Positions 1 to 64,000 of a stretch of DNA of 64,000 bases are shown here, piece after piece. A program made the translations under genes and the position numbers. The stretch's first letter is position 1, and the number at the start of each line of letters is the position of its first letter. The DNA lies in NCBI GenBank assembly GCA_025517425.1, contig JAOPJY010000001.1, forward strand, positions 62,001 to 126,000, read 5' to 3'. The notes under the pieces are model-generated. The model made no database searches. It had not been told where the DNA came from and saw only the letters and a list, made by a program, of their open reading frames with translations. The stretch is from Halobacteria archaeon AArc-dxtr1 (GTDB taxonomy: Archaea > Halobacteriota > Halobacteria > Halobacteriales > Natrialbaceae).

Positions 1-1
1 G

Positions 2-85
2 GAGTTGACGCTCGTCGCCGTGACTGAGGCGAGTCTGATTCTGGGTCTGCTCGTGATCCTCTCTGCCCTTCGAATGGACCCGTAA
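2..85 (+). CDS. C-terminal end of a membrane protein (partial)
   Basis: The reading frame is open from the window edge and ends in TAA at 83-85. The 27 visible residues form one hydrophobic stretch (LILGLLVILSAL) followed by a short charged tail RMDP, which fits the last transmembrane helix of a membrane protein. The upstream part lies outside the window, so the family cannot be named. It lies 183 bp before the chosen purU start on the same strand. Confidence 0.5.
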   Translation, partial: ELTLVAVTEASLILGLLVILSALRMDP

Positions 86-268
86 TCGCTATCTGGTGGC
101 CCCGTGATTGCTGTTTGGCTGACAGATGTGCGGGGGACACCCCTCGAACGAGGCTCTGTGGGACGACGCCTCCCCTCGCGAGACGCAACGAATGGCAGCG
201 CTTTTCACGCTGCCCGCGCTCAGAAACGTACTAATGACTGCACACTCGCTCGAGTGGAGGTGGCTTCG

Positions 269-1216
269 GTGACGACCGACGTAACTGAGATCACGGTGAT
301 CGGAAGTGACGACACCGGACTCATCGCTCGCGTCACCAGCCTCCTGTTCGAGCGCGGGGTCAACATCGAGGACCTCGACCAGGCGGTTCGTGACGGCGTC
401 TTCCGGATGTATCTGGCCGTCGATACGAGCGAGATGGTCTGTACCGAGGACACGCTCAGAAACGACCTCCACCAGCTTGGTGAGGATCTCGGCCTCGACG
501 TTCAGGTGCGGTTCCCCGCCGATCGCGACCACCAGCAGATCGCCGTTCTCGTCACCAAAGAGAGCCACTGCTTAGAGGCGCTGTTCGAGGCGTGGACCAA
601 CGACGAGCTCGGTGCCGACATCGGTGTCGTCATCGGCAATCACGACGATCTGGAGCCGATGGCCGACCACTACGGCGTGCCGTTTCACGACATTGGCACC
701 GAGTCGGGCGAGCAAAATGAGGACGAACTGCTCGAGGTGCTCGCCGAGTACGACGTCGATCTCATCGTCCTCGCGCGGTACATGCGCATCCTCGGACCGA
801 ACGTCGTCTTCCGCTACGAGGATCGAATCATCAACATCCATCCCTCGCTGCTGCCTGCCTTCCCCGGCGCAGAGGCCTACCGACAGGCCGTCGAAGAAGG
901 GGTTCGCGTCGCGGGCGTCACCGCCCACTACGTGACGACGGACTTAGATCAAGGGCCGGTCATCACCCAGCGTGCGTTCGACGTCCCCGACGACGCCGAC
1001 GTCGAGGAGGTAAAGCACCGCGGCCAGCCCCTAGAGGCCGATGCCCTGCTCGAGGCCGTCCAGTTGCACTTAAACGGCGACGTCTCCGTCCACCGCGGCC
1101 GGACGAAGGTTCGGGAGAACGGCGACCAGTATCAGCTGGGTCTCCCCGAGGAACTCGCGGAGTTTACGCCCGACCGCCCGATCGACGGAGTTGGCGACGT
1201 CCTCGAAGACCGATAG
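269..1216 (+). CDS. purU: Formyltetrahydrofolate deformylase
   Basis: This enzyme hydrolyses 10-formyltetrahydrofolate to formate and tetrahydrofolate and feeds or balances one-carbon pools in the cytosol. The protein has about 315 residues. An N-terminal ACT domain (roughly residues 6-75) is followed by a formyltransferase-type Rossmann domain. The catalytic Asn-His-Asp set is visible as INIHPSLLPAFPG and TTDLDQGPVI. The frame is open further upstream to position 104, but that extension is not acidic and matches no domain. I chose the GTG at 269, just before the ACT domain; in-frame GTGs at 254 and 260 are alternatives. Its partner purine gene purC lies close by on the opposite strand. Confidence 0.9.
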   Translation: MTTDVTEITVIGSDDTGLIARVTSLLFERGVNIEDLDQAVRDGVFRMYLAVDTSEMVCTEDTLRNDLHQLGEDLGLDVQVRFPADRDHQQIAVLVTKESHCLEALFEAWTNDELGADIGVVIGNHDDLEPMADHYGVPFHDIGTESGEQNEDELLEVLAEYDVDLIVLARYMRILGPNVVFRYEDRIINIHPSLLPAFPGAEAYRQAVEEGVRVAGVTAHYVTTDLDQGPVITQRAFDVPDDADVEEVKHRGQPLEADALLEAVQLHLNGDVSVHRGRTKVRENGDQYQLGLPEELAEFTPDRPIDGVGDVLEDR

Positions 1217-1296
1217 CACTAACGGTCGCGGCCTCTATAACACGCACTACGAAACGCTGCGAGGTAACTGAAAAATCGGCGGAGCGAAGCGGCCGA

Positions 1297-1509
1297 TCAG
1301 TCGCCGCCGCTCGCGTCGCCGGTGGTCTCTACCGACGATCGCTCAACCTGTTCGCTTACCGAGGGTGAATCGACTGGTGCGAACGTGAGGTACGTCATGA
1401 ACGCGACGATGAGCACGAGGGCGATACTCGCAACGACGGTGATGCCGACAGTTGGCTCGAACGGAAGGATGCTCGCCGTGAGCACGGTAGTGCTTTCAAG
1501 GGACGTCAT
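1297..1509 (-). CDS. Small single-pass membrane protein, unknown function
   Basis: A 70-residue protein with one clear transmembrane segment (about residues 22-44, ITVVASIALVLIVAFMTYL) and a polar, acidic C-terminus. The start is an ATG, and an AT-rich element (CGTATATGG, about 1538-1547) lies about 34 bp upstream on the coding strand, so it could have its own promoter. I do not recognise the family. It stands alone between purU and purC, both of which converge or run alongside it. Confidence 0.5.
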   Translation of the reverse strand: MTSLESTTVLTASILPFEPTVGITVVASIALVLIVAFMTYLTFAPVDSPSVSEQVERSSVETTGDASGGD

Positions 1510-1637
1510 GGTAGCCTAGTACCAGCTATCGACTGATCGTATATGGGCCTTACTTTCTCGATCCAGTCGTTTGGCACCTGTGAGAATGGTAGTGGATGAT
1601 GAACCACTCTACCTGAACGCTGTCGGCGGCCAGAGAG

Positions 1638-2657
1638 TTACAGTCGACTCACGGCACCGACCGCTCTCGAGAGTGCGGGCGCATCGAAGAGCTCCCGTCC
1701 CGTGTAGGCGTTCGTTCCCGCGCAGTACATGTTGCGCGCCGTCTCGAGAATCTCGTCTGCGAGCGGTTCCGGGTCGCGGTCACAGAGGCGCTTCCAGTTG
1801 GCGACGTCCTCTCGTTTCGCCTGGACCTTCGCTGCTTCGAGCGCCTCGACCCACTCCGGTTGGGTCCGCTTGTGGTGCTGGCGCAACACCTCCTTGGACA
1901 GGGGCGTTCCCTCGTAGCTAAATCGGTTCTCGTCGAAGGTGCCGACGACGTCGGCCACCCGGATCTCTCCCTGGTAGTACAGACACTCGATCTTGCCGTC
2001 GTCGTGGGCGAGCCCTGCTGCCGTCGCCTGCTCGGTGACGACCTGGTTGACCTCACGAGCGCGTTCCTCGAGCGCTGCGATCGACGCCAGGCCGGCGATC
2101 TCGTCGGCTTCGTCCCGGCTGAGATATCGGTCGCCTTCCTCGTACTTCGTCGAGAACTCGACGATCGGTTCGTCCAACTCGACCGGTTTCTCGGGCCACT
2201 CGTCGAACGAGAGTCCGTGGTCTGCGGGGTCGGTGCGCCGGCGCAGGCTGGAGCCGATCGGAACGCGGTTGCGGAAGATGATCTCGAGTGGGATCAGGTA
2301 GTTCTCACCGGCCGCCTCGTGGTAGGCCACGTAGTCGTACTCTCGGCCCTCGTTTGGCAGCTCCGGTACCTGCGTGAGATCGATCGCCATCTCCCACGGT
2401 GGTCGCGTGGTTTCGTCGAGCGTTCGGACCTCGCCACCCTCGATAACGCCGCGGTAGTGAGTCGGGATTCCCGCAGCTTCGAGCAGTTCGAAGTTGTAGG
2501 CGCCCATTGTACAGAGGCTCGCACCCTTATCGGGGATCTGGTCGGGCATCTTCCCCCAGTCGAAGACGGAGTAGTCGTCGGTGAAGACGAACGCCCCTCG
2601 TCCCAGCTTCTCGGCGGTCGCCACCTCCTCGATTCGGAACTCCTTGACGCTCGTCAT
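1638..2657 (-). CDS. purC: Phosphoribosylaminoimidazole-succinocarboxamide synthase
   Basis: SAICAR synthetase joins CAIR and aspartate with ATP in purine synthesis. The protein has about 339 residues in the long archaeal form. The N-terminus carries the ATP-grasp-like motif [17 protein letters not shown] and then [16 protein letters not shown]. The central part has the substrate region [14 protein letters not shown] and the C-terminal half has HDDGKIE, typical of the SAICAR synthetase fold. I took the ATG at 2657 (MTSVKEF); a GTG three codons upstream is possible. It sits upstream of, and divergent from, cofH. Confidence 0.92.
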
Positions 2658-2872
2658 TCGAGACACCCCATCGTCGCGACACGCCGCGTCGTCGCCCGGT
2701 TTGCACCGGATCGACTCGGTCGACCCTCGATCATACTCGAACAGCCGGTGTCACGGCTCATGAAGGTTTCATTCTGTCCGTGCCGAGAGACAGCAGTCGA
2801 TCTCAGCCGAATCGCGACCCGTGTGGACCCGATTCACCACGTTTTTCTCGTTGTACGCGGTTCGTTGTGACG

Positions 2873-4276
2873 ATGGAGCGACCGGTCACTGACGCCGATC
2901 TCGCCTTCGAACACGTTCCCGAGACGGGCCAGTCTTTCGAGAACGCGCTCGCGAAGGCGCGAGACGGCGTCCGACTCTCGGTCGACGACGCGATCGAGCT
3001 GCTGACGACGGGGACGGAGGGCTCCGGAATCGATCCCCGGCGCAAGGAACAGGTGCTCGAGGCTGCCGACCGTCGGCGGGCCGAGGTCGTCGGCGAGGAG
3101 GTCACCTTCGTCGCGAACTTGAACAACAACGTCACCACCGCCTGTAACGTCGGCTGTCTGTTCTGTAACTTCAAAGATTCGGCCCATCTGTTCGAGTCGG
3201 ACCGGCAAGAGGCATCCGGCCCCAAGACCGTCGGGTTCACCAAGACGCCCGAGCAGTCCCGCGAGATCGTCCGTGATGCGGTCGATCGCGGAACCTACGA
3301 GGTTTGCTCGGTTTCGGGCTTACACCCCGCGTTCGCCCTCGACGACGAGCACCGCGAAATTCTCGACGCCCGCGCGGCCGACGACCCCGAGGCGGCCGCC
3401 CGGGCGGTCAACTACAAATCCCCAGTGCGGTACGACACCGATCCCGGAACCTACGCCGACCAGATCGCGGCGATGAGCGTCGACGGTGTCCACGTCCACT
3501 CGATGACCCCCGAAGAGGCCTACCACGCCCGTCGAGGCACCGACTGGTCCTACGAGGAGGTCTATCGTCGACTCCGAGATGCGGGGCTCGATACGGTGCC
3601 GGGAACGGCCGCTGAGATCCTCGTCGACGAGGTTCGTGACGTCATCTGCCCGGGCAAGATCGACACTGACGGCTGGCTGCGCGCGATGGAGGCGGCTGCG
3701 AACGTCGGACTCGGGCTCACTGCCACGATCATGTACGGCCACGTCGAGAACGAAGCTCACCGTGCGATCCATTTACAACGGGTGCGGGACCTCCAGGAGC
3801 GCGTCGACGGCGCGATTACGGAGTTCGTCCCGCTTTCGTTCGTCCACCAGAACACGCCTTTGTACGAGCACGACGTGGTTTCGGGTGGTGCCTCCCAGGA
3901 CGAGGACGAACTGATGATCGCCGTCTCGCGGCTGTTCCTCGACAATATCGAGCACATCCAGTCCTCCTGGGTCAAGTACGGCGACGAGGGTGGGCTGAAG
4001 ATGCTCGCTTGCGGTGCCGACGACTTCATGGGGACGATCCTCTCTGAGGAGATCACCAAACGCGCCGGCGGCGAGTACGGCGAGTTCCGATCGGTCGCCG
4101 ACTACGCCGATCTGATCTCCTCGATCGGGCGGATCCCTGTCGAGCGCTCGACGGATTACGAGCAACGCCGTGTCGTCGACCCCGACGAGTCGCCGCTTGG
4201 ACCCCAACTCGGTCCGAAAGCCGACGGTACACCGCTGCTCGCACGTAACGAGCGCTCCCAGCTGGTCGACAATTGA
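2873..4276 (+). CDS. cofH: 7,8-didemethyl-8-hydroxy-5-deazariboflavin synthase subunit CofH
   Basis: CofH is the radical SAM half of FO synthase. With CofG it couples a tyrosine-derived ring to the ribityl-diaminouracil to make FO, the chromophore of F420. The protein has 467 residues. The radical SAM Cys set is CNVGCLFC at residues 91-98, and the family landmarks SGLHP, HVHSMTPEE, LPGTAAEIL-like (VPGTAAEILVDEVRD) and TATIMYGHVE follow. The frame is open about 30 codons further upstream, but ATG 2873 (with GTG at 2867) starts right at the conserved region. No cofG is in the window, so it must be encoded elsewhere. Confidence 0.92.
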   Translation: MERPVTDADLAFEHVPETGQSFENALAKARDGVRLSVDDAIELLTTGTEGSGIDPRRKEQVLEAADRRRAEVVGEEVTFVANLNNNVTTACNVGCLFCNFKDSAHLFESDRQEASGPKTVGFTKTPEQSREIVRDAVDRGTYEVCSVSGLHPAFALDDEHREILDARAADDPEAAARAVNYKSPVRYDTDPGTYADQIAAMSVDGVHVHSMTPEEAYHARRGTDWSYEEVYRRLRDAGLDTVPGTAAEILVDEVRDVICPGKIDTDGWLRAMEAAANVGLGLTATIMYGHVENEAHRAIHLQRVRDLQERVDGAITEFVPLSFVHQNTPLYEHDVVSGGASQDEDELMIAVSRLFLDNIEHIQSSWVKYGDEGGLKMLACGADDFMGTILSEEITKRAGGEYGEFRSVADYADLISSIGRIPVERSTDYEQRRVVDPDESPLGPQLGPKADGTPLLARNERSQLVDN

Positions 4277-4902
4277 TCGCAACCGCTGTAGAGATCGGTG
4301 AGCCAAAGAGTGCCATCGTGATCCGATCGAGATTGTTATCGCTTTTAGTGTCGGTACTGGACGACCTACGCACCCACTCACAGCCGTCAGATCAGTGGCT
4401 GTGGCGGCTGAACAACGCGACCTAGAGAACCAGCGTTCTGTTACATAGGATTGTAATATGTCTACAATATCCTCTTCCTTGATTTTGAGGTGTTTCACCA
4501 TTATCGGGGCTTTTCGGCAATTTTGGCAGTTTTATTGCGGTATCTCTAATCAAGGCATCTGTTCCGGACTGAATGATAGTGTACGAACTGAACAATTAAG
4601 AAGGGTGGTGTTGTTTCCCCTAGAACGAACTACCAGTTGCGTGGAAGAAGACAGGGAGTTCCCGAACGGGCGCCTTCAGAGCGCAACGCGTTTTGATGGA
4701 CAACACGCGGGCTTCGATCTTGGGGACGTTTCTATCCGCTTGTTTTGCCACGTTTCTTCTAACTCTGCGTCGGAGCTCTCGTCAACCAGGTTTGCGAGTA
4801 ACTGTTCAAATCAACTCAACGGCCCTGCTCACACACCTGAATGTCATACGGACCCCTTCTACGGAGGTGTGGACTGGAGCCAGTGATCTACTCTCCTCGC
4901 TT
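4277..4902. other. Intergenic region, 626 bp, AT-richer than flanks
   Basis: No convincing gene is seen between cofH and the TrmB-family gene, which converge on it. Several open frames exist but their predicted proteins lack acidic haloarchaeal composition and known motifs. Two short inverted repeats are visible near 4441-4468: TTACA and TGTAA separated by 6 bp (4441-4456), and ATTGTA and TACAAT separated by 7 bp (4450-4468). They could mark a regulator site or a terminator. Confidence 0.4.
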
Positions 4903-6006
4903 CTAGCTCACTCCTTCTTTGAGTTTCGTTTCGCTATACCGCTGTTCTTTGGCGTACGGCTGATCGTTGATCTCGATGGTTCTGGCTTCGACATCTTGGT
5001 GACTTGCGAACCGGTCGCCGATCAGCATCCTTTCGTTTCCGCTTTTGATGGCGAACGAATCGATGTGCGTATTGCCCGGATAGCCTTCGGAGTGGGTCAG
5101 TTCGACTTTTCCAGTGATTTCGCGCTGTTCACCGGTTAGTACGTCACGTCCGACGATTCGTGCGTACACGGGTTCGTCTAACACGGCGAGATCCCGCTTG
5201 CAGTGTTGGATGGACGCGTACTGTTGTGGAAATCCGATCTGTGTATTACTCGCCGAGAGTTGGCGCTCGGACGTCGTCCAAATAGTGCTCTGGAAGAACT
5301 CGATCGCGATCGACACCATCTCCGAGTCACAGAGGATGACTCCGTAGTCGTCGGTCTTGTTCTTGATCAATTCACGGGAAGCGTACACCAAGTAGCTGCC
5401 ATCTGCGACGGCGACGACCGGGGTCGTGACACCACGGCGGGCACGAGCGTCTGTGGCGACACTATCGTAATCAAAGAATTCAGACGAGGATGCTCTGGAA
5501 GCCGGTGACACTATCAGACTCGTCGTGACATTCCGAGCTGCCGCGTCGCGAAGTTCGTCCTCGAACTTTTCTAGCAACCCAGGCGTAAGGGAGATGAACA
5601 ACTCGCGCTCTGCGCTGGCAATCACTTCGTCGATATACCGGAGTATCGTCGACCGCGATTTCACGAGGGAGCCGTTCTCCATCTTTTCGGTCGGTGAATT
5701 ATATTCCCGTTTCAGATCCTCGACAACGTTGTTCAACTCGCAGATATGCTTGGAAAAGGCTTCCTCAGGGTCAACTGCGACGATACGAATCGGTCTTGAC
5801 TCGTGTACCTCCACCAATCCGGTCTCAGCCAGGCTTCGAGCGACGTCGTAGACGCGCGACTGTGGAATACTGGAGTGTTCTGCGAGTTCGCGCGCAGTCA
5901 ACGCCCCGTGTTCGACGACCGTTACGTATCCCTCTATCTCGTATTTTTTGACGTCGAACTTCTGCATAATCTGCTGGAAGTCGGTCGATAGATCCTCTGT
6001 GGACAT
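4903..6006 (-). CDS. TrmB-family sugar-responsive transcriptional regulator
   Basis: A 367-residue protein with the layout of haloarchaeal TrmB regulators. It has an N-terminal winged-helix domain (about residues 15-80, with ARELAEHSSIPQSRVYDVARSLAETGLVEV), a short helical linker, a central phospholipase-D-like domain (about 110-245) and a C-terminal TrmB effector domain. TrmB proteins bind sugars and switch central carbon and sugar genes. A TATA-like element lies 25-32 bp upstream of the ATG, which fits a leaderless transcript. It is the first gene of the carbohydrate region and is encoded on the same strand as the downstream-facing gdh operon, so it is a good candidate for the local regulator. 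Its targets are not shown by the sequence. Confidence 0.85.
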   Translation of the reverse strand: MSTEDLSTDFQQIMQKFDVKKYEIEGYVTVVEHGALTARELAEHSSIPQSRVYDVARSLAETGLVEVHESRPIRIVAVDPEEAFSKHICELNNVVEDLKREYNSPTEKMENGSLVKSRSTILRYIDEVIASAERELFISLTPGLLEKFEDELRDAAARNVTTSLIVSPASRASSSEFFDYDSVATDARARRGVTTPVVAVADGSYLVYASRELIKNKTDDYGVILCDSEMVSIAIEFFQSTIWTTSERQLSASNTQIGFPQQYASIQHCKRDLAVLDEPVYARIVGRDVLTGEQREITGKVELTHSEGYPGNTHIDSFAIKSGNERMLIGDRFASHQDVEARTIEINDQPYAKEQRYSETKLKEGVS

Positions 6007-6030
6007 ATGTTACTATTACACATACTATTC

Positions 6031-6038
6031 TATATAAA
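6031..6038 (-). promoter_or_regulatory. TATA box of the TrmB-family gene
   Basis: Read on the minus strand this is TTTATATA, centred about 28 bp before the ATG at 6006. This spacing is that of a leaderless haloarchaeal promoter. Confidence 0.55.
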
Positions 6039-6673
6039 GATTTTGTCTAGATAAATATGCCATATTATACCACATCTCCAGTTCAGCGCTACGGACCTCG
6101 AGTTCCAGAGGGGTGATATAGATGACTTGAATTGGAGGGAGGAATCATTCGCAAATTTTCACCACAAGAAAATAACGAACATCGGCACGATGTGGGAAAA
6201 AGACGCCATCTCGCAACATACTGCGTTGCGCTTCACCAGCAAGCAGGGTGGTAGATTACCTCGAAACACTTCGATAGAGGGGTGTCAGTTGGAACGGCGG
6301 TGCGTGATGTCGCTGCTGCGGTGTGATCCCCTCCGATAACACTACGCAGATGCACCACACGCATATTTTCAGAATCTTCTCTACTCGCGGTAAAACTCTT
6401 AGCAACAGCTACCGTTTCCGTTCCTGGCTTGAGAAAACACATCGATAGGGGTGTGTGTGAAAATTGCCAAAACAATAGTTAAGAATCCTTCCACGGATAT
6501 TTTCTCTCAAATAGTTAGAGATATTTTACTAGAGTGTGGTTGGCTCCTAGACACTGAATTGGGATTCGTGGACAATTCTTCGTAATATGACTTGGAGTAG
6601 ATCTCTTTTTGGGTCTGGGAATTAGTCCGACATCAGAGAGATTTATTAACTGAATCTATATTATTTCGGTCTG
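6039..6673. other. AT-rich intergenic region upstream of the regulator
   Basis: About 635 bp with long A/T runs between the end of the glucose-dehydrogenase-like gene and the promoter of the TrmB-family gene. The short open frames here (for example 6127-6339 plus, 6233-6475 minus) are not supported by composition, motifs or promoters. I see no coding gene. Confidence 0.4.
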
Positions 6674-7741
6674 TCACTCAAAAGAGACTGCGACCTTGAT
6701 TCGGTCGTCACTGGTTTCGAAGGCAGTCGCGACATCGTCGGGTTCGACCACGTGAGTGATGATTTCGTCGGTAAACCAGTCCGGATAGCGCTGAAGCGTC
6801 TCGACAGCGGCCTCGAAGTGTGGGACGTGGGAGTTGACGCTGCCGACGAGGGCCTTGTTCTCGAGAACGAACTCCCGGTGGAACTTCCCACCGTCGATCT
6901 CGAACTCCCAGTCGCCCGGAATGCCCAGCAGGGCGCCGACGCCGTTTGGCGCCAGCGCCTCGACCGTCTCGAACGCGTGCTTCGCGTAGCCGGTCGCCTC
7001 GTAAACGAAGTCAAGTGGCTCATGAGCCTCGGGAACGTCGGTGACGGGCGTCTTCCGAGAGTCGACGTAGGTCGCCCCCAGCCGTTCGATGATGTCGATC
7101 GTCGGATCCGGCCGGTCGCGCCGGCCCAGACAGTACGTGCGCTCGAAGGGCTGGCCAGTGCCACTGAGCATCGCGAGCGTCAGGAGACCGAGTGGACCGT
7201 TACCCAAGACCATCGCGGACTCGGGCTGCCACTCGAACGATGACCGGGAGGCAGTTGCCAGCTCCAGGGCCTTCTCGGAGTTACTGATCGGTTCGACGAG
7301 GAAGCCGGTCTCTGCGAGTTCCTCGGGGATCGGAACCAGGAATTCGGGCTCGCTCGTGACGTACTCTGTCATGAAGCCGTGCGCACCGGCGATCCCGCGC
7401 TCGACGTACGCGCCGTCGGGAGCCATGTCGGGTTCGCCGCGCTCGAAGTACTCGTTGGTGCCGTCGGCCGGCGGACGCCGAACCGTCGGAACGACGTGCT
7501 GTCCTTCGGCGAGTGAGGTCCCGTTCGACTCTTCGACGACGCCGACGGCTTCGTGGCCGAGGATCTGGTAGTCCGACCCCTCGGGGTAGCCGCCGTGGTT
7601 GCCGTCGATGACCTCGTGGTCGGTTCCGTCGATGCCGACCCGGAGGATCCGTATCAGAACCTCCCCCTCCGATGGCTCCGGACGCTCGACGTCGATAACG
7701 CGAGGGCGACTCTCGCCCCGCTCGACGGCGATGGCGAGCAT
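6674..7741 (-). CDS. gdh: Glucose 1-dehydrogenase family zinc-dependent MDR enzyme
   Basis: A 355-residue medium-chain dehydrogenase closely resembling haloarchaeal glucose dehydrogenase, which oxidises glucose to gluconolactone with NAD(P)+. The catalytic zinc ligands fall at the expected places: Asp38, His63-Glu64 (GHE) and Glu150 (VEPIS). The nucleotide-binding region follows with LGNGPLGLLTLAML and CLGRRDRPDPT. Its start lies one base after the stop of the upstream PLP-enzyme gene, so the two form one transcript. That partner hints that the real substrate may be a sugar or aldose derivative other than glucose; this is inference. Confidence 0.85.
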   Translation of the reverse strand: MLAIAVERGESRPRVIDVERPEPSEGEVLIRILRVGIDGTDHEVIDGNHGGYPEGSDYQILGHEAVGVVEESNGTSLAEGQHVVPTVRRPPADGTNEYFERGEPDMAPDGAYVERGIAGAHGFMTEYVTSEPEFLVPIPEELAETGFLVEPISNSEKALELATASRSSFEWQPESAMVLGNGPLGLLTLAMLSGTGQPFERTYCLGRRDRPDPTIDIIERLGATYVDSRKTPVTDVPEAHEPLDFVYEATGYAKHAFETVEALAPNGVGALLGIPGDWEFEIDGGKFHREFVLENKALVGSVNSHVPHFEAAVETLQRYPDWFTDEIITHVVEPDDVATAFETSDDRIKVAVSFE

Positions 7742-7742
7742 T

Positions 7743-8957
7743 TCAGCTTCCCTCCCCGTTTCGGAGATTCGTTTCGATTCGTTCGACGACGTACTCCGCC
7801 TCGGCGTCGGTCAGACACATCGGGCTGATGGTAAACCGACCGTCCGGGAGCGCGTCGGCGCCGACGAACACTCGCGGCTCCTCGCGACGGAGTGCGCCGA
7901 CGAGATCGGTTGCAACCGCCGGGCCGACCTCGACTTGAACGTCGACTTCGGGGGCGACAGAAATGTCGGAGTTGTCGATCGACGGATCGAGGCCGTCGAC
8001 GGTCTCGAGGCTGGTTGCGATTTCCTCGGCGCGAGCGAGCCACTCCTCACTGGTTGCCTCGTGGTCTTCCTCGCGGAACGCCTCGAGGGCCGCGAGGAGT
8101 CCGGCGAGTTCCTCCTTGCCGACCTTGAGCGGGCGGCCGATCCCCTGTTTGGGGACGCCATCGATCTTACTCGTGTCCATGAGTTCCTGTGGTGGTTCCC
8201 AGACATCCTCGGCGGCGTGCATGTCCAGGTGCTGGAAGGCGACGGACTCGATCAGGTCCGCTCGTCCAGCGAGGATCCCCGTGGTTTGGGGCCCGCGGAT
8301 CCCCTTCCCGCCCGAGAACGCCACTAGATCCGCACCCTGCTCGGTGAACCACGAGAGGTTTTCGACCGGCGGTAGTTCTGCGGCAGCGTCGACGATCACC
8401 GGGAGGTCGTGCTCGTGAGCGATTTCACAGACTTCTGATAGCGGCGGCGTACCGTAGGCCTTGTAAATGTGGCCGATCGCGACGGTGTCCTCGGAGATTG
8501 CGTCCGCGTACTCCCAGGGTTCGACGTCGCGCGAGCCGGTACCGAGATACCGGTCGTTCGAACCGATATCGACGATCGTCGCGCCAGCCGTCCGCAGCGC
8601 GTGGTCGTAGCCGGTGCGGTGGGTTCGGGGCATGATGATCTCGTCGGCGACGCCCTCGGTGTCGGGCAGTCGCGCCATCGTTCCCGGATCGTCGCCCGCG
8701 ATACAGGCGGCCGCCGAGAGGACGAGTGCCCCTGCGGCGCCGTTCGTGACGTAGCCGGCTTCAGCGCCGGTCACGTCGGCGATTCGCTCGCTAGCCGCAG
8801 CCTGAAGATCTGAGAGACGGACGAATCGCTGTGACGCGCGGGACATTGCGTCGACCGCCTCGGGACGGATGCGGCTCCCCCCAATTCGGGTTTTCGTTCC
8901 GGACGCGTTGATGACCGCAGGAACGCCGAACTCGTTGTATATATTCTCGTCTGGCAT
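7743..8957 (-). CDS. SelA-like PLP-dependent enzyme, possible amino-sugar/aldonate lyase
   Basis: A 404-residue fold-type I PLP enzyme of the SelA/DgaE-like group. The N-terminal motif FGVPAVINASGT, the cofactor Asp in VIVDAAAE (residue 190) and the PLP lysine in FSGGKG (Lys218) are visible. Family members include D-glucosaminate-6-phosphate ammonia-lyase and selenocysteine synthase; no selenocysteine machinery is seen here, so a lyase acting on a sugar acid or amino sugar is more likely. It is the first gene of a two-gene operon with the glucose-dehydrogenase-like gene (1 bp gap). An AT-rich element around 8984-9000 may be its promoter. Confidence 0.75.
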   Translation of the reverse strand: MPDENIYNEFGVPAVINASGTKTRIGGSRIRPEAVDAMSRASQRFVRLSDLQAAASERIADVTGAEAGYVTNGAAGALVLSAAACIAGDDPGTMARLPDTEGVADEIIMPRTHRTGYDHALRTAGATIVDIGSNDRYLGTGSRDVEPWEYADAISEDTVAIGHIYKAYGTPPLSEVCEIAHEHDLPVIVDAAAELPPVENLSWFTEQGADLVAFSGGKGIRGPQTTGILAGRADLIESVAFQHLDMHAAEDVWEPPQELMDTSKIDGVPKQGIGRPLKVGKEELAGLLAALEAFREEDHEATSEEWLARAEEIATSLETVDGLDPSIDNSDISVAPEVDVQVEVGPAVATDLVGALRREEPRVFVGADALPDGRFTISPMCLTDAEAEYVVERIETNLRNGEGS

Positions 8958-9444
8958 CTACTAGCCGCTTTTCTCCCACAGTAGTATAGTTTATCATATT
9001 TTGGTATCGGCTCGGAGATGAGTGCACATCAGTCACCGCGCTTCTCCACGTCCCGCTCCAGTCCGCTGGCTGGTTGGGCAATTATCTGCACTTGGTGAAC
9101 TCACCAGCTATAAGAGTGGGACGCTCAGCCAGCGAGTCGTGGTCGATACTGTCGGTGCTGGAACCGATCCGGTCCGACCGTAGCCATTACAAACATAGGT
9201 GTGTAATTCACTCTGATTCAAATCCATCCTCTATGATCTGCCTTGAGACAGTTCTTTCACACGCGTCGTCACCCACTAACCGGCGCATAGCAACCGGCTA
9301 TGACCGCACGCGAATAGTTTGTTGTGGCGGTACTACAATGCAGTTCAACTGAAATTAGACGGTGTTTTTCACAGAATAATATATATTCTATAGTGGTTGA
9401 ATTATTATAAAATCTTTTTGATGAACAGCGGTAACTGATCTGAT
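8958..9444. other. Divergent promoter region, 487 bp
   Basis: It separates the PLP-enzyme operon (minus) from the first PQQ-type dehydrogenase (plus). It holds AT-rich blocks at 8984-9000 and 9375-9414 that can serve as promoters for the two sides, and an imperfect 22-bp palindrome at 9186-9207. No gene is supported. Confidence 0.5.
9186..9207. repeat. Imperfect 22-bp palindrome, possible operator
   Basis: The halves are ATTACAAACAT and AGGTGTGTAAT; 9 of 11 positions pair. It matches the perfect palindrome at 28270-28291 in spacing and half-site sequence, and both are preceded by CC and followed by TT(C/T)ACTC. It lies about 240 bp before the lipoprotein gene at 9445. Confidence 0.4.
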
Positions 9445-11202
9445 ATGCCAAAGAGACCAATGGCTGATTCGGAACATACTGATTCTAATACGGGTCGGAG
9501 ACTAGCCCAGGGGCTCGGTGGGCTGGGTGCGGTCGGACTGGCCGGCTGCCTGGGCGACAGCGACGACAACGGCGACGACGACAACGGAGAAGACGAGCCA
9601 AACGGGAACGGGCCAGAAAACGGTAATGGTCCAGAAAACGGCAACGGGAACGGTGAGCCCGAGCAGACGTACTGGCATCGGGAGCTGCAGCCCGAGTGGG
9701 GCGAGCCCGACCCAGAGGCGGCGACCGACTGGGATAACTACGAGATCAGCGCCGTCCTCGAGCAAGATTACCTGATGGCCATCGACACCGGCCCCGACGA
9801 CCGCGTCTGGTACATCGAACGCGGCGAATCATTCCCCGTCTGGGGAGACGGGACGTGCGACGTGGGTTGGGTCGACCCCGATACCGAGGAACACGAAGCT
9901 GTCCTCGAACTCGACGTCAAATTCGGCTACGAGGACGGGCAAGACGTAGATCAAACGTCGCGTGAACTAGGCGGTCAGGGTATCGCGCTGGACCCGGCGT
10001 TCGGGGAGAACGGCCACGTCTACATCTGCTACCATCCTTCCTCGGAAGATATGGAAGACATCGGCACGAGCCCGTACGAAGAGTTCTACGACGGCGAGAT
10101 CACATGGGGGTATATGCTGGTCTCACGCTTTGCGTTCGATGGCGACGTGATCGATCCCGCCTCCGAAGAAGAGATCATCCGCATTCCGATACAACTCGAT
10201 GGCTGCTGCCACCACGGCGGCAGCATCCAGTTCGGCCCCGAAGGTCACCTCTACATCTCGACGGGAGATAATACGCAAGCAACACCAGATCTCGCGCCGC
10301 TTGACGACCGTGAAAGCGTGCATCCGGCGTTCGATGCGGCACGGACATCCGGAAATACGGCGGACCTCCGTGGCAAAATCCTTCGGATCACGCCCGACGA
10401 GGACGGGGGCTATTCCGTTCCGGACGGCAATCTGAAGGAGAAACACGAGGAGCATCTGGGCGAGGAGTTCGACGACGAGGAGTTCCGACCCGAGATTCAC
10501 TCGATGGGCTTTCGAAATCCGTTCGTCTTCTCGATCGACGAACACACAGGAGCCATCTTCACCGGCGACTACGCTCCTGGGGGCGGTAATTGGAACACGG
10601 ATCGTGGTCCAATGGGAATCTCCGGCTACCAGCTGATCTGTGAGCCGAGCAACGCGGGATGGCCGTTCTTCAAGGGGTACTATCCGTACCGTCGGTACGA
10701 CTACGAAAGCGACGAGCTCGGGCAGCCGTACTGGATGGACAACCCGCGGAACGATTCGCGCAACAACACGGGGCTCGAGCGAATTCCACCGATCACGCCG
10801 GACTTGATCTGGCACCCCCAGACCGGCCAAGGCGAAGCGTATACTGACGCTCCCGCGTGGGTAGATATGCCCCGGCCTGGAGAGCGCACGTGGCCGATCG
10901 TCGAAGAGGCTGGCGGTGTGAACGGGGGACCGTCGTACCGGTACTCAGAGGAGTTCGGTGAGGGGGCGCTCGATCCGTACTTCGAGGGCAAGCAGTTCTT
11001 CATGGCGCCGTACGGGACGAACATCGGGCCGTTTTACATCACGTTCGCGGAGGACGGGAGTATCGAGATCGACGAGTTCTTGCCGGACGCGCCGTGGCAC
11101 ACACCGATGGAGATCAAGTACGATCCGCAGGGCCGTCTCTACGTGTTGAACTACGCTGAGGATGGCTCTGGTGCCATCTACATGGTCGAGTACGACGGCT
11201 GA
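9445..11202 (+). CDS. Tat-exported lipoprotein, PQQ-type soluble sugar dehydrogenase (copy 1)
   Basis: A 585-residue protein with Tat signal (Arg18-Arg19), lipobox LAGC (Cys35), an Asp/Asn/Gly-rich linker and a six-bladed beta-propeller of the GSDH family. The propeller landmarks CCHHGGSIQFGPEGHLYIS (with the catalytic-type His), GNTADLRGKILRI, MGFRNPF and GWPFFKGYYPY are present. Family members oxidise aldose sugars with PQQ and pass electrons to an external acceptor. It would sit on the outer face of the membrane. Whether PQQ is bound cannot be seen; no PQQ synthesis genes are in the window. It is nearly identical to the gene at 24923-26677 outside the first 20 residues. An ATG at 9460 is an alternative start. 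Confidence 0.85.
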   Translation: MPKRPMADSEHTDSNTGRRLAQGLGGLGAVGLAGCLGDSDDNGDDDNGEDEPNGNGPENGNGPENGNGNGEPEQTYWHRELQPEWGEPDPEAATDWDNYEISAVLEQDYLMAIDTGPDDRVWYIERGESFPVWGDGTCDVGWVDPDTEEHEAVLELDVKFGYEDGQDVDQTSRELGGQGIALDPAFGENGHVYICYHPSSEDMEDIGTSPYEEFYDGEITWGYMLVSRFAFDGDVIDPASEEEIIRIPIQLDGCCHHGGSIQFGPEGHLYISTGDNTQATPDLAPLDDRESVHPAFDAARTSGNTADLRGKILRITPDEDGGYSVPDGNLKEKHEEHLGEEFDDEEFRPEIHSMGFRNPFVFSIDEHTGAIFTGDYAPGGGNWNTDRGPMGISGYQLICEPSNAGWPFFKGYYPYRRYDYESDELGQPYWMDNPRNDSRNNTGLERIPPITPDLIWHPQTGQGEAYTDAPAWVDMPRPGERTWPIVEEAGGVNGGPSYRYSEEFGEGALDPYFEGKQFFMAPYGTNIGPFYITFAEDGSIEIDEFLPDAPWHTPMEIKYDPQGRLYVLNYAEDGSGAIYMVEYDG

Positions 11203-11530
11203 GGAAACCGATACCGGCATCGGGAGAAAGGATCTTGTATCCTGAAAGAGAGCCACTGTGGGGACAGAATACACTTATACTCAGATCGACGTGAAATCAA
11301 TCGATACACCACACGAGCCCAGCAAATAACCACAGTCAGGCTACCGATTTGCAAGTACAATTCGGTCAATTTCCAGCATAGAACCGTTCGATCAATCTGT
11401 ACCGAGCTACTTTCGAGCGTTTCTCTGCAGACATACTCATCTGTTACCGGCGAGCGCCGATTGCTGGTTTAAACGAACCGAACAACTCTACCCGGTTCGT
11501 TCGTGGACTGAAGTTCTGAAAATAAGGAGT
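11203..11530. other. Intergenic region, no gene seen
   Basis: About 330 bp between the sugar dehydrogenase and the small lipoprotein. No motif-bearing frame is present. Confidence 0.4.
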
Positions 11531-11539
11531 CTTATATAC
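11531..11539 (+). promoter_or_regulatory. TATA-like element before the small lipoprotein gene
   Basis: CTTATATAC lies about 37 bp before the ATG at 11572 and only about 16 bp before the ATG at 11551. The spacing favours 11572 as the start. Confidence 0.4.
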
Positions 11540-11571
11540 AATGAACAATTATGGCTAAAAGAGAGTTAGTA

Positions 11572-11793
11572 ATGAACGACAGAGTATTTGACACGAGTAC
11601 CGGAACCAACGACCGGACGGGGAAGCGTGACCGACGAACGTTCCTCCACGCACTAGGGATAACAGGCGTAGTGAGTAGTGCAGGATGCCTCTCCGACCTG
11701 AACGGTGACGAGAACGGTGACGATGGCGATGATGGAGAACCGTCCGCAGGTGCTACCTTCTCGGTCACCATTACAGATGCGTATGCAGAATAG
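11572..11793 (+). CDS. Stub Tat lipoprotein lacking a body domain
   Basis: A 73-residue product (80 if the ATG at 11551 is used) that contains a complete Tat lipoprotein signal (Arg21-Arg22, lipobox SAGC with Cys39) and the usual Asp/Gly/Asn linker. It then stops after only about 13 residues of a beta-strand-like segment (ATFSVTITDAYAE). Neighbouring lipoproteins carry a large domain after the same linker. The phosphoesterase that follows at 12017 has no signal of its own, so this may be its detached export part, separated by later sequence change; alternatively it is a real tiny lipoprotein. Confidence 0.5.
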   Translation: MNDRVFDTSTGTNDRTGKRDRRTFLHALGITGVVSSAGCLSDLNGDENGDDGDDGEPSAGATFSVTITDAYAE

Positions 11794-11850
11794 CGAGTGA
11801 CATTCAGTAACGTTCCAGAGAGACGATTGCAAAATATCGATACCAAACCC

Positions 11851-12024
11851 ATGACTGACCTACAACCGATTATCAACAACTTGCAAGAGGAACGACAGCG
11901 GATCATTACGATTCGGAAGAAAATTCCCACCACAGAGTACGAGCGGATAAACCACTATCAGGCAGCTGAGGGCCGGATCAGGCAGGCGATCGAAGCGCTC
12001 GAAGAGGAACTTGAAGATGAGTGA
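11851..12024 (+). CDS. 57-residue coiled-coil protein coupled to a phosphoesterase gene
   Basis: The predicted protein is highly charged and helical (NNLQEERQRIITIRKKI ... AIEALEEELEDE) with a heptad-like pattern, and no known domain. Its last codons overlap the next gene in ATGAGTGA, a classic arrangement for translational coupling, which is the main reason to accept it. The same frame is open upstream to the stop of the stub lipoprotein. Function unknown. Confidence 0.5.
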   Translation: MTDLQPIINNLQEERQRIITIRKKIPTTEYERINHYQAAEGRIRQAIEALEEELEDE

Positions 12025-13624
12025 TGTATATCCGTACGCGTTGTTGCTGGAAGACCCGACATCGGAGATGGGGATCAGCTGGATCGACGACACGGGCGAG
12101 AGCGGTGGGGCGAGCCAGACGGTCTCGTATGGGACGGAGCCAGACGCATTGGCGGAGAGCGAAGAGGCCGAGGGCGAGGAGTTTCCGGAGTCTGACGGCG
12201 CCTACGTCTACCACACGACACTGACGGGGCTCGAACCCGACACCACCTACCACATCGAAATCGACGCCACCGACTCCCTCACCCACCAGTTCAACACGTT
12301 CCCGCTCGAACGGCCCGAAGAGATGCGGATCGGAATCACCTCCGATCATCACCCCTGGCGCGAGGGCATCGGGATGGCTGACGCCGGAAATGGGGCGGCC
12401 GTGATGGAGGAGTTCGGTCAGTTCGAACCGGACATCGTCTACTACCCTGGTGACTTCGTCACTTTTGCAACCAGCCACACGACCGAAGACACGGAAAATT
12501 GGCTTACGTGGTTCGACGACTACATGGGGGGAATCAACCAGGGCTACCTCAAACCGTTCTTCGCCGGCGCCGGAAACCATGAACTCGCCGAAATCGTCGG
12601 TTGTTGCTGGGAAGGGCGGAAGGAGGGATTCGACTACGAGGATCTAACGCCGGATGCGGGGTACTTCCAGATGCTCTTCCCGAATATCGTCGAGTTAGAC
12701 CCGGTCGGGGAGAACTACGGGAGCGTGACGATTTCGGACTACCTGCAGCTGGTGATGCTCGACTCGCACTCGGCGTTCGTCGACGATCAAGCCGAGTGGC
12801 TCGCCGAGACGATCGATCCGTCGGTAGATCTCGTCGTGCCAGGCTGTCACCAACCCATGTTGCCTGGTGGTGACCGCGGCAGTTACGAGTTGATGGCGAG
12901 TATGCGGTCGCTGTGGGGACCAATCCTCCACGAGGCGCCGAACGTCCAGTGTTACTTCGTTGGCAATGAACACGCCTACAAGAATACGCTTCCCTGGACG
13001 ATCGTCGACGACGAACCCGACCACGACAACTACTTCGACCTCGACGACGAGTTCTTCGACCTGGAAGACGTCGGCTACATGGTCGTCGATGACGGGGTGA
13101 CGACGACCGAAGACACCATCACCAAAGAGAACGGCATCATCGAGTTCGGCGACGGCTGGCCGAACAATCGTGCGATCCCGTCCGAGGAGGGCGACTGGTT
13201 CCTCAATTATGCCGAAGGAGATAGTGTGGATGAGGCACAGTACCAGCTTCTGGACATCTATTCGGAGTCGATGACGATCTCGGAGGTGAACCAGGTCGGC
13301 GAGGCGATGGCAAGTTTCGACTTCGAACTCGCAAACGTCGAGGGTGACGGAGCGATCGTCCAGGCGGGTGAGACGCTCGTCGTCGAAGCAGAGGTCACCA
13401 ACGACGGCGACGAGGCTGGAACCCAGGAGATCACAATGCTTCGGGACAGCTCGGTCGTCGATTCTGTCAGTGACGTCGAGATCGATCCTGGCGAATCGGA
13501 GACGGTCGTCCTCGAGTGGGACGTGATGAGCGGTCACGAGGGTACCTGGGAGATTGAGGTCGTAAGCGACGACGAGTCGGATTCGATCGAGGTTACCGTC
13601 CCGTCCAGTATCGGAGCAAACTGA
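12017..13624 (+). CDS. Purple acid phosphatase-like metallophosphoesterase with CARDB domain, no signal peptide
   Basis: A 535-residue protein. Residues about 4-90 are a fibronectin-III-like domain of the kind found at the N-terminus of purple acid phosphatases. Residues about 95-330 form a calcineurin-like phosphoesterase with metal motifs TSDHH, YPGDF, GAGNHE, CHQP and GNEHAY. The C-terminal part (about 425-530) is a CARDB domain. Enzymes of this type hydrolyse phosphomonoesters or diesters and are usually exported. Here the start ATG lies directly before the fibronectin domain and there is no signal peptide, which is odd. The start overlaps the preceding coiled-coil gene by 8 bases. The catalytic domain appears intact. 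Confidence 0.75.
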   Translation: MSDVYPYALLLEDPTSEMGISWIDDTGESGGASQTVSYGTEPDALAESEEAEGEEFPESDGAYVYHTTLTGLEPDTTYHIEIDATDSLTHQFNTFPLERPEEMRIGITSDHHPWREGIGMADAGNGAAVMEEFGQFEPDIVYYPGDFVTFATSHTTEDTENWLTWFDDYMGGINQGYLKPFFAGAGNHELAEIVGCCWEGRKEGFDYEDLTPDAGYFQMLFPNIVELDPVGENYGSVTISDYLQLVMLDSHSAFVDDQAEWLAETIDPSVDLVVPGCHQPMLPGGDRGSYELMASMRSLWGPILHEAPNVQCYFVGNEHAYKNTLPWTIVDDEPDHDNYFDLDDEFFDLEDVGYMVVDDGVTTTEDTITKENGIIEFGDGWPNNRAIPSEEGDWFLNYAEGDSVDEAQYQLLDIYSESMTISEVNQVGEAMASFDFELANVEGDGAIVQAGETLVVEAEVTNDGDEAGTQEITMLRDSSVVDSVSDVEIDPGESETVVLEWDVMSGHEGTWEIEVVSDDESDSIEVTVPSSIGAN

Positions 13625-13779
13625 CGGAGAGCAAATCGGGTACGTTCTTGCTCGAGAGCTCTCCGTTCTTACGTACTCAGAGTGCCCCTCCAGTCGATAC
13701 TGCTTCGATTCGTGGCTTCGATTCGTGTGTTGCTTCCGTCCGATCGTTTCACTCTCAGATACGCAAACTCGAACGAAAC

Positions 13780-13786
13780 TTTATCT
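13780..13786 (+). promoter_or_regulatory. TATA box of the cupredoxin lipoprotein gene
   Basis: TTTATCT is centred 27 bp upstream of the ATG at 13810, as expected for a leaderless transcript. Confidence 0.5.
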
Positions 13787-13809
13787 GTATAATACGTCTA
13801 CGAGAGTGT

Positions 13810-14607
13810 ATGCGACGTCGGTACGTTCTCGCCTCTAGTGTCGGACTGCTCGTCGGGAGCGCTGGGTGTCTCGACGAGGTCGACGTTCCGAGAGATGACG
13901 ATGATGCGGAGGACGATACAAACGGCAACAAGACCGATGAAGATGACGACGGAGATACTAATGGTGAGGCTGCAAATTTCGAGGTTTTAGCTCTCGACCA
14001 GGCGACAATCGAGGTAACAGGAGAGGAACCTATCGACGTTCACGCGACCGTGACCAACACCGGCGATCGAGCGGGTGAGCGAACGGTCCGACTGTGGATC
14101 GGTACCGATGTCGTCTCTACACGAGAGATATCGCTCGAACCGGGCGAAGAGGAGACCGTCTCGTTCGAGGATGTCGCACTCGCTGATTTTGGACCCGGTG
14201 AGTACACGATACTCGTCACCTCGGGGAATACGGAAACGACTGGCACGCTACTAATAGAGCAATCCCTCGACCCCGACGACTGGGCAGATGTAACCTCAGT
14301 TCGGCTCTTGGCCCACAGTGCCGGCTGGATCGGCGTCGAACCGACAATGATCGAAGGAGTAGAGAACCCAACCGTTCTCCTGTCCGAGGGAGTCGAATAC
14401 GAACTCACCTGGGAAGAAGACGACTGTAGCAGCCACAACATCGAACTCAGAGATGTGAACGATCAGGTCGTCGGTGAGTATGTGACACCAATCGAAGGTG
14501 GATGTGGGGTTACACAGTCGCTTACGTTCGAGGCAGACTCGGATATGCAATATTACGTCTGCGACCCCCACGCGAGTTCGATGCGAGGGAGGATCGAACT
14601 CGCGTAG
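13810..14607 (+). CDS. Tat lipoprotein with CARDB and cupredoxin (blue copper) domains
   Basis: A 265-residue protein with signal MRRRYVL and lipobox SAGC (Cys20), an acidic linker and a CARDB-like domain (about residues 55-150). A C-terminal cupredoxin domain (about 165-265) has candidate type-1 copper ligands: His in SSHNIEL and the Cys-His-Met set in YYVCDPHASSM. The His-to-Met spacing is three residues, one shorter than in plastocyanin. Two further Cys (DDCSSH and GGCGV) could form a disulfide. Cupredoxins carry electrons, so it could accept electrons from the nearby PQQ-type dehydrogenases; that link is inference from proximity. The frame is open upstream, but the promoter and signal fix the start at 13810. 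Confidence 0.8.
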   Translation: MRRRYVLASSVGLLVGSAGCLDEVDVPRDDDDAEDDTNGNKTDEDDDGDTNGEAANFEVLALDQATIEVTGEEPIDVHATVTNTGDRAGERTVRLWIGTDVVSTREISLEPGEEETVSFEDVALADFGPGEYTILVTSGNTETTGTLLIEQSLDPDDWADVTSVRLLAHSAGWIGVEPTMIEGVENPTVLLSEGVEYELTWEEDDCSSHNIELRDVNDQVVGEYVTPIEGGCGVTQSLTFEADSDMQYYVCDPHASSMRGRIELA

Positions 14608-14992
14608 TCTCGCCGCACGTCGATCGTTCAGAAACTGTCTTGCAGAGACGAACCAGGCATGCGTGGATCGCTCCCAACCCGTGGCTCTGTGAAATAGCTC
14701 GGTAGTGGCCAGTCTCTATCTCGCCTCAGGTAAATTCGATCGACGTATCGCACTGACCACGTGTTCCCCATACGAGAAACGCAGCGACACCATTTCCTCG
14801 AACTCCTCTTTGTCGTGGGCTGTTTTGCCCCATTCATAAATACTATCTGATATCAACCTAGTTACTTTCGTCTAAAATACTCGTTCAAATACCAAACCCC
14901 AGCACGATCTACCCCGGTTTGTTTTAAAAATAACAGTCGTCATGGGCAAGACATATATACATCAAATGTGAAATTCACTTGTACGTGAAACG
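14608..14992. other. Intergenic region with promoter elements
   Basis: About 385 bp. It holds a TATA-like block ACATATATAC at 14951-14960, about 37 bp before the next start, and an 11-bp palindrome GTGAAATTCAC at 14968-14978 between that block and the gene. The palindrome could be an operator. No gene is supported. Confidence 0.4.
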
Positions 14993-16708
14993 ATGACAAA
15001 CGAAACAGACAGCAAGCGAAGACAGTTACTGAAGGCGGTAGGTGTCGTCGGGACGGCTAGCCTTGCCGGCTGCCTGGGAGACGACGATGAGAACGGCGAC
15101 GACGATGAGAACGGCGACGACGATGAGAACGGCGACGACGAGGGAGAGGCTACGTTCGAAGTGACCGGACTCGAGCCGGGGGAGACGACAGTAACGTGGC
15201 ACGATTCTGTCGGCGTCTCAGCGACCGTCTCGAACACCGGTGACGCGGACGGCGAGCAAGACGTCCAACTGCAGGTTGGCGACGACGAACACGGAACGGA
15301 AACCGTCGTGCTGGAGGCGGGCGCGGAGAGTGAAATTATCTTCGACGCCATCGAAACGGATTCCCTCGACGTGGGTGAACACACGTACGGAGTGTATTCG
15401 GACGACGACGACGAAACTGCGACGTTGACCATCGAGACCTTCGGAGACGACCCCGAACACGTGTTCTCGCTCGACGACGCGAGCGGCGATGTGATCGTCC
15501 TCTCATCCGGGACGGACACCCTCACCGGAACGCTCGCGAACCCGTTCCCGTTCGATCTCGAATCCGGAGAAGCCCAACTCGAGGCGGATGGAGTAGACGT
15601 ATCGTCTGCGGATGGTGAACACTTTGATACGCTTTCGGCAGGCGATTCACAGACCGTCGAGTGGGACGTCGACGTTCCTGACGGTGCGGGGGAGGAGTAC
15701 TCGCTTACGGTTTCCGTGACGTACGCCGCTGGCGGTGACGACGGCGAGGAAGAGCACTCGTTCACGGGCGTCGTCGAGGACGAGGCGTCGCTCTCCACAC
15801 AGGATCTCTCACTCGACGAGTTAGGTCCGCAGTGGGTACACGCGTACGCCACTCAAACCGACGAGATGCCAACCGGCGAACCCGCGTTCAGTATGCCGGC
15901 GACTGACGACCACGTCGACTTCGAGGGGGACGACTGGGGCGGAGAGGAGGACCTCTCTGCAGAGCTCTACCTCGGATACAACTCGGACAACTTCTACCTC
16001 CGCGTTCTCGTCACCGACGACTACCACAATACCGTCGCCGGCGAGACGATGTGGGAAGGCGACTCGATTCAGTTCGCCACCGAAGAGGACCTCACCCACA
16101 GTGCAGACTACGCTGTCCGACACGACCCCGACGATGGCCCCGAACTACACCAGTACGTACCGCCTCAGGGCGACGGGGACATAGACGACATCGAGGCCCA
16201 TACGGAGCGCGAGGGTGACGTTACGACGTACGAACTGGAGATCCCGTGGGAGGCATTCCGGAGTTCCACTCCGGGTCCTGGGGACAGTATCCCCTTCGAC
16301 ATCGTCGTTCACGAGCGTGACGAAGAAGACGACTGGCGTGGAGCGATCAGCTACGGCAACTTTTCGATCTTCTTCCCGCAGACACCCGAACACCAGGGCC
16401 TCGTCACACTCTCGAGCGATGGGGAGGATCTCCCGTGGGAGGTCGCACCGGTTCCGGAGGGGCCAGAGAGCCTCGATGCTGGTGAACAGGGAAGTTGGAC
16501 ATTCACCGTAGTCAACTGGGCGGAAACCGAACAGGAGATCTCGTTCGAAGCCCAGGGTACGGATAGTGCAGGTGATATCGTGATCGATGCGGAAAGTGCA
16601 GCGCAGGTAGTGCTCGACTGGACGCTGTTCGACGACGAGACGATCAGCGTCGAGTTCGACAACGGAGAGGAAACGGTCACGTCCGAGATCGACGTCTCGG
16701 TCAGCTAG
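14993..16708 (+). CDS. Tat lipoprotein with CARDB, NEW3-like and CBM9/DOMON-like sugar-binding domains
   Basis: A 571-residue protein with signal KRRQLLK and lipobox LAGC (Cys27). A linker is built from three copies of an 18-base repeat encoding DDENGD units. Then come a CARDB-like domain (about 50-145), a NEW3-like beta-sandwich (about 155-270) and a CBM9/DOMON-type domain (about 285-475) with EDLSAELYLGYNSDNFYLR and MWEGDSIQFA, ending in another beta-sandwich. CBM9-like domains bind sugars or haem; no catalytic motif is seen. I infer a carbohydrate-binding surface protein. Confidence 0.75.
   Translation: MTNETDSKRRQLLKAVGVVGTASLAGCLGDDDENGDDDENGDDDENGDDEGEATFEVTGLEPGETTVTWHDSVGVSATVSNTGDADGEQDVQLQVGDDEHGTETVVLEAGAESEIIFDAIETDSLDVGEHTYGVYSDDDDETATLTIETFGDDPEHVFSLDDASGDVIVLSSGTDTLTGTLANPFPFDLESGEAQLEADGVDVSSADGEHFDTLSAGDSQTVEWDVDVPDGAGEEYSLTVSVTYAAGGDDGEEEHSFTGVVEDEASLSTQDLSLDELGPQWVHAYATQTDEMPTGEPAFSMPATDDHVDFEGDDWGGEEDLSAELYLGYNSDNFYLRVLVTDDYHNTVAGETMWEGDSIQFATEEDLTHSADYAVRHDPDDGPELHQYVPPQGDGDIDDIEAHTEREGDVTTYELEIPWEAFRSSTPGPGDSIPFDIVVHERDEEDDWRGAISYGNFSIFFPQTPEHQGLVTLSSDGEDLPWEVAPVPEGPESLDAGEQGSWTFTVVNWAETEQEISFEAQGTDSAGDIVIDAESAAQVVLDWTLFDDETISVEFDNGEETVTSEIDVSVS
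15080..15138 (+). repeat. Tandem 18-bp repeat in the lipoprotein linker
   Basis: The unit GACGATGAGAACGGCGAC is repeated about three times in frame, encoding an Asp/Glu/Asn/Gly spacer. Repeat number could vary by slippage. Confidence 0.8.
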
Positions 16709-16711
16709 AGT

Positions 16712-16732
16712 TCGGACCTCTGCTTTTTTCGA
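16712..16732. terminator. T-rich stretch between convergent genes
   Basis: A run of six T (16724-16729) lies 16 bp after the stop of the CBM9-like gene, before the convergent DUF4127 gene. T-runs can terminate archaeal transcription. Confidence 0.35.
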
Positions 16733-16766
16733 CGTATCAACCGGCCCAGAGTGTAACGACAACAGG

Positions 16767-18545
16767 CTACTCGGGCAAACTGACGTCGAGTTCCGGTTCG
16801 AGTATCGTTTCGAACAATCGCGGCCACGGAAGCGATATTTCGAGAGTTGAGAGTTCGTCGATCGTTCCGTGTTTCAGTTCGCCATCCGAGTATCCGAACT
16901 CGACTGGCTCGCCGACAAAGTGATCCTCGGCGTACGTCTCGACGAACGGTCCCAGTTCGTCTTGGACGAACGCTTCGAGTACCTCCACTTCGTCGGGTTC
17001 TAAGTCGTACACGTTAGCGTCCATCGACCACCCCTCTGCGTACGCGTCCGGCTGGACGACGTTCTTCCAGTAATCGTCCTTCGTGAGTCTGTGCAGTAGA
17101 TAGTTGACGTGTGCCTCGGCAGGGTCGTGGAGATCGGTAACGTCGGGGTAGTCGCCACTTTCCTGGAGAAATGCCCATCGGGAGAGGCCGTGGCCCGTCG
17201 CAATTCCAAGCGCATTGCCGGCGGTGTTCCACGCAGAGAAGGCGAGCAGCTGGGAGACGGCTATCTCGGCTTCCATCCGTTCGGTCAACTCTGGATCGGC
17301 CGCGTTCACCTCAACTGCATCCAATACGATGACTGGATCGTCGTTTTCGAGGTGTGTGGCGATGTCAGAAACGAACGCGTCTAGCTCGTCTGCCCGGCTT
17401 TCACCCTCTTGAGTGGGTGTGTTGACCATGAGGTGGATATCAGGGTCCGATTCGACGACCTGAGCGCCCGAGACTTCCAGATGTTTGGCGATGTTCTCGT
17501 CGTACGGAATATCTTCGTACACCGGGATCCAGTCTTCGCCGTGCACGCCGGAATACTCTACTGACACGCGAGGCGTTAGATCGAACAGCTCCGTGACGTA
17601 TCGAGCAACGAACGTGGTGTCGTTTTCGTCCGCACCCGGGAAGACCTCAACGCGGTCGTCGACGCCGAGGTCGCCGATTAAATCGAGCAGTTCTTCGCGT
17701 TCAGGTCGGTGAAGGCCCACCTCGTCGGCGTCGTCCTGACCGAGAATGAGATAATCGATCTTGTCATCAGCCAGTTGTTCTATCACGTACCGATTGACCT
17801 CGTGGTTGCGCTCACGGGAGTCCAGATAGTCCTCGATGACTTCGTCTGGGAGCTGTTCTTCGACGTCCTCGAGGTCGTCGGCGTACTCTTCTTCGCCGAG
17901 GTTTTCGACGCGATCGACGAGCGTCGCCCACTCTTGAAGCAGACTTTCGTCGAAGTCATCACTCCCGAGGAATGTCGGCGCTAACCGCTGAATCGTGTCG
18001 TATACGAGTATTGTCGCATCCGGGTGCTCGTCGCGCAGTTCGGATAACACTTCGACGTTCGACATCGCCTCCTCTTGGGACATCTCCGGGACGCGGGAAG
18101 CTATCAATCCGCCGTAGACGAGCATATCGACAGAGATGATGAAGCCGTCGACGTCATCTACCGAGAGCAGCCACTCTCCGATCTCGTCTCCGTTCCCCGG
18201 CGTTTCGAAGAAGCCGATTTGATCCTCGGGTGGAAATCGAGTCTCTACGTCAGCCGTGGCAGCTGTCATCTCGGGAAAATAGATGTTCGCGGGTCGATCG
18301 TCGAGTGGAACGATCGCTAGCGTATCCTCGATAAGGTTGGATTCACCGTTTCCGTTGCCCAGACCGTTTTCCGTCCCGTTGCTAGTGTCATCGTCACCAT
18401 TCCCGTTATCGGTGTCATCGTCCTCCAGATCGGAGAGACATCCCGCAGCAACGGTACCCGCGCTGGCTGCACCCAACAACCGAAGAAATCTTCTTCGATG
18501 GTTTTCGGACGTCTCCGTCTGACGATCGGTATTTCTCAATCGCAT
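16767..18545 (-). CDS. Tat lipoprotein of the DUF4127 family
   Basis: A 592-residue protein with signal HRRRFLR and lipobox AAGC (Cys36), an Asn/Gly/Asp linker, and a DUF4127 body from about residue 75 to the end. Typical DUF4127 landmarks are IVPLDDRPANIYFPE near the start, DMLVYGGLIASR, and LGQDDADEVGLHRPE. The family's biochemical function is not established; in bacteria it often lies near sugar genes. ATG 18545 is preferred to a GTG four codons upstream, and a TATA-like CATATAC lies about 32 bp upstream. An export signal on this family is worth noting. Confidence 0.8.
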   Translation of the reverse strand: MRLRNTDRQTETSENHRRRFLRLLGAASAGTVAAGCLSDLEDDDTDNGNGDDDTSNGTENGLGNGNGESNLIEDTLAIVPLDDRPANIYFPEMTAATADVETRFPPEDQIGFFETPGNGDEIGEWLLSVDDVDGFIISVDMLVYGGLIASRVPEMSQEEAMSNVEVLSELRDEHPDATILVYDTIQRLAPTFLGSDDFDESLLQEWATLVDRVENLGEEEYADDLEDVEEQLPDEVIEDYLDSRERNHEVNRYVIEQLADDKIDYLILGQDDADEVGLHRPEREELLDLIGDLGVDDRVEVFPGADENDTTFVARYVTELFDLTPRVSVEYSGVHGEDWIPVYEDIPYDENIAKHLEVSGAQVVESDPDIHLMVNTPTQEGESRADELDAFVSDIATHLENDDPVIVLDAVEVNAADPELTERMEAEIAVSQLLAFSAWNTAGNALGIATGHGLSRWAFLQESGDYPDVTDLHDPAEAHVNYLLHRLTKDDYWKNVVQPDAYAEGWSMDANVYDLEPDEVEVLEAFVQDELGPFVETYAEDHFVGEPVEFGYSDGELKHGTIDELSTLEISLPWPRLFETILEPELDVSLPE

Positions 18546-19015
18546 TGATGTGTACACATACCGATAACACGACCATATACATTGTGCTATTCTACACTGA
18601 CGCGAATGATGATTTATTACTGAGGGTTACTGAATAGGCCAGTGGCCATCTGCGCTCTTCTATGAGTTTTGTTGGCCTCACTAGAGAAGCTACCGTTCTA
18701 ACGCTTGTCGGTCCACCCCTCGGGAGCACTATAGACACACTCACCCCAGAACTGAAGAGAGAGGATGCAATCCACCCGTAGTACGGTTCGGATAGATTCA
18801 CGAATAGTTCTCCAGCGTTCAGAACCCATAACGACTGCACAATAACTCACTTTGAGAGCGCTTGTTGGACTTCTAGTTGGACATGTTGTAAAATATTGGC
18901 CAAATTGAAAAAACCATAACCCAATCACATTAAGAGAATCTTGAACTTACGGTTGATGTATATGATATGAACAACAAGTTATATTTAAAATAGTATCTAT
19001 GTAACGATCATTCGC
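18546..19015. other. Divergent promoter region, 470 bp
   Basis: It lies between the DUF4127 gene (minus) and the LamG gene (plus). It contains a 12-bp palindrome ATGTGTACACAT (18548-18559) immediately upstream of the DUF4127 ATG, a TATA-like element for that gene at 18573-18580, and an AT-rich TATA block at 18981-18990 for the LamG gene. No gene is supported. Confidence 0.5.
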
Positions 19016-21250
19016 ATGAGTGACGAGCAGCACGAGCACTGTGAAGTTGGCGAGAAGTATCGACGACGGTTTCTAAAAGGAGTTGGTGCAGTGGGGGCGA
19101 CTGGCGTCTTCGCCGGCTGTCTCAGCGATGGCGATGACGCCGACGACACTGGTGATGACCCCGGTGACGATACTGGCGACGACACCGGCGACGACGACCC
19201 GGCCGACCCCATGGAGTTCGGGGTAATCGACGTCCAACCGGGCGATCATACCGTGACCCGTACCGATCCGTTCGAGGCCACTGCCACCGTCGAAAACAGC
19301 GGTGGACAGGAAGGAGAACAAGATATCGAACTCCGCATCGACGGCGACGACATCAGCGTTCAATCGCTCTCGCTAGACGTCGGCGGCGCCGACCAGGTCA
19401 CCTTCGACGCCGTCGACACCGAGGCGTACGATCCTGGCAACTACGTGTACGAAGTCGCCACCGACGATGATTCCGAGGACGCCACCCTCACTATCGATGC
19501 AATCCTCGGCGACGATCCCGACCCCTTGATCGATTTCGATACGGAGGTCGTTTCAGTCGAACCGGGATCACAGACAGTTACCGCGACCCTCGAAAATCCG
19601 TACAGTGTCGCCGTCGAAGGCGGGGACCTGTCTCTCAGCATGCCGGACGGATGGGAGATCGCAGATGAGAGTGGCACCTCGTTCGACACCCTCGATAGCG
19701 GTGCCACACAGGTCGTCGAGTGGGAACTCTCCGTCCCCGACGAACCTGGAAGCGAGTTCCAGCTCACAGGTACCGTCAGTTACGCCTCCTTCGGGGAAGA
19801 GGCAGATGTGGAATTCGAGCAGGCGATCTTCATCTCGGCAGAGGCTCCCGAGGGGGTCTCCTACCTGTGGGAGATGAGTGACGGTGAGGGAGACGCCACC
19901 ACCGATGCGGTCTCGGGGACGGAGATGACGCTCAACGGACCGCGGTGGCAGAGTGGCGATGGCGTCGGCGACCACTACCTCGAGTTCGGCGAGTACGAGG
20001 AACTGTACGACGGGAGCGGTGATTTCGGTGCTGTCGACTACCAAGATGATTTCGACGGTCTGGATGCGATCACCGTCAACTTCTGGCTCAGAACCGACAA
20101 CGAAAACCCCTGGGGCCCACCGAACGTCCTCGGAGTGAATCAAGAGGGAGGGACGACGTCCCCAGAAGGGCTAGCCTGGTTGTTCTACCAGCTATCCGGA
20201 GAAGGGGATCTCAAATTCGTTGTCAGTGATGGTGAGGACGTATCGATCGCTTCGGTCGAAGAGCCGTCGGCGTACGCCGACGGCGCCTGGCACATGGTCA
20301 CCGGCGTCTGGGACGGCGATGCCGAAACCATCCAGTTCTACCTCGACGGCGAACTCGTCGAGGAAGAATCGGCCGTCGCCGAGATGGACACCGTCGAACA
20401 AGAACTGGCCATCGGTGCCACCCAGGGCGGACATATGCCCTTCGCCGACGATCTCGATCACGTCGAAATCGCTCCCGACACCGTCTGGGGCCCCGACCAA
20501 ATCGCCGACCGCTACGACGAACTCGAAGAACACTACGAGACGGAGCCGCCGGCACCGGATGCTCCTGAGGGCGTCGCTTACCAGTGGGAGGTAAGCGAGG
20601 GTGAGGGTGACGTTACAGTTGACTCTGTGTCGGAAACAGAGATGGAACTGGAGGGTGCAACCTGGCAAAGTGACGACGGTGTCGGTGGTCACTACCTCGA
20701 ATTCGGCGACTACGACGACATCAGCGACGGGAGCGGTGACTATGGTTCTGTCGAGTACCAGAGTGATTTCGACGGTCTGGATGCGATCACCGTCAACTTC
20801 TGGATCAGAACCGACACTGAACCTTGGTTCGGCCAGCCAAACGTGGTCGGAGTGAACGCGGAGGGCGGAACGACGTCCGCAGAAGACTTAGCCTGGCTAT
20901 TCTACCAAGACCACGATGAGGGCGGACTCGACTTTGTCGTCAGCGATGGTGAAGATGAGTCGATCGCAGGCACGTCAGCCGCGTATGCTGACGATGAATG
21001 GCATATGGTAACTGGCGTCTGGGACGGCGATGCGGAGACGATCGAGTTCTATCTCGACGGTGAACAGGTCGAGGAAGCGTCGGCCGTCGCGGAGATGGAC
21101 ACGGTCGAACAGGAACTGGCTATCGGCGCCACCCAAGGCGGACACATGCCGTTCGACGACGACCTTGACCACGTCGAAGTTGCCCCGGACACTGTCTGGG
21201 ACGCCGACCAGATTGCCGACCGCTACGACGAACTTCAGGAGAATTACTGA
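19016..21250 (+). CDS. Tat lipoprotein with tandem LamG (concanavalin A-like) domains
   Basis: A 744-residue protein with signal YRRRFLK and lipobox FAGC (Cys35), an Asp/Gly/Thr linker, a CARDB-like domain (about 62-165), a NEW3-like sandwich (about 175-275) and two LamG/concanavalin-like domains (about 280-505 and 515-744). The LamG copies share blocks such as DFDGLDAITVNFW, DEWHMVTGVWDGDAETI-type and ATQGGHMPF. Matching blocks are 717 bases apart, so the second domain is a recent internal duplication. LamG domains bind glycans or proteins; no catalytic residues are evident. Confidence 0.8.
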   Translation: MSDEQHEHCEVGEKYRRRFLKGVGAVGATGVFAGCLSDGDDADDTGDDPGDDTGDDTGDDDPADPMEFGVIDVQPGDHTVTRTDPFEATATVENSGGQEGEQDIELRIDGDDISVQSLSLDVGGADQVTFDAVDTEAYDPGNYVYEVATDDDSEDATLTIDAILGDDPDPLIDFDTEVVSVEPGSQTVTATLENPYSVAVEGGDLSLSMPDGWEIADESGTSFDTLDSGATQVVEWELSVPDEPGSEFQLTGTVSYASFGEEADVEFEQAIFISAEAPEGVSYLWEMSDGEGDATTDAVSGTEMTLNGPRWQSGDGVGDHYLEFGEYEELYDGSGDFGAVDYQDDFDGLDAITVNFWLRTDNENPWGPPNVLGVNQEGGTTSPEGLAWLFYQLSGEGDLKFVVSDGEDVSIASVEEPSAYADGAWHMVTGVWDGDAETIQFYLDGELVEEESAVAEMDTVEQELAIGATQGGHMPFADDLDHVEIAPDTVWGPDQIADRYDELEEHYETEPPAPDAPEGVAYQWEVSEGEGDVTVDSVSETEMELEGATWQSDDGVGGHYLEFGDYDDISDGSGDYGSVEYQSDFDGLDAITVNFWIRTDTEPWFGQPNVVGVNAEGGTTSAEDLAWLFYQDHDEGGLDFVVSDGEDESIAGTSAAYADDEWHMVTGVWDGDAETIEFYLDGEQVEEASAVAEMDTVEQELAIGATQGGHMPFDDDLDHVEVAPDTVWDADQIADRYDELQENY
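19850..21245 (+). repeat. Internal tandem duplication of the LamG segment (period about 717 bp)
   Basis: Blocks such as the one starting at 20048 and its copy at 20765 are near identical in DNA. The period is a multiple of three, so the frame is kept. Confidence 0.75.
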
Positions 21251-21396
21251 AGCCGCCGATAATAGCGCTCTGGATTCAACACGGTTTGTCGGCCCAGCAC
21301 GATCGCCTCACAAAGTCGTGCAGTTTCCTGGCGTTTGAGTCCGTCTTACTGGAAGTTGGATACGCGAGTTTCACGCTGATCCGACCATCCTAATCA

Positions 21397-21404
21397 TTTT
21401 ATAG
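21397..21404 (+). promoter_or_regulatory. TATA box for the lipoprotein stub/deacetylase pair
   Basis: TTTTATAG is centred about 27 bp before the ATG at 21427, fitting leaderless transcription of the pair. Confidence 0.5.
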
Positions 21405-21426
21405 TTATGTTGTGTAATATGTTTGT

Positions 21427-21741
21427 ATGTGTGACAACAGCCGTCAGGCCGAGACTACTGTCGGTGAAAACCGCCGTCGAGTGCTCAAAGGAATCGGTGC
21501 GACGGGCACCATGGGCCTCGTCGCCGGTTGCCTCAGTTGGATGGATGCAGAATCTGATGAGAATGATGACGATGGGTCCAAAGCAAACGGTAACGGGACC
21601 GACATTGAATGGCTGACTGTCACGTCGGGCGAAACGGAGACGCTCTCTGCAACGGAACTGAAAGCCATTACTGGCGTTACGCTGGAACGAGCCTCGTCAA
21701 TGACGTTCGAGCGGGGGGCTACCCTCCGCGTGGAATCATGA
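21427..21741 (+). CDS. Short Tat lipoprotein coupled to a polysaccharide deacetylase
   Basis: A 104-residue protein with signal NRRRVLK, lipobox VAGC (Cys35), a polar linker and a short Thr/Ser/Glu-rich beta segment (about residues 60-104). No known domain fits. Its stop codon overlaps the start of the next gene (ATGA at 21738-21741), so the two products are made together. It may anchor or chaperone the downstream deacetylase, which lacks a signal; that is inference. Confidence 0.7.
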   Translation: MCDNSRQAETTVGENRRRVLKGIGATGTMGLVAGCLSWMDAESDENDDDGSKANGNGTDIEWLTVTSGETETLSATELKAITGVTLERASSMTFERGATLRVES

Positions 21742-23105
21742 CCGTCGAAGAGATCGATATTCGCCACGAGGACGGGACGCTCACGTTCGTCGCGATCGAC
21801 GAGAACGGAGACGAAACCGCGGCCGACATCGACGTCGGCGCACTCATCGCTGACGAACTTCAGAGCGACCTCAACGTGGGTGGGAACGAGCTTCGAAACG
21901 CCCGGTCGGTAGAGACGACCGGCCTGCACAGCGTGTCACCGGGAATCCGTTCGGGGACGCGTGGATTTGGGTACTACAACAGGGAGTTACGCTCGCTCGC
22001 ACTCAATCAGCGACGGTCGACACACCAGAAGCCGGTGTTCCACTGGCAGCTAGATGATGGGTATGACTCGGTGTACGAGCATCGAGGCGTTTGGGACGAA
22101 AACGACGTGAAACCGTCCATCGCTGTCAATCCGGGATCGATGGGTGATCCCGGTCGACTGACCTGGGACCAGACCGCTGAACTCTACGAGCTCGGGTGGG
22201 AGGTCGCAAATCACGGACAGGACCACGACTCTTTAGCTGAACTCGATCCCGCGGAGATGGAGGCAGAGGTCGTCGACGCAATTCTCGAGCTAAACGAACA
22301 CGGGATTGACCATCGACACTACGTCTACAGTCACGGTCACACCGGCGGGCGTCTCGGGAAAAATATCGTCTCGGAGCTGTATCCAGTCGGATGGGGAGTT
22401 ATCGATCACTACCTTGCAGACTGGACCCCATTCGATGCACACAGGGTGAGTGCAGATGGGTGGAAATCCGTCGAGGCAATAAAAAGCAGCATCGACAGTG
22501 CGATAGAAGCGAACACCGGAATGGTCCTGCTCGGACACGTCGTCGTCGACGGAGATACTGACGAAGGGGGGACCCTCGAGCTGTCTACCGGTCGGATCGA
22601 AGAGATCACGCAGTACGTTCGAGAGCAGGGCGGTGAGTGGACTGATCGACTCGACGACGTTTTGCGACATTCGGAGCCGCCGTTAGAGAGTCAGACCGCT
22701 GTCCGGGCAGAGCTAACGGCCGACCAGTCTTCTGAAGCCGGCCAGTGGATCGAACAGCTCCCGTTCGACACCGTATCAAAAGACAACCTCGAGGAGTGGG
22801 ATACTTCGAACCACGACTTCGTCCCGGAAGACACGGGAGACTATCTAGTCGATATCTCGGCCATGTTCACGACCGAGGACGACGACCAACTGCGACTTGA
22901 GTGGCAGGGCGACGGCGCTACCGATACGCTGATAGACGCGCGGGCGTCGGCCTCCGGCGGCGTGGAAACTGTCGTCTCGTCGTCGAAACGAGTTCGAATG
23001 ACGGCTGACGAACGGTACTCCGCTCGAGTTCGGACTGAATCGAGCGCCGGGACACTGGAAGGGGTCCCCGAGGCGACCTACGTTACGATAACGCGCGTCG
23101 AGTAG
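21738..23105 (+). CDS. NodB-type polysaccharide deacetylase with an N-terminal accessory module
   Basis: About 455 residues. Residues 1-45 form a small module (EEIDIRHEDG, FVAIDENGDE) also found at the start of the beta-helix pseudogene at 26916-27769. Residues about 95-340 are a NodB-like domain with metal motifs LDDGY (Asp) and HGQDH (the two His), and SHGHTGG and LLGHVV further on. The C-terminal about 100 residues look like a beta-sandwich. NodB enzymes remove N- or O-acetyl groups from polysaccharides. No signal peptide is seen; the start overlaps the stop of the lipoprotein gene by ATGA. The same frame extends upstream to 21609, but those codons are the out-of-frame part of the lipoprotein gene. 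Confidence 0.75.
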   Translation: MTVEEIDIRHEDGTLTFVAIDENGDETAADIDVGALIADELQSDLNVGGNELRNARSVETTGLHSVSPGIRSGTRGFGYYNRELRSLALNQRRSTHQKPVFHWQLDDGYDSVYEHRGVWDENDVKPSIAVNPGSMGDPGRLTWDQTAELYELGWEVANHGQDHDSLAELDPAEMEAEVVDAILELNEHGIDHRHYVYSHGHTGGRLGKNIVSELYPVGWGVIDHYLADWTPFDAHRVSADGWKSVEAIKSSIDSAIEANTGMVLLGHVVVDGDTDEGGTLELSTGRIEEITQYVREQGGEWTDRLDDVLRHSEPPLESQTAVRAELTADQSSEAGQWIEQLPFDTVSKDNLEEWDTSNHDFVPEDTGDYLVDISAMFTTEDDDQLRLEWQGDGATDTLIDARASASGGVETVVSSSKRVRMTADERYSARVRTESSAGTLEGVPEATYVTITRVE

Positions 23106-23157
23106 CGGCTCCGGTACACAGAAGTGAAAACAGTGCCTCGCGAAAAACGGACTTCGC

Positions 23158-24732
23158 CTAGCCGAGCGACCGAACCCACGTATTCTGGAACTGGATTCGG
23201 CTATCCGCTTCGAGTAGTCGGAGTGGAAGTTCGGCCGAATGTTCTTCGTAGTCCCCGATGGTCCCGTCGGCGTTCGGCCCGTCGAGCTCGAGCCGAGCCT
23301 GGACAACGACCCCGTTCAAGATCGCGGTCACTCTGGCTGGCTTGTCCAACTCCCCGTCTGCAAACTGTGCAGATTGCCACAGGATATCGAACTGTTGCCA
23401 CTCGCCCGATTCGCGAACGGCGTCGTGGTACGGCTCCTCGGGTGGATACGCACCGGCCCATTCGTCGGCCTCTGTCGCGTTGTCGTAGTTGTCCAGAATT
23501 TGGATTTTGTAGTCTCCGATCTGGATCCCGCTGTTGCCACGCTCTAGACCAACTGCTTCGACGCTGTCGGGGACACGCCATTCGAGGTGAATCTGCGAAT
23601 CACCGTACTCGTCGTCGCTCACCCAGTCTCCGTCTCCCGGTTCGATGCTGATAGGGGCGTCGATCAACACCTCGGCGTCCTCCGGGGGCTCGCCTGCCGT
23701 ACCGAGTCCACCTGCGTCGATTCGCTCTGGCTCTTCACTTCCACCGTCGGCGGACTCGTACTCGAGAATCGAATCCGGATGCTCGTGATCTTCAACCGGC
23801 CGCTCGGGAAGGTCACGATACCAGACGTTCCGGAATCGAACGATGTCGCCATGTTCTTGTAAGAAGAACGGCCACTCCATAACGAAATCTCCGTTCTCGT
23901 CGGTTGGGTGTCCGAGGTCAGGATCGTCGAAGTCGTTAACACCGCCCCAGTTGGTTCCCGGGACATCGTAGTGAACTTTGGTGGGAACTCCGTTGAAAAA
24001 CACCGTCAACTGCGGGTATCTCACGACCTCGCCGTTTTCGAAGTGGGGGACACGCCAGAAGATATCGAAATCGTTCCACTCGCCTTCTGGCCGAAGTGGC
24101 AGGACGTGCGGTGCTGCGTCGGTATAGTACGTACCAGCCAGCTGTTCCGGCATCCAACCGCTGTCGTCGATAATCTGGATCTCGTAGCGCTCCATCATGA
24201 AGACGCCACTGTTACCCTCGTCGTCTTCTTCTGCCGGCTGCATCCACTCTACGTGGACGTGACAATCGCCCATCCCGGCACCGAGTTCGTCCATCTTTGG
24301 GCGCAGATCGCCCGTGTCCGGGACGACTTCGAAGTAGTCGTCTTCTTCGATCCATAACGGCTCTGCACCGTCCGGTTCGGTAGCCGACGGTGACCAACCC
24401 GAGTGTTCCCAGTCGTCGAGTGTCGCCGTCTCGCCGTCCCAGAGAACCGTCGCGTCAGACGGCGGTTCACTCCACAGACCCTCCGCACCGGGGTCGACAC
24501 GTTCCGGCCAGAGTTCTTCCGGCGGTGGCGAATGACCGTTCTCTTCGCCATTCTCTGTATCATCCCCATCGTCATCGCCATTTGCGTCGTCACCGTTCTC
24601 GTCGTCGTCGCCCGATCCGAGACAACCCGCGAGACCTGCAGCCCCCACACCTCCGGCTAACTGAAGAACCCGACGTCGGTACTGTCCGTTCCGAGCGTTA
24701 TTCTCGACTCTACTATTGGTATCCTGTGTCAT
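23158..24732 (-). CDS. Tat lipoprotein with two DUF1080 (3-keto-disaccharide hydrolase) domains
   Basis: A 524-residue protein with signal YRRRVLQ, lipobox LAGC (Cys37), an acidic linker and two DUF1080 domains (about 85-320 and 345-524). Each has the family pattern: an NSG(V/I) turn (GNSGVFMM and GNSGIQIG), YEIQIIDD / YKIQILDN, a WNDFDIFWRVP / WQQFDILWQSA strand and a final RFRNVWYRDL / QFQNTWVRSL. DUF1080 members include 3-keto-disaccharide hydrolases that cleave 3-keto-glucosides. It would act at the cell surface. The second domain is shorter. The gene is convergent with the deacetylase and follows, on the same strand, the PQQ-type dehydrogenase copy 2. Confidence 0.85.
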   Translation of the reverse strand: MTQDTNSRVENNARNGQYRRRVLQLAGGVGAAGLAGCLGSGDDDENGDDANGDDDGDDTENGEENGHSPPPEELWPERVDPGAEGLWSEPPSDATVLWDGETATLDDWEHSGWSPSATEPDGAEPLWIEEDDYFEVVPDTGDLRPKMDELGAGMGDCHVHVEWMQPAEEDDEGNSGVFMMERYEIQIIDDSGWMPEQLAGTYYTDAAPHVLPLRPEGEWNDFDIFWRVPHFENGEVVRYPQLTVFFNGVPTKVHYDVPGTNWGGVNDFDDPDLGHPTDENGDFVMEWPFFLQEHGDIVRFRNVWYRDLPERPVEDHEHPDSILEYESADGGSEEPERIDAGGLGTAGEPPEDAEVLIDAPISIEPGDGDWVSDDEYGDSQIHLEWRVPDSVEAVGLERGNSGIQIGDYKIQILDNYDNATEADEWAGAYPPEEPYHDAVRESGEWQQFDILWQSAQFADGELDKPARVTAILNGVVVQARLELDGPNADGTIGDYEEHSAELPLRLLEADSRIQFQNTWVRSLG

Positions 24733-24922
24733 CCGTTACACAATCGTATACTTCCTTCTCTCACATATATCTACTGGAGTATTATATGATTGTGGAGGAT
24801 AACGATAGTACAAGACTGTTGGAATTTCTCTCTGTGGCAACTCGGACGAATCGCATACTCCGACGAGAACCGCGGTAATCTCGAAAAAGGGTCCTTTCTC
24901 CCGATGCCGGTAGGAGGTTGTC

Positions 24923-26677
24923 TCAGCCGGTGTACTCGACCATGTAGATGGCACCAGAGCCATCCTCAGCGTAGTTCAACACGTAGAGACGGCCCTGCGG
25001 ATCGTACTTGATCTCCATCGGCGTGTGCCACGGCGCGTCCGGCAAGAACTCGTCGATCTCGATACTCCCGTCCTCCGCGAACGTGATGTAAAACGGCCCG
25101 ATATCTGTCCCGTACGGCGCCAAAAAGAACTGCTTCCCTTCGAAGTACGGATCGAGCGCCCCCTCGCCGAACGCGTCCGAATACCGGTACGACGGCCCCC
25201 CATTTACACCGCCCGACAGCCCGACCTCGGGCCACGTGTGTTCTCCGGGCCGGGGCATATCTACCCACGCGGGAGCTTCGGAATACTCCGACTCCTGCCC
25301 GATCTGGGGGTGCCAGATCAGGTCCGGCGTGATCGGCGGGATCCGCTCGAGACCCGTATTGTTGCGCGAATCATTCCGTGGATTGTCCATCCAGTACGGC
25401 TGCCCAAGCTCGTCGCTTCCGTGGTCATACCGACGGTACGGATAGTACCCCTTGAAGAACGGCCATCCCGCGTTATCCGGTTCACAGATCAATCTGTACC
25501 CCGAAATTCCGACCGGGCCACGGTCGGTACTCCAGTCCCCGTAGCCGGGACCGTAGTCGCCGGTGAAGAGAGCCCCCGTGTGCTCGTCAACTGCAAAGAT
25601 GAACGGGTTTCGATACCCCATGGAGTAGATCTCGGGTCGGAACTCCTCGTCGTCGAACTCCTCGCCCAGGTGCTCCTCGTGTTTCTCCTTTAGGTTGCCC
25701 TCGGGAACCGAATACCCACCGTCTGCGTCGGGCGTGATTCGCAAGATGCTGCCCCGGAGGTCGGCCGTGTTCTGGGACGAGCGAGCACCGTCGTACGCTG
25801 GGTGTATCTCTTCACGATCGTCGAGCGGCGAGTACTCCGAGACGATTTCGCAGTTGTCGCCGATTGAGATAAACAGATTCCCCTCGGGACCGAACTGGAT
25901 GCTGCCGCCGTGGTGGCAACAAGAATCATGCTGTTGGGGAATGCGGATGATCTCTTCTTCGGAGGCGGGATCGATCACGTCGCCGTCGAACTCGAATCGT
26001 GAGACCAGCATATACCCCCACGTGATCTCACCATCGTAGAACTCCTCGTACGGGCTCGTGCCAATGTCTTCCATATCTTCCGAGGAAGGATGGTAGCAGA
26101 TGTAGACGTGGCCGTTCTCCTCAAACGCCGGGTCTAGCGCGATACCCTGGCCCCCTAGCTCTCTGGTTGGCGTATCGACGCCCGCTCCCTCCTCGTTGCC
26201 GAATTTGACGTCGAGTTCGAGAACGGCCTCGTGAGCGCCAGTGTCAGGGTCGACCCAACCCACGTCACACGTCCCATCGCCGTACACGGGAAATGACTCG
26301 CCGCGTTCGATGTACCAGACGCGGTCGTCGGGGCCGGTGTCGATGGCCATCAGGTAATCCTGCTCGAGGATGGCGCTGGTCTCGTAGTTATCCCAGTCGG
26401 TCGCCGCCTCTGGGTCGGGCTCGCCCCACTCGGGCTGCAGCTCCCGATGCCAGTACGTCTGCTCGGGCTCACCGTTCCCGTTGCCGTTTTCTGGACCATT
26501 ACCGTTTTCTGGCCCGTTCCCGTTTGGCTCGTCTTCTCCGTTGTCGTCGTCGCCGTTGTCGTCGCTGTCGCCCAGGCAGCCGGCCAGTCCGACCGCACCC
26601 AGCCCGCCGGCCCCTCTAAAGAACTGTTTAGTCAGATTCTGATCAGTGTCTGCGTCGTCTGGCGTCCTCTCGACCAT
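24923..26677 (-). CDS. Lipoprotein PQQ-type sugar dehydrogenase (copy 2), altered signal peptide
   Basis: A 584-residue paralogue of the gene at 9445. From the lipobox (Cys34) through the Asn/Gly linker and the whole propeller it is nearly identical, including the CCHHGGS His motif, NTADLRGSILRI and RNPFIFA. The first 20 residues are unrelated, and the signal reads LTKQFFRG, so the twin arginine is replaced by Lys-Gln. Export by Tat is therefore doubtful, although the hydrophobic core and lipobox remain and Sec export is possible. A TATA element sits about 26 bp upstream of the ATG. Role as for copy 1. Confidence 0.85.
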   Translation of the reverse strand: MVERTPDDADTDQNLTKQFFRGAGGLGAVGLAGCLGDSDDNGDDDNGEDEPNGNGPENGNGPENGNGNGEPEQTYWHRELQPEWGEPDPEAATDWDNYETSAILEQDYLMAIDTGPDDRVWYIERGESFPVYGDGTCDVGWVDPDTGAHEAVLELDVKFGNEEGAGVDTPTRELGGQGIALDPAFEENGHVYICYHPSSEDMEDIGTSPYEEFYDGEITWGYMLVSRFEFDGDVIDPASEEEIIRIPQQHDSCCHHGGSIQFGPEGNLFISIGDNCEIVSEYSPLDDREEIHPAYDGARSSQNTADLRGSILRITPDADGGYSVPEGNLKEKHEEHLGEEFDDEEFRPEIYSMGYRNPFIFAVDEHTGALFTGDYGPGYGDWSTDRGPVGISGYRLICEPDNAGWPFFKGYYPYRRYDHGSDELGQPYWMDNPRNDSRNNTGLERIPPITPDLIWHPQIGQESEYSEAPAWVDMPRPGEHTWPEVGLSGGVNGGPSYRYSDAFGEGALDPYFEGKQFFLAPYGTDIGPFYITFAEDGSIEIDEFLPDAPWHTPMEIKYDPQGRLYVLNYAEDGSGAIYMVEYTG

Positions 26678-26699
26678 ATCACGTCCGATGATGTTATTG

Positions 26700-26707
26700 T
26701 ATAAAAA
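26700..26707 (-). promoter_or_regulatory. TATA box of PQQ-type dehydrogenase copy 2
   Basis: On the minus strand TTTTTATA is centred 26-27 bp before the ATG at 26677. Confidence 0.5.
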
Positions 26708-26915
26708 CGTATTAAAAAATATCCAATGAATTCTACCTAATTATTTAGTATGCGTGATTGTAATTTCCCGTAATAAGACTGTTCAGACACCGTGTTGATC
26801 TGTCGCCGGATTCTCAGGCGTCTCAAGCTATCCGAACGGGTGTCGAGTCGAGGTGCCCCGGGTCGAAGTGGACGTTCGAACCCTATACGGCTAGGGGCTA
26901 CCAGGGGGCACCTCG

Positions 26916-27769
26916 TCAGGTAGGACCTCGCTTGATGAACGCGTCGTCGATGATGTTGTTGCACATCTCCACACCACCATCCGTCTCGACACTCTCCGTG
27001 ATGATGTTGTCAGTCACGATCCCTCCGTCTGCGAGGTCCGTACCGTGCGTGGTAAGGTAATCGATGCGGTTCCCGCTGATGAGTACGTTCGCGGTCATTG
27101 ACTCGCCCGCTCCGTTGAGACGAAGGCCCCGTGATCGCTGTTTAGACCTGTTTCGTCGAGGTGGCAACCCGTAATTGTGATCTCGTTCGCGCCACCATAC
27201 CCCGCCCAAATTCCGGTATTGTTGGCGCGTTTGACGGTCACGTTGTCGACGGTCACGCCGGAACCGAACCGCTGTCTAGTTGTATGCCTCTGTTGGTGCT
27301 ATCGTCGGGCCGTCCCCTGATAGTGGTACCGCTAATGGTGACCGACTCGAGTTCCTCCCCCGTATCGGAGAGATAAATGGCAATGCGGTTGTCCTCGAAC
27401 AGGCAGTCCTTGATCTCGACGGATTCCCAGTTGAGGCCACTGATAGCCTCCCCATCGAGATCCCGAAACGTACAGTTCTCGATGGTGATGTTTCGATACG
27501 TTTCGCCTTCGCCGACCGAATGAGAGCCGATCGCGCATCCGCCACCGTTCTCGAAGCGGCAGTCTCGTATCGTAATATCCTCACAGTGAGTGCTATCATC
27601 TGCTCCAAACCAGGGGAACGCCCACTCCCCCGAGCGATCGTGCGTCGAGAGACTCGGCGACGAGATCACCGACGCCGATATCGGCACCGGTCTCGTCCCC
27701 GTTCTCGTCGACGGCGACGAACGCGAGCGCACCTCCTTCGTGACGGATGTCGATCTCTTCGGGAATCAT
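26916..27769 (-). pseudogene. Frameshifted right-handed beta-helix (pectate-lyase-like) protein
   Basis: Reading from the ATG at 27769, the first frame encodes the N-terminal module MIPEEIDIRHEGG ... DENGDETGADIGVGDLVAESL and then stops. The next frame (to 27253) encodes repeated beta-helix coils (DITIRDCRFENGGG, RNITIENCTFRDL, ESVEIKDCLFEDNRIAIYL, ESVTISGTTIRG). A third frame gives GVTVDNVTVKRANNTGIW and ITITGCHLDETGLNSDHGAF, and a fourth gives NVLISGNRIDYLTTHGTDLADGGIVTDN-type coils to the stop at 26916. At least three frameshifts therefore break one gene. Such proteins usually bind or cleave polysaccharides. It is an inactive relic unless these are sequencing errors. Confidence 0.75.
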
Positions 27770-28269
27770 GCTTTTGTGTGATAGATGTACGCTGGGTCGA
27801 GTCGGCTCGTAGAGGTGACGTCGAAATCCATGCCAACAGTACGATCTCTGCGGGCGACCGAATCACCCCAGTCTACTCCACGCCACCGACCCCTCCCAGT
27901 GAATCTGCACTCCGGGCGTATACCGGCCATCTGTATATTCCAGGAACGCACAACATCCATATAATGGTTTTATATTTATCCAAACACAAAGAGATGTGTT
28001 ATATTCCGGAAGCGTATTTTTCGAGGATCACGAATGCCGACGGCTCCGGTTGAAGGGCCAACGTAGGCAGTGAAGGATTGAGGATATTGGTCCGAAATCG
28101 CTCGTATGCAAAGACAACCCCCTTGTGGCCGAGTCAGCGTCTATTGTGGCCGAGCCAACAAATCGACCGAACGGAGATACCGGGGCACATTCATGAGTTT
28201 CTCAGTATGGGCCGAGACTAACGCTCTCCTATCCATAGAGAGACGATTCGTCGGTAAACTATGTCGTCC

Positions 28270-28291
28270 ATTACAACCATATGGTTGTAAT
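28270..28291. promoter_or_regulatory. Perfect 22-bp palindrome, likely regulator-binding site
   Basis: The halves ATTACAACCAT and ATGGTTGTAAT are exact reverse complements with no spacer. It lies 105 bp before the malectin gene start. A diverged copy with the same half-site pattern is at 9186-9207. A dimeric regulator site is the simplest reading. Confidence 0.55.
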
Positions 28292-28363
28292 TTACTCAGC
28301 TCAGAATCGTTCTCTTGTCGACTTGAAAAACAAACATCATAATATCGCTGACCATCTCCCCAA

Positions 28364-28371
28364 AAAATATA
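28364..28371 (+). promoter_or_regulatory. TATA box of the malectin lipoprotein gene
   Basis: AAAATATA is centred about 28 bp upstream of the ATG at 28396. Confidence 0.5.
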
Positions 28372-28395
28372 GCGGTCCACAACAATCAGAAACTG

Positions 28396-30771
28396 ATGAC
28401 GTTCGAAAATCGTAGCGATGGGAGTGAAAAGAGCGTTCAGATTGACACTAACAAACGTCTGTTTCTACGAGCAGCCGGTGCTGGTGGGCTGGTGGGGATT
28501 GCAGGCTGTCTCGGCGACGACGATGGTGGGGACGATACCGCCGATGACGGCAACGGGGACGACGACACCACGGGATCCGCCTCGTTTGAGGTTTCCGACG
28601 TCGATCCCGCAGAGATAACTGCCGGCGAGGGAGAGGCGATCGACGTGTCCGCAACGGTCTCGAATACCGGTGACGCAGAGGGCACACAGCTGATCCAGCT
28701 CATCGCCAACAACGAGATTCTCGACGAAGACGACCTAACGCTGTCCGACGGTGACGAGGAGACGGTGGCGTTCGAGCAGGTCGATACAGCCGGGTTGGCA
28801 GTCGGTTCGTACACCCTCACCGTCGCGAGCGAAGACGGCGAGGCTGAGGGTGAACTGAGCATCGTTTCCGACTACTTCTCGGTCTCTGACCTCGAGCCCG
28901 GTGATGTGACCATCGATCACGGCGATTCGTTCAATGTCGAAGCGACGGTTACGAACACCGGAGACGTCGAGGGGACACAGTCGATCCAGGTAGTCGTCGG
29001 TGGTGACACGGTCGACGAACAAGAGATCACGCTCGCGGAAGACGAGGATGAGACGGTCGTCGTCGAGGATATTGACACGAGCGAGTTCGGTGTTGGGAAC
29101 AATGACTACGCAGTAGCAAGTGACGACGATACCGCGAGCGCAGTTATGACGCTCGATGGGGGACTCGAAGCACCGTACGCGCTCGACACGGGCGGTATCG
29201 CCCACGACGAGACGATCGAAATCGAAGGACTCGTGTTCGACGAATCGCCGGAGGACAACGAGTTCGTTGAACCGGTATACGGCGGCAATTACACGGAGGA
29301 CTCGGGTCCGGTCGCCGCAGAGATCGCCGGGACGGAGTACGACGCGCTCTACCAGGCAGAAAGTCATGGGAACGACCTCGGATACGAAATCGGGATCCAA
29401 AACGGAACATATGATATCACCTTACACTTCGCCGAAATTTTCACCACAGCGATCGAGGAGGGCGAAGGCTTCCGCATATTCGACATCTACATCCAGGATG
29501 AGTTAGTGTACGAAGGGTTCGATATCCTGGCTATCGCTGACGGAAACGAGGCCGTCGTCGAAACGTTCCGTAACGTTGAGGTCACGGACAACGTCCTCCG
29601 GATCGAAACCGAGTGGGACCCCGACACGGAAGACCAAAATACGAAGTTCAGTGGCTTGGAGGTCCACCCGGCCCAGAACGAAGTTTCGGCCCCGTACGCG
29701 GTGAATCTCGGCGGCTCGGTCGAAGAGGAAGAGCCCCAGTCCAATCAGCCGGTTACGATCGACGGACTGCGGTTTGACGAGGTCCAGGATCCAGATGACG
29801 CTGAGTCAATCCCCCACCTGGAGATCTTCGGCGACCACCACCCCGACGAAGCCGACTTCTTCACACCACCGGCAAACAGAGGCGCTGAAACCGACGAAGA
29901 GATCGACGGAACGGATCACCCAGCGCTGTACCAGACGTACTTCTTCGGGAACAACTTCGGATTCGAGTTCGCCATCGAAGACGGCACGTACGACCTCGTG
30001 CTCCACAACAGCGAGAACTTCGCAGACGAGGAAGGTGGTCGAGTCTTCGATATTCTCGTCCAAGGCGAAATCGTCGCAGAGGAGTACGACATCTACGCGG
30101 AAGTCGGTGACTTTGCCGCCCACGAATTCGTCGTCGAAGACGTAGAAGTCGACGACGGGTCGCTGACGATCGAGACGGAAACGGTCGAAGATATGTCAAA
30201 ATTCGCCGGGATCGAGATTCGCGACCCGAACGGCGACGATAATGGTGACGACGAAGACGATAGCGAACCGGATCCCGTCTCCGTTCCATATGGACTGGAC
30301 GCCGGCGGTACCGAAAACGATGAAACGGTCGAAATCGACGGACTGGAGTTCGATGACTCGCCGGACGCCAACGACGCCGTCTCCGTGTTTGGGGACAGCG
30401 GCGGAACGAGTGGAATGGATCCGGACGATGACGAGACGGTGTTTGAAGGGACGGAGGACGACGTGTTGTATGCAAGCGAGATGAGCGGCGAAGACTGGGG
30501 GCTCGAGATCGGAATCGATGACGGCACGTACGACGTGACGCTGCACTTCTCGGACTGGCCGCACTTCGACGACAGAGAGCGGATCCAGAACGTCCTGCTC
30601 CAGGGAGAGGAGGTGCTCTCGGAGTACCACGTTGAAGACGGTGTCGCCCATCCCGAAACCTTCGAGGGCGTCGAGGTCACGGATGGCACGCTGGCGGTCG
30701 AATTCGAAGTCCATCCTGACTCCGACTCCAACACGAAAGTCAACGGGATCGAGATTCACGACGCGGAGTAA
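28396..30771 (+). CDS. Lipoprotein with two CARDB and three malectin domains
   Basis: A 791-residue protein. The signal has Lys20-Arg21 (NKRLFLR) instead of a strict Arg-Arg pair, with lipobox IAGC (Cys38) and an Asp/Gly linker. Two CARDB domains (about 60-150 and 155-255) are followed by three malectin-like domains (about 260-435, 437-610 and 635-791). Malectin landmarks appear in each: (A/V)PYALDTGG / YAVNLGG / YGLDAGG, ALYQAE-type, NGTYDITLHFAE / DGTYDLVLHNSE / DGTYDVTLHFSD and a terminal (F/V)(S/A/N)G(L/I)E. Malectin domains bind glucose-type disaccharides. It is a strong candidate for a sugar-capture protein at the cell surface. Confidence 0.85.
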   Translation: MTFENRSDGSEKSVQIDTNKRLFLRAAGAGGLVGIAGCLGDDDGGDDTADDGNGDDDTTGSASFEVSDVDPAEITAGEGEAIDVSATVSNTGDAEGTQLIQLIANNEILDEDDLTLSDGDEETVAFEQVDTAGLAVGSYTLTVASEDGEAEGELSIVSDYFSVSDLEPGDVTIDHGDSFNVEATVTNTGDVEGTQSIQVVVGGDTVDEQEITLAEDEDETVVVEDIDTSEFGVGNNDYAVASDDDTASAVMTLDGGLEAPYALDTGGIAHDETIEIEGLVFDESPEDNEFVEPVYGGNYTEDSGPVAAEIAGTEYDALYQAESHGNDLGYEIGIQNGTYDITLHFAEIFTTAIEEGEGFRIFDIYIQDELVYEGFDILAIADGNEAVVETFRNVEVTDNVLRIETEWDPDTEDQNTKFSGLEVHPAQNEVSAPYAVNLGGSVEEEEPQSNQPVTIDGLRFDEVQDPDDAESIPHLEIFGDHHPDEADFFTPPANRGAETDEEIDGTDHPALYQTYFFGNNFGFEFAIEDGTYDLVLHNSENFADEEGGRVFDILVQGEIVAEEYDIYAEVGDFAAHEFVVEDVEVDDGSLTIETETVEDMSKFAGIEIRDPNGDDNGDDEDDSEPDPVSVPYGLDAGGTENDETVEIDGLEFDDSPDANDAVSVFGDSGGTSGMDPDDDETVFEGTEDDVLYASEMSGEDWGLEIGIDDGTYDVTLHFSDWPHFDDRERIQNVLLQGEEVLSEYHVEDGVAHPETFEGVEVTDGTLAVEFEVHPDSDSNTKVNGIEIHDAE

Positions 30772-31028
30772 CCGGCGACAGCGCCGATCCCTACCGCTGT
30801 TCGGACGGTCTTACGACGCACCCCTCGCCGTTCGTCGAGGGCTAGCAGTTTTTCGTTGCCTCCTGCGGCGACATCACGGACATCCGTTCGTACTTCGCTA
30901 GCGATTCTTCGTCGTGACAGAATCTACCTACCTCGCGGCCGTCCACGGAGCGGACTGGGACCGAGAGGAGTCGGTGTGATGGTTGTTCCAACCGGAGAAC
31001 CCGTTTCAGATCGACACCCGAAAGACAC

Positions 31029-31040
31029 ATATACATAAAT
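31029..31040 (+). promoter_or_regulatory. TATA-like element before the broken lipoprotein
   Basis: ATATACATAAAT is centred about 26 bp before the ATG at 31060, so the promoter of this gene fragment still looks functional. Confidence 0.45.
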
Positions 31041-31059
31041 AATGGCAATATCTGCATAG

Positions 31060-31272
31060 ATGACGGTTAGAGATAGTGAGACAGCCGATGTAGCGGTCGC
31101 GAATAATCGTCGTCGGTTCCTCCGGGCAGTCGGAACTGGTGGGATCATCGGAGTGGCTGGATGTCTGGGCGACGCCGACGAAAATGGCGACGGCCAAATA
31201 GCCACAATAGTCGCGTCTCGAGACGCCTGTCGTCACGTCTCTCTCAGAGTGTCGACTCGTCCGATTCGATGA
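31060..31272 (+). pseudogene. Truncated Tat lipoprotein: signal peptide and linker only
   Basis: The 70-residue frame contains a complete Tat signal (Arg17-Arg19), lipobox VAGC (Cys35) and the start of a GDADENGDG linker. It then runs into sequence that is antisense to a CARDB remnant and stops. The body of the protein is missing. The promoter looks intact, so a stub may still be made. Confidence 0.6.
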
Positions 31273-31346
31273 CGACGTCGACGGAATCGGTCTCGTCCTC
31301 GCTGCTGACTGTGACCGTCCACTCCCCCTCGTCGTCGTCCAGGCAG
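31244..31346 (-). pseudogene. C-terminal remnant of a CARDB-domain gene, opposite strand
   Basis: The minus strand encodes LDDDEGEWTVTVSSEDETDS and VDVVIESDE followed by a stop at 31244-31246. It resembles the end of the CARDB domain of the phosphoesterase (HEGTWEIEVVSDDESDS). There is no start codon or upstream body: an in-frame stop lies just upstream. It is a relic facing the broken lipoprotein and overlaps its 3' end. Confidence 0.55.
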
Positions 31347-31570
31347 AGTTATGGAACCGATGTTCGTTCTACGGACAGTAACTATCGCATGATCCTCTCA
31401 TTATTTAAAAATTAACCCGTTCCTGTGGAACGCGGGGGCTCGTGTATTCCGACGGGACCGTACGCCACCACTGGCCGTCGAGTGCGTCGTCGCTTCTCGT
31501 GACAGAACAGATCGAGAGACGGTTAGCCCTATCCGAATCTATAAATGGATTCTATAAGTATAAGTGAGGT
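31273..31570. other. Intergenic region with relic and promoter
   Basis: About 300 bp. The first 75 bp belong to the CARDB relic; the rest is non-coding and ends with a TATA-like TCTATAAATG (about 31538-31547), about 30 bp before the ThuA fusion gene. Confidence 0.45.
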
Positions 31571-34144
31571 ATGGGTTCGCAGACCGAGCGTCTGAGACGG
31601 CGTGAGACATCACTACCAAGGCGGCAGTTGCTGATGGCGGCGGGCGGGACCGGTGCGGTAACGCTGGCTGGGTGTTTCGGGCTCGAGGAACTGGGCGACG
31701 ATGACGGGGCGTTCTTCGACGTTTCCGAGATTACCCCGACAGAGACGACTGCTTCGCAAGGCGAGTCGATCAACGTCTCTGCGACAATTACGAACACCGG
31801 GGACACATCGGCAACCCAGACGATCGAGTGCGATATTGACGGGACCGTCGTTGCAGACGAAGAGCTGACCCTGGCCGAGGGCGAATCTGAGACGGTTCAT
31901 TTCGACGAGATCAGTACATCGGATCTTGGTATCGAAACGCACACGTATCGAATTGCGAGCGACGACGACGAGAAAACAGGGGAACTGACGGTTCAAATCG
32001 AGGAGGTCAGTGTTCTCGTCTTTTCTGCGACCGACGAGACTCGTCGCGAGTCGATCGAAACGGGCAACGAGGCTATCGAAGCTCTCGCCTCAGACATTGC
32101 CGACGAGGTGAGCGCCAACGAAGTTACGATCGACGTCATCGAGGCTGATACCTCCGAGTTTCCGTCCAGCCACGACACCCTACAGGAGTACGACACTGTC
32201 GTCTGGAACAACACGACAGGTGCCGTTCTGAACGAAGAGCAGCGAATGGCGTTCCAGTGGTACATCCAAGGCGGGGGTGGGTTTGCCGGCATCCATGCTG
32301 CCGCCGAAACGCACCACGATTGGACGTGGTACGGCGAGCTGATTGGGGCTTACGCGGAGAACGCCCCCGACGTCCAGCCGGCCGACGTTCAGGTAACCGA
32401 CCGCAGTCACCCATCTACCAGCGATCTTCCCGCTCGATGGGAGGTCGAGGACGAGTGGTACGATTTCGACCAGAATCCTCGCGGTGACGTCCACGTCCTC
32501 GCGAGCGTCGACGAGCGAACGTACGACGGTGCAGCGATGGACGGCGGCCTCGCGGACCATCCGATCAGTTGGTGTCACGAATTCGATGGCGGTCGAGCGT
32601 GGTACACCGCGCGCGGCCACACGGAAGATGCGTTCGAGGAAACTCACTTCCTCGAGCATCTGAAAGGTGGTATTCTCTGGTCTGCAGGCGTTCTAGACGG
32701 CGGTGCGACGGGAACTGTGTGGGACCAGTTCACTGTCGAGTCGATCACCGACAACACCGGGGAGCCGATGAAACTGGACGTCGGACCGGACGGGCGTCTC
32801 TTCCACAGCAGCCGCCAGGGGGAACTCTTCATCACCGACCAGGAGTCGGGCGAAACGACGACCGCGCTCGTACTCGACGTCTACACCGGCGAAGAAGACG
32901 GCGTGCAGGGAATCAGTCTCGATCCGAATTTCGAGGAGAACGGCTGGATCTGGGTCTTTTACTCGCCCGCGGAGACGCCTGGCTCACCCTACGAGTACAG
33001 TCCATACGAGGTGGAACGAGCCTCCCAGTATCAGAATCTCCCCTACTGTCGGCTGTCTCGGTTCGACGTGGACGGTGAGACGATTGATCCGGATTCGGAG
33101 GTCGAAGTTCTTCGCGTGGAGATGCAACGCGAATCGTGCTGTCACGTCGCTGGCGACATCGTGTTCGACTCGGAGGGATACCTCTACCTCTCGATCGGAG
33201 ACGACACGAACCCGTTCGAATCCGACGGATACGCGCCGATCGACGAACGAGAGGGCAACGAGTACATCGATGCGCAACGAACGTCGGGGAACACGAACGA
33301 TCTACGGGGCAGTATCTTACGCATCCGCCCCGAAGACGACGGTTCCTACTCCATTCCTGAGGACAATCTGTTTCCCGAGGCGGAGTACGAAGAGGCGATC
33401 GCAGAGAGGCTGGTTCGTCCCGAGATCTACGTGCTCGGACTCCGAAATCCGTTCACGATGGCCATCGACCCGGAAACGGACGACCTCGTGTTCGGCGATT
33501 ACGGCGAAGGCGCCGGCGGGTGGAGCGACGAACGCGGGGCGCTCGGGCTGGTACAGTTCTATCGTACGTCGGAACCGATCTACGCTGGTTGGCCGTACTT
33601 TGCTGGACCGAACTACCCGTACACGGATTGGAACTTCGAGACCGAAGAGGTAGCGGGCGTCTTCGATCCGGAGCAACCGATCAATGACTCTCCGAACAAC
33701 GATGGACTGACAGAGCTCCCACCGGCGACCAAAGCGACACACTGGTACCCAATGACGTGGAACTCCTATACTGGTGGCGGTGAACCGGATTACATCGAGC
33801 TAGAGGCAGGTCCCGATACAATCCCGCATCCGGGAATTCCCGGGGGAAGCGGTGGGCCGATGACGGGACCGATCTATCGCCACGACGAGGAGTTTGCCGA
33901 CACGGCGCTTCCGGAGTACTACGATGGCAAACACCTGATTATGGACTACCACGATAACTGGACGCTCATCGCCACCTACGACGAGGATGACGAACCCCTG
34001 ACGGTCCACGAGTTTCTCCCCGAGCAGTTGCTACTGGAGTCACCCTTCTACGCGACGATTGGTCCCGAAGGACACCTCTACGTGATGGAGTACGGGGCCG
34101 GCGCTTCCAGTCCACAAATCTATAGAGTCTATCATGAAGAATGA
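31571..34144 (+). CDS. Tat lipoprotein fusion: CARDB, ThuA-like domain and PQQ-type sugar dehydrogenase
   Basis: An 857-residue protein with signal LPRRQLLM and lipobox LAGC (Cys35). A CARDB-like domain (about 46-145) is followed by a ThuA-like domain (about 146-375) with GFAGIHAAAETHHDW, EWYDFDQNPRGDVHVLA, DHPISWCHEFDGGRAWYT and a C-terminal GGILWSAG. From about 380 to the end there is a GSDH-type propeller with ESCCHVAGDIVFDSEGYLYL, GNTNDLRGSILRIRP, LGLRNPFTMA and AGWPYFAGPNYPY. ThuA works on 3-keto-trehalose-type sugars in bacteria, and GSDH propellers oxidise sugars, so a single surface protein combines both steps. Biochemistry of this exact fusion is inferred. Confidence 0.88.
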   Translation: MGSQTERLRRRETSLPRRQLLMAAGGTGAVTLAGCFGLEELGDDDGAFFDVSEITPTETTASQGESINVSATITNTGDTSATQTIECDIDGTVVADEELTLAEGESETVHFDEISTSDLGIETHTYRIASDDDEKTGELTVQIEEVSVLVFSATDETRRESIETGNEAIEALASDIADEVSANEVTIDVIEADTSEFPSSHDTLQEYDTVVWNNTTGAVLNEEQRMAFQWYIQGGGGFAGIHAAAETHHDWTWYGELIGAYAENAPDVQPADVQVTDRSHPSTSDLPARWEVEDEWYDFDQNPRGDVHVLASVDERTYDGAAMDGGLADHPISWCHEFDGGRAWYTARGHTEDAFEETHFLEHLKGGILWSAGVLDGGATGTVWDQFTVESITDNTGEPMKLDVGPDGRLFHSSRQGELFITDQESGETTTALVLDVYTGEEDGVQGISLDPNFEENGWIWVFYSPAETPGSPYEYSPYEVERASQYQNLPYCRLSRFDVDGETIDPDSEVEVLRVEMQRESCCHVAGDIVFDSEGYLYLSIGDDTNPFESDGYAPIDEREGNEYIDAQRTSGNTNDLRGSILRIRPEDDGSYSIPEDNLFPEAEYEEAIAERLVRPEIYVLGLRNPFTMAIDPETDDLVFGDYGEGAGGWSDERGALGLVQFYRTSEPIYAGWPYFAGPNYPYTDWNFETEEVAGVFDPEQPINDSPNNDGLTELPPATKATHWYPMTWNSYTGGGEPDYIELEAGPDTIPHPGIPGGSGGPMTGPIYRHDEEFADTALPEYYDGKHLIMDYHDNWTLIATYDEDDEPLTVHEFLPEQLLLESPFYATIGPEGHLYVMEYGAGASSPQIYRVYHEE

Positions 34145-34502
34145 AGAGATATAGTGTATGAACACATACAATATTTTTAAGCAAAAGCGACCCTGTGGTG
34201 AGAGTGGGTCGAAACAGTGGCTCTCGACCGGCAGCCATGTCGATCCAACGGGTGTCAGACACAACCGTCCGGAATGCCGTGGCTACCACCGTTGCTGGCC
34301 ACAGCAGTTCAGGACCATCACACTTGCACCATCAGTCTGTTCGCGATGACACCCGAACCACTTCTGGCTCGAAGGGGCTTACTCGGCCCCCCTCATCACG
34401 TTGAGATCGGTACGACTCTGTCGCCATCTTCTTATTTCAGTAGAAGTCTCTCAGAAAATATCTCCGTGTGCTGAGCAGGAACATTTTTAAAATACAGATA
34501 CT
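34145..34502. other. Intergenic region upstream of orc/cdc6, no gene seen
   Basis: About 358 bp. I looked for origin recognition box repeats and a DNA-unwinding element and saw no repeated ORB-like motif. A TTTTTAAAA element (about 34484-34492) precedes the orc gene. Confidence 0.4.
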
Positions 34503-35975
34503 ATGAGTAATGATATGGTTGATGAAGATTCCCACGCGCCTGCTGATGGGCACGGGAACCATCTAGATACCGACTCACCCCCTTCCACACTCGCGGCAAA
34601 TGAACGCACTCAATCGGGGAGTCACGACCAGAACTCCACGTCCACAGAGACCCAATCTATCGAAGAGATGATTCTCGAATTCGACAAGCAGGACAAGCTA
34701 ATCAAGGATCGTTCGCTTCTGGACTCTACAAAGGTCGTCAAGGAGGATCGGATCGTCGGTCGAGACGATCAGCTTCAGGACGTCACGAAGATGCTTCGCG
34801 TTGCTCTCGGAAACAACCGCCCCCCGAATCTCTTTCTGTATGGCCCTTCTGGCACCGGAAAGTCACTGATCACAAAAGCAGTCTGTAAAAACATTTCGCG
34901 TATCTGTGAGACGCGTGATATCCGGTTTGGCACGATCGAAGTGAACTGCCAGGATCTGGATACCCTTGGTGTGGCCGTCTACGAACTGGCCAAGCGTGCT
35001 GCAGAGGAGTCAGGAGACGAGGTACGCGTCCCCAAGCACGGGATTTCGACCAAGGAGAAGTGGAACGAACTCTACCGCATCGTCAACGAGAACTTCGATT
35101 CTGCGGTGTTCGTCCTCGACGAACTCGACATGCTCGTCGGTCGGCGCGACAAGGATGAGCCCGCATTTTCCCGACTCCTGTATCAACTCTCTCGGGCTGG
35201 TGCGAACAATGAGCTGTCTGCGTTCGTCTCTGTCGTTGCCATTTCGAACAACGTCAAAATGATGGAGTACGTCGGGAGCCGCGCGCTGAGTTCGTTTACT
35301 CCAGAGGACGTTCACTTCGACGATTACGATGCAAATCAGTTACAGGCGATCCTTCACCGTCGAAAAGATGCGTTTTACGAGGATGTCCTCGACGAAGACG
35401 TTATCCCGCTGGCATCTGCCTTCGCGGCACAGACACACGGCGACGCGCGAAAGGCGATCGATCTGATTCGCGTCGCTGGGGAACTCGCCGAGCGCGAGGG
35501 AGACACTCGTGTTCGCGAACAACACGTCCGGCGGGCCCAGGATAAAGTGGAAAAGAATCGTGTTCTTGAGGTTATACGCGGCATCAGCACGCAAAAGAAG
35601 CTGTGTCTGTACGCAACCGCCTCAGTCGCAGCTGAAACAAATACTGGCTCTGCCCGGAGCACAATCGGATATCACGTCTACCAGTACATTACGAGCTCGA
35701 TCGATGCAGATCAGTACCATCAAGAAACCTACGTGAATAAAATGAAGGAGTTAACGACGTACTCGCTGGTCGACTTCGAGCGTCGGAGTTACGGTCCGCG
35801 ATCGGGAATGTTCCTCGAATTCCAGTTTGCCGAGCGACCACAAACGATTCTGAACACACTTCGGGAAGATTCGCGGCTGGATATGGTGTCCCACGAGGAT
35901 GTCGTAGAAATTGTCACCACACAGTTACGCGATCAAAATACGCCGGCGAAGTCGAACGTTGATTGGCACGTGTGA
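34503..35975 (+). CDS. Orc1/Cdc6-family replication initiation protein
   Basis: A 490-residue AAA+ ATPase. An acidic, low-complexity N-terminal tail of about 50 residues is followed by the AAA+ core with Walker A GPSGTGKS (114-121), Walker B FVLDELDML (about 200) and sensor-type VVAISNNVKM. The C-terminal third is a winged-helix DNA-binding domain. Family members bind origins and load MCM; haloarchaea carry many paralogues, often in accessory regions. The TATA-like block lies 27 bp before the second ATG (34515), so that may be the true start. No origin repeats are visible beside it. Confidence 0.85.
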   Translation: MSNDMVDEDSHAPADGHGNHLDTDSPPSTLAANERTQSGSHDQNSTSTETQSIEEMILEFDKQDKLIKDRSLLDSTKVVKEDRIVGRDDQLQDVTKMLRVALGNNRPPNLFLYGPSGTGKSLITKAVCKNISRICETRDIRFGTIEVNCQDLDTLGVAVYELAKRAAEESGDEVRVPKHGISTKEKWNELYRIVNENFDSAVFVLDELDMLVGRRDKDEPAFSRLLYQLSRAGANNELSAFVSVVAISNNVKMMEYVGSRALSSFTPEDVHFDDYDANQLQAILHRRKDAFYEDVLDEDVIPLASAFAAQTHGDARKAIDLIRVAGELAEREGDTRVREQHVRRAQDKVEKNRVLEVIRGISTQKKLCLYATASVAAETNTGSARSTIGYHVYQYITSSIDADQYHQETYVNKMKELTTYSLVDFERRSYGPRSGMFLEFQFAERPQTILNTLREDSRLDMVSHEDVVEIVTTQLRDQNTPAKSNVDWHV

Positions 35976-36010
35976 ACGCGTTTCATGGCTGTGGGGAATA
36001 TATACAAAAC

Positions 36011-36020
36011 ATTATTATAT
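36011..36020 (+). promoter_or_regulatory. TATA box of the Gfo/Idh/MocA operon
   Basis: ATTATTATAT is centred 26 bp before the ATG at 36041, consistent with a leaderless operon transcript. Confidence 0.5.
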
Positions 36021-36040
36021 GCAACTGAGAAAGACAAGTT

Positions 36041-37003
36041 ATGCGAGTTGGTATCGCAGGAGCTGGCTTCATGGCTAGTACACACGCTACCGAGTATGCT
36101 GAGATGGATCTCGACGTTGTCGCCGTTGCATCACCCAGCGGTCCGGAGGAGTTCGTCGACGAATTTGGGTTTGAGGCTGACTCGTACACGGACGTCAGAG
36201 AGATGTGTCTTGATGCTGAAATAGACTTTCTCGATATTTGTACGCCGACGCACACACATCGAGACCTCGTCCAAACCGCCGCGGAAACCGGAGTCGATGT
36301 ATTCCTCGAGAAACCGATTGCGAGGACCCTCGATGACGCCCACGAGATCGTCGATATCGTGAACAGTTCCGGAATCGTTTGTATGGTCGGACACGTTGTC
36401 CGATTTATGCCAAGTCACGAGAACGCGCGCACCCTCGACGTCGGTGAACCCGGCGTCACTCGAGCCCGGCGAATGGCGCCATTTCCCGACTGGGGATCGG
36501 CCGACTGGTTTTCCGACCGCGACAAGAGCGGCGGAATCTTTGTGGATCTGGCAATCCACGACCTTGACTATCTGCGCTGGTGCTGGGGCGACGTCGAGCG
36601 CGTGTTTGCTCGACGGCACCGAGACGAGAAGTGCGAACACGGGTTCGTGACGCTTCGCTTCGAAAACGGTGCAGTGGGGTACGTCGAGGCGTCGTGGGCA
36701 CAGCCGGATTCTCGGCCGTTTACCGTCGAACTCGAGTTCGCCGGCGACGATGGACTCGTCGAATTCTCTTCGACGAACGAGATTCCGTACCTCGAGTGGG
36801 CAAACGGCGAGTGCAGTAAGGAAAGCCCAATTGCGAGAAACGGTTACCGACGTCAGCTCGAACATTTTGTAGACTGCCTCGAGAACGACACCGAACCGGC
36901 TGTGGGGCCCGAAGAGGCCCTCGCATCGTTGCGGTTGGCGCTGGCTGCCGAACGATCCGCAGAGCTGGGTGAATCCGTCGCCCTCAGCGAGGTGATCGCA
37001 TGA
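36041..37003 (+). CDS. Gfo/Idh/MocA-family sugar dehydrogenase (1)
   Basis: A 320-residue cytosolic oxidoreductase. The N-terminal Rossmann motif GIAGAGFMAS, the catalytic-lysine motif LEKPI and the His-Asp pair in DLAIHDLDYLRW are visible. Family members oxidise or reduce sugars and inositols with NAD(P), often at C3. It is the first gene of an operon with a second family member (4-base ATGA overlap) and a PIG-L deacetylase. In bacteria, such pairs act with ThuA and DUF1080 proteins in 3-keto-glycoside metabolism; both of those families occur upstream in this window. Confidence 0.85.
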   Translation: MRVGIAGAGFMASTHATEYAEMDLDVVAVASPSGPEEFVDEFGFEADSYTDVREMCLDAEIDFLDICTPTHTHRDLVQTAAETGVDVFLEKPIARTLDDAHEIVDIVNSSGIVCMVGHVVRFMPSHENARTLDVGEPGVTRARRMAPFPDWGSADWFSDRDKSGGIFVDLAIHDLDYLRWCWGDVERVFARRHRDEKCEHGFVTLRFENGAVGYVEASWAQPDSRPFTVELEFAGDDGLVEFSSTNEIPYLEWANGECSKESPIARNGYRRQLEHFVDCLENDTEPAVGPEEALASLRLALAAERSAELGESVALSEVIA

Positions 37004-37989
37004 CGGTTTCAGTCGGCCTTCTCTCGGCGGCTCACGTACATACGGAAGTCTATGCAGAGTTACTCTCCGAGCACGACGACGCGACGCTCCACGGGGTTAC
37101 CGATATCAACATCGAACAGGGACGCGAAACTGCAGACCAACACGATACCCAGTTCGTCTCAGACGCAGATGAGTTGCTCGATCAGATCGATGCCGCGGTT
37201 ATTTGTTCGCCCAACGTTGATCACCGAGACTGGTTCGAACGGGCGGCTGCAGCCGACGTCGATGTTCTCTGCGAGAAGCCCCTCGCAACCACCGCCTCGG
37301 AGGCTGAGTCGATGGTCGAAACGTGGCGCGAGTCCGGAATCAATGCCGGTGTCGCCATGCCGCTTCGGTTTTGCGAGCCCGCCCGTCTTGCCAAAGAAAC
37401 GATAGCGGACAACGGAATTGGGTCCGTTCTCTCGCTTTCTGGTACCAATCGCGGACTGATGCCGGGAGGCTGGTTCGTCGATCCAGAGGCCGCAGGTGGC
37501 GGAGCTGTGATGGACCACACCGTTCACATTGTCGATCTCGTGGCGCATCTCCTCGGAGAGTGGCCAGCCGAAGTGTATGCAGAGGTCGGTACTCGAATGC
37601 ACGATATCGACGTGGAGGACGTCAACGTTCTCTCCATGGAGTTGGCCGACGGAACGCCGTTCCTTCTCGACGGATCGTGGAGCAAGCCCGACACGTGGCA
37701 CACGTGGGGTGACGCGACGCTCGAGATAACCGGTGCCGAGGGAGCCCTCTCCATCGATTGTACTGGTCGCTCGATCGAGTACACCGTCGAATCCGGTCCG
37801 AAAGCGGGGATCAACCGGGAATCGTACGGTACCAGCGCAAACGCCGGGTTGATCGACGACTTCGTAGCTGCGGTGCGTGACGGGCGTAATCCTCAAGTCA
37901 CGCCCGAGCAGGGTCTGCAGGCCGTTCGTGTCGTCGAGGCTGCCTACGAGTCGGCAGATGCTCAAGCGCCGGTACCGATTCAGCGGTGA
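37000..37989 (+). CDS. Gfo/Idh/MocA-family sugar dehydrogenase (2)
   Basis: A 329-residue paralogue of the preceding enzyme with motifs CEKPLATT (catalytic Lys) and GGGAVMDHTVHIVDLVAHL (His/Asp). The Rossmann glycine motif is less canonical (VGLLSAAHVHTEVYAELL), a variation seen in other family members. It starts inside the stop of gene 1 (ATGA), which points to coupled translation and possibly a joint complex or sequential reactions. The substrate cannot be read from sequence. Confidence 0.83.
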   Translation: MTVSVGLLSAAHVHTEVYAELLSEHDDATLHGVTDINIEQGRETADQHDTQFVSDADELLDQIDAAVICSPNVDHRDWFERAAAADVDVLCEKPLATTASEAESMVETWRESGINAGVAMPLRFCEPARLAKETIADNGIGSVLSLSGTNRGLMPGGWFVDPEAAGGGAVMDHTVHIVDLVAHLLGEWPAEVYAEVGTRMHDIDVEDVNVLSMELADGTPFLLDGSWSKPDTWHTWGDATLEITGAEGALSIDCTGRSIEYTVESGPKAGINRESYGTSANAGLIDDFVAAVRDGRNPQVTPEQGLQAVRVVEAAYESADAQAPVPIQR

Positions 37990-38082
37990 TCAGCCGACGC
38001 TGCTGGTTTTCGTCGTGTGACAGGCCCAAGAGGGTAGTGCCGTGATCCAAACTAGTCCGATCATCAACTTCGAGTCCCAAAC

Positions 38083-38913
38083 GTGACTGAACAAACTCAC
38101 CTGCTGGTCGTCGGTGCACATCCTGACGACTGCGAGATCAAGGCCGGAGGTATCGCTGCAAAATACGTCGAGGCAGGACACAACGTGACCTTTCTCTCGG
38201 TGACCGATGGCAGTGCGGGCCATCACGAGATGGATCGTGAGGAACTGGCCGCTCGACGAAAACGAGAGACCGAGGCCGTCGCCGAAACACTCGGCATATC
38301 GTACGACGTGTTCGACATTCCCGACGGCTGTCTCGAGCCGACACTCGAGAATCGGCGACGGCTCGTTCGGTTCATTCGCGAGATCGAGCCGGATCTCGTC
38401 CTCGGGCCACGCCCGAACGATTACCACCCAGACCACCGCTACTGTGCGCAATTGCTCCGAGACGCTGCATACATGCTGATCGTTCCGAACGTCTGCCCAG
38501 AGACGCCAGCCCTCGCCGAGAACCCGGTGTTTGGGTACATTGCCGATCACTTTCAAAAGCCCGCGCCGTTCGAGCCGGACATCGTCCTCGACGTCTCTGA
38601 CGTTGAACAACGAAAGCTCGATGCGCTGCACTGCCACGAGTCACAGGTGTACGAGTGGCTCCCGTTCACGTTCGACGAAATCGACGACGTTCCCGACGGC
38701 GCCCAGGAACGTCGTCGGTGGCTCGCAAACGACGGGCTGAGTCACCTAGTCGAGCACACCGAAATGAACGTCGCGGATCGCTTCCGCGGGCAGCTCACAG
38801 AGCGGTACGGCGACGAACGCGGTAGTGCAGTCACGCACGCCGAGGCCGTAGAGATCTCCCCCTACGGTGCGCCGCTGACGGACGAGCGAAGTAACGAGCT
38901 ATTTTTCTTCTAG
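38083..38913 (+). CDS. PIG-L/LmbE-family deacetylase
   Basis: A 276-residue zinc-dependent deacetylase. The signature VVGAHPDDCEIKAGG gives the His-Asp-Asp zinc site and catalytic base, and the third zinc His lies in DYHPDHR. Members remove N-acetyl groups from GlcNAc-containing glycoconjugates. GTG is the start codon. It lies 93 bp after the second dehydrogenase on the same strand, likely as the last gene of the operon. This suggests that an acetylated amino sugar is among the substrates of the region. Confidence 0.85.
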   Translation: MTEQTHLLVVGAHPDDCEIKAGGIAAKYVEAGHNVTFLSVTDGSAGHHEMDREELAARRKRETEAVAETLGISYDVFDIPDGCLEPTLENRRRLVRFIREIEPDLVLGPRPNDYHPDHRYCAQLLRDAAYMLIVPNVCPETPALAENPVFGYIADHFQKPAPFEPDIVLDVSDVEQRKLDALHCHESQVYEWLPFTFDEIDDVPDGAQERRRWLANDGLSHLVEHTEMNVADRFRGQLTERYGDERGSAVTHAEAVEISPYGAPLTDERSNELFFF

Positions 38914-39029
38914 TTCGATCTTCGTACTGCGTCGTGTTGGCTCACATACGAGACCGAAACTACTGTGAGATACCCTGCCAGACATTCCGCAATTCGTCTC
39001 GTGGATCGCGAAACGACCTGCAAGAGCAA

Positions 39030-39785
39030 CTAGGGGAGATCTGCAACTGTCCGGAGAATCGTCCGCCGACACTCGTCAATGGTCGCAACCATCTCGAGAC
39101 TGTCGCTCAACACCGGAAAGGTCACATCCATGTCGTGATAGAGCCAGGTATGAACCGCAAACAGGCCGGCCCGTGGAAACCGGCTGTTCAGCCGGTGGAT
39201 CTCTCGCTGGCGCCTCTCTAAGAGATTCTCACAGCGTCGCCTTTCACGTCGAAGCGCCCGATCATGATCGACTAGTTCCGAGAGTGGTTCCTCGAGGAGT
39301 GTCGGTGCTGTGACCTCGTCGATACCGTCAGTTACCTCTCGCAACGCTTCGCGAGCGCCCGTTATGGAGCTGCGTTCGCGATCGAACGTTTCGATCATCT
39401 CTTCGCGTCGTTGTGCAGCCGCGCGCGCTTGTTGGACGAGCACTCGTTGAAGCGTTCTATTGAATTGGTGACCATCGAGAACCGCTTCAGCGACTTCATC
39501 GCCGAGCTCTGCCGACATGTTCTCGCGGAGGGACTGCCCAAAATTGACCTCGTACTTTGGAACATCCATTACGGTGTTTCGGTACTGATCTCGGACGTTC
39601 TGTAACTGATTGGTTGTGGAACTGGCACTCATCGATCCGGAGACAGCTACGTGCACGCGTTTCTGGGGTGGCATCGACAGCGTCTGCACCTCGTCGGTGA
39701 ACGTAGCGAACGCATCACGCTCCGCTACCAGATACGACCGCTCGCGGTCGATGGCTGTGAGGGCTTCGGATACGTTACCAGTCAT
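39030..39785 (-). CDS. Haloarchaeal helical protein, DUF7260-like
   Basis: About 251 residues. It begins with ALTAIDRERSYLVAERDAFATF and is rich in charged helices (REEMIETFDRERSSI, LRRERRRCENLLERRQREI), which looks like the haloarchaeal DUF7260 family as I remember it. No function is known. The ATG at 39785 overlaps the stop of an upstream small membrane-protein frame by ATGA. It converges with the PIG-L gene. Confidence 0.65.
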   Translation of the reverse strand: MTGNVSEALTAIDRERSYLVAERDAFATFTDEVQTLSMPPQKRVHVAVSGSMSASSTTNQLQNVRDQYRNTVMDVPKYEVNFGQSLRENMSAELGDEVAEAVLDGHQFNRTLQRVLVQQARAAAQRREEMIETFDRERSSITGAREALREVTDGIDEVTAPTLLEEPLSELVDHDRALRRERRRCENLLERRQREIHRLNSRFPRAGLFAVHTWLYHDMDVTFPVLSDSLEMVATIDECRRTILRTVADLP

Positions 39786-39991
39786 AGCTCTCCCCTGAGA
39801 AGTGTCGTCGGTTCGCAACACCAGTTAGGAGACGTGACGTACTCACTGCGCCGTCCGCTGAGAGCACGTGTACCCGATTCAACCGACGTCACTGCCCCCA
39901 CTGCGATCAGGAGCACGGTACACAACAGACACCCGATACTGTTCCCCTCGATATGCTGAGTAGTATCTAATTGTATCGAGTCCCCGATCAT
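39782..39991 (-). CDS. Small membrane protein coupled to the DUF7260-like gene
   Basis: A 69-residue frame with one transmembrane segment (about residues 18-36, IGCLLCTVLLIAVGAV). Its stop TGA overlaps the downstream ATG as ATGA, which supports translation of both from one message. No family recognised; no independent motif support. Confidence 0.4.
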   Translation of the reverse strand: MIGDSIQLDTTQHIEGNSIGCLLCTVLLIAVGAVTSVESGTRALSGRRSEYVTSPNWCCEPTTLLRGEL

Positions 39992-40297
39992 ACCAGTCGT
40001 TGTGGCTAATCAGTAATAATACTACTCCAAACAGCCCCATAATGAACAGGAACTCGTCCTCTCTGAGAGGATCAGGATCGGCGACTCGATCACACTCTCC
40101 TCAATTCATCTGGCCCCTGGATAGCTCTATCTGTCGATATCTGTTGTCTCTTGTTTCGGAACTGTGCTTCCGGCCTCCGGTGCGTTCTCCATCCGTTAGC
40201 AACGACGAGGTATATGTAGGGCGAGACATCCCTATCCACAGACCCAATAAACCAGAGCAGATCGCATAAATGACAGAGTCAGAATATAGTATTTTAG
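39992..40297. other. Intergenic region, no gene seen
   Basis: About 306 bp. Short frames on both strands lack motifs or haloarchaeal composition. A 28-codon frame starting at 40270 is too short to call. Confidence 0.35.
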
Positions 40298-40594
40298 ATG
40301 TCAGTTGTGAATGTGTATGGAGATCTCAGTACCTTTTCATCAAGTCGGTGTTGTGAACTATCCGCGGCAGAGGTCCAGGAGCTAGCCGCAATTCACGTCT
40401 TCGGTAGCGAACCCGCCAATGACGACGCCGAGTTTACGATGATTTGTCCGGATGCTCTAGTTCGGGCAGTTGGTGAACGCCGACCCCACAAGTTCTACGT
40501 CGATTCTCAGGTCGAAGACGAGGACAGAACAATGGTGAAGACGACGCTGATCGATCACGAGGGCGTCTGGGTGAGCGACGAACAGCAGTGGTAG
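40298..40594 (+). CDS. Hypothetical acidic protein
   Basis: A 98-residue frame whose C-terminal two thirds (AAEVQELAAIHVFGSEPAN ... VYVSDEQQW-like end) have normal haloarchaeal acidic composition. The first 20 residues look less coding-like, and the true start may be internal. I do not recognise a family. It is convergent with the siroheme decarboxylase gene. Confidence 0.45.
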   Translation: MSVVNVYGDLSTFSSSRCCELSAAEVQELAAIHVFGSEPANDDAEFTMICPDALVRAVGERRPHKFYVDSQVEDEDRTMVKTTLIDHEGVWVSDEQQW

Positions 40595-40674
40595 ACGTTC
40601 ACCGATACAGACGGCTGTATTCCGTCTTCTGTGTCTCTGTGGCTCCGTCCGCGGGTACACCGTTTCGAGTCAGC

Positions 40675-41772
40675 TCACTTCCGGTCGACGAGTTCTTCGT
40701 ACCGCGCGCCAGTTTGTTTCAGCGTCTCCGTCGAGTAGAGGCGTTCGTGAGTGACTGGCAGATACTCGGCGGCCAGCTCGTCGATCTTGGCGTCGACGGC
40801 CTCGGGGTCGCGGCCGTGAATCATGGTAAAGAGATTGTAGGGCCAGTCGAGCTCCGGGCGCCGCGGCCGGTGGTAACAGAGCGTGACGTAGGGCAGCCCG
40901 CCGGCGCGCTCGCCGCGCTCGTCTAGCTCCTCGTCGGGGACGTCCCAGACGACCATGCAGTTTGCGTCGAAACCCGTCACGAGGTGATTGACGATACAGC
41001 CGATGCGCTTGATGCAACCGTTCCCGCGTAGCCGCTCGATCGCGCGCAGGACGTCCTCGACCGGTACGTCAAGTTCTGCCGCCACGTCTCTGTACGGCGT
41101 CGTCGAGAGCGGGAATCCGTCTTGAATCGACAGCAGCAGCTCGCTTTCGAAGGCGGAAAGATCGCTCGTCGCCGACTCGCTGATTCGGGTCGCCGAGGCG
41201 TCCGTCCCGGCTGCCCTCGAGACGGCGTCGGGTTGGCCATCGGTTGCGTCCCCATCGGCGCCCGACACCAGGCTCTCGCGCGCGAATCGGTCCGCGTTGA
41301 CGACCGGGAACTCGAGGTCGATATAATAGTCCGTCAGCATCGGAAGGACGAGGACGGCACAGCCCGTTCGCGCCTCGATCTCCGCGAGAATCTCGTCGCG
41401 TCGCTCACGCGAGCCGGCGGTGACGACGAACCACATGTTCCACTCGTGGTCGCGGGCGTAGTTGTGGTTGACCTGTCGATATCCGTTGATTACGTCCGCG
41501 ATCTCGTCGAATCGATCCTCGGGTGCGCGGACAGCCGCGAGCGTCGAGGAGCCGATCACCGGCGGATTCAATACCGGTCCAAATCGGCGCAGGATGCCGG
41601 CCGACCGCAGCTCCCGGACCCGTTCGATCGCCTCGTCCTCGTCGACGCCCAGCTCCTCGCCCACCTGGTGGAAGGGGCGCTCCGTGATCGGAAAGCCGCT
41701 CTGGTACCCGTCGACGATTGCGGCGTCGACGTCGTCTATCGACGAGTCCCAGTCGGCCGACGGCGTGGTCAT
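40675..41772 (-). CDS. Siroheme decarboxylase, fused AhbA-AhbB type (Lrp/AsnC-like)
   Basis: A 365-residue protein with two Lrp/AsnC-like halves joined by an acidic linker (about residues 168-205). Each half has a winged-helix segment (DDVDAAIVDGYQSGFPITERPF and FESELLLSIQDGFPLSTTPY) and a ligand-binding half with RRFGPVLN / IKRIGCIVNH and the central NHNYARDHEWNMWFV / YVTLCYHRPRR strands. Ahb enzymes decarboxylate siroheme to 12,18-didecarboxysiroheme in the alternative haem pathway used by haloarchaea. The frame is open upstream, but ATG 41772 starts at the conserved region. It is divergent from the TrpD-like gene. Confidence 0.85.
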   Translation of the reverse strand: MTTPSADWDSSIDDVDAAIVDGYQSGFPITERPFHQVGEELGVDEDEAIERVRELRSAGILRRFGPVLNPPVIGSSTLAAVRAPEDRFDEIADVINGYRQVNHNYARDHEWNMWFVVTAGSRERRDEILAEIEARTGCAVLVLPMLTDYYIDLEFPVVNADRFARESLVSGADGDATDGQPDAVSRAAGTDASATRISESATSDLSAFESELLLSIQDGFPLSTTPYRDVAAELDVPVEDVLRAIERLRGNGCIKRIGCIVNHLVTGFDANCMVVWDVPDEELDERGERAGGLPYVTLCYHRPRRPELDWPYNLFTMIHGRDPEAVDAKIDELAAEYLPVTHERLYSTETLKQTGARYEELVDRK

Positions 41773-41900
41773 TAGCGGCCCTAGGGAGGTCGACACCCTA
41801 TCGCTTTCGGCTTCGCGTGCAGCGCCGATTCCGTCGGCGCCCCTCCGCTCGTGCCGGCCGAAGCGGGATGTTTTTGCGCCGTGCCCCGAAACTATCGTAC

Positions 41901-42977
41901 ATGGCGACAGCAACTCAGGAGTTCGGCGAATGGCCGCTCAAGCGGCTGATGACCGAGGTCGTCGGGACGGGGACGAAATCCGCAGAGGACATGTCCCGCG
42001 AGCAGGCGAGCGAGGCGTTCGAGCGCATCCTCGCGGGCGAGCCCGACGAGACGACCCTCGGCGCGTTCTGGCTGGCCAACCGGTGGAAGCACAACACGCC
42101 CACGGAGCTCGCGGCGTACACCGACGTCATGCGCGCAGAGAGCGTCGTGACAGCCGAACCCGACTGCGATCCGATCGACTGCGGGGCGAACTACGACGGC
42201 AAGCACACCTCAGCCCTGCTCGGCGTCGGTGCCGGAGTCGTCGCCGCCGCGGCCGGCACGCCGGTCGTGACTCACTCGGGCGACCGCGTGCCAACCCAGA
42301 AGGCCACCGCCTACAAGCACGTCTTGGACGAACTCGGCGTTCGCACCGAACTCGAACCCGCGGAGAGCGCCGAGATGGTCGACGAGACCGGCTTTGGCTT
42401 CTACTACCAGCCGGCGTTCAACCCGGGCGTCGATGCCCTCTGGGACCGGCGCGACCAGATGGGCGTTCGCACGTTCGTCAACACTGTCGAGACGATCGCC
42501 AACCCGGCGAACGCCGACGTCCACCTCGGCTCCTTCTACCACCTCGCGTTCGCGAAGAAGATGACCCAGACGATCGAAGGCAGCGAGGCACTCGACTTCT
42601 CGCGGGTGATCATGTTCCAGGGGATGGAAGGCTACGACGATATCCGTCCCGGCTACACCAAGGTCGCCGAGTGGGACGCGGGCGACGACGAGCCAACGTT
42701 CGAAGACTACGAGATCGAGACGCCGGAGTTCGGCATCGACCTGGAGAGTGAGGATCTCGAAGTCGATGACGTCGACGCCGACTCAGCCCGGATCACCGAG
42801 GAGGTTCTCTCGGGCGAGCGAGATGACCAGTTCGCGGACGCGATCCGGCTGAACGGCGCGTTCCGGATCTACGCCCGCGGCGACGTCGACTCTCTCGAGG
42901 AGGGGCTCGAGACCGCGGCCGCAGTTATCGAAGACGGCAGTGCCGAGGCGGTGCTCGAGGACCTGAAAACGTTCTAA
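41901..42977 (+). CDS. TrpD-like phosphoribosyltransferase paralogue
   Basis: A 358-residue protein with the fold of anthranilate phosphoribosyltransferase: an N-terminal helical domain (LKRLMTEVVGTGTKSAEDMSREQASEAFERIL) and a glycosyltransferase domain. The usual GTGGD phosphate-binding motif is missing; at that place it reads DCGANYDGKHTSALLG, closer to TrpD2/YbiB-type paralogues. It therefore may not make tryptophan. No trp genes are nearby. ATG 41901 begins the acidic conserved part. Confidence 0.75.
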   Translation: MATATQEFGEWPLKRLMTEVVGTGTKSAEDMSREQASEAFERILAGEPDETTLGAFWLANRWKHNTPTELAAYTDVMRAESVVTAEPDCDPIDCGANYDGKHTSALLGVGAGVVAAAAGTPVVTHSGDRVPTQKATAYKHVLDELGVRTELEPAESAEMVDETGFGFYYQPAFNPGVDALWDRRDQMGVRTFVNTVETIANPANADVHLGSFYHLAFAKKMTQTIEGSEALDFSRVIMFQGMEGYDDIRPGYTKVAEWDAGDDEPTFEDYEIETPEFGIDLESEDLEVDDVDADSARITEEVLSGERDDQFADAIRLNGAFRIYARGDVDSLEEGLETAAAVIEDGSAEAVLEDLKTF

Positions 42978-42998
42978 TCCTCTCGGCTTTTCCCGCGC

Positions 42999-43994
42999 TC
43001 AGCTCTTCGCTCTCTCTCCCCCGTCTTCGGCTTTCACGTCGGCGACGCTCGCGAGCTGGTCGCCCGCGACGACCGTCGCCTCCCTCGTCAGCGCGTACAG
43101 AACTCCATCCCGATCAGCTGTGGCCTCGTCAAGTGGCTCGTAACTCGTCGGATCGTACACCGTTCCGAGGCTCGTTCCGGCGGTGACACGCTCCCCGACA
43201 GCAAGATCGGGGTTCGGCCGAAAGAGGCCGGACGCATCGGCGTCGACTGCGCCGATGTGGTTGCGGGCGATGGTCAGCTCCCGATTCGGTACCTCTCCAG
43301 GGAGCATCTCGAGTTCGCACAAGACGTCACACAGCCCGTCGACGCCCGCCTCGACCACGTCTTCGATAATCTGTTTGTTGTGTGCGAGTTCGGGCGTGAT
43401 CGTCGGAATTCCTTCCCGCGCGGCGACGACCCGAAACTTGCCTGCGAACCCCCGCTTGTGCCACTCCTCGGGTGCGTCTTCGTCGGCGCGCTCGGCGAGC
43501 AGCAGGTCGGTCCCGAAGGCCGTCGCCAGCCGTCGGGAGTCCTCGTCGCCGTTCAGGTAGATGACGTGGGGGTACATATCGGGGCTGCCGGTGTGGAGGT
43601 CGACCGCGGCGTCGGCGTCGCGAACGTACTCCCAGAGGCGAGCAGCCATGCGCTGGTGGAGCGTCCCCTCCTCGTCTCCGGGCCAGACTCGGTTCATGTT
43701 CGGTGCGACGCTATCGAACGCCTCCGGCGTCGTGTAGGAGACGCGGTCGAAGGTCAGTGGGTTCGCGACGGGGACGGCGATCACCGTACCCGTCAGATCT
43801 GCGAGCGAGAGTCGGTCGTGAAACCGTCGCAACACCTCAGCACCGTTTACCTCGCGGCCGTGCTGGGCCGCCTGAACGTACAGTGTCGGGCCCTCGGTCG
43901 CCCCCTCGTAGGTGTGGACCGTCGTCGAAATCGAGACGCCGGATGGGAGCCGCTCGAGCACGAGTTCCTCGGCGGTGTGCGTCCCGGAAGTCAT
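42999..43994 (-). CDS. Succinylglutamate desuccinylase/aspartoacylase-family amidohydrolase
   Basis: A 331-residue zinc hydrolase of the M14-like AstE/AspA group. The zinc ligands are visible in [10 protein letters not shown] (His and Glu) and VDLHTG (His), with the arginine-rich substrate region downstream. Members remove acyl groups from N-acyl amino acids. It stands alone, convergent with the TrpD-like gene and divergent from the cytosolic cyclophilin. Confidence 0.8.
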
Positions 43995-44116
43995 ACGTTC
44001 CTCTTTGTGGGCCGGCGGTATGTAGCTGCGGGCGGTTGGGACCGATTACATCCGGCCGGCACCGAGTACGGCGACGTACCACTACTGTTTTCACTCGCCC
44101 CGTCGTCGGCGGGTGT

Positions 44117-44635
44117 ATGGGAGACCTTACAGCGACCCTGCACACGAGCAAGGGCGATATCGACGTCGAACTCTACGACGAGCGCGCGCCACGGACGGTC
44201 GGTAACTTCGTCGGCCTCGCCACCGGCGAGCGCGAGTGGACCGATCCCGAAAGCGGCGACCGGATCACCGACGAACCGCTGTACGACGACGTGCTCTTCC
44301 ACCGTATCATTGATGGCTTCATGATCCAGGGCGGGGACCCGACGGGGACCGGTCGGGGCGGCCCCGGCTACCAGTTCGACGACGAGTTCCACGACGAGTT
44401 GCGCCACGACGAGGCGGGCGTGCTCTCGATGGCGAACTCGGGACCGAACACGAACGGCTCGCAGTTTTTCATCACCCTCGACGCTACGCCCCACCTAGAC
44501 GGCAAACACGCCGTCTTCGGGAAGGTAATCGACGGGATGGACGTCGTCCAGAATATCGGCAGCGTCGAGACAGACGCGCGTGATAAGCCGGTCAACGACG
44601 TGCTGTTAGAGTCCGTCACCGTCCACGACGAGTAG
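44117..44635 (+). CDS. Peptidyl-prolyl cis-trans isomerase, cyclophilin type (cytosolic)
   Basis: A 172-residue single-domain cyclophilin that catalyses proline isomerisation during folding. The active-site motifs [21 protein letters not shown] and LDGKHAVFG are complete. There is no signal peptide, so it is cytosolic. The start at 44117 follows from the domain start. A second, exported copy lies at 46156, with a nearly identical DNA core. Confidence 0.9.
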
Positions 44636-44773
44636 TCGACCGCTCGCAAGTAGTCGACCGCTCGATTCGTTTTGCAGATCGCTCCACCCCACCGGACGGT
44701 CTCGAATCGACCCCGCAGACAGTGTACACTGCCGACACACAGCTTTAGAACCGTTGCTCCCGACGAGTAGCGT

Positions 44774-45721
44774 ATGGGCTGGACAGCTGACGACGTCCCC
44801 GACCTGCATGGGCAGACGATTCTCGTCACCGGCGCGAACAGCGGTATTGGTCGCGAGGCGACCCGCGAACTCGCACGAAACGGGGCGACGGTGATCATGG
44901 CCTGTCGAGACGTCGGTCGCGGCGAGGACGCGGCGCGAGACGTTCGCGAGGACGTCTCCGGCGCCGACCTCCGCGTCGAGGAGTGCGATCTCGCGAGCCT
45001 TGCCTCCGTCCGCGACCTCGCCACCCGCCTCGCGGAGGCGGGGACGGAACTCGACTGTCTGGTGAACAACGCCGGAACGATGGCGATCCCGCGCTCGGAG
45101 ACCGAAGACGGCTTCGAGACGCAGTTCGGGGTCAACCATCTCGGTCACTTCGCGCTCACCGGACTGGTCCTCGAACTCCTCACCCCCGACGCGCGGGTCG
45201 TCACCGTCTCGAGCGCGATGCACGAGCGCGGCGAGATCGACTTCGACGACCTCCATAGCCGCCAGCAGTACGATCCGTGGGACGCCTACGCCCAATCGAA
45301 GCTCGCGAACGTCCTGTTCGCCTACGAGCTTGAGCGCCGGTTCCGCACCGCTGGACAGGATCGACTGAGCGTCGCGGTCCACCCGGGCTACGCTGATACG
45401 CGGCTCCAATTCCGCGGTGTCGACGACCGTGCGCGCCTGGCCGCGCTCGGACGAGGCGTTCGGTGGCTCGCTAACTCACTGCTCGCGCAGTCCGCCGAAC
45501 GGGGCGCGTTGCCGACGTTGTACGCGGCGACCAACGCGGACGCCGAGGGCGGGGCGTACTACGGTCCCGACGGGCTGCTTTCCATGCGCGGTCAGCCGGA
45601 ACGACAGGCCTCCTCGGACCGGTCGTACGACAGGGAGGCCGCCCGTCGCCTCTGGAAGATCTCGAGTGAGCAGACCGGGGTCACGTACGACCTCCCCCGA
45701 CCTGCCGTCGAGGCGGCGTGA
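44774..45721 (+). CDS. Short-chain dehydrogenase/reductase
   Basis: A 315-residue SDR with the cofactor motif TGANSGIG, NNAG, a Ser-Tyr-Lys active site (SSAMHERG and YAQSK) and a C-terminal extension typical of the retinol-dehydrogenase-like group. Substrate unknown. It lies between the two cyclophilin genes. Confidence 0.85.
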   Translation: MGWTADDVPDLHGQTILVTGANSGIGREATRELARNGATVIMACRDVGRGEDAARDVREDVSGADLRVEECDLASLASVRDLATRLAEAGTELDCLVNNAGTMAIPRSETEDGFETQFGVNHLGHFALTGLVLELLTPDARVVTVSSAMHERGEIDFDDLHSRQQYDPWDAYAQSKLANVLFAYELERRFRTAGQDRLSVAVHPGYADTRLQFRGVDDRARLAALGRGVRWLANSLLAQSAERGALPTLYAATNADAEGGAYYGPDGLLSMRGQPERQASSDRSYDREAARRLWKISSEQTGVTYDLPRPAVEAA

Positions 45722-45778
45722 TCTCGGCGATCCGTGGGAACCGTAACGTGAAAGCCGACGCAGGCTAACACCCTCTCA

Positions 45779-46114
45779 ATGAGCGACGAGATCCAGCAGC
45801 CAAGTGACGTCGGCTCGGACGACGCGCCGCCCGTCGCAGAAAAGCCCTACAAGATCATCTTCGAGGCGAACAAGTGCTTCGGCGCGGGCAAGTGTGCTGA
45901 AGTCTCAGACAACTGGACGATGAGTATCGACAGCGGCCTCGCAAAGCCGACGTCGTACTTCGTCGGCGAGGACGACGTAGAACACAACGTCCGCGCTGCA
46001 GAGGTCTGCCCGGCGAAGAAAGGCGACGGCTGCATCCACGTGATCGACCGACGAACCGACGAGGAGATCGCCCCTGATCCCCACGGCGACGGCACTCTGA
46101 GCGTCGACTGGTAG
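45779..46114 (+). CDS. Ferredoxin, probable [3Fe-4S]/[4Fe-4S] type
   Basis: A 111-residue acidic protein with cluster cysteines in [10 protein letters not shown] (Cys-x5-Cys) and [12 protein letters not shown], the pattern of single-cluster ferredoxins that lack one Cys of the usual four. An N-terminal disordered Asp-rich segment and an acidic tail are typical of haloarchaea. It would carry electrons for an unknown partner; the SDR gene is its upstream neighbour. Confidence 0.75.
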
Positions 46115-46155
46115 GTCCACACCGCCGAGTCAGCTACCCGGATCGCTACCGTTAT

Positions 46156-46842
46156 GTGTCGAATCGCGTATTGACGCCTATCAACCGACGAACGCTACTG
46201 ACGGTCCCAGCCGCACTCGCAGGTGCCACCCTCGCCGGCTGTCTCAGATCGACCGGAACCGACGAACCGGCGCAGACGACGGCGACCCTGCATACGAGCA
46301 AGGGCGATATCGACGTCGAACTCTACGACGAGCGCGCGCCACGGACGGTCGGCAACTTCGTCGGCCTTGCCACCGGCGAACAGGAGTGGATCGACCCCGA
46401 AAGCGGGGAGGAAGTCGAGGATGAACCGCTGTACGACGACGTGCTCTTCCACCGTATCATTGATGGCTTCATGATCCAGGGCGGGGACCCGACGGGGACC
46501 GGTCGGGGCGGCCCCGGTTACCAGTTCGACGACGAGTTCCACGACGAGTTGCGCCACGACGAGGCGGGCGTGCTCTCGATGGCGAACTCGGGACCGAACA
46601 CGAACGGCTCGCAGTTTTTCATCACCCTCGACTCCACCCCTCACTTAGATGGCCGTCACACGGTCTTCGGGAAGGTAACCGACGTCTCCGCGACCGGTGC
46701 GAGCGAAGGCCCGGAAGACGAGCGACGCGAGTCTTCCGGTGGCATGGACGTCGTGCGCGACATTGGGGACGTCGAGACCGATGCTAACGATCGGCCGGTC
46801 GACGACGTGCTGTTAGAGTCCGTTACCGTCCACGACGCGTAA
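46156..46842 (+). CDS. Exported cyclophilin-type prolyl isomerase (Tat lipoprotein)
   Basis: A 228-residue protein with Tat signal (Arg11-Arg12), lipobox LAGC (Cys29) and then a full cyclophilin domain with the same motifs as the cytosolic copy. Compared with that copy it has a polar insertion of about 18 residues ([18 protein letters not shown]) before GMDVV. It could fold the many Tat-exported lipoproteins after transport, which is inference. Starts with GTG. Confidence 0.88.
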
Positions 46843-46899
46843 TCGATCCACACCGAAACGCACATCCCCCACCGGTGGATACCACCGAGTGCGTTCTGC

Positions 46900-46984
46900 G
46901 CGAGGGTAGCCAAGCCAGGCCAACGGCGGTGGGCTTAAGACCCGCTCCTGTAGAGGTCCTTGGGTTCGAATCCCAACCCTCGCA
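46900..46984 (+). tRNA. tRNA-Leu (anticodon UAA)
   Basis: The acceptor arms GCGAGGG and CCCTCGC pair over 7 bp; the discriminator base is A. The anticodon stem GTGGG/CCCGC encloses loop CTTAAGA, giving anticodon TAA. A long variable arm (TCCTGTAGAGGTCC region) and the T arm GGGTTCGAATCCC are present, as expected for tRNA-Leu. No CCA is encoded. Confidence 0.93.
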
Positions 46985-46985
46985 T
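46963..46985 (+). repeat. 3' end of tRNA-Leu, repeat copy 1 (possible att core)
   Basis: The 23 bp from the T loop to just past the discriminator match 47083-47105 at 22 of 23 positions. Confidence 0.55.
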
Positions 46986-47206
46986 CTCACCGCGAACAAC
47001 CCGTGAGCGGTGACTGCGTGACGCGGAATTCGAACCAGGGAGGTCCCACCCGCGAGCGAAGCGAGCTGGAACGTCCGACCGTGGTTCGAATCCCAACCCT
47101 CACATTGGTCGTGGCGTACACTCACGCCGCGCTAAATCGGTACGTGGGATCGAAGTACGCAAGACGACCGATATTCGAGTTCGAGAGGCGACACTCGAGT
47201 GGACAC
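46985..47206. other. Short region after tRNA-Leu with a duplicated tRNA end
   Basis: About 220 bp. It carries the second copy of the tRNA 3' end at 47083-47105 and an inverted T-arm-like motif (GGAATTCGAACCAGGG, about 47021-47041). It encodes no gene; frames across it are the usual false ones over tRNA DNA. It looks like the scar of a former integration. Confidence 0.5.
47083..47105 (+). repeat. 3' end of tRNA-Leu, repeat copy 2 (possible att remnant)
   Basis: Differs from copy 1 by one base (CTCAC instead of CTCGC). It lies 120 bp downstream. No full tRNA precedes it. Confidence 0.55.
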
Positions 47207-50200
47207 TTACTCGACTGCCGGAAGCGTAAACGAAATCGTCGTTCCCTCATTGGCCGCTGAGTCGACCCAGATGTCGCCGCCGTGGCGCTCGACAATGCGC
47301 TGACAGAGCGCCAGCCCGATACCGGTTCCAGCGTGGTCTTTGCGGCTGTGAAGCCGTTTGAACACCTCGAAGATCTGGTCGTGGTATTCGGGATCGATCC
47401 CGATTCCCTCGTCGTGTACTGAAACGGTCTGTCGGCTACCGTTTCGGTCCGCAGACACCGTGATCTGCGGTGGCTCGTCGCCGCTGTACTCGATTGCATT
47501 GCTGAGCAGGTTCTGGAGGAGCTGGCGGAGTTGGCTGGCGTCTCCCTCGACGCGAGGGAGCTGTTCGACCGTGATCTCGGCGTCGCTCTCTTCGATCTGG
47601 AGCTGCAGATCCTCGCGTACCTCCTCGAGAACGGTGTCCAGTTCGACCGGCTCGACTGGGTCACCACGCGTCTCGACGCGGGAGTACTCGAGGAGGCCGT
47701 CGACCATCGCGCGCATGCGCTCGGCGCCGTCGACCGCGAAATCGAGAAACTCCGCACCCTCGTCGTCGAGTGCGTCCTCGTAGCGCCCCTCGAGTAGCTG
47801 GAGGTAACTCGAGACCATCCGCAGGGGCTCCTGGAGGTCGTGAGAGGCGGCGTACGCGAAGTGCTCTAACCGTTCGTTCGAGGTTTCGAGTTGCTCAATC
47901 GTCTCCTCGAGGCGGCGCTGGTACTCCCGACGCTCGGTGATGTCGGTGAGGGTGACGACCGCTCGACTCACCTCGCCGTGCTCGTCTCTGACCGGCATTC
48001 CGTGTTCCATGATGACGCGGCTCTCCCCGTCGAACGCCTCGATCTCGTAGATGTTGGGGTCCGTTACCGCCTCGCCGCGAAGCACCTGCGCCATCGTCCA
48101 CTCCCCGGGGGCGACCGGCTCGCCTGAGTCGGCCCACACTGCCTCGTACTGCTCGTCCTCCGAAACCGACTCTACATCGAAGACCTCCCCGCCCCAGATC
48201 TCCCTGGCGGTGTCATTCGTCCGACGGATCGAGCCGTCCGCGTCGGCGACGACGATGCCGACTGGGAGTACCTGGAACAGCGTCTCGAGCTGCCGGGTCT
48301 GCTTTTCGGCCCTGATCTCGGCCCGCTTTCGTCTCGTAATGTCGGTCAGCGCGCCGGGGAACGTCCGGGGCGTTCCGTCCTCCTCGCACTCGACGTGTCC
48401 GCGGGCGACCACCCAGCGCCACTCGCCGTCGGCGTTTTGTACGCGGTACTCCGTTTCGTACTCGCCACACGACTCGAGGGCCGCCTCGATCTCGGCGACG
48501 ACGCGGTCGCGGTCGGCTTCGTGGACCGACGAGAGCACCCGCTCGAGTGGGATCCCGTCTCTCGCGTCGTCGGGATCGATCCCGAAGGTTTTGGCGAACG
48601 AGGAGCCAGTGATGAACTCGTCTTCTTGCACGTGCCACTCCCAGGTGCCGACCGCGCCGGCTTCGGTGGCCGCCTCCAGCTGCGATTTTGCGTCCTCGAG
48701 ATAGCGCTCGCGCTCTTTCTGTTCGGTGACGTCCTGGGCCATCGTCATACCGGCGAAGACCTCGCCGCGTTCGTCGGTGATCGGCACCACGTGGAGGATC
48801 CAGTCGCGGTCGGCATAGGCGAGTTCGACCGACATTTCCGTTCCATCGAGTGCGGCGCGAAACGCGGGTTCGAGCGTGTCGGCAGTGGACTCATCCCAGG
48901 CGTCTCGAAACGGCTTCCCTTCGAGATCGTCGGGTTCGACCGGAATTCGATCGAATCCCTGGCCTGCCGCCAGGGTGTACTCGAGATCGTGATCGAACAG
49001 CGTCACGAGCCCGTTCGGGAAGTACTCCGCGAGTGTCCGGTAGCGCTGTTCGGACTCTTTGAGCGCCTGTTCGCGCTCCTTGCGGTCGGTGACGTCGCGG
49101 AAGTAGACCGAAATGCCGGTTTCGGAGGGGTAGAGGTTCGCCTCGACCCAGAAGTCGAGCGTGTCGTAGTACAGTTCGTAGCTGGTTGGCTGCTGGGTTT
49201 CAAGCGCCGTGTGGAACGCATCCCAGACCTCGTCGATCTCGACGAGATCCGGAAACACGTCCCAGAGTTGCTCGCCGAGCAGGTCCGCAGCGTCGTGTTG
49301 GAGGAGCTCCTCGGCGCGCTCGTTGACGTGGGTGAATCGGAACTCCTCGTCGACGCCGTAGAACGCGTCGTCGATCCGACCGAAAATGTGCTCGAGTTCG
49401 TTTTCGAGCCCCTGCTCGCGTTTCCGTTGCGCGGTTATGTCCCGAGTGACTTTCAGATATCCGCGGTGCTCACCCTCGCTCCCCCGAATGGGGGTGATCG
49501 TGACGTTGGCCCAGAACCGCGTCCCGTCCTGTCTCAGGCGCCACCCCTCGTCTTCTACCGAGCCGTGCTCGGTCGCCGCCTCGAGATTCCGTTCGGGAAC
49601 GTCCGCATCCCGATCCTCTTCGGTGTAAAATCGAGAGAAGTGGTCGCCGACGATCTCCTCGCGGTCGTAGCCTTTGATCTGTCTCGCACCTTCGTTCCAG
49701 CTGGCGACGTACCCGTCAGAATCCAGCCGAAAGATTCCGTACTCTTCGACGGCGTCGACCAGCGAGTGAAACTCCTCCCTGCTGGCCTGTAAGTCGCTTT
49801 CCGAGTATTTCCTGTCGGTGATATCGTAGTAGAGTTCGATCCGGCCGCCGGCGTACTGGCCCGACCCGATGGGCTTGCTGTAGTGTTCGAGCCACCGTTT
49901 GTCGCGGTCCCCGGCCGCCGTGACGAGACACTCGAACCGCTCGACGTAGTCGTTGTCCTCGTAGGTAGCCAAGATCGTCTCGACGACCTGTGTTGGATCC
50001 TCGAACGTGTGCTGTATCGTCTCGTCTAGGACCTCCCGCTTGTTGCGTCCGATGATCGCGTCTCGGTCGACGCCGAAGTAGTGTTCGACGGACTCGTCCG
50101 CCCACGCGATGTCGAAATTATCATCGAGGACGAAGACGCCGATGTCCGCCTCGTCGAGAACGGTACTGATCGATTTGTACGACGTCCCTGGTGCCTCGGC

Positions 50201-50629
50201 CGTTTCCAGCGCCTGGGTCGGTGTCTCTCGCTCTCGAGCAACACCGATCGTCCCGCGGAACTCGTCGCCGTCGACGAGCGGCGTGACCCGAAGCTCGCAG
50301 GGAACGTTCTCGCCGGTGGCGGTTCGAAGCGACAGCTCGAACGTCGTGAGCTCGCCGTTTCCCCCGTCGAGTTGGCTGGATACCTCGCGTTCGATTGCGG
50401 CGTGATCGTCGTCGTCGATAATTCGTGAGACGTCTTCGCCCAGCAGTTCGTCGCGGGCGTAGCCCGTCGCCTCGACGATGGCGTCGTTGGCCGCGACGAT
50501 AGTTCCGTCCGCATCGAGCTGATAGATCCCGTCGTCGATCGTCTTGACGAGCGTTCGAAATTGCCTCAGCGCCGCATCGTCGTCGTCCCGCAAAAACATC
50601 TCCCCCTCATCTCCCGATCGCGCACCCAT
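47207..50629 (-). CDS. Multi-PAS sensor histidine kinase
   Basis: A 1140-residue soluble sensor kinase. About seven PAS/PAC modules fill residues 20-905; several end in the PAC signature DIT(E/D/R)R. The dimerisation domain has the H-box FAYAASHDLQEPLRMVSSY (phospho-acceptor His about 930). The HATPase domain has NLLSNAIEYSG (N box), DEGIGI (G1), FEVFKRL (F) and GTGIGLALC (G2). No transmembrane segment is seen, so it likely senses a cytosolic cue such as redox or light. No response regulator is next to it. It is one of the largest genes of the window. Confidence 0.88.
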   Translation of the reverse strand: MGARSGDEGEMFLRDDDDAALRQFRTLVKTIDDGIYQLDADGTIVAANDAIVEATGYARDELLGEDVSRIIDDDDHAAIEREVSSQLDGGNGELTTFELSLRTATGENVPCELRVTPLVDGDEFRGTIGVARERETPTQALETAEAPGTSYKSISTVLDEADIGVFVLDDNFDIAWADESVEHYFGVDRDAIIGRNKREVLDETIQHTFEDPTQVVETILATYEDNDYVERFECLVTAAGDRDKRWLEHYSKPIGSGQYAGGRIELYYDITDRKYSESDLQASREEFHSLVDAVEEYGIFRLDSDGYVASWNEGARQIKGYDREEIVGDHFSRFYTEEDRDADVPERNLEAATEHGSVEDEGWRLRQDGTRFWANVTITPIRGSEGEHRGYLKVTRDITAQRKREQGLENELEHIFGRIDDAFYGVDEEFRFTHVNERAEELLQHDAADLLGEQLWDVFPDLVEIDEVWDAFHTALETQQPTSYELYYDTLDFWVEANLYPSETGISVYFRDVTDRKEREQALKESEQRYRTLAEYFPNGLVTLFDHDLEYTLAAGQGFDRIPVEPDDLEGKPFRDAWDESTADTLEPAFRAALDGTEMSVELAYADRDWILHVVPITDERGEVFAGMTMAQDVTEQKERERYLEDAKSQLEAATEAGAVGTWEWHVQEDEFITGSSFAKTFGIDPDDARDGIPLERVLSSVHEADRDRVVAEIEAALESCGEYETEYRVQNADGEWRWVVARGHVECEEDGTPRTFPGALTDITRRKRAEIRAEKQTRQLETLFQVLPVGIVVADADGSIRRTNDTAREIWGGEVFDVESVSEDEQYEAVWADSGEPVAPGEWTMAQVLRGEAVTDPNIYEIEAFDGESRVIMEHGMPVRDEHGEVSRAVVTLTDITERREYQRRLEETIEQLETSNERLEHFAYAASHDLQEPLRMVSSYLQLLEGRYEDALDDEGAEFLDFAVDGAERMRAMVDGLLEYSRVETRGDPVEPVELDTVLEEVREDLQLQIEESDAEITVEQLPRVEGDASQLRQLLQNLLSNAIEYSGDEPPQITVSADRNGSRQTVSVHDEGIGIDPEYHDQIFEVFKRLHSRKDHAGTGIGLALCQRIVERHGGDIWVDSAANEGTTISFTLPAVE

Positions 50630-50845
50630 ACTCTGTGATTGCTGTTGAGAGGGATAAGTTCCGTGCCACTGTCGTAATTGTACACACGGTCTAGTTGCTA
50701 CCCGACCCTCCCAGACGCTCCGTCTCGAACAGTTTGGAGACGGTGAATGAAAGCCTGCATCGGCATCCGAGCGCCGAATCGGGAGTACACCGTCCGGTCT
50801 GTGGGTCTGAAACCAGGTTTTCGGCGCTGTCAGCTCTTGAGGTCG

Positions 50846-51283
50846 TTATCGCTGTAGCTGCGCGTTCGGCATCACGAAGCCGGCGGCGATGTAGATAACC
50901 GCTGCCGCCACGATCGCGCCGAGAACGCCGATGTAGAGTTCGAACTCGGCAAAGGCGCTCGCAAAGAGGACGATCCCCGACGCAGACAGCGCGTAGCCCG
51001 CAGCCAAGCGGTGAAAGCCCCGAAGCGGCGCGGCGTCGTTCTCCGGCACCAGGTCCGAAAGCTCCCCGTCTTCGCCTGACTGGAAGAACACGGGCAAAAT
51101 GAGGTAGACACCGAGCCCGACTAGCAGGCCGGAGAGCCCGCCGACCAGAACGTTCTCGAAGACGAGATAGCCGATAGCCGCGAAGACGACGACGTCCATC
51201 ACGGCAGCTCCGCCAGCGATTCGGGTCGGCGTCAGCGGTCCGTTCTCGAACGCAGTCGTTTCGCTTTCGTGCGTGCCTGACAT
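50846..51283 (-). CDS. Membrane protein, unknown function (4 TM)
   Basis: About 145 residues with four predicted transmembrane helices (AVMDVVVFAAIGYLVF, LLVGLGVYLILPVFF, GYALSASGIVLFASAF, YIGVLGAIVAAAVIYIAA). The N-terminus is polar. ATG 51283 is chosen; a longer open frame overlaps nadC. It lies 98 bp after nadC on the same strand. Family not recognised. Confidence 0.6.
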   Translation of the reverse strand: MSGTHESETTAFENGPLTPTRIAGGAAVMDVVVFAAIGYLVFENVLVGGLSGLLVGLGVYLILPVFFQSGEDGELSDLVPENDAAPLRGFHRLAAGYALSASGIVLFASAFAEFELYIGVLGAIVAAAVIYIAAGFVMPNAQLQR

Positions 51284-51381
51284 ACTGGTGACGTGACGCT
51301 TCTGTATGTTATGTATTTCTATTGGCGACTCTTGAAGCCGCGTCTCGGAATCAGACGCGTCGTCTCCGCGCCGACACTCGC

Positions 51382-52197
51382 TCAATCGTCCGTCCGAAAC
51401 GAGAGATCAAGCGACGGCGCGGAGTGGGTTAGAGAGCCCATCGAGACGACGTCGACGCCCGTCGCGGCGTACTCTCCGACTGTCTCCAGCGTGATTCCAC
51501 CGCTTGCCTCCGCGAGCACGCCGTTGTACTCGGAGAGCAAGGCGACGGCCTCCCGCGTCTCGGAAGGGGACATGTTGTCGAGCAAGACGACGTCTGCACC
51601 GGCGGCTGCGGCCCGCGGAGCGTCCGCGGCGGTCTCCACTTCGACTTCGATCTTCGTCGCGAAGGAGACGCGCTCGCGGAAGTGGTCGATTGCGCCCTCG
51701 AGTCCCATCTCGGCGACGTGGTTGTCCTTTACCATCACCATATGGGAGAGATCGAGACGATGGGTGTCGCCCCCACCGGCAACCACGGCGCGCTTCTCCA
51801 GTCCCCGGAGTCCGGGCGTGGTCTTTCGCGTCGCTGCCACGCGAACAGTGTCGGACTCTGCCCGGGCGCGCTCGACGGCCGCGGCGGTCCGGGTCGCGAT
51901 CCCCGAGGCGTGGCCCGTGAGATTGACCGCGACGCGCTCCCCGCGAAGCACGTCGCGGGCCGGCCCCTCGACGCGGAGGAGGTCGTCGCCCGCCTCGAGT
52001 CGCGCTCCGTCGGCGACCGAGTCGGTGACGGCGACGTCGAGGTACGCGAAGACCGCCGAGGCGGCCTCCATCCCCGCCGCGACGCCGTCTTCCTTCGCAA
52101 CGAGTCGCCCCGTCGTCTCGCCGGGAACCTGGTTCGTCACGTCGTGGTGACCGACGTCCTCGCGGAGCCAGCGCTCGATCTGTGTGTCGGTGATCAC
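51382..52197 (-). CDS. nadC: Nicotinate-nucleotide pyrophosphorylase (carboxylating)
   Basis: A 271-residue enzyme that turns quinolinate and PRPP into nicotinate mononucleotide, the third step of de novo NAD synthesis. The signature ATRKTTPGLR, KRAVVAGGGDTHR and MVMVKDNH, and the C-terminal EASGGI, are intact. Third gene of the nadA-nadB-nadC operon; it starts one base after the nadB stop. Confidence 0.94.
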   Translation of the reverse strand: MITDTQIERWLREDVGHHDVTNQVPGETTGRLVAKEDGVAAGMEAASAVFAYLDVAVTDSVADGARLEAGDDLLRVEGPARDVLRGERVAVNLTGHASGIATRTAAAVERARAESDTVRVAATRKTTPGLRGLEKRAVVAGGGDTHRLDLSHMVMVKDNHVAEMGLEGAIDHFRERVSFATKIEVEVETAADAPRAAAAGADVVLLDNMSPSETREAVALLSEYNGVLAEASGGITLETVGEYAATGVDVVSMGSLTHSAPSLDLSFRTDD

Positions 52198-52198
52198 G

Positions 52199-53881
52199 TC
52201 AGCCCCCAGCCGGCGGCTCGGGTTCGGCCGCCGATTTGGTTTCCACAGATCCGTCGGCGTCGCTCACGACGTGGTGACAGCCCGCCGACTCGCGGTTCTC
52301 GCCAGCCGCGCGCGCGATCAGCAGCGCGGTGACGGTCGCGTTTCGCAACTCGTAGAGGTCCCGGGCCGTCCGGGTTCGCACGTAAGCGTCGAGTTCGCCC
52401 TTGAGCCGACGGAGCGCCGCCCCAGCGCGGGCGATTTCGTCGGGATCGCGCTCGAGCCCGAGGTACTCGTCCATCGTCCGCTGCAGTCTCACGGCCTTCT
52501 CGGTCGCGAAGCGCTCGGGGAGTTCCGGATCGCTGTCGCGAAGGTCGGGTGCCTCGATTGGCTCCGGCTCGGCGTCCCGCGTTGCTGCATCCGAACCCGC
52601 CCGCAGCCCCCAGACGAGTCCCTCGAGCAAGCTCGTGCTGGCGAGGCGGTTCGCGCCGTGGACCCCCGTCCTGGAACACTCGCCGGCAGCGTAGAGGCGG
52701 TCGAGGCTCGTCCTCCCGCGCTCGTCGACGGCGATCCCGCCACAGAGGAAGTGTTCGCAGGGGGCGACGGGGATCTCCTCGCCCTCGATTCCGTGCTCGC
52801 GGCAGGTCTCGGCGAGGTCCGGGAACTCCTCGGCGAACTCGACGAGGCTCACGTCAAGTACGACCTCGCCGCTCTCCTCGCGCTCCGCTGCGACGGCGCG
52901 GGCGACAACGTCCCGCGGTGCGAGTTCGGCGTCCGGGTGGTACTCGGGCATGAACCGCTTGCCCTCCGCGTTCCGGAGGACGGCGCCCTCTCCCCGTAGT
53001 GCCTCCGAGAGGAGGAAGGTGCCGTCCTGCTCCGCGGCGCGTTCCGCCTCGCTTCCGTCGTAAGCGGTCGGGTGAAACTGCACGTACTCCATGTCTGCGA
53101 CCTCGGCACCGGCCAGGGCGGCCATCGCGATGCCGTCGCCAGTCGCGTCGTCGGGGTTCGTCGACCGCGAGTAGAGTGCGCCGATCCCGCCGGTCGCCAG
53201 GATCGTCGTGCCGGCGTAGATCGGCCGGCCGGTCGCCCGCTCGTCGGTGAGAACGCCGTGGACGCGCCCCTCGTGGGTGAGCAGTTCGAGCGCGGCCGTG
53301 TCCTGACGGATCTCGACGCCCTCGCGGTCGTCGAGGTGGTTCAAGAACGGACGAAGAATGTGCGTCCCCGTCGAGGCGTCGACGTGGAGGATGCGCGCCT
53401 CGGAGTGGGCCGCTTCGCGGGCGTAGTCGAACTCGCGATAGGCGGGTTCGCTCTCGCCGTCCACCTCGCCACTTTCGACAGCTACCTCGTCGCCCTCGCG
53501 GGCGGGCCCCCCGCCTGCCGTCCCGTCCGCGACGTCGAACGGGATCTCGAGCGTCTCGACCAGCACGTCGCGGACGGCCGCGTCGGCGTTTGCGACCAGC
53601 ACGTCGACGGCGTCTGGATCCGCGGTGTCGTCGCTGGCTGCGATGATATCCCGCTTCAACGCCGTGGGGTCGCCGCGGGTTGTCGAGATGCCGCCCTGGG
53701 CCCAGTCAGTGCTCGTCTCCTCCGGGCGTTCGGCCTTGGTGAGCACGAGGACGTCGGCGCCCTCCCGGGCCGCAGCGAGGGCGGCCGCACAGCCCGCGAT
53801 GCCGCTGCCGACGACGAGGACGTCGACGGATTCGGACGCCGGCTGAGCCGCCGCCTCGGTCGATGGATCGCTCCCGCTCAT
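52199..53881 (-). CDS. nadB: L-aspartate oxidase
   Basis: A 560-residue FAD enzyme that oxidises aspartate to iminoaspartate. The FAD-binding motif VVGSGIAGCAAALAA lies near the N-terminus, and STDWAQGGIST, HEGRVHGV-like and GGIAVDERGRTSLDRLYAAGE follow. The start ATG at 53881 overlaps the nadA stop by ATGA, while the longer open frame upstream is nadA DNA. Iminoaspartate passes to NadA. Confidence 0.93.
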   Translation of the reverse strand: MSGSDPSTEAAAQPASESVDVLVVGSGIAGCAAALAAAREGADVLVLTKAERPEETSTDWAQGGISTTRGDPTALKRDIIAASDDTADPDAVDVLVANADAAVRDVLVETLEIPFDVADGTAGGGPAREGDEVAVESGEVDGESEPAYREFDYAREAAHSEARILHVDASTGTHILRPFLNHLDDREGVEIRQDTAALELLTHEGRVHGVLTDERATGRPIYAGTTILATGGIGALYSRSTNPDDATGDGIAMAALAGAEVADMEYVQFHPTAYDGSEAERAAEQDGTFLLSEALRGEGAVLRNAEGKRFMPEYHPDAELAPRDVVARAVAAEREESGEVVLDVSLVEFAEEFPDLAETCREHGIEGEEIPVAPCEHFLCGGIAVDERGRTSLDRLYAAGECSRTGVHGANRLASTSLLEGLVWGLRAGSDAATRDAEPEPIEAPDLRDSDPELPERFATEKAVRLQRTMDEYLGLERDPDEIARAGAALRRLKGELDAYVRTRTARDLYELRNATVTALLIARAAGENRESAGCHHVVSDADGSVETKSAAEPEPPAGG

Positions 53882-55017
53882 GGCTGGATCTCGAGCATCC
53901 GCTCTAGGGCGACGCCTGCGAGTTCTTTCTCCTCGGGAGCGACTTCGATCACGTTGCGCTCGCGTCCCGCGACGAGCTCTTCGAGGACCCACGCCAGGTA
54001 GTTCGGGTCGATCTGTCGCATGGCGTTGCAGTCCATGCAGGCATCGCCACAGAGCGGAATGACGTTCACATCGGGGTACCAGCGCCCGAGGTGCTCAGTC
54101 ATGTGGATCTCGGTGCCGATCGCCCACGTCTCGCCGGGGTCGGCTTCTTCGACGGCCTGCCGGATCTCGGCGGTCGAGCCAGACCGATCGGCAGCCTCGA
54201 CGACCTCGCGGCGACACTCGGGGTGGACCATCACGGTCGCGTCGGGGTGGCCCTCGCGTACCGCGTCGACGTGGTCGACCCGGAAGCGCTCGTGGACCTG
54301 GCAGTACCCCTCCCAGAGGATGATGTCGCTCTCGGCGACCGTCTCGGCATCCTTCCCCTCGGGATCCCACGGATCCCACGCGGCGATGCGGTCTTCCATG
54401 CCCAGCCGGTGGGCCGTGTTCTCCCCTAAGTGCTTGTCGGGGAGAAAGAGAACCTTGTCCCCGCGTTCTAAGGCCCACTCGAACGCGTGATGGGCGTTCG
54501 AGGAGGTACAGACGAGCCCGCCCTGGCTCGCACAGAACGCCTTCAGATCAGCGTAGGAGTTCATGTAGGTGATCGGGATGATCTCGGCCTCGGGCGCGGC
54601 CGCCGTGATTTCGGCCCACGCGGCGTCGACCTGCAGGGCTTCAGCCATCCCGGCCATCGGGCAGGAGGCCTCCATCGACGGGAGGATCACCGTCTGGTCG
54701 TCGTCCGTAATGATGTCCGCCGACTCGGCCATGAACGTCACGCCGCCGAAGATTACGTACTCGGCGTCGGCCTCGGCGGCCCGCTTCGAGAGACCGTAGG
54801 AGTCGCCGACGAAGTCGGCGTGCTCGACAATCTCCTCGCGCTGGTAGTTGTGTCCCAGGATCACCACCTCGTCGCCGAGCTCCGCGAGTGCCGCCTCGAT
54901 TCGGGCCGTTCGCTCCTCCGCATCGAGCTCTCTGTACCGGGGTGGCAGTTGCTCTAAGCTATCGTACTTAAACAGGCTCAACTCGGTCTCTAACTCGACA
55001 GATTCCATCGTTACCAT
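53878..55017 (-). CDS. nadA: Quinolinate synthase
   Basis: A 379-residue [4Fe-4S] enzyme that condenses iminoaspartate and dihydroxyacetone phosphate to quinolinate. It shows GHNYQREEIV, FGVTFMAES-like (FGGVTFMAES), ASCPMAG, TYMNSYADLKAF, SSNAHHAFEWAL, HPEC and the cluster Cys in ACMDCNAM. First gene of the nad operon; a second ATG at 55008 is possible. It is divergent from the xylose-dehydrogenase-like gene. Confidence 0.94.
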   Translation of the reverse strand: MVTMESVELETELSLFKYDSLEQLPPRYRELDAEERTARIEAALAELGDEVVILGHNYQREEIVEHADFVGDSYGLSKRAAEADAEYVIFGGVTFMAESADIITDDDQTVILPSMEASCPMAGMAEALQVDAAWAEITAAAPEAEIIPITYMNSYADLKAFCASQGGLVCTSSNAHHAFEWALERGDKVLFLPDKHLGENTAHRLGMEDRIAAWDPWDPEGKDAETVAESDIILWEGYCQVHERFRVDHVDAVREGHPDATVMVHPECRREVVEAADRSGSTAEIRQAVEEADPGETWAIGTEIHMTEHLGRWYPDVNVIPLCGDACMDCNAMRQIDPNYLAWVLEELVAGRERNVIEVAPEEKELAGVALERMLEIQP

Positions 55018-55237
55018 TCGAACACCCTGTGATTGAACCTACCTCACAACCTCGTATTGAATAACTTTTTCCTTCAAAGGCGCTGGTTGGGTGCCGAGCA
55101 TGCATCGACGTGCAACTCATTAGGGCCACAAGTTCGACAACCACGTCCATGAACCGGTTTTGCGAACCGGTCTGTACTCGTGACCATCAGCGAATCGATG
55201 AACTGTTTCCTTGGGTGCAGAGCGCGTACGTCACGTC

Positions 55238-56308
55238 ATGCCAATCGAGAACGTGTTCGAAGACTTTCAGCGCCGCGACTGGGAACGTCGGTCGCCGGAG
55301 GGGACGGTTCGGCTCGCGATCGTCGGCGTCGGTCACTTCGCCCGGACACGGGCACTGCCAGCAATCAAAAGCGCCACCTACTGCGAGACGACGGTTCTGG
55401 TCACCGAGTCGTCCGAGCACGCGGCCGAAACTGCAGACGAGTTTGACGTTTCGCACGTCCTCGACTACGACGCGTTCCTCAGCGGGGAGCGCGCAGACGC
55501 CTACGACGCAGTCTATATCGCCACTCCAAACGCACTCCATGACCGGTACACCCTCGCCGGCGCCGAGCACGGCAAACACGTTCTCTGTGAGAAGCCGCTG
55601 ACCGTCGACCGGGACCGGGGCCGGGAGCTCGTCGAGGCCTGCGACCAGGCGGGGGTGACGCTGATGACGGCCTACCGTCTCCAGATGGAGCCCACCGTTC
55701 GGCGATCGCGCGAGTTGATCGCCGACGGCGCTCTCGGCGACATCGTCCACGTCCACGGCGGCTTCTCCCATCCACTACTCGAGTACACCGATTCCGACAC
55801 CTGGCGACTCGACCCTGAGATCGCGGGCGGGGGCGCCCTCGTGGATCTCGGAATCTACCCGATCAACACGACGCGGTACGTCCTCGGAGACGATCCGGCC
55901 GCAGTCTACGCCTCGACGCACTCGAGTGGCGGCCCCTTTGCGGCCGTCGACGAGCACGTCTCCGTCCAACTCGAGTTTCCGTCGGGGGCGATGGCCGCCT
56001 GCACGGCCAGTTTCGACGCCCACGCCAGCAGTCAGCTCCAGTTCGTCGGCACCGACGGCATGCTCTCGATCGCCTCGCCGTTCGGCGGCGTTGTCCCCCA
56101 AGAAATCGTCGCCGAGAGCGGTGACATGCGTATGGAGTACACTGGCCCACCGGTCGACGAGGTCGAAGAGGAGTTCGACTACTTCGGGTACTGTGTACTC
56201 ACAGGCACTCGCCCGGAGCCCGACGGTGAGGACGGCCTCGCCGATATCAAGATCATCGAGACGGCCTACGAGGCCGCGGAGACGGGACGGAGGATCGAAT
56301 TAGAATAG
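55238..56308 (+). CDS. D-xylose 1-dehydrogenase-like Gfo/Idh/MocA enzyme
   Basis: A 356-residue enzyme most like haloarchaeal NADP-dependent xylose dehydrogenase. It has FQRRDWE near the start, the Rossmann GVGHFARTRALPA, IATPNALHDRY, the catalytic LCEKPL and GGALVDLGIYPINTTRYVL, and a matching C-terminus (EEEFDYFGYCVL). Members oxidise xylose to xylonolactone in archaeal pentose breakdown. No other pentose genes are adjacent, so the substrate is not certain. ATG 55238 begins the conserved N-terminus. Confidence 0.8.
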   Translation: MPIENVFEDFQRRDWERRSPEGTVRLAIVGVGHFARTRALPAIKSATYCETTVLVTESSEHAAETADEFDVSHVLDYDAFLSGERADAYDAVYIATPNALHDRYTLAGAEHGKHVLCEKPLTVDRDRGRELVEACDQAGVTLMTAYRLQMEPTVRRSRELIADGALGDIVHVHGGFSHPLLEYTDSDTWRLDPEIAGGGALVDLGIYPINTTRYVLGDDPAAVYASTHSSGGPFAAVDEHVSVQLEFPSGAMAACTASFDAHASSQLQFVGTDGMLSIASPFGGVVPQEIVAESGDMRMEYTGPPVDEVEEEFDYFGYCVLTGTRPEPDGEDGLADIKIIETAYEAAETGRRIELE

Positions 56309-56321
56309 CGTCTCACTTACC

Positions 56322-57080
56322 TCAAAACAGCAGTCCTGAGGCGGTCAGCCAGCCACCGCCGGCCGCCACGGCGAGCCCGAGTACGAGCCACGTGAGTGGC
56401 TCTTTCGCGAGCAACCAGGCGGCCCCATCCTGTGAGGAGTCAGAGACGACGAACGTCGGCGCACCGTCCCCCTCCACGACCGCGTTCACGTCTCGCATCG
56501 TCTCTCGAGCCTCGACGTCGTAGGTGGAGCGGCCGATAACGTACGCCTCGCCGTCCGGGTCGAGGCGACGCTCGTGGTACTTCCGATCGTTGCCGGTCGC
56601 AATCTTGACGACGCGGAGATCGAGCGAGGAGTTCTCCGACTCGAGATCCGACTCGTGCTCGAGAAATCTCCGGATCGGCTCTGGCTCCGGTTCGCCGCCG
56701 TCGACGCGGACCGTCGTGTCCGTCGAGAGCGCGAGCGTGGCTCCCGCCGGATCGACCCGGACACTCGCCGTCTCGTCGTCGAGCCGGAACGGGACGGCGC
56801 CCGCTCCCTCGTCGACGGTTCGCCACGAGGAGTTCTTGCCGCTCGACTGATACTCCTCGACCTCGTACTCGTAGGCGAGACAGTCCGAACCGGTTAACGG
56901 GGCCTCGATGGCTCCATCGATCGGGCTCGCCGTCCCCACGAGTTCGACGGTTCCCTCGGCGTGTTCGATCCCGACGATATCGTCGGTCTCCCCGCGGTAG
57001 ACGTGGTAGGCGGGACGCAAGCCCCAAACGCTGTACGCGACGAGACCGAGACCGGCGACGAGGAGCGCTATCCCGAACAT
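56322..57080 (-). CDS. GIDE-domain membrane protein
   Basis: A 252-residue protein with an N-terminal transmembrane segment (residues 1-20), a central GIDE-like domain (about 40-215, with DCLAYEYEVEEY and WRTVDEG) and a C-terminal hydrophobic hairpin. The domain is known from E3 ubiquitin-ligase-type membrane proteins, but no RING finger is present here. Function in archaea is unknown. The start is divergent from the HMG-CoA reductase gene. Confidence 0.7.
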   Translation of the reverse strand: MFGIALLVAGLGLVAYSVWGLRPAYHVYRGETDDIVGIEHAEGTVELVGTASPIDGAIEAPLTGSDCLAYEYEVEEYQSSGKNSSWRTVDEGAGAVPFRLDDETASVRVDPAGATLALSTDTTVRVDGGEPEPEPIRRFLEHESDLESENSSLDLRVVKIATGNDRKYHERRLDPDGEAYVIGRSTYDVEARETMRDVNAVVEGDGAPTFVVSDSSQDGAAWLLAKEPLTWLVLGLAVAAGGGWLTASGLLF

Positions 57081-57216
57081 CGTTCGACACTTCTGACAGG
57101 ATATTATAACGATGTCGAATCCGGTTGCGGCGCTCGTTCCGGTTGGGGGACCCCGTCCACTCTCCCAATGGCACGAATCAGCAACTGTTAGGACACCGGC
57201 CCGTCTCGGTCCACGC

Positions 57217-58449
57217 ATGACCGACCCGGAGGACCTCGCCGAACGCGTCCGCGCTGGCGAGTTGCGCCTGCACGAACTCGAGGAGTACGCCGACCCCGAC
57301 GACGCCGCCACGGCACGGCGCCTGCTCGTCGAGCGCGAAACTGACGCCGACCTCGACACCGTCGGCGAGTACGCCTTCCCCGCCGAGCGAGCCGAGCCGA
57401 ACATCGAGAACATGATCGGCGCCGCCCAGGTGCCGATGGGCGTGGTGGGACCAGTTCCAATAGATGGCGGCGCCGCCACAGGCGAGTACTACCTGCCGCT
57501 GGCGACGACGGAGGGCGCGCTGCTGGCCTCCGTCAACCGCGGTCTCTCGGTGATTCGCTCGACCGGCGGCGCCGACGCTCGCGTCACCAAAAACGGGATG
57601 ACCCGAGCGCCGGTCTTCCGGGTTTCGGGCGTCGCCGAGGCTGCCGAGACCGTCGAGTGGGTCGGCGAGAACGAGGGCCGACTGCGGGAGGCTGCCGAGG
57701 CGACCACGAGCCACGGCGAACTCCTGGGGATCGAACCGTACGTCGTTGGCGACGCCGTCTACCTCCGCTTTGCCTACGACACGAAAGACGCGATGGGGAT
57801 GAACATGGCGACGATTGCGACCGAAGCCGCCTGCGAACTCGTCGACGACGAGACCCCAGCCTCCCTCGTCGCGCTCTCCGGAAACCTCTGTTCGGACAAG
57901 AAGCCGGCTGCGATCAACGCCGTCGAGGGTCGGGGGCGCTCGGTGACGGCCGACGTCGTGATCCCCGGCGACCTCGTCGCAGATCGGCTTCACACCACGG
58001 CCGAAGCCATCGCCGAGGCCAACACCCGCAAGAACTTAATCGGCAGCGCGAAGGCCGGCAGCCTCGGCTTCAACGCCCACGCCGCCAACGTCGTCGGCGC
58101 AGCCTTCCTCGCGACCGGCCAGGACGAAGCGCAGGTCGTCGAAGGCGCCAACGCGATCACGACGATGGATACGCGCGAGTCCGATGACGGCGACGGACCG
58201 GCCGATCTCTACGCCTCGATTTCGCTGGCCTCGCTCGAGGTCGGCACCGTCGGCGGCGGAACGTCGTTACCGACCCAGTCCGAGGCGCTGGACGTGCTCG
58301 GCCTGCGTGGCGGCGGCGATCCCGCCGGCAGCAACGCCGACGCCCTCGCGGAAGTGATCGCCGTCGCCGCGTTAGCCGGCGAACTCTCCCTGCTGGCCGC
58401 CCTCGCTTCCAACCACCTCGCGAGCGCCCACGCGGAGCTGGGTCGGTAG
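57217..58449 (+). CDS. hmgA: 3-hydroxy-3-methylglutaryl-CoA reductase (class I)
   Basis: A 410-residue enzyme that reduces HMG-CoA to mevalonate with NADPH, the committed step of archaeal lipid synthesis. Motifs: ENMIGAAQVPMGVVGP, TTEGALLASVNRG (catalytic Glu), CSDKKPAAIN (Lys), DAMGMNMATI, GTVGGGTSLPTQ and the C-terminal catalytic His in SNHLASAH. ATG 57217 is chosen over the longer open frame. Confidence 0.94.
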   Translation: MTDPEDLAERVRAGELRLHELEEYADPDDAATARRLLVERETDADLDTVGEYAFPAERAEPNIENMIGAAQVPMGVVGPVPIDGGAATGEYYLPLATTEGALLASVNRGLSVIRSTGGADARVTKNGMTRAPVFRVSGVAEAAETVEWVGENEGRLREAAEATTSHGELLGIEPYVVGDAVYLRFAYDTKDAMGMNMATIATEAACELVDDETPASLVALSGNLCSDKKPAAINAVEGRGRSVTADVVIPGDLVADRLHTTAEAIAEANTRKNLIGSAKAGSLGFNAHAANVVGAAFLATGQDEAQVVEGANAITTMDTRESDDGDGPADLYASISLASLEVGTVGGGTSLPTQSEALDVLGLRGGGDPAGSNADALAEVIAVAALAGELSLLAALASNHLASAHAELGR

Positions 58450-58654
58450 CCCGATCGGGCGATTTCGAGGACTACTTTCACTCCCCAGTTACTCACGCTG
58501 TTCCCGATTTTGGCGGGCTCTCTCGCTGTGTCCCAGTGACTCGTCTCCGACGATTACGTTCACTTTCACCGTCCGCTGTTGGCGATGGTATTTCCGGTAG
58601 CGTCCGGTAGCAACGAAGGCGTCCGTTCGGCGAGCACCGGCGGACGCACCACCC

Positions 58655-58780
58655 ATGTCGGATCGAACGCCCACCTCGCTTGAGTCACGTCGCACGTATC
58701 GGTATCTGGTCGTCCTCGAGTTGGCGCTTTCGGCCGTCGCGCTCGCCCTCTCGATCGCGGTCGTCCTCGGGCTACTCTGA
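58655..58780 (+). CDS. 41-residue single-pass membrane peptide
   Basis: An ATG-started frame encoding a basic-to-polar N-terminus (MSDRTPTSLESRRTYRYL) and one hydrophobic helix (VVLELALSAVALALSIAVVL). It overlaps the convergent gene at 58772 by 9 bp. Small haloarchaeal membrane proteins of this size occur, but there is no further proof that it is translated. Confidence 0.45.
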   Translation: MSDRTPTSLESRRTYRYLVVLELALSAVALALSIAVVLGLL

Positions 58781-59122
58781 GGACGCTGCCTCGCGTTCGG
58801 CGAGCGTCAATCGGACGATGTAGACGCCACCCAGCCCGAGTAACAGCAATCCGAGGGCGCTGCGAAAGCCGCCGTCGCTCAGCAGGATCAACACCCAGCC
58901 GAACGCTGCGCCGGTGTACGCCAGTGCCATGTCGGATCGCCCGTAGAGATAGTGGACGAGGGCGACGAGTCCGAACGTCCCCGCAAGTGCCCACAGCGCG
59001 AGTGTGAAGGTCTCGTAGCCGGCGACCGTCGGCGAGATGATCGCCCCGTACGCCAGCAAGAGACCGGCGACGAGAATCCCTATCGCGATCGCCTGCCCCT
59101 GCAGATCGACCGTCTCTTCCAT
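58772..59122 (-). CDS. Membrane protein, unknown function (4 TM)
   Basis: A 116-residue protein with about four transmembrane helices (IAIGILVAGLLLAYGAII, LALWALAGTFGLVALVHY, AYTGAAFGWVLILL, ALGLLLLGLGGVYIV). Short polar ends. Not recognised beyond being a typical small haloarchaeal membrane protein. Confidence 0.65.
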   Translation of the reverse strand: MEETVDLQGQAIAIGILVAGLLLAYGAIISPTVAGYETFTLALWALAGTFGLVALVHYLYGRSDMALAYTGAAFGWVLILLSDGGFRSALGLLLLGLGGVYIVRLTLAEREAASSE

Positions 59123-59232
59123 CGAGCGGTGATTTTCAGTCCGTAGACATAGCTGTGGTGTATTCGGTCCGAACGGGTTGTGGTCAGGTACGTCGGTAGA
59201 GGGAGCGAGACAGGCGAACGAACGGAGCCGAG

Positions 59233-59766
59233 TTAGAGCGATCGGTACCGACCCTGACTCTCGCTGGCCGCGCCCCGCCGGACGAGCTTTTCGAGTGCGG
59301 TCTGGACGTAGTCGGCGGGGACGCCCCGTTCGCCGGCGTACTCGATCACGTCGTCTTCGGTCGGCCGGTCGAGTTCGTCCAGCGCTCGCTCGACGATCTC
59401 CTTGCGACTCCCCTGGGTAGCGGGCTGGCGGGGATCGCGCTCTCCTGCAGCCGCCACGCTCTCGACGTCGAGTCCCGACGCCGCGAGGTACTCGTCGTCG
59501 TCGACGACGCCGTCCTCAACGGCAGACTCGAGATCAGCGAAGGAGTCGACTGCCGCGAAGGCGTCGCCCTCGCCCTGTCGGTTCGCGAGCATCGACGCCC
59601 GAACCTCTCGGGCGTGGTCTATGTCGTCAGTTTCGACGAACTTCTTGCGCCGCTCGTAGGGTCGGCGCGAGCCACAGCGGGGACACTGGGTCGTCTCCGA
59701 CCGTCCCTCGAGGAGCCAGAGGTGTGAACACTCGCTGCAGCCGACGACGGCGTACGTCCCTCCCAT
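59233..59766 (-). CDS. Haloarchaeal zinc-ribbon protein, DUF5817-like
   Basis: A 177-residue protein. The N-terminal zinc ribbon has VVGCSECSHLWLLEG and QCPRCGSRRPYERRKKFVETDD (two Cys pairs). A middle acidic region and a C-terminal helical domain follow (KEIVERALDELDRPTEDDVIEY), which looks like a small winged helix. It starts at the stop of the upstream regulator (TGATG overlap), so the two are cotranslated. A role in nucleic-acid binding is likely but unproven. Confidence 0.7.
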   Translation of the reverse strand: MGGTYAVVGCSECSHLWLLEGRSETTQCPRCGSRRPYERRKKFVETDDIDHAREVRASMLANRQGEGDAFAAVDSFADLESAVEDGVVDDDEYLAASGLDVESVAAAGERDPRQPATQGSRKEIVERALDELDRPTEDDVIEYAGERGVPADYVQTALEKLVRRGAASESQGRYRSL

Positions 59767-60149
59767 CAGGCGTACGTGTCGAGCGAGTCCCACTCGCGGG
59801 CCATCAGTTCGCGGACGCCCTCCGAGAGGATTCCCTCGCCGAGCGCGGTCGCCCGGTAGTAGGAGTACAGGCCGTCTTCGTCGGGGCCCTTGCGCTTTCT
59901 GTTCTCCACAAGCCCGACGTCGACGAGCTCGTCCAGGTGGTAGTGCAACGCGTTCGACCGAACGCCGATCGCCTCGCGTAGCTCGCTTGCACTCTGGGGC
60001 CCCTCCTCGACGAGTTCGTCGAGCACCCGAAAGCGCGTCTCGTTGCCGATCGAGCGCTGCATTGCGAGGTACTCCTCGAGCGAGAGGACGCTGTGCTCGG
60101 GGAGCAGTCCCCGCCGGTCGTGTCCCGCCGCACCGCCGGATTCAGCCAT
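59766..60149 (-). CDS. ArsR-like winged-helix transcription regulator
   Basis: A 127-residue protein with a winged-helix domain: RFRVLDELVEEGPQSASELREAI, then RSNALHYHLDELVDVGLVENRK and the wing GLYSYYRATALG. No metal-binding Cys cluster is seen, so it is unlikely to be a metal sensor. It is coupled to the zinc-ribbon gene by a TGATG overlap. Start ATG 60149. Confidence 0.8.
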   Translation of the reverse strand: MAESGGAAGHDRRGLLPEHSVLSLEEYLAMQRSIGNETRFRVLDELVEEGPQSASELREAIGVRSNALHYHLDELVDVGLVENRKRKGPDEDGLYSYYRATALGEGILSEGVRELMAREWDSLDTYA

Positions 60150-60244
60150 GGTGCGTCCTTTGCCTGCCGCCGGCTTAAGCATTTACTGACTCAGTAGTTA
60201 CTGAAACCACGCTATTTTAACTAGCCCTCGGACACACAGTCGGT

Positions 60245-60865
60245 ATGCGCGACCGACTCGTCTCGGAGCTGGGCGACCTGCCTCGCTCCCGCTTTCTCGT
60301 CTACCTCATGGGGCCATACCAGGCGTTCGACGTCGACCGCGCGCTCGAACACGCCACCCCGGAGACCGTCCCCGAGTCGGTCGACTTCGGGACGCTCGTC
60401 GGCTCGGAACACGCCTTCGATCGCGACGAGGCCGCCCTGGATCTGCTACTCGACGTTCGCGACCGCCTGCGGGCCGATGCGGGCGTCAACGCCTTCCTGG
60501 CGATCGACGCCGACGTCCCACTCTCCGAGATGGACGCCGCCAGTCAGAGCATCGCTTTCGCCCGGGCGAGCAACGCTGTCGTCTACGTCGTTCCCGCAAT
60601 CGGCGACAACCTCGGTGTCGGGATCGAAGTTGGCGCCGTCCTGGAGGCGCTGTTTGCCGGCGAGACGCCGGATCACCACCGCGAGCGCGTCGTCTTCGTT
60701 CACGAATCCGGCGTCCGCAGCGCGATGATCGCCGCGGTTCGCGACCGCTGGGAGGCGCGAGTCTACGCCTACGAGAACCGCGCGGATCTCGCCCGCCAGC
60801 TCCGGCTGTTCGTCCGCGATCTCATCCGCAAGGAACGAACCGGGAAGCTTCCCCAACTCGACTAA
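60245..60865 (+). CDS. Conserved haloarchaeal protein, possible DUF7509
   Basis: A 206-residue acidic protein starting RDRLVSELGDLPRSRFLVYL, followed by MGPYQAFDVD. The middle has DADVPLSEMDAASQSIAFARASNAVVYVVP-type and GVGIEVGAVLEAL strands, which recall nucleotide-handling or deoxyribosyltransferase-like folds (a weak match). Function unknown. Divergent from the ArsR-like gene. Confidence 0.7.
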   Translation: MRDRLVSELGDLPRSRFLVYLMGPYQAFDVDRALEHATPETVPESVDFGTLVGSEHAFDRDEAALDLLLDVRDRLRADAGVNAFLAIDADVPLSEMDAASQSIAFARASNAVVYVVPAIGDNLGVGIEVGAVLEALFAGETPDHHRERVVFVHESGVRSAMIAAVRDRWEARVYAYENRADLARQLRLFVRDLIRKERTGKLPQLD

Positions 60866-60898
60866 AAACAGTCAGCGGCTGTCGGTCGAAGCCCAGTC

Positions 60899-62161
60899 TT
60901 AGGCCAGCGTTTCGATATTCTCGACGACTTCGTCGGCGAACTCGCTGGTGGCGAGTTTCTCGGCGTCCTCGAGGTTGCGCTCTAGGTCGTAGGTCACCTT
61001 GCCCGACGAAATCGTCTCCTCGACGGCGTCGCGGACGAGGTCGGCGGCGTCGTCCCAGCCCATGTACTCGAGCATCATGCGACCCGAGAGGATCATGGCA
61101 GTCGGGTTGACCTTGTCCTGGCCCTCGTACTTCGGTGCGGAGCCGTGGACGGGTTCGGCGAGCATGCGACCCTCACCGAAGTTTCCGCCGGGGGCGATGC
61201 CGAGGCCGCCGATCTGGGCGCCACAGGCGTCGGACATGTAGTCGCCGTTTAGGTTCATCGTCGCGACGACGTCGTACTCGTCGGTGCGGGTGAGAATCTG
61301 CTGGAGCATGTTGTCCGCGATGCGGTCGTTGACGACCACGGCGTCCTCGGGCGCGTCGCCGTCGCGCTCCTCCCAGAGGGTGTCCTCGGTGATGACCTCG
61401 TCGCCGTACTCCTCTTCTGCGACCTCGTAGCCCCAGTCGCGGAACTGGCCCTCGGTGAACTTCATGATGTTACCCTTGTGGACCAGCGTGACCGAGTCGC
61501 GGTCGTTCTCGAGAGCGTAGTCGATGGCCTCGCGGACGAGGCGCTTCGTTCCGAACTCGGTGATCGGCTTGATGCCGATGCCGACGGGGCCGTCGTGGAT
61601 GACGCCCGTCGCGCCCATCTCGTCTTCGACGAACTCCTTTACCTGCTGGACCTCGTCGGTGCCAGCCTCCCACTCGATGCCGGCGTAGACGTCTTCCGTA
61701 TTCTCTCGGAAGGTGACCATGTCCATCTCGCCGGGGTTTTTGACCGGCGACGGAACGCCGTCTAAGTGGTAGGTCGGGCGGACGTTCGCGTAGAGATCGA
61801 GCAGTTTGCGCAGGCCGACGTTCAGCGAGCGAAAGCCGGCGCCGACGGGCGTCGTCAGCGGACCCTTGATCGCGACGCGGTGTTCCTTGATGGCCTCGAC
61901 GGTCTCGTCGGGGAGGTTCTCGTCGTACTTCTCCCGGGCGCTCTCGCCGGCGTAGACGCGCATCCAGTTGATCTCGCGGCCGGTCGCCTCGGCGGCGGCC
62001 TCGAGTACCTGCTGTGCTGCGGGGCCGACGTCCTTTCCGACGCCGTCACCGTAGATGATTGGGATGATCGGGTCGTCGGGAACTTCGAGGTCGCCGTCCT
62101 CCGTCAGCGTGATCTTCGAGCCCTCCTCGGGAACGTCGATGGTGTCGTACTCGGAACTCAT
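60899..62161 (-). CDS. icd: Isocitrate dehydrogenase (NADP+)
   Basis: A 420-residue TCA-cycle enzyme that turns isocitrate into 2-oxoglutarate and CO2. Substrate motifs SLNVGLRKLLDLYANVRP, RENTEDVYAGIEW and NLNGDYMSD are present. The NADP preference is supported by HGSAPKYEGQDKVNP (Lys and Tyr). ATG 62161 is the start; the upstream open stretch has no homology. Confidence 0.94.
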   Translation of the reverse strand: MSSEYDTIDVPEEGSKITLTEDGDLEVPDDPIIPIIYGDGVGKDVGPAAQQVLEAAAEATGREINWMRVYAGESAREKYDENLPDETVEAIKEHRVAIKGPLTTPVGAGFRSLNVGLRKLLDLYANVRPTYHLDGVPSPVKNPGEMDMVTFRENTEDVYAGIEWEAGTDEVQQVKEFVEDEMGATGVIHDGPVGIGIKPITEFGTKRLVREAIDYALENDRDSVTLVHKGNIMKFTEGQFRDWGYEVAEEEYGDEVITEDTLWEERDGDAPEDAVVVNDRIADNMLQQILTRTDEYDVVATMNLNGDYMSDACGAQIGGLGIAPGGNFGEGRMLAEPVHGSAPKYEGQDKVNPTAMILSGRMMLEYMGWDDAADLVRDAVEETISSGKVTYDLERNLEDAEKLATSEFADEVVENIETLA

Positions 62162-62317
62162 CTCGTCCCTACGGTTCTCCGTTGGGGGTAAAAGGGCTAC
62201 CATTTCCGCTCGCGTTCTTTCGCTTTCGGTCGCCAAACTACGACCCAGCGTTGACGATCCAGGAGTCAACCGGCGCCGGTCAAGCACATTGCCCGCCTCG
62301 TCCGCCCGACCTCCATG

Positions 62318-62578
62318 TCACTCCCAGTGTCGTATCATCAACCCGATGCCCGTCGCGGCTAACAGGAGGCTACTCCCGCCAAGCCCCACGACGAGTCCCT
62401 CCGTTAGCGAGTTCGATTCTATGCCGAGCCACAGCAACACTCCCAGCGTGATCGCGACGGTCAGCAGCGCCGAACCGACAGCGACGGGGTCCATTTCCTC
62501 GGAGACCACAGCGCGCCCGACTGCAATCGCGGCCATCACCGCACAGAAGACGAACAAAAATCCGAGCAGTGACTCCAT
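62318..62578 (-). CDS. Small membrane protein (3 TM)
   Basis: An 86-residue hydrophobic protein with about three helices (LLGFLFVFCAVMAAIAVG, ALLTVAITLGVLLWLGI, LVVGLGGSSLLLAATGIGLMI). Family not recognised. It is divergent from the methionine aminopeptidase gene. Confidence 0.6.
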   Translation of the reverse strand: MESLLGFLFVFCAVMAAIAVGRAVVSEEMDPVAVGSALLTVAITLGVLLWLGIESNSLTEGLVVGLGGSSLLLAATGIGLMIRHWE

Positions 62579-62703
62579 CGTCGCCGGGCTACGTAGGGGG
62601 GTACTGTAAGTGTACAGGAATCCGCGACCACCGACAGTGGGTCGAAGACGGGATCGCTCTCGGAGACGGAACCTCTTTTTGTCGACCGGTGTAACCCTGA
62701 GAC

Positions 62704-63600
62704 ATGGCCGAAACCGAGATCGACCTCGAGTCCGAGCAGTACGAGAAACACCGCGAGGCGGGCGAAATCTTAGCCCAGGTTCGCACGGAGACCGCCGACC
62801 GCGTCGAGATCGGTGCGAGCCACCTCGAGATCGCCGAGTACGCCGAGGACCGTATCCGTGAACTGGGTGGCAAACCGGCGTTTCCGGTCAACATCTCGAT
62901 CGACGAGGAGGCGGCCCACGCGACCCCAAGCGTCGACGACGAGTCGACGTTCGGCGAGGAGATGATCAATCTGGATATCGGCGTCCACATCGACGGCTGG
63001 CTCGCCGACACTGCGATCACCGTCGACCTCTCTGGCAATCCCGAACTCGCCGAGGCCTCCGAACAGGCCCTAGAAGCCGCAATAGACGTGATCGAGCCCG
63101 GCGTCGACACCGGCGACATCGGTGCCGAGATCGAGGACGTCATCGACGGCTACGGCTACAACCCCGTCGTCAATCTCACCGGACACGGGCTTGGCCACTG
63201 GGAGCAACACACTAGCCCGAACATCCCGAACCGGGCGGTTTCGCAGGGGACGACGCTCGACGTTGGCGACGTCGTCGCGATCGAGCCGTTCGCGACCGAC
63301 GGCGGCGGAAAGGTCACGGAGGGGGCAAGCGAGGAAATTTTCGCCCTCGAACGAGAGGGATCGGTTCGCAACCGTCAGGCCCGCGAGGCCCTTTCACAGA
63401 TCACCGAGGAGTTTCGGACGCTGCCCTTTGCTACCCGCTGGCTCGAGACCGACCGTCCGGAGATGGCGTTGCGCCGACTCAAGCGCGGAAATATGGTCCA
63501 CGGCTATCCGGTGTTAAAAGAGGACGACGGCTGCCTGGTAAGCCAGAAAGAACACACGGTGATCGTCACCGAGAGTGGCTGTGAAATCACGACCGAATAG
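62704..63600 (+). CDS. map: Methionine aminopeptidase, type II
   Basis: A 298-residue cytosolic enzyme that removes the initiator methionine. Metal ligands are in NLDIGVHIDGWLADTAI (two Asp), GHGLGHWE (His) and the distal Glu positions (AIEPFATDG, QKEHTVIVTE). The 60-residue insertion typical of type II enzymes is present. Divergent from the small membrane protein. Confidence 0.93.
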   Translation: MAETEIDLESEQYEKHREAGEILAQVRTETADRVEIGASHLEIAEYAEDRIRELGGKPAFPVNISIDEEAAHATPSVDDESTFGEEMINLDIGVHIDGWLADTAITVDLSGNPELAEASEQALEAAIDVIEPGVDTGDIGAEIEDVIDGYGYNPVVNLTGHGLGHWEQHTSPNIPNRAVSQGTTLDVGDVVAIEPFATDGGGKVTEGASEEIFALEREGSVRNRQAREALSQITEEFRTLPFATRWLETDRPEMALRRLKRGNMVHGYPVLKEDDGCLVSQKEHTVIVTESGCEITTE

Positions 63601-63654
63601 CCAGCTGGTAGGGGGGCGACGACTGACAGCGACAAGGCGTGTCGATACCGTTCC

Positions 63655-63855
63655 TCAGGCGTTGTTCATCCGCTGTTTCCGACGGGAGCCACAGCGGTGG
63701 CACTCGGTAACACGGTAGGGTTCGCGTGAAAACTGCGCGTTCTCCGGTTTGAGACTCTCGGTTCGAATTTCGACTGAGACTTCGTGAATGGTCTCCACCC
63801 CACAGTCATCGCAGACTTCTGTAACGTTAGTAACCGATTCGTCCGTCGTCGCCAT
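63655..63855 (-). CDS. Small zinc beta-ribbon protein, DUF7835-like
   Basis: A 66-residue protein with paired cysteines VCDDCG and ECHRCGS and the sequence EIRTESLKPENAQFSREPYR, a pattern I recall from a haloarchaeal zinc-ribbon family. Likely binds one zinc ion; role unknown. Convergent with map. The last 145 bp of the window after it show no gene. Confidence 0.7.
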   Translation of the reverse strand: MATTDESVTNVTEVCDDCGVETIHEVSVEIRTESLKPENAQFSREPYRVTECHRCGSRRKQRMNNA

Positions 63856-64000
63856 TGTCCGAGTTCTTTGGATAGAAACCCTATAAACCTATGTCTCGCT
63901 GAACGTTCTCTGATCGGTAATAGCCACCAATCATACCATTGATATGACTCGGCACGACCGATCGGCTCCGTTCCGCTAAGGAATTCAAACCGGCTGAGCA

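Follow-up and report, generated by a model that had tools for sequence, protein, structure and literature searches.

Bacterial use of sugars through 3-keto-glycosides has been described for Agrobacterium, with a GlycDH-OGE-HYD-Gfo system (PMC10628242), for Bacillus smithii, with a levoglucosan pathway (PMC7676230), and for Caulobacter, where LacABC and a periplasmic DUF1080 protein carry out oxidation and cleavage outside the cytoplasm (PMC9007349). One DUF1080 protein was, in addition, reported as an endo-xanthanase/lichenase (PMC9007349). As for haloarchaeal proteins with DUF1080, GSDH and cupredoxin domains, no description was found in the open-access PMC literature.

The stretch of DNA analysed here (the window) comprises 64,000 nt of contig JAOPJY010000001.1 (positions 62,001-126,000, forward strand) of Halobacteria archaeon AArc-dxtr1, and domains were called by Pfam and NCBIfam profile matches on its ORFs, judged against the cut-offs. 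The surface-lipoprotein island and its flank contain the following genes (window positions, strand).

4903..6006, -, TrmB-family sugar-responsive regulator, flank (Pfam Regulator_TrmB 1.2e-44)
6674..7741, -, glucose-dehydrogenase-like (Glu_dehyd_C) enzyme, flank (Pfam 7.3e-94)
7743..8957, -, DgaE-like PLP ammonia lyase, flank (NCBIfam TIGR01437 191 bits, under the cut-off of 385)
9445..11202, +, GSDH1, Tat lipoprotein with a quinoprotein-type sugar dehydrogenase propeller (Pfam GSDH 3.9e-15)
11572..11793, +, short ORF with a Tat/lipobox signal, probably what is left of the 5' end of a broken lipoprotein gene (frame inspection)
12011..13624, +, purple-acid-phosphatase-like metallophosphoesterase without signal peptide (Pfam 5.2e-12, 6.4e-9)
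13810..14607, +, CARDB-plastocyanin (blue copper) lipoprotein (Pfam Copper-bind 1e-4, above cut-off)
14993..16708, +, CARDB-NPCBM-CBM9-like Tat lipoprotein (Pfam; CBM9 borderline, 23.1 bits vs cut-off 23.4)
16767..18557, -, DUF4127 Tat lipoprotein (Pfam 3.5e-124)
19016..21250, +, CARDB-NPCBM-LamG-LamG Tat lipoprotein (Pfam LamG 1.7e-33)
21609..23105, +, polysaccharide deacetylase of the NodB type, lacking a signal peptide (Pfam 1.1e-6)
23158..24732, -, Tat lipoprotein with two DUF1080 domains, of the 3-keto-disaccharide hydrolase family (Pfam PF06439 1.4e-39)
24923..26677, -, GSDH2 lipoprotein (Pfam GSDH 3.1e-18)
28396..30771, +, lipoprotein with two CARDB and three malectin domains (Pfam Malectin 1.3e-52; second CARDB by local HMM)
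31571..34144, +, CARDB-ThuA-GSDH3 Tat lipoprotein (Pfam ThuA 3.5e-66, GSDH 4.2e-25)
34503..35975, +, replication initiator Orc1/Cdc6, located within the island (TIGR02928 416.6 bits, above cut-off)
36041..37003, +, Gfo1 oxidoreductase (Pfam 1.2e-24)
37000..37989, +, Gfo2 oxidoreductase (Pfam 7e-20)
38083..38913, +, PIG-L deacetylase (Pfam 2.7e-30)

These profiles bear out most of the inventory of an earlier note on this DNA, namely three GSDH propellers, ThuA, NodB, PIG-L, DUF4127, malectin and LamG domains and two adjacent Gfo/Idh/MocA enzymes, while its two DUF1080 domains both lie within one protein and its CBM9/DOMON-like module stays borderline. As the note had also said, no GH enzyme or transporter occurs among the window ORFs scanned, so that the locus is not a classical GH-based polysaccharide utilisation locus; transporter genes of conserved type are present elsewhere in the AArc-dxtr1 genome. 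Overlooked at first were the CARDB-plastocyanin lipoprotein, Orc1/Cdc6, the flanking regulator, glucose-dehydrogenase-like and DgaE-like set (4903-8957) and the CARDB domains, which are present in most of the window's lipoproteins. Not all of the proteins show the signals of Tat lipoproteins: in GSDH2 and in the malectin protein the lipobox comes without a canonical twin arginine, and neither signal is visible in the NodB protein or the metallophosphatase ORF. The metallophosphatase gene looks disrupted, since the Tat/lipobox ORF upstream sits in another frame. The N-terminus of the NodB protein is common to a tail-spike-like relic, and a PHROGs search with this protein gave no match. Upstream of genes, a TrmB-like operator motif was not enriched (1/32 vs 3/130), and a de novo dyad scan found nothing.

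The proposed system resembles the bacterial 3-keto-glycoside pathways in the DUF1080, TIM-barrel and Gfo/Idh/MocA families, the TIM barrels being encoded outside the window, and it resembles Caulobacter in that both oxidation and cleavage would be placed outside the cytoplasm. It differs from them in its putative outer dehydrogenase, which would be neither LacABC nor a Gfo enzyme but a GSDH propeller associated with blue copper, and in the arrangement of the haloarchaeal parts, either joined in giant proteins or spread over separate lipoproteins. The domain of the trehalose-utilisation protein ThuA is likewise found, in the GSDH3 protein. Streptomyces fungicidicus (NZ_CP023408.1) also has a ThuA-GSDH fusion, with DUF1080 and multicopper oxidase neighbours, although its DUF1080 stands alone and no cupredoxin or malectin domain was detected in these proteins. 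A GSDH-PKD-cytochrome c-CBM6 protein of Runella slithyformis (NC_015693.1) similarly joins GSDH to an electron carrier and to a module that binds carbohydrate, but haem c replaces blue copper, and ThuA and DUF1080 are lacking.

GSDH1 and GSDH2 are 87% identical over residues 73-584, and both nest in the GSDH tree with a fused protein encoded on contig C2 of the same genome, to whose GSDH part GSDH1 is 59% identical. The columns H166, R267 and N268 are invariant in ten GSDH sequences and align to the catalytic His and the PQQ-binding Arg-Asn pair of sGDH. Together with domain matches above the Pfam cut-off, these motifs assign the propellers to the quinoprotein GSDH family. Characterised enzymes of this family oxidise aldoses at C1 and are not known to act at C3. 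The propellers share fold family and motifs with soluble quinoprotein glucose and aldose sugar dehydrogenases (PDB 1c9u, 2ism, 3a9g), but the relationship is distant (profile E 1e-11 to 1e-15), and in haloarchaea such domains form fusions with ThuA, DUF1080 and cupredoxin modules. A search of 11 genomes with GSDH gave no PqqC (a weak negative, as no control genome gave a match either), and PqqE had no match above cut-off in the AArc-dxtr1 genome; PQQ would therefore need to be scavenged, or the cofactor may differ. Viral contigs searched with the GSDH profile yielded nothing, and genome contigs searched with the ThuA-GSDH protein yielded only three bacterial ThuA relatives. AlphaFold models, with mean pLDDT of 34 (DUF1080 protein) and 42 (GSDH2), were too poor for use.

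Other modules keep conserved residues as well. The plastocyanin lipoprotein, which we propose as the electron acceptor, has all copper ligands of a cupredoxin, that is, an upstream His and the Cys, His and Met of C-D-P-H-A-S-S-M. The DUF1080 domains keep residues in common with 4qhz, and the exported TIM barrels have an invariant His/Glu/Asp set. No TIM-barrel eliminase or hydratase is encoded in the window; contig C4 of the same genome encodes three exported and two cytosolic barrels of the AP_endonuc_2 type, although one exported barrel did not itself match Pfam.

The modules of the island also occur fused into single proteins of 1,100-1,970 aa, both in AArc-dxtr1 and in haloarchaea of other families, which are built from copper, CARDB, GSDH, ThuA or DUF1080, malectin and exported TIM-barrel modules. 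The 1745-aa protein of contig C2 (G000:C2:3069-8306) matches window parts in the order plastocyanin, CARDB, GSDH2, DUF1080, malectin and plastocyanin, with identities of 62% to GSDH2, 64% to the window DUF1080 protein, 43% to malectin and 46% to the last plastocyanin. Similar fusions are present in genomes G002, G284, G106, G198, G242, G222, G250 and G320, and IolE-like exported TIM barrels occur fused to DUF1080. The combination, which had looked novel to the earlier note, is not peculiar to this locus; it recurs, for instance, in Natronococcus sp. CG52, Haladaptatus pallidirubidus and Halocatena salina.

On contig C4, three GSDH lipoproteins and two CARDB-copper lipoproteins lie together with the three exported barrels, which carry Tat signals, and with a Gfo whose nearest match is levoglucosan dehydrogenase (310 bits, under the cut-off of 650). 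Such a Gfo and exported IolE-like barrels, both known companions of 3-keto-sugar chemistry, lie beside such proteins in sister genomes too. Six loci have this Gfo as a neighbour, and most of them have a TIM barrel as well. Moreover, a BMP transporter is near by in six genomes and a multicopper oxidase in six. Among 342 genomes of the order, the GSDH clade is present in 12 and DUF1080 in 14, with 8 in common vs 0.49 expected (P=3e-10; counted by genus, P=6e-5), which rules out a lack of co-conservation for the surface part. Chance does not account for the domains of the island: GSDH of this clade is encoded by 12 genes in AArc-dxtr1, which also has four paired-DUF1080 proteins, while 78/80 relatives are without such GSDH.

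Judging from these features, it seems somewhat probable that the island (~9.4-34.1 kb) serves, along with further loci of this genome, a system that degrades glycosides oxidatively at the cell surface, encoded here mostly as separate lipoproteins and in other haloarchaea as giant multidomain proteins. A glycan would be held by the malectin, LamG and CBM9-like domains, and the GSDH propellers, with their quinoprotein sugar dehydrogenase fold, would oxidise one of its sugar hydroxyls, at C3 or C1. The plastocyanin domains may take up the electrons and hand them to respiration or to a multicopper oxidase. The oxidised glycoside would then be cut by DUF1080, ThuA and the exported TIM barrels encoded elsewhere in the genome, in analogy to the hydrolases, eliminases and hydratases that act on 3-keto-glycosides in bacteria. 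The products would be imported, possibly via the BMP-type ABC transporter, and reduced by the levoglucosan-dehydrogenase-like Gfo to enter an Entner-Doudoroff route. Several points tell against this reading, namely the failure to find PQQ synthesis genes, the C1 specificity of characterised GSDH-family enzymes, the DUF1080 endo-xanthanase/lichenase, the lack of a TIM barrel and of a transporter in the window, and the lack of a common TrmB-type motif.

The same surface proteins could instead combine C1 oxidation with ordinary hydrolysis, GSDH turning free reducing ends into lactones and DUF1080 acting as an endo-glycosidase, with no 3-keto chemistry. Quinoprotein glucose dehydrogenase is among the closest solved GSDH relatives, the DUF1080 family includes the endo-xanthanase/lichenase mentioned above, and semi-phosphorylative Entner-Doudoroff-like genes were read by eye ~5-10 kb to the right of the window. 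We nevertheless regard this as rather unlikely, because the levoglucosan-dehydrogenase-like Gfo, ThuA and the IolE-like exported barrels, which occur in fusions with DUF1080, fit 3-keto chemistry, and these conserved neighbours have no obvious part in C1 oxidation.

The keto-glycoside idea of the earlier note is partly supported: fusions and the GSDH-DUF1080 co-occurrence link GSDH, DUF1080, ThuA and the carbohydrate-binding modules in function, but there is no such support for the Gfo pair of the window. Gfo1 and Gfo2, taken there as the dehydrogenases of the system, belong to other clades than the Gfo of the GSDH/DUF1080 loci and score 18.7-29.9 bits against the BT_2158 and BT_2159 equivalogs (cut-offs 750 and 650). 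Gfo1-Gfo2 accompany PIG-L genes in G005, G030 and G036, all without GSDH or DUF1080, and are absent with PIG-L from the GSDH/DUF1080 loci examined. In genomes that have neither GSDH nor DUF1080, DgaE and a GDH-like enzyme are further companions of the pair. Tree and co-occurrence thus do not support the two as partner dehydrogenases. The glucose-dehydrogenase-like enzyme has relatives 66-74% identical, two of them beside DgaE/PIG-L (G077, G046), and the DgaE-like lyase has relatives 62-72% identical in G077, G002, G046 and G030. Gfo1-Gfo2-PIG-L and GDH-DgaE make up a second module next to the first, with N-acetylated amino sugars as its probable substrates.

This distribution and the difference in Gfo clades make it improbable that lipoproteins, NodB, PIG-L, Gfo pair, GDH-like and DgaE-like enzymes belong to the same pathway, directed at a single N-acetylated glycan such as a chitin-like polymer, although all the genes lie within 34 kb and the GSDH/DUF1080 locus of G002 also holds a DgaE-like gene. 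PIG-L shares its fold family with archaeal diacetylchitobiose deacetylases, which are among its PDB matches (3wl4, 3we7, 8bgn; E ~1e-16 to 1e-17), but the LmbE-related 2ixd is the best match. That the island chiefly builds a surface layer for binding or structure, its degenerate enzyme folds serving as lectin-like or adhesion domains, is very unlikely: many binding domains and paralogues, the failure to find known PQQ synthesis genes and the GSDH-fold relative hedgehog-interacting protein, a binding protein and not an enzyme, would suit it, but conservation across families extends to catalytic residues and metal ligands, and electron carriers are fused to GSDH (copper; cytochrome c in Runella).

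With an oxidative glycoside-degrading system as the preferred reading, we tentatively suggest, at somewhat less than even chances, that haloarchaea unite oxidation, blue-copper electron transfer and oxidised-glycoside cleavage on one giant surface polypeptide, without classical glycoside hydrolases, and that AArc-dxtr1 secondarily split it into lipoproteins. Proteins related to these, with GSDH-ThuA, DUF1080 or GSDH-cytochrome c, are already present in bacteria; the haloarchaeal system is a variant, not a new kind. If the reading is true, haloarchaea would gain an oxidative, copper-linked attack on glycans that surveys of classical glycoside hydrolases would overlook, and the fusions would tie the poorly understood GSDH, ThuA and DUF1080 families to one function, directly testable in the three cultivated haloarchaea named above.

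The surface families of the lipoprotein island are conserved together in haloarchaea, contrary to the refuting case named in the earlier note: the GSDH clade and DUF1080 co-occur above expectation. Among 342 genomes searched across the order, the GSDH clade was found in 12 and DUF1080 over the cut-off in 14, with eight genomes holding both versus 0.49 expected (P = 3e-10), while at genus level six of 89 genera shared them (GSDH clade in nine, DUF1080 in 11; P = 6e-5), these P values being indicative, as the genomes are not independent. Among 80 relatives, the GSDH clade (E <= 1e-20) was shared with the source genome only by G002 and G018. This 2.8-Mb haloarchaeal genome (G000; window at G000:C1:62001-126000) carries 12 genes of the clade. 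Nearly all domains named in the earlier note were borne out by Pfam, and the main genes are as follows.

4903-8957, TrmB, GDH-like and DgaE-like genes
9445-11202, GSDH1
11572-13624, metallophosphatase region
13810-14607, plastocyanin lipoprotein
21609-23105, NodB protein
23158-24732, DUF1080 lipoprotein
24923-26677, GSDH2
26916-27844, minus strand, multi-frame relic
28396-30771, malectin protein
31571-34144, ThuA-GSDH protein
34503-35975, Orc1/Cdc6 initiator
36041-37989, Gfo1 and Gfo2
38083-38913, PIG-L

The earlier list lacked the CARDB domains present in most lipoproteins, the Orc1/Cdc6 gene, the three genes at the left side of the island, and the plastocyanin lipoprotein, which retains its copper ligands (His and Cys-His-Met) in sequence. 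The N-termini of most island proteins carry both a twin-arginine motif and a lipobox. In GSDH2 and the malectin protein the lipobox is present but a canonical RR is lacking, and neither signal occurs in the NodB protein or the metallophosphatase. The metallophosphatase gene is perhaps damaged, since a Tat/lipobox ORF precedes it in another frame, and this region probably represents one or two damaged genes. The relic matches PHROG tail spike proteins (1.2e-16) and, at 48% over 68 aa, shares the stretch found at the N-terminus of the NodB protein.

Acquisition of the region from about 4 to 40 kb would fit its GC of 0.53-0.60, which is lower than the 0.60-0.70 of most flanking sequence. The Orc1/Cdc6 gene lies in this lower-GC DNA, directly 3' of the ThuA-GSDH gene, a hint of an earlier extrachromosomal replicon. 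In Natronococcus, Haladaptatus and Halocatena, large plasmids carry relatives of the system.

Contig C2 of G000 encodes a single 1745-aa protein colinear with the plastocyanin, CARDB, GSDH2 (62% identity), DUF1080 (64%), malectin (43%) and, once more, plastocyanin (46%) sequences of the window; its start and the membership of its first copper domain are provisional, because of an internal Tat/lipobox-like stretch near residue 160. Fusions of the same modules, with architectures assigned partly by small local HMMs and partly by Pfam, measure about 1,100-1,970 aa in G002, G018, G284, G106, G198, G242, G222 and G250, and are shorter in G320. Some join ThuA and some DUF1080 to GSDH, and one in G284 combines exported TIM barrels, ThuA, GSDH, malectin and two copper domains. 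In the GSDH tree, GSDH1 and GSDH2 are sisters nested with the C2 protein (support 100/99), consistent with their having split from a fused form or sharing descent with one. At L080 (G000:C1:1717470-1719233), copper-domain ORFs adjoin a fragment, perhaps a decaying copy, that matches the end of the ThuA-GSDH protein at 71% identity. At L116-L118 (G284:C1:1105001-1160000), a repeated 361-388 aa protein (copies 86-98% identical, with similar copies in G242) stands ahead of each of five giant proteins.

The Gfo1/Gfo2 pair, proposed earlier as the partner dehydrogenases, is not backed by the comparative evidence. Relatives of Gfo1, Gfo2, PIG-L, GDH-like and DgaE-like cluster in varied combinations in G005, G030, G036, G046 and G077, none of which matched DUF1080 or the GSDH clade in the 80-relative searches, and G005 and G036 matched neither in the order-level searches. 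These clusters also hold RidA-like, PLP-dependent and dipeptide-type ABC transporter genes, assigned by reading sequences rather than by family search, and we infer an amino-sugar role for this second module, between whose two halves the lipoprotein island sits.

A different, strongly supported Gfo clade (100/100) lies near GSDH proteins in G000 (contig C4), G002, G106, G198, G222 and G284. Its closest relation is levoglucosan dehydrogenase (310 bits against a cut-off of 650), and a cytosolic TIM barrel stands alongside in most loci. On contig C4 this Gfo occurs with three tandem GSDH, one malectin and two CARDB-copper lipoproteins, and two cytosolic and three Tat-exported TIM barrels. Near GSDH proteins there are also a four-gene BMP-type ABC transporter (G002, G284, G106, G222, G320, G351) and a multicopper oxidase (G002, G106, G198, G222, G250, G320). 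The BMP transporter of G000 (C1:1116589-1121344) adjoins an inositol-3-phosphate synthase-like gene at L139 (G000:C1:1107001-1127000), and in Natronococcus sp. CG52 and G002 the two are likewise found close to GSDH/DUF1080 proteins. Genes for TatD, a TIM barrel and UbiA, similar to the ebo cluster of bacteria, occur at L143, L129, L121, L132 and L140, several adjoining GSDH loci; the EboE model fell below cut-off in G000.

Ten GSDH sequences share an invariant His and Arg-Asn-Pro, aligned to the sGDH motifs for catalysis and PQQ binding. In the exported TIM barrels a His/Glu/Asp set is invariant, and the DUF1080 domains have conserved residues in common with 4qhz; structure predictions were of unusable quality. 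However, PqqE fell below cut-off in G000, and a search of 11 genomes, run without a positive control, did not detect PqqC; both results count against catalytic plausibility.

The haloarchaeal companion genes belong to the same enzyme families as the known bacterial 3-keto pathways, which proceed by oxidation, elimination, hydration and reduction (PMC10628242, PMC7676230), and as the Caulobacter DUF1080 protein, a proposed periplasmic 3'-ketolactose hydrolase (PMC9007349). Streptomyces fungicidicus has a ThuA-GSDH adjoining DUF1080 and a multicopper oxidase, and Runella slithyformis a GSDH-PKD-cytochrome c-CBM6 arrangement; the fused electron carrier is cytochrome c in Runella and a blue-copper domain in the haloarchaeal form. 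No earlier description was found in the open-access literature, and the comparative evidence lends no backing to the suggestion that the combination is unique to this locus.

Genome comparison strongly supports the core intuition of the earlier note, sugar use by surface oxidation. As for the chemistry, we infer that the GSDH propellers would oxidise sugars at the cell surface and pass electrons to blue copper, and the oxidised glycoside would then be cleaved.
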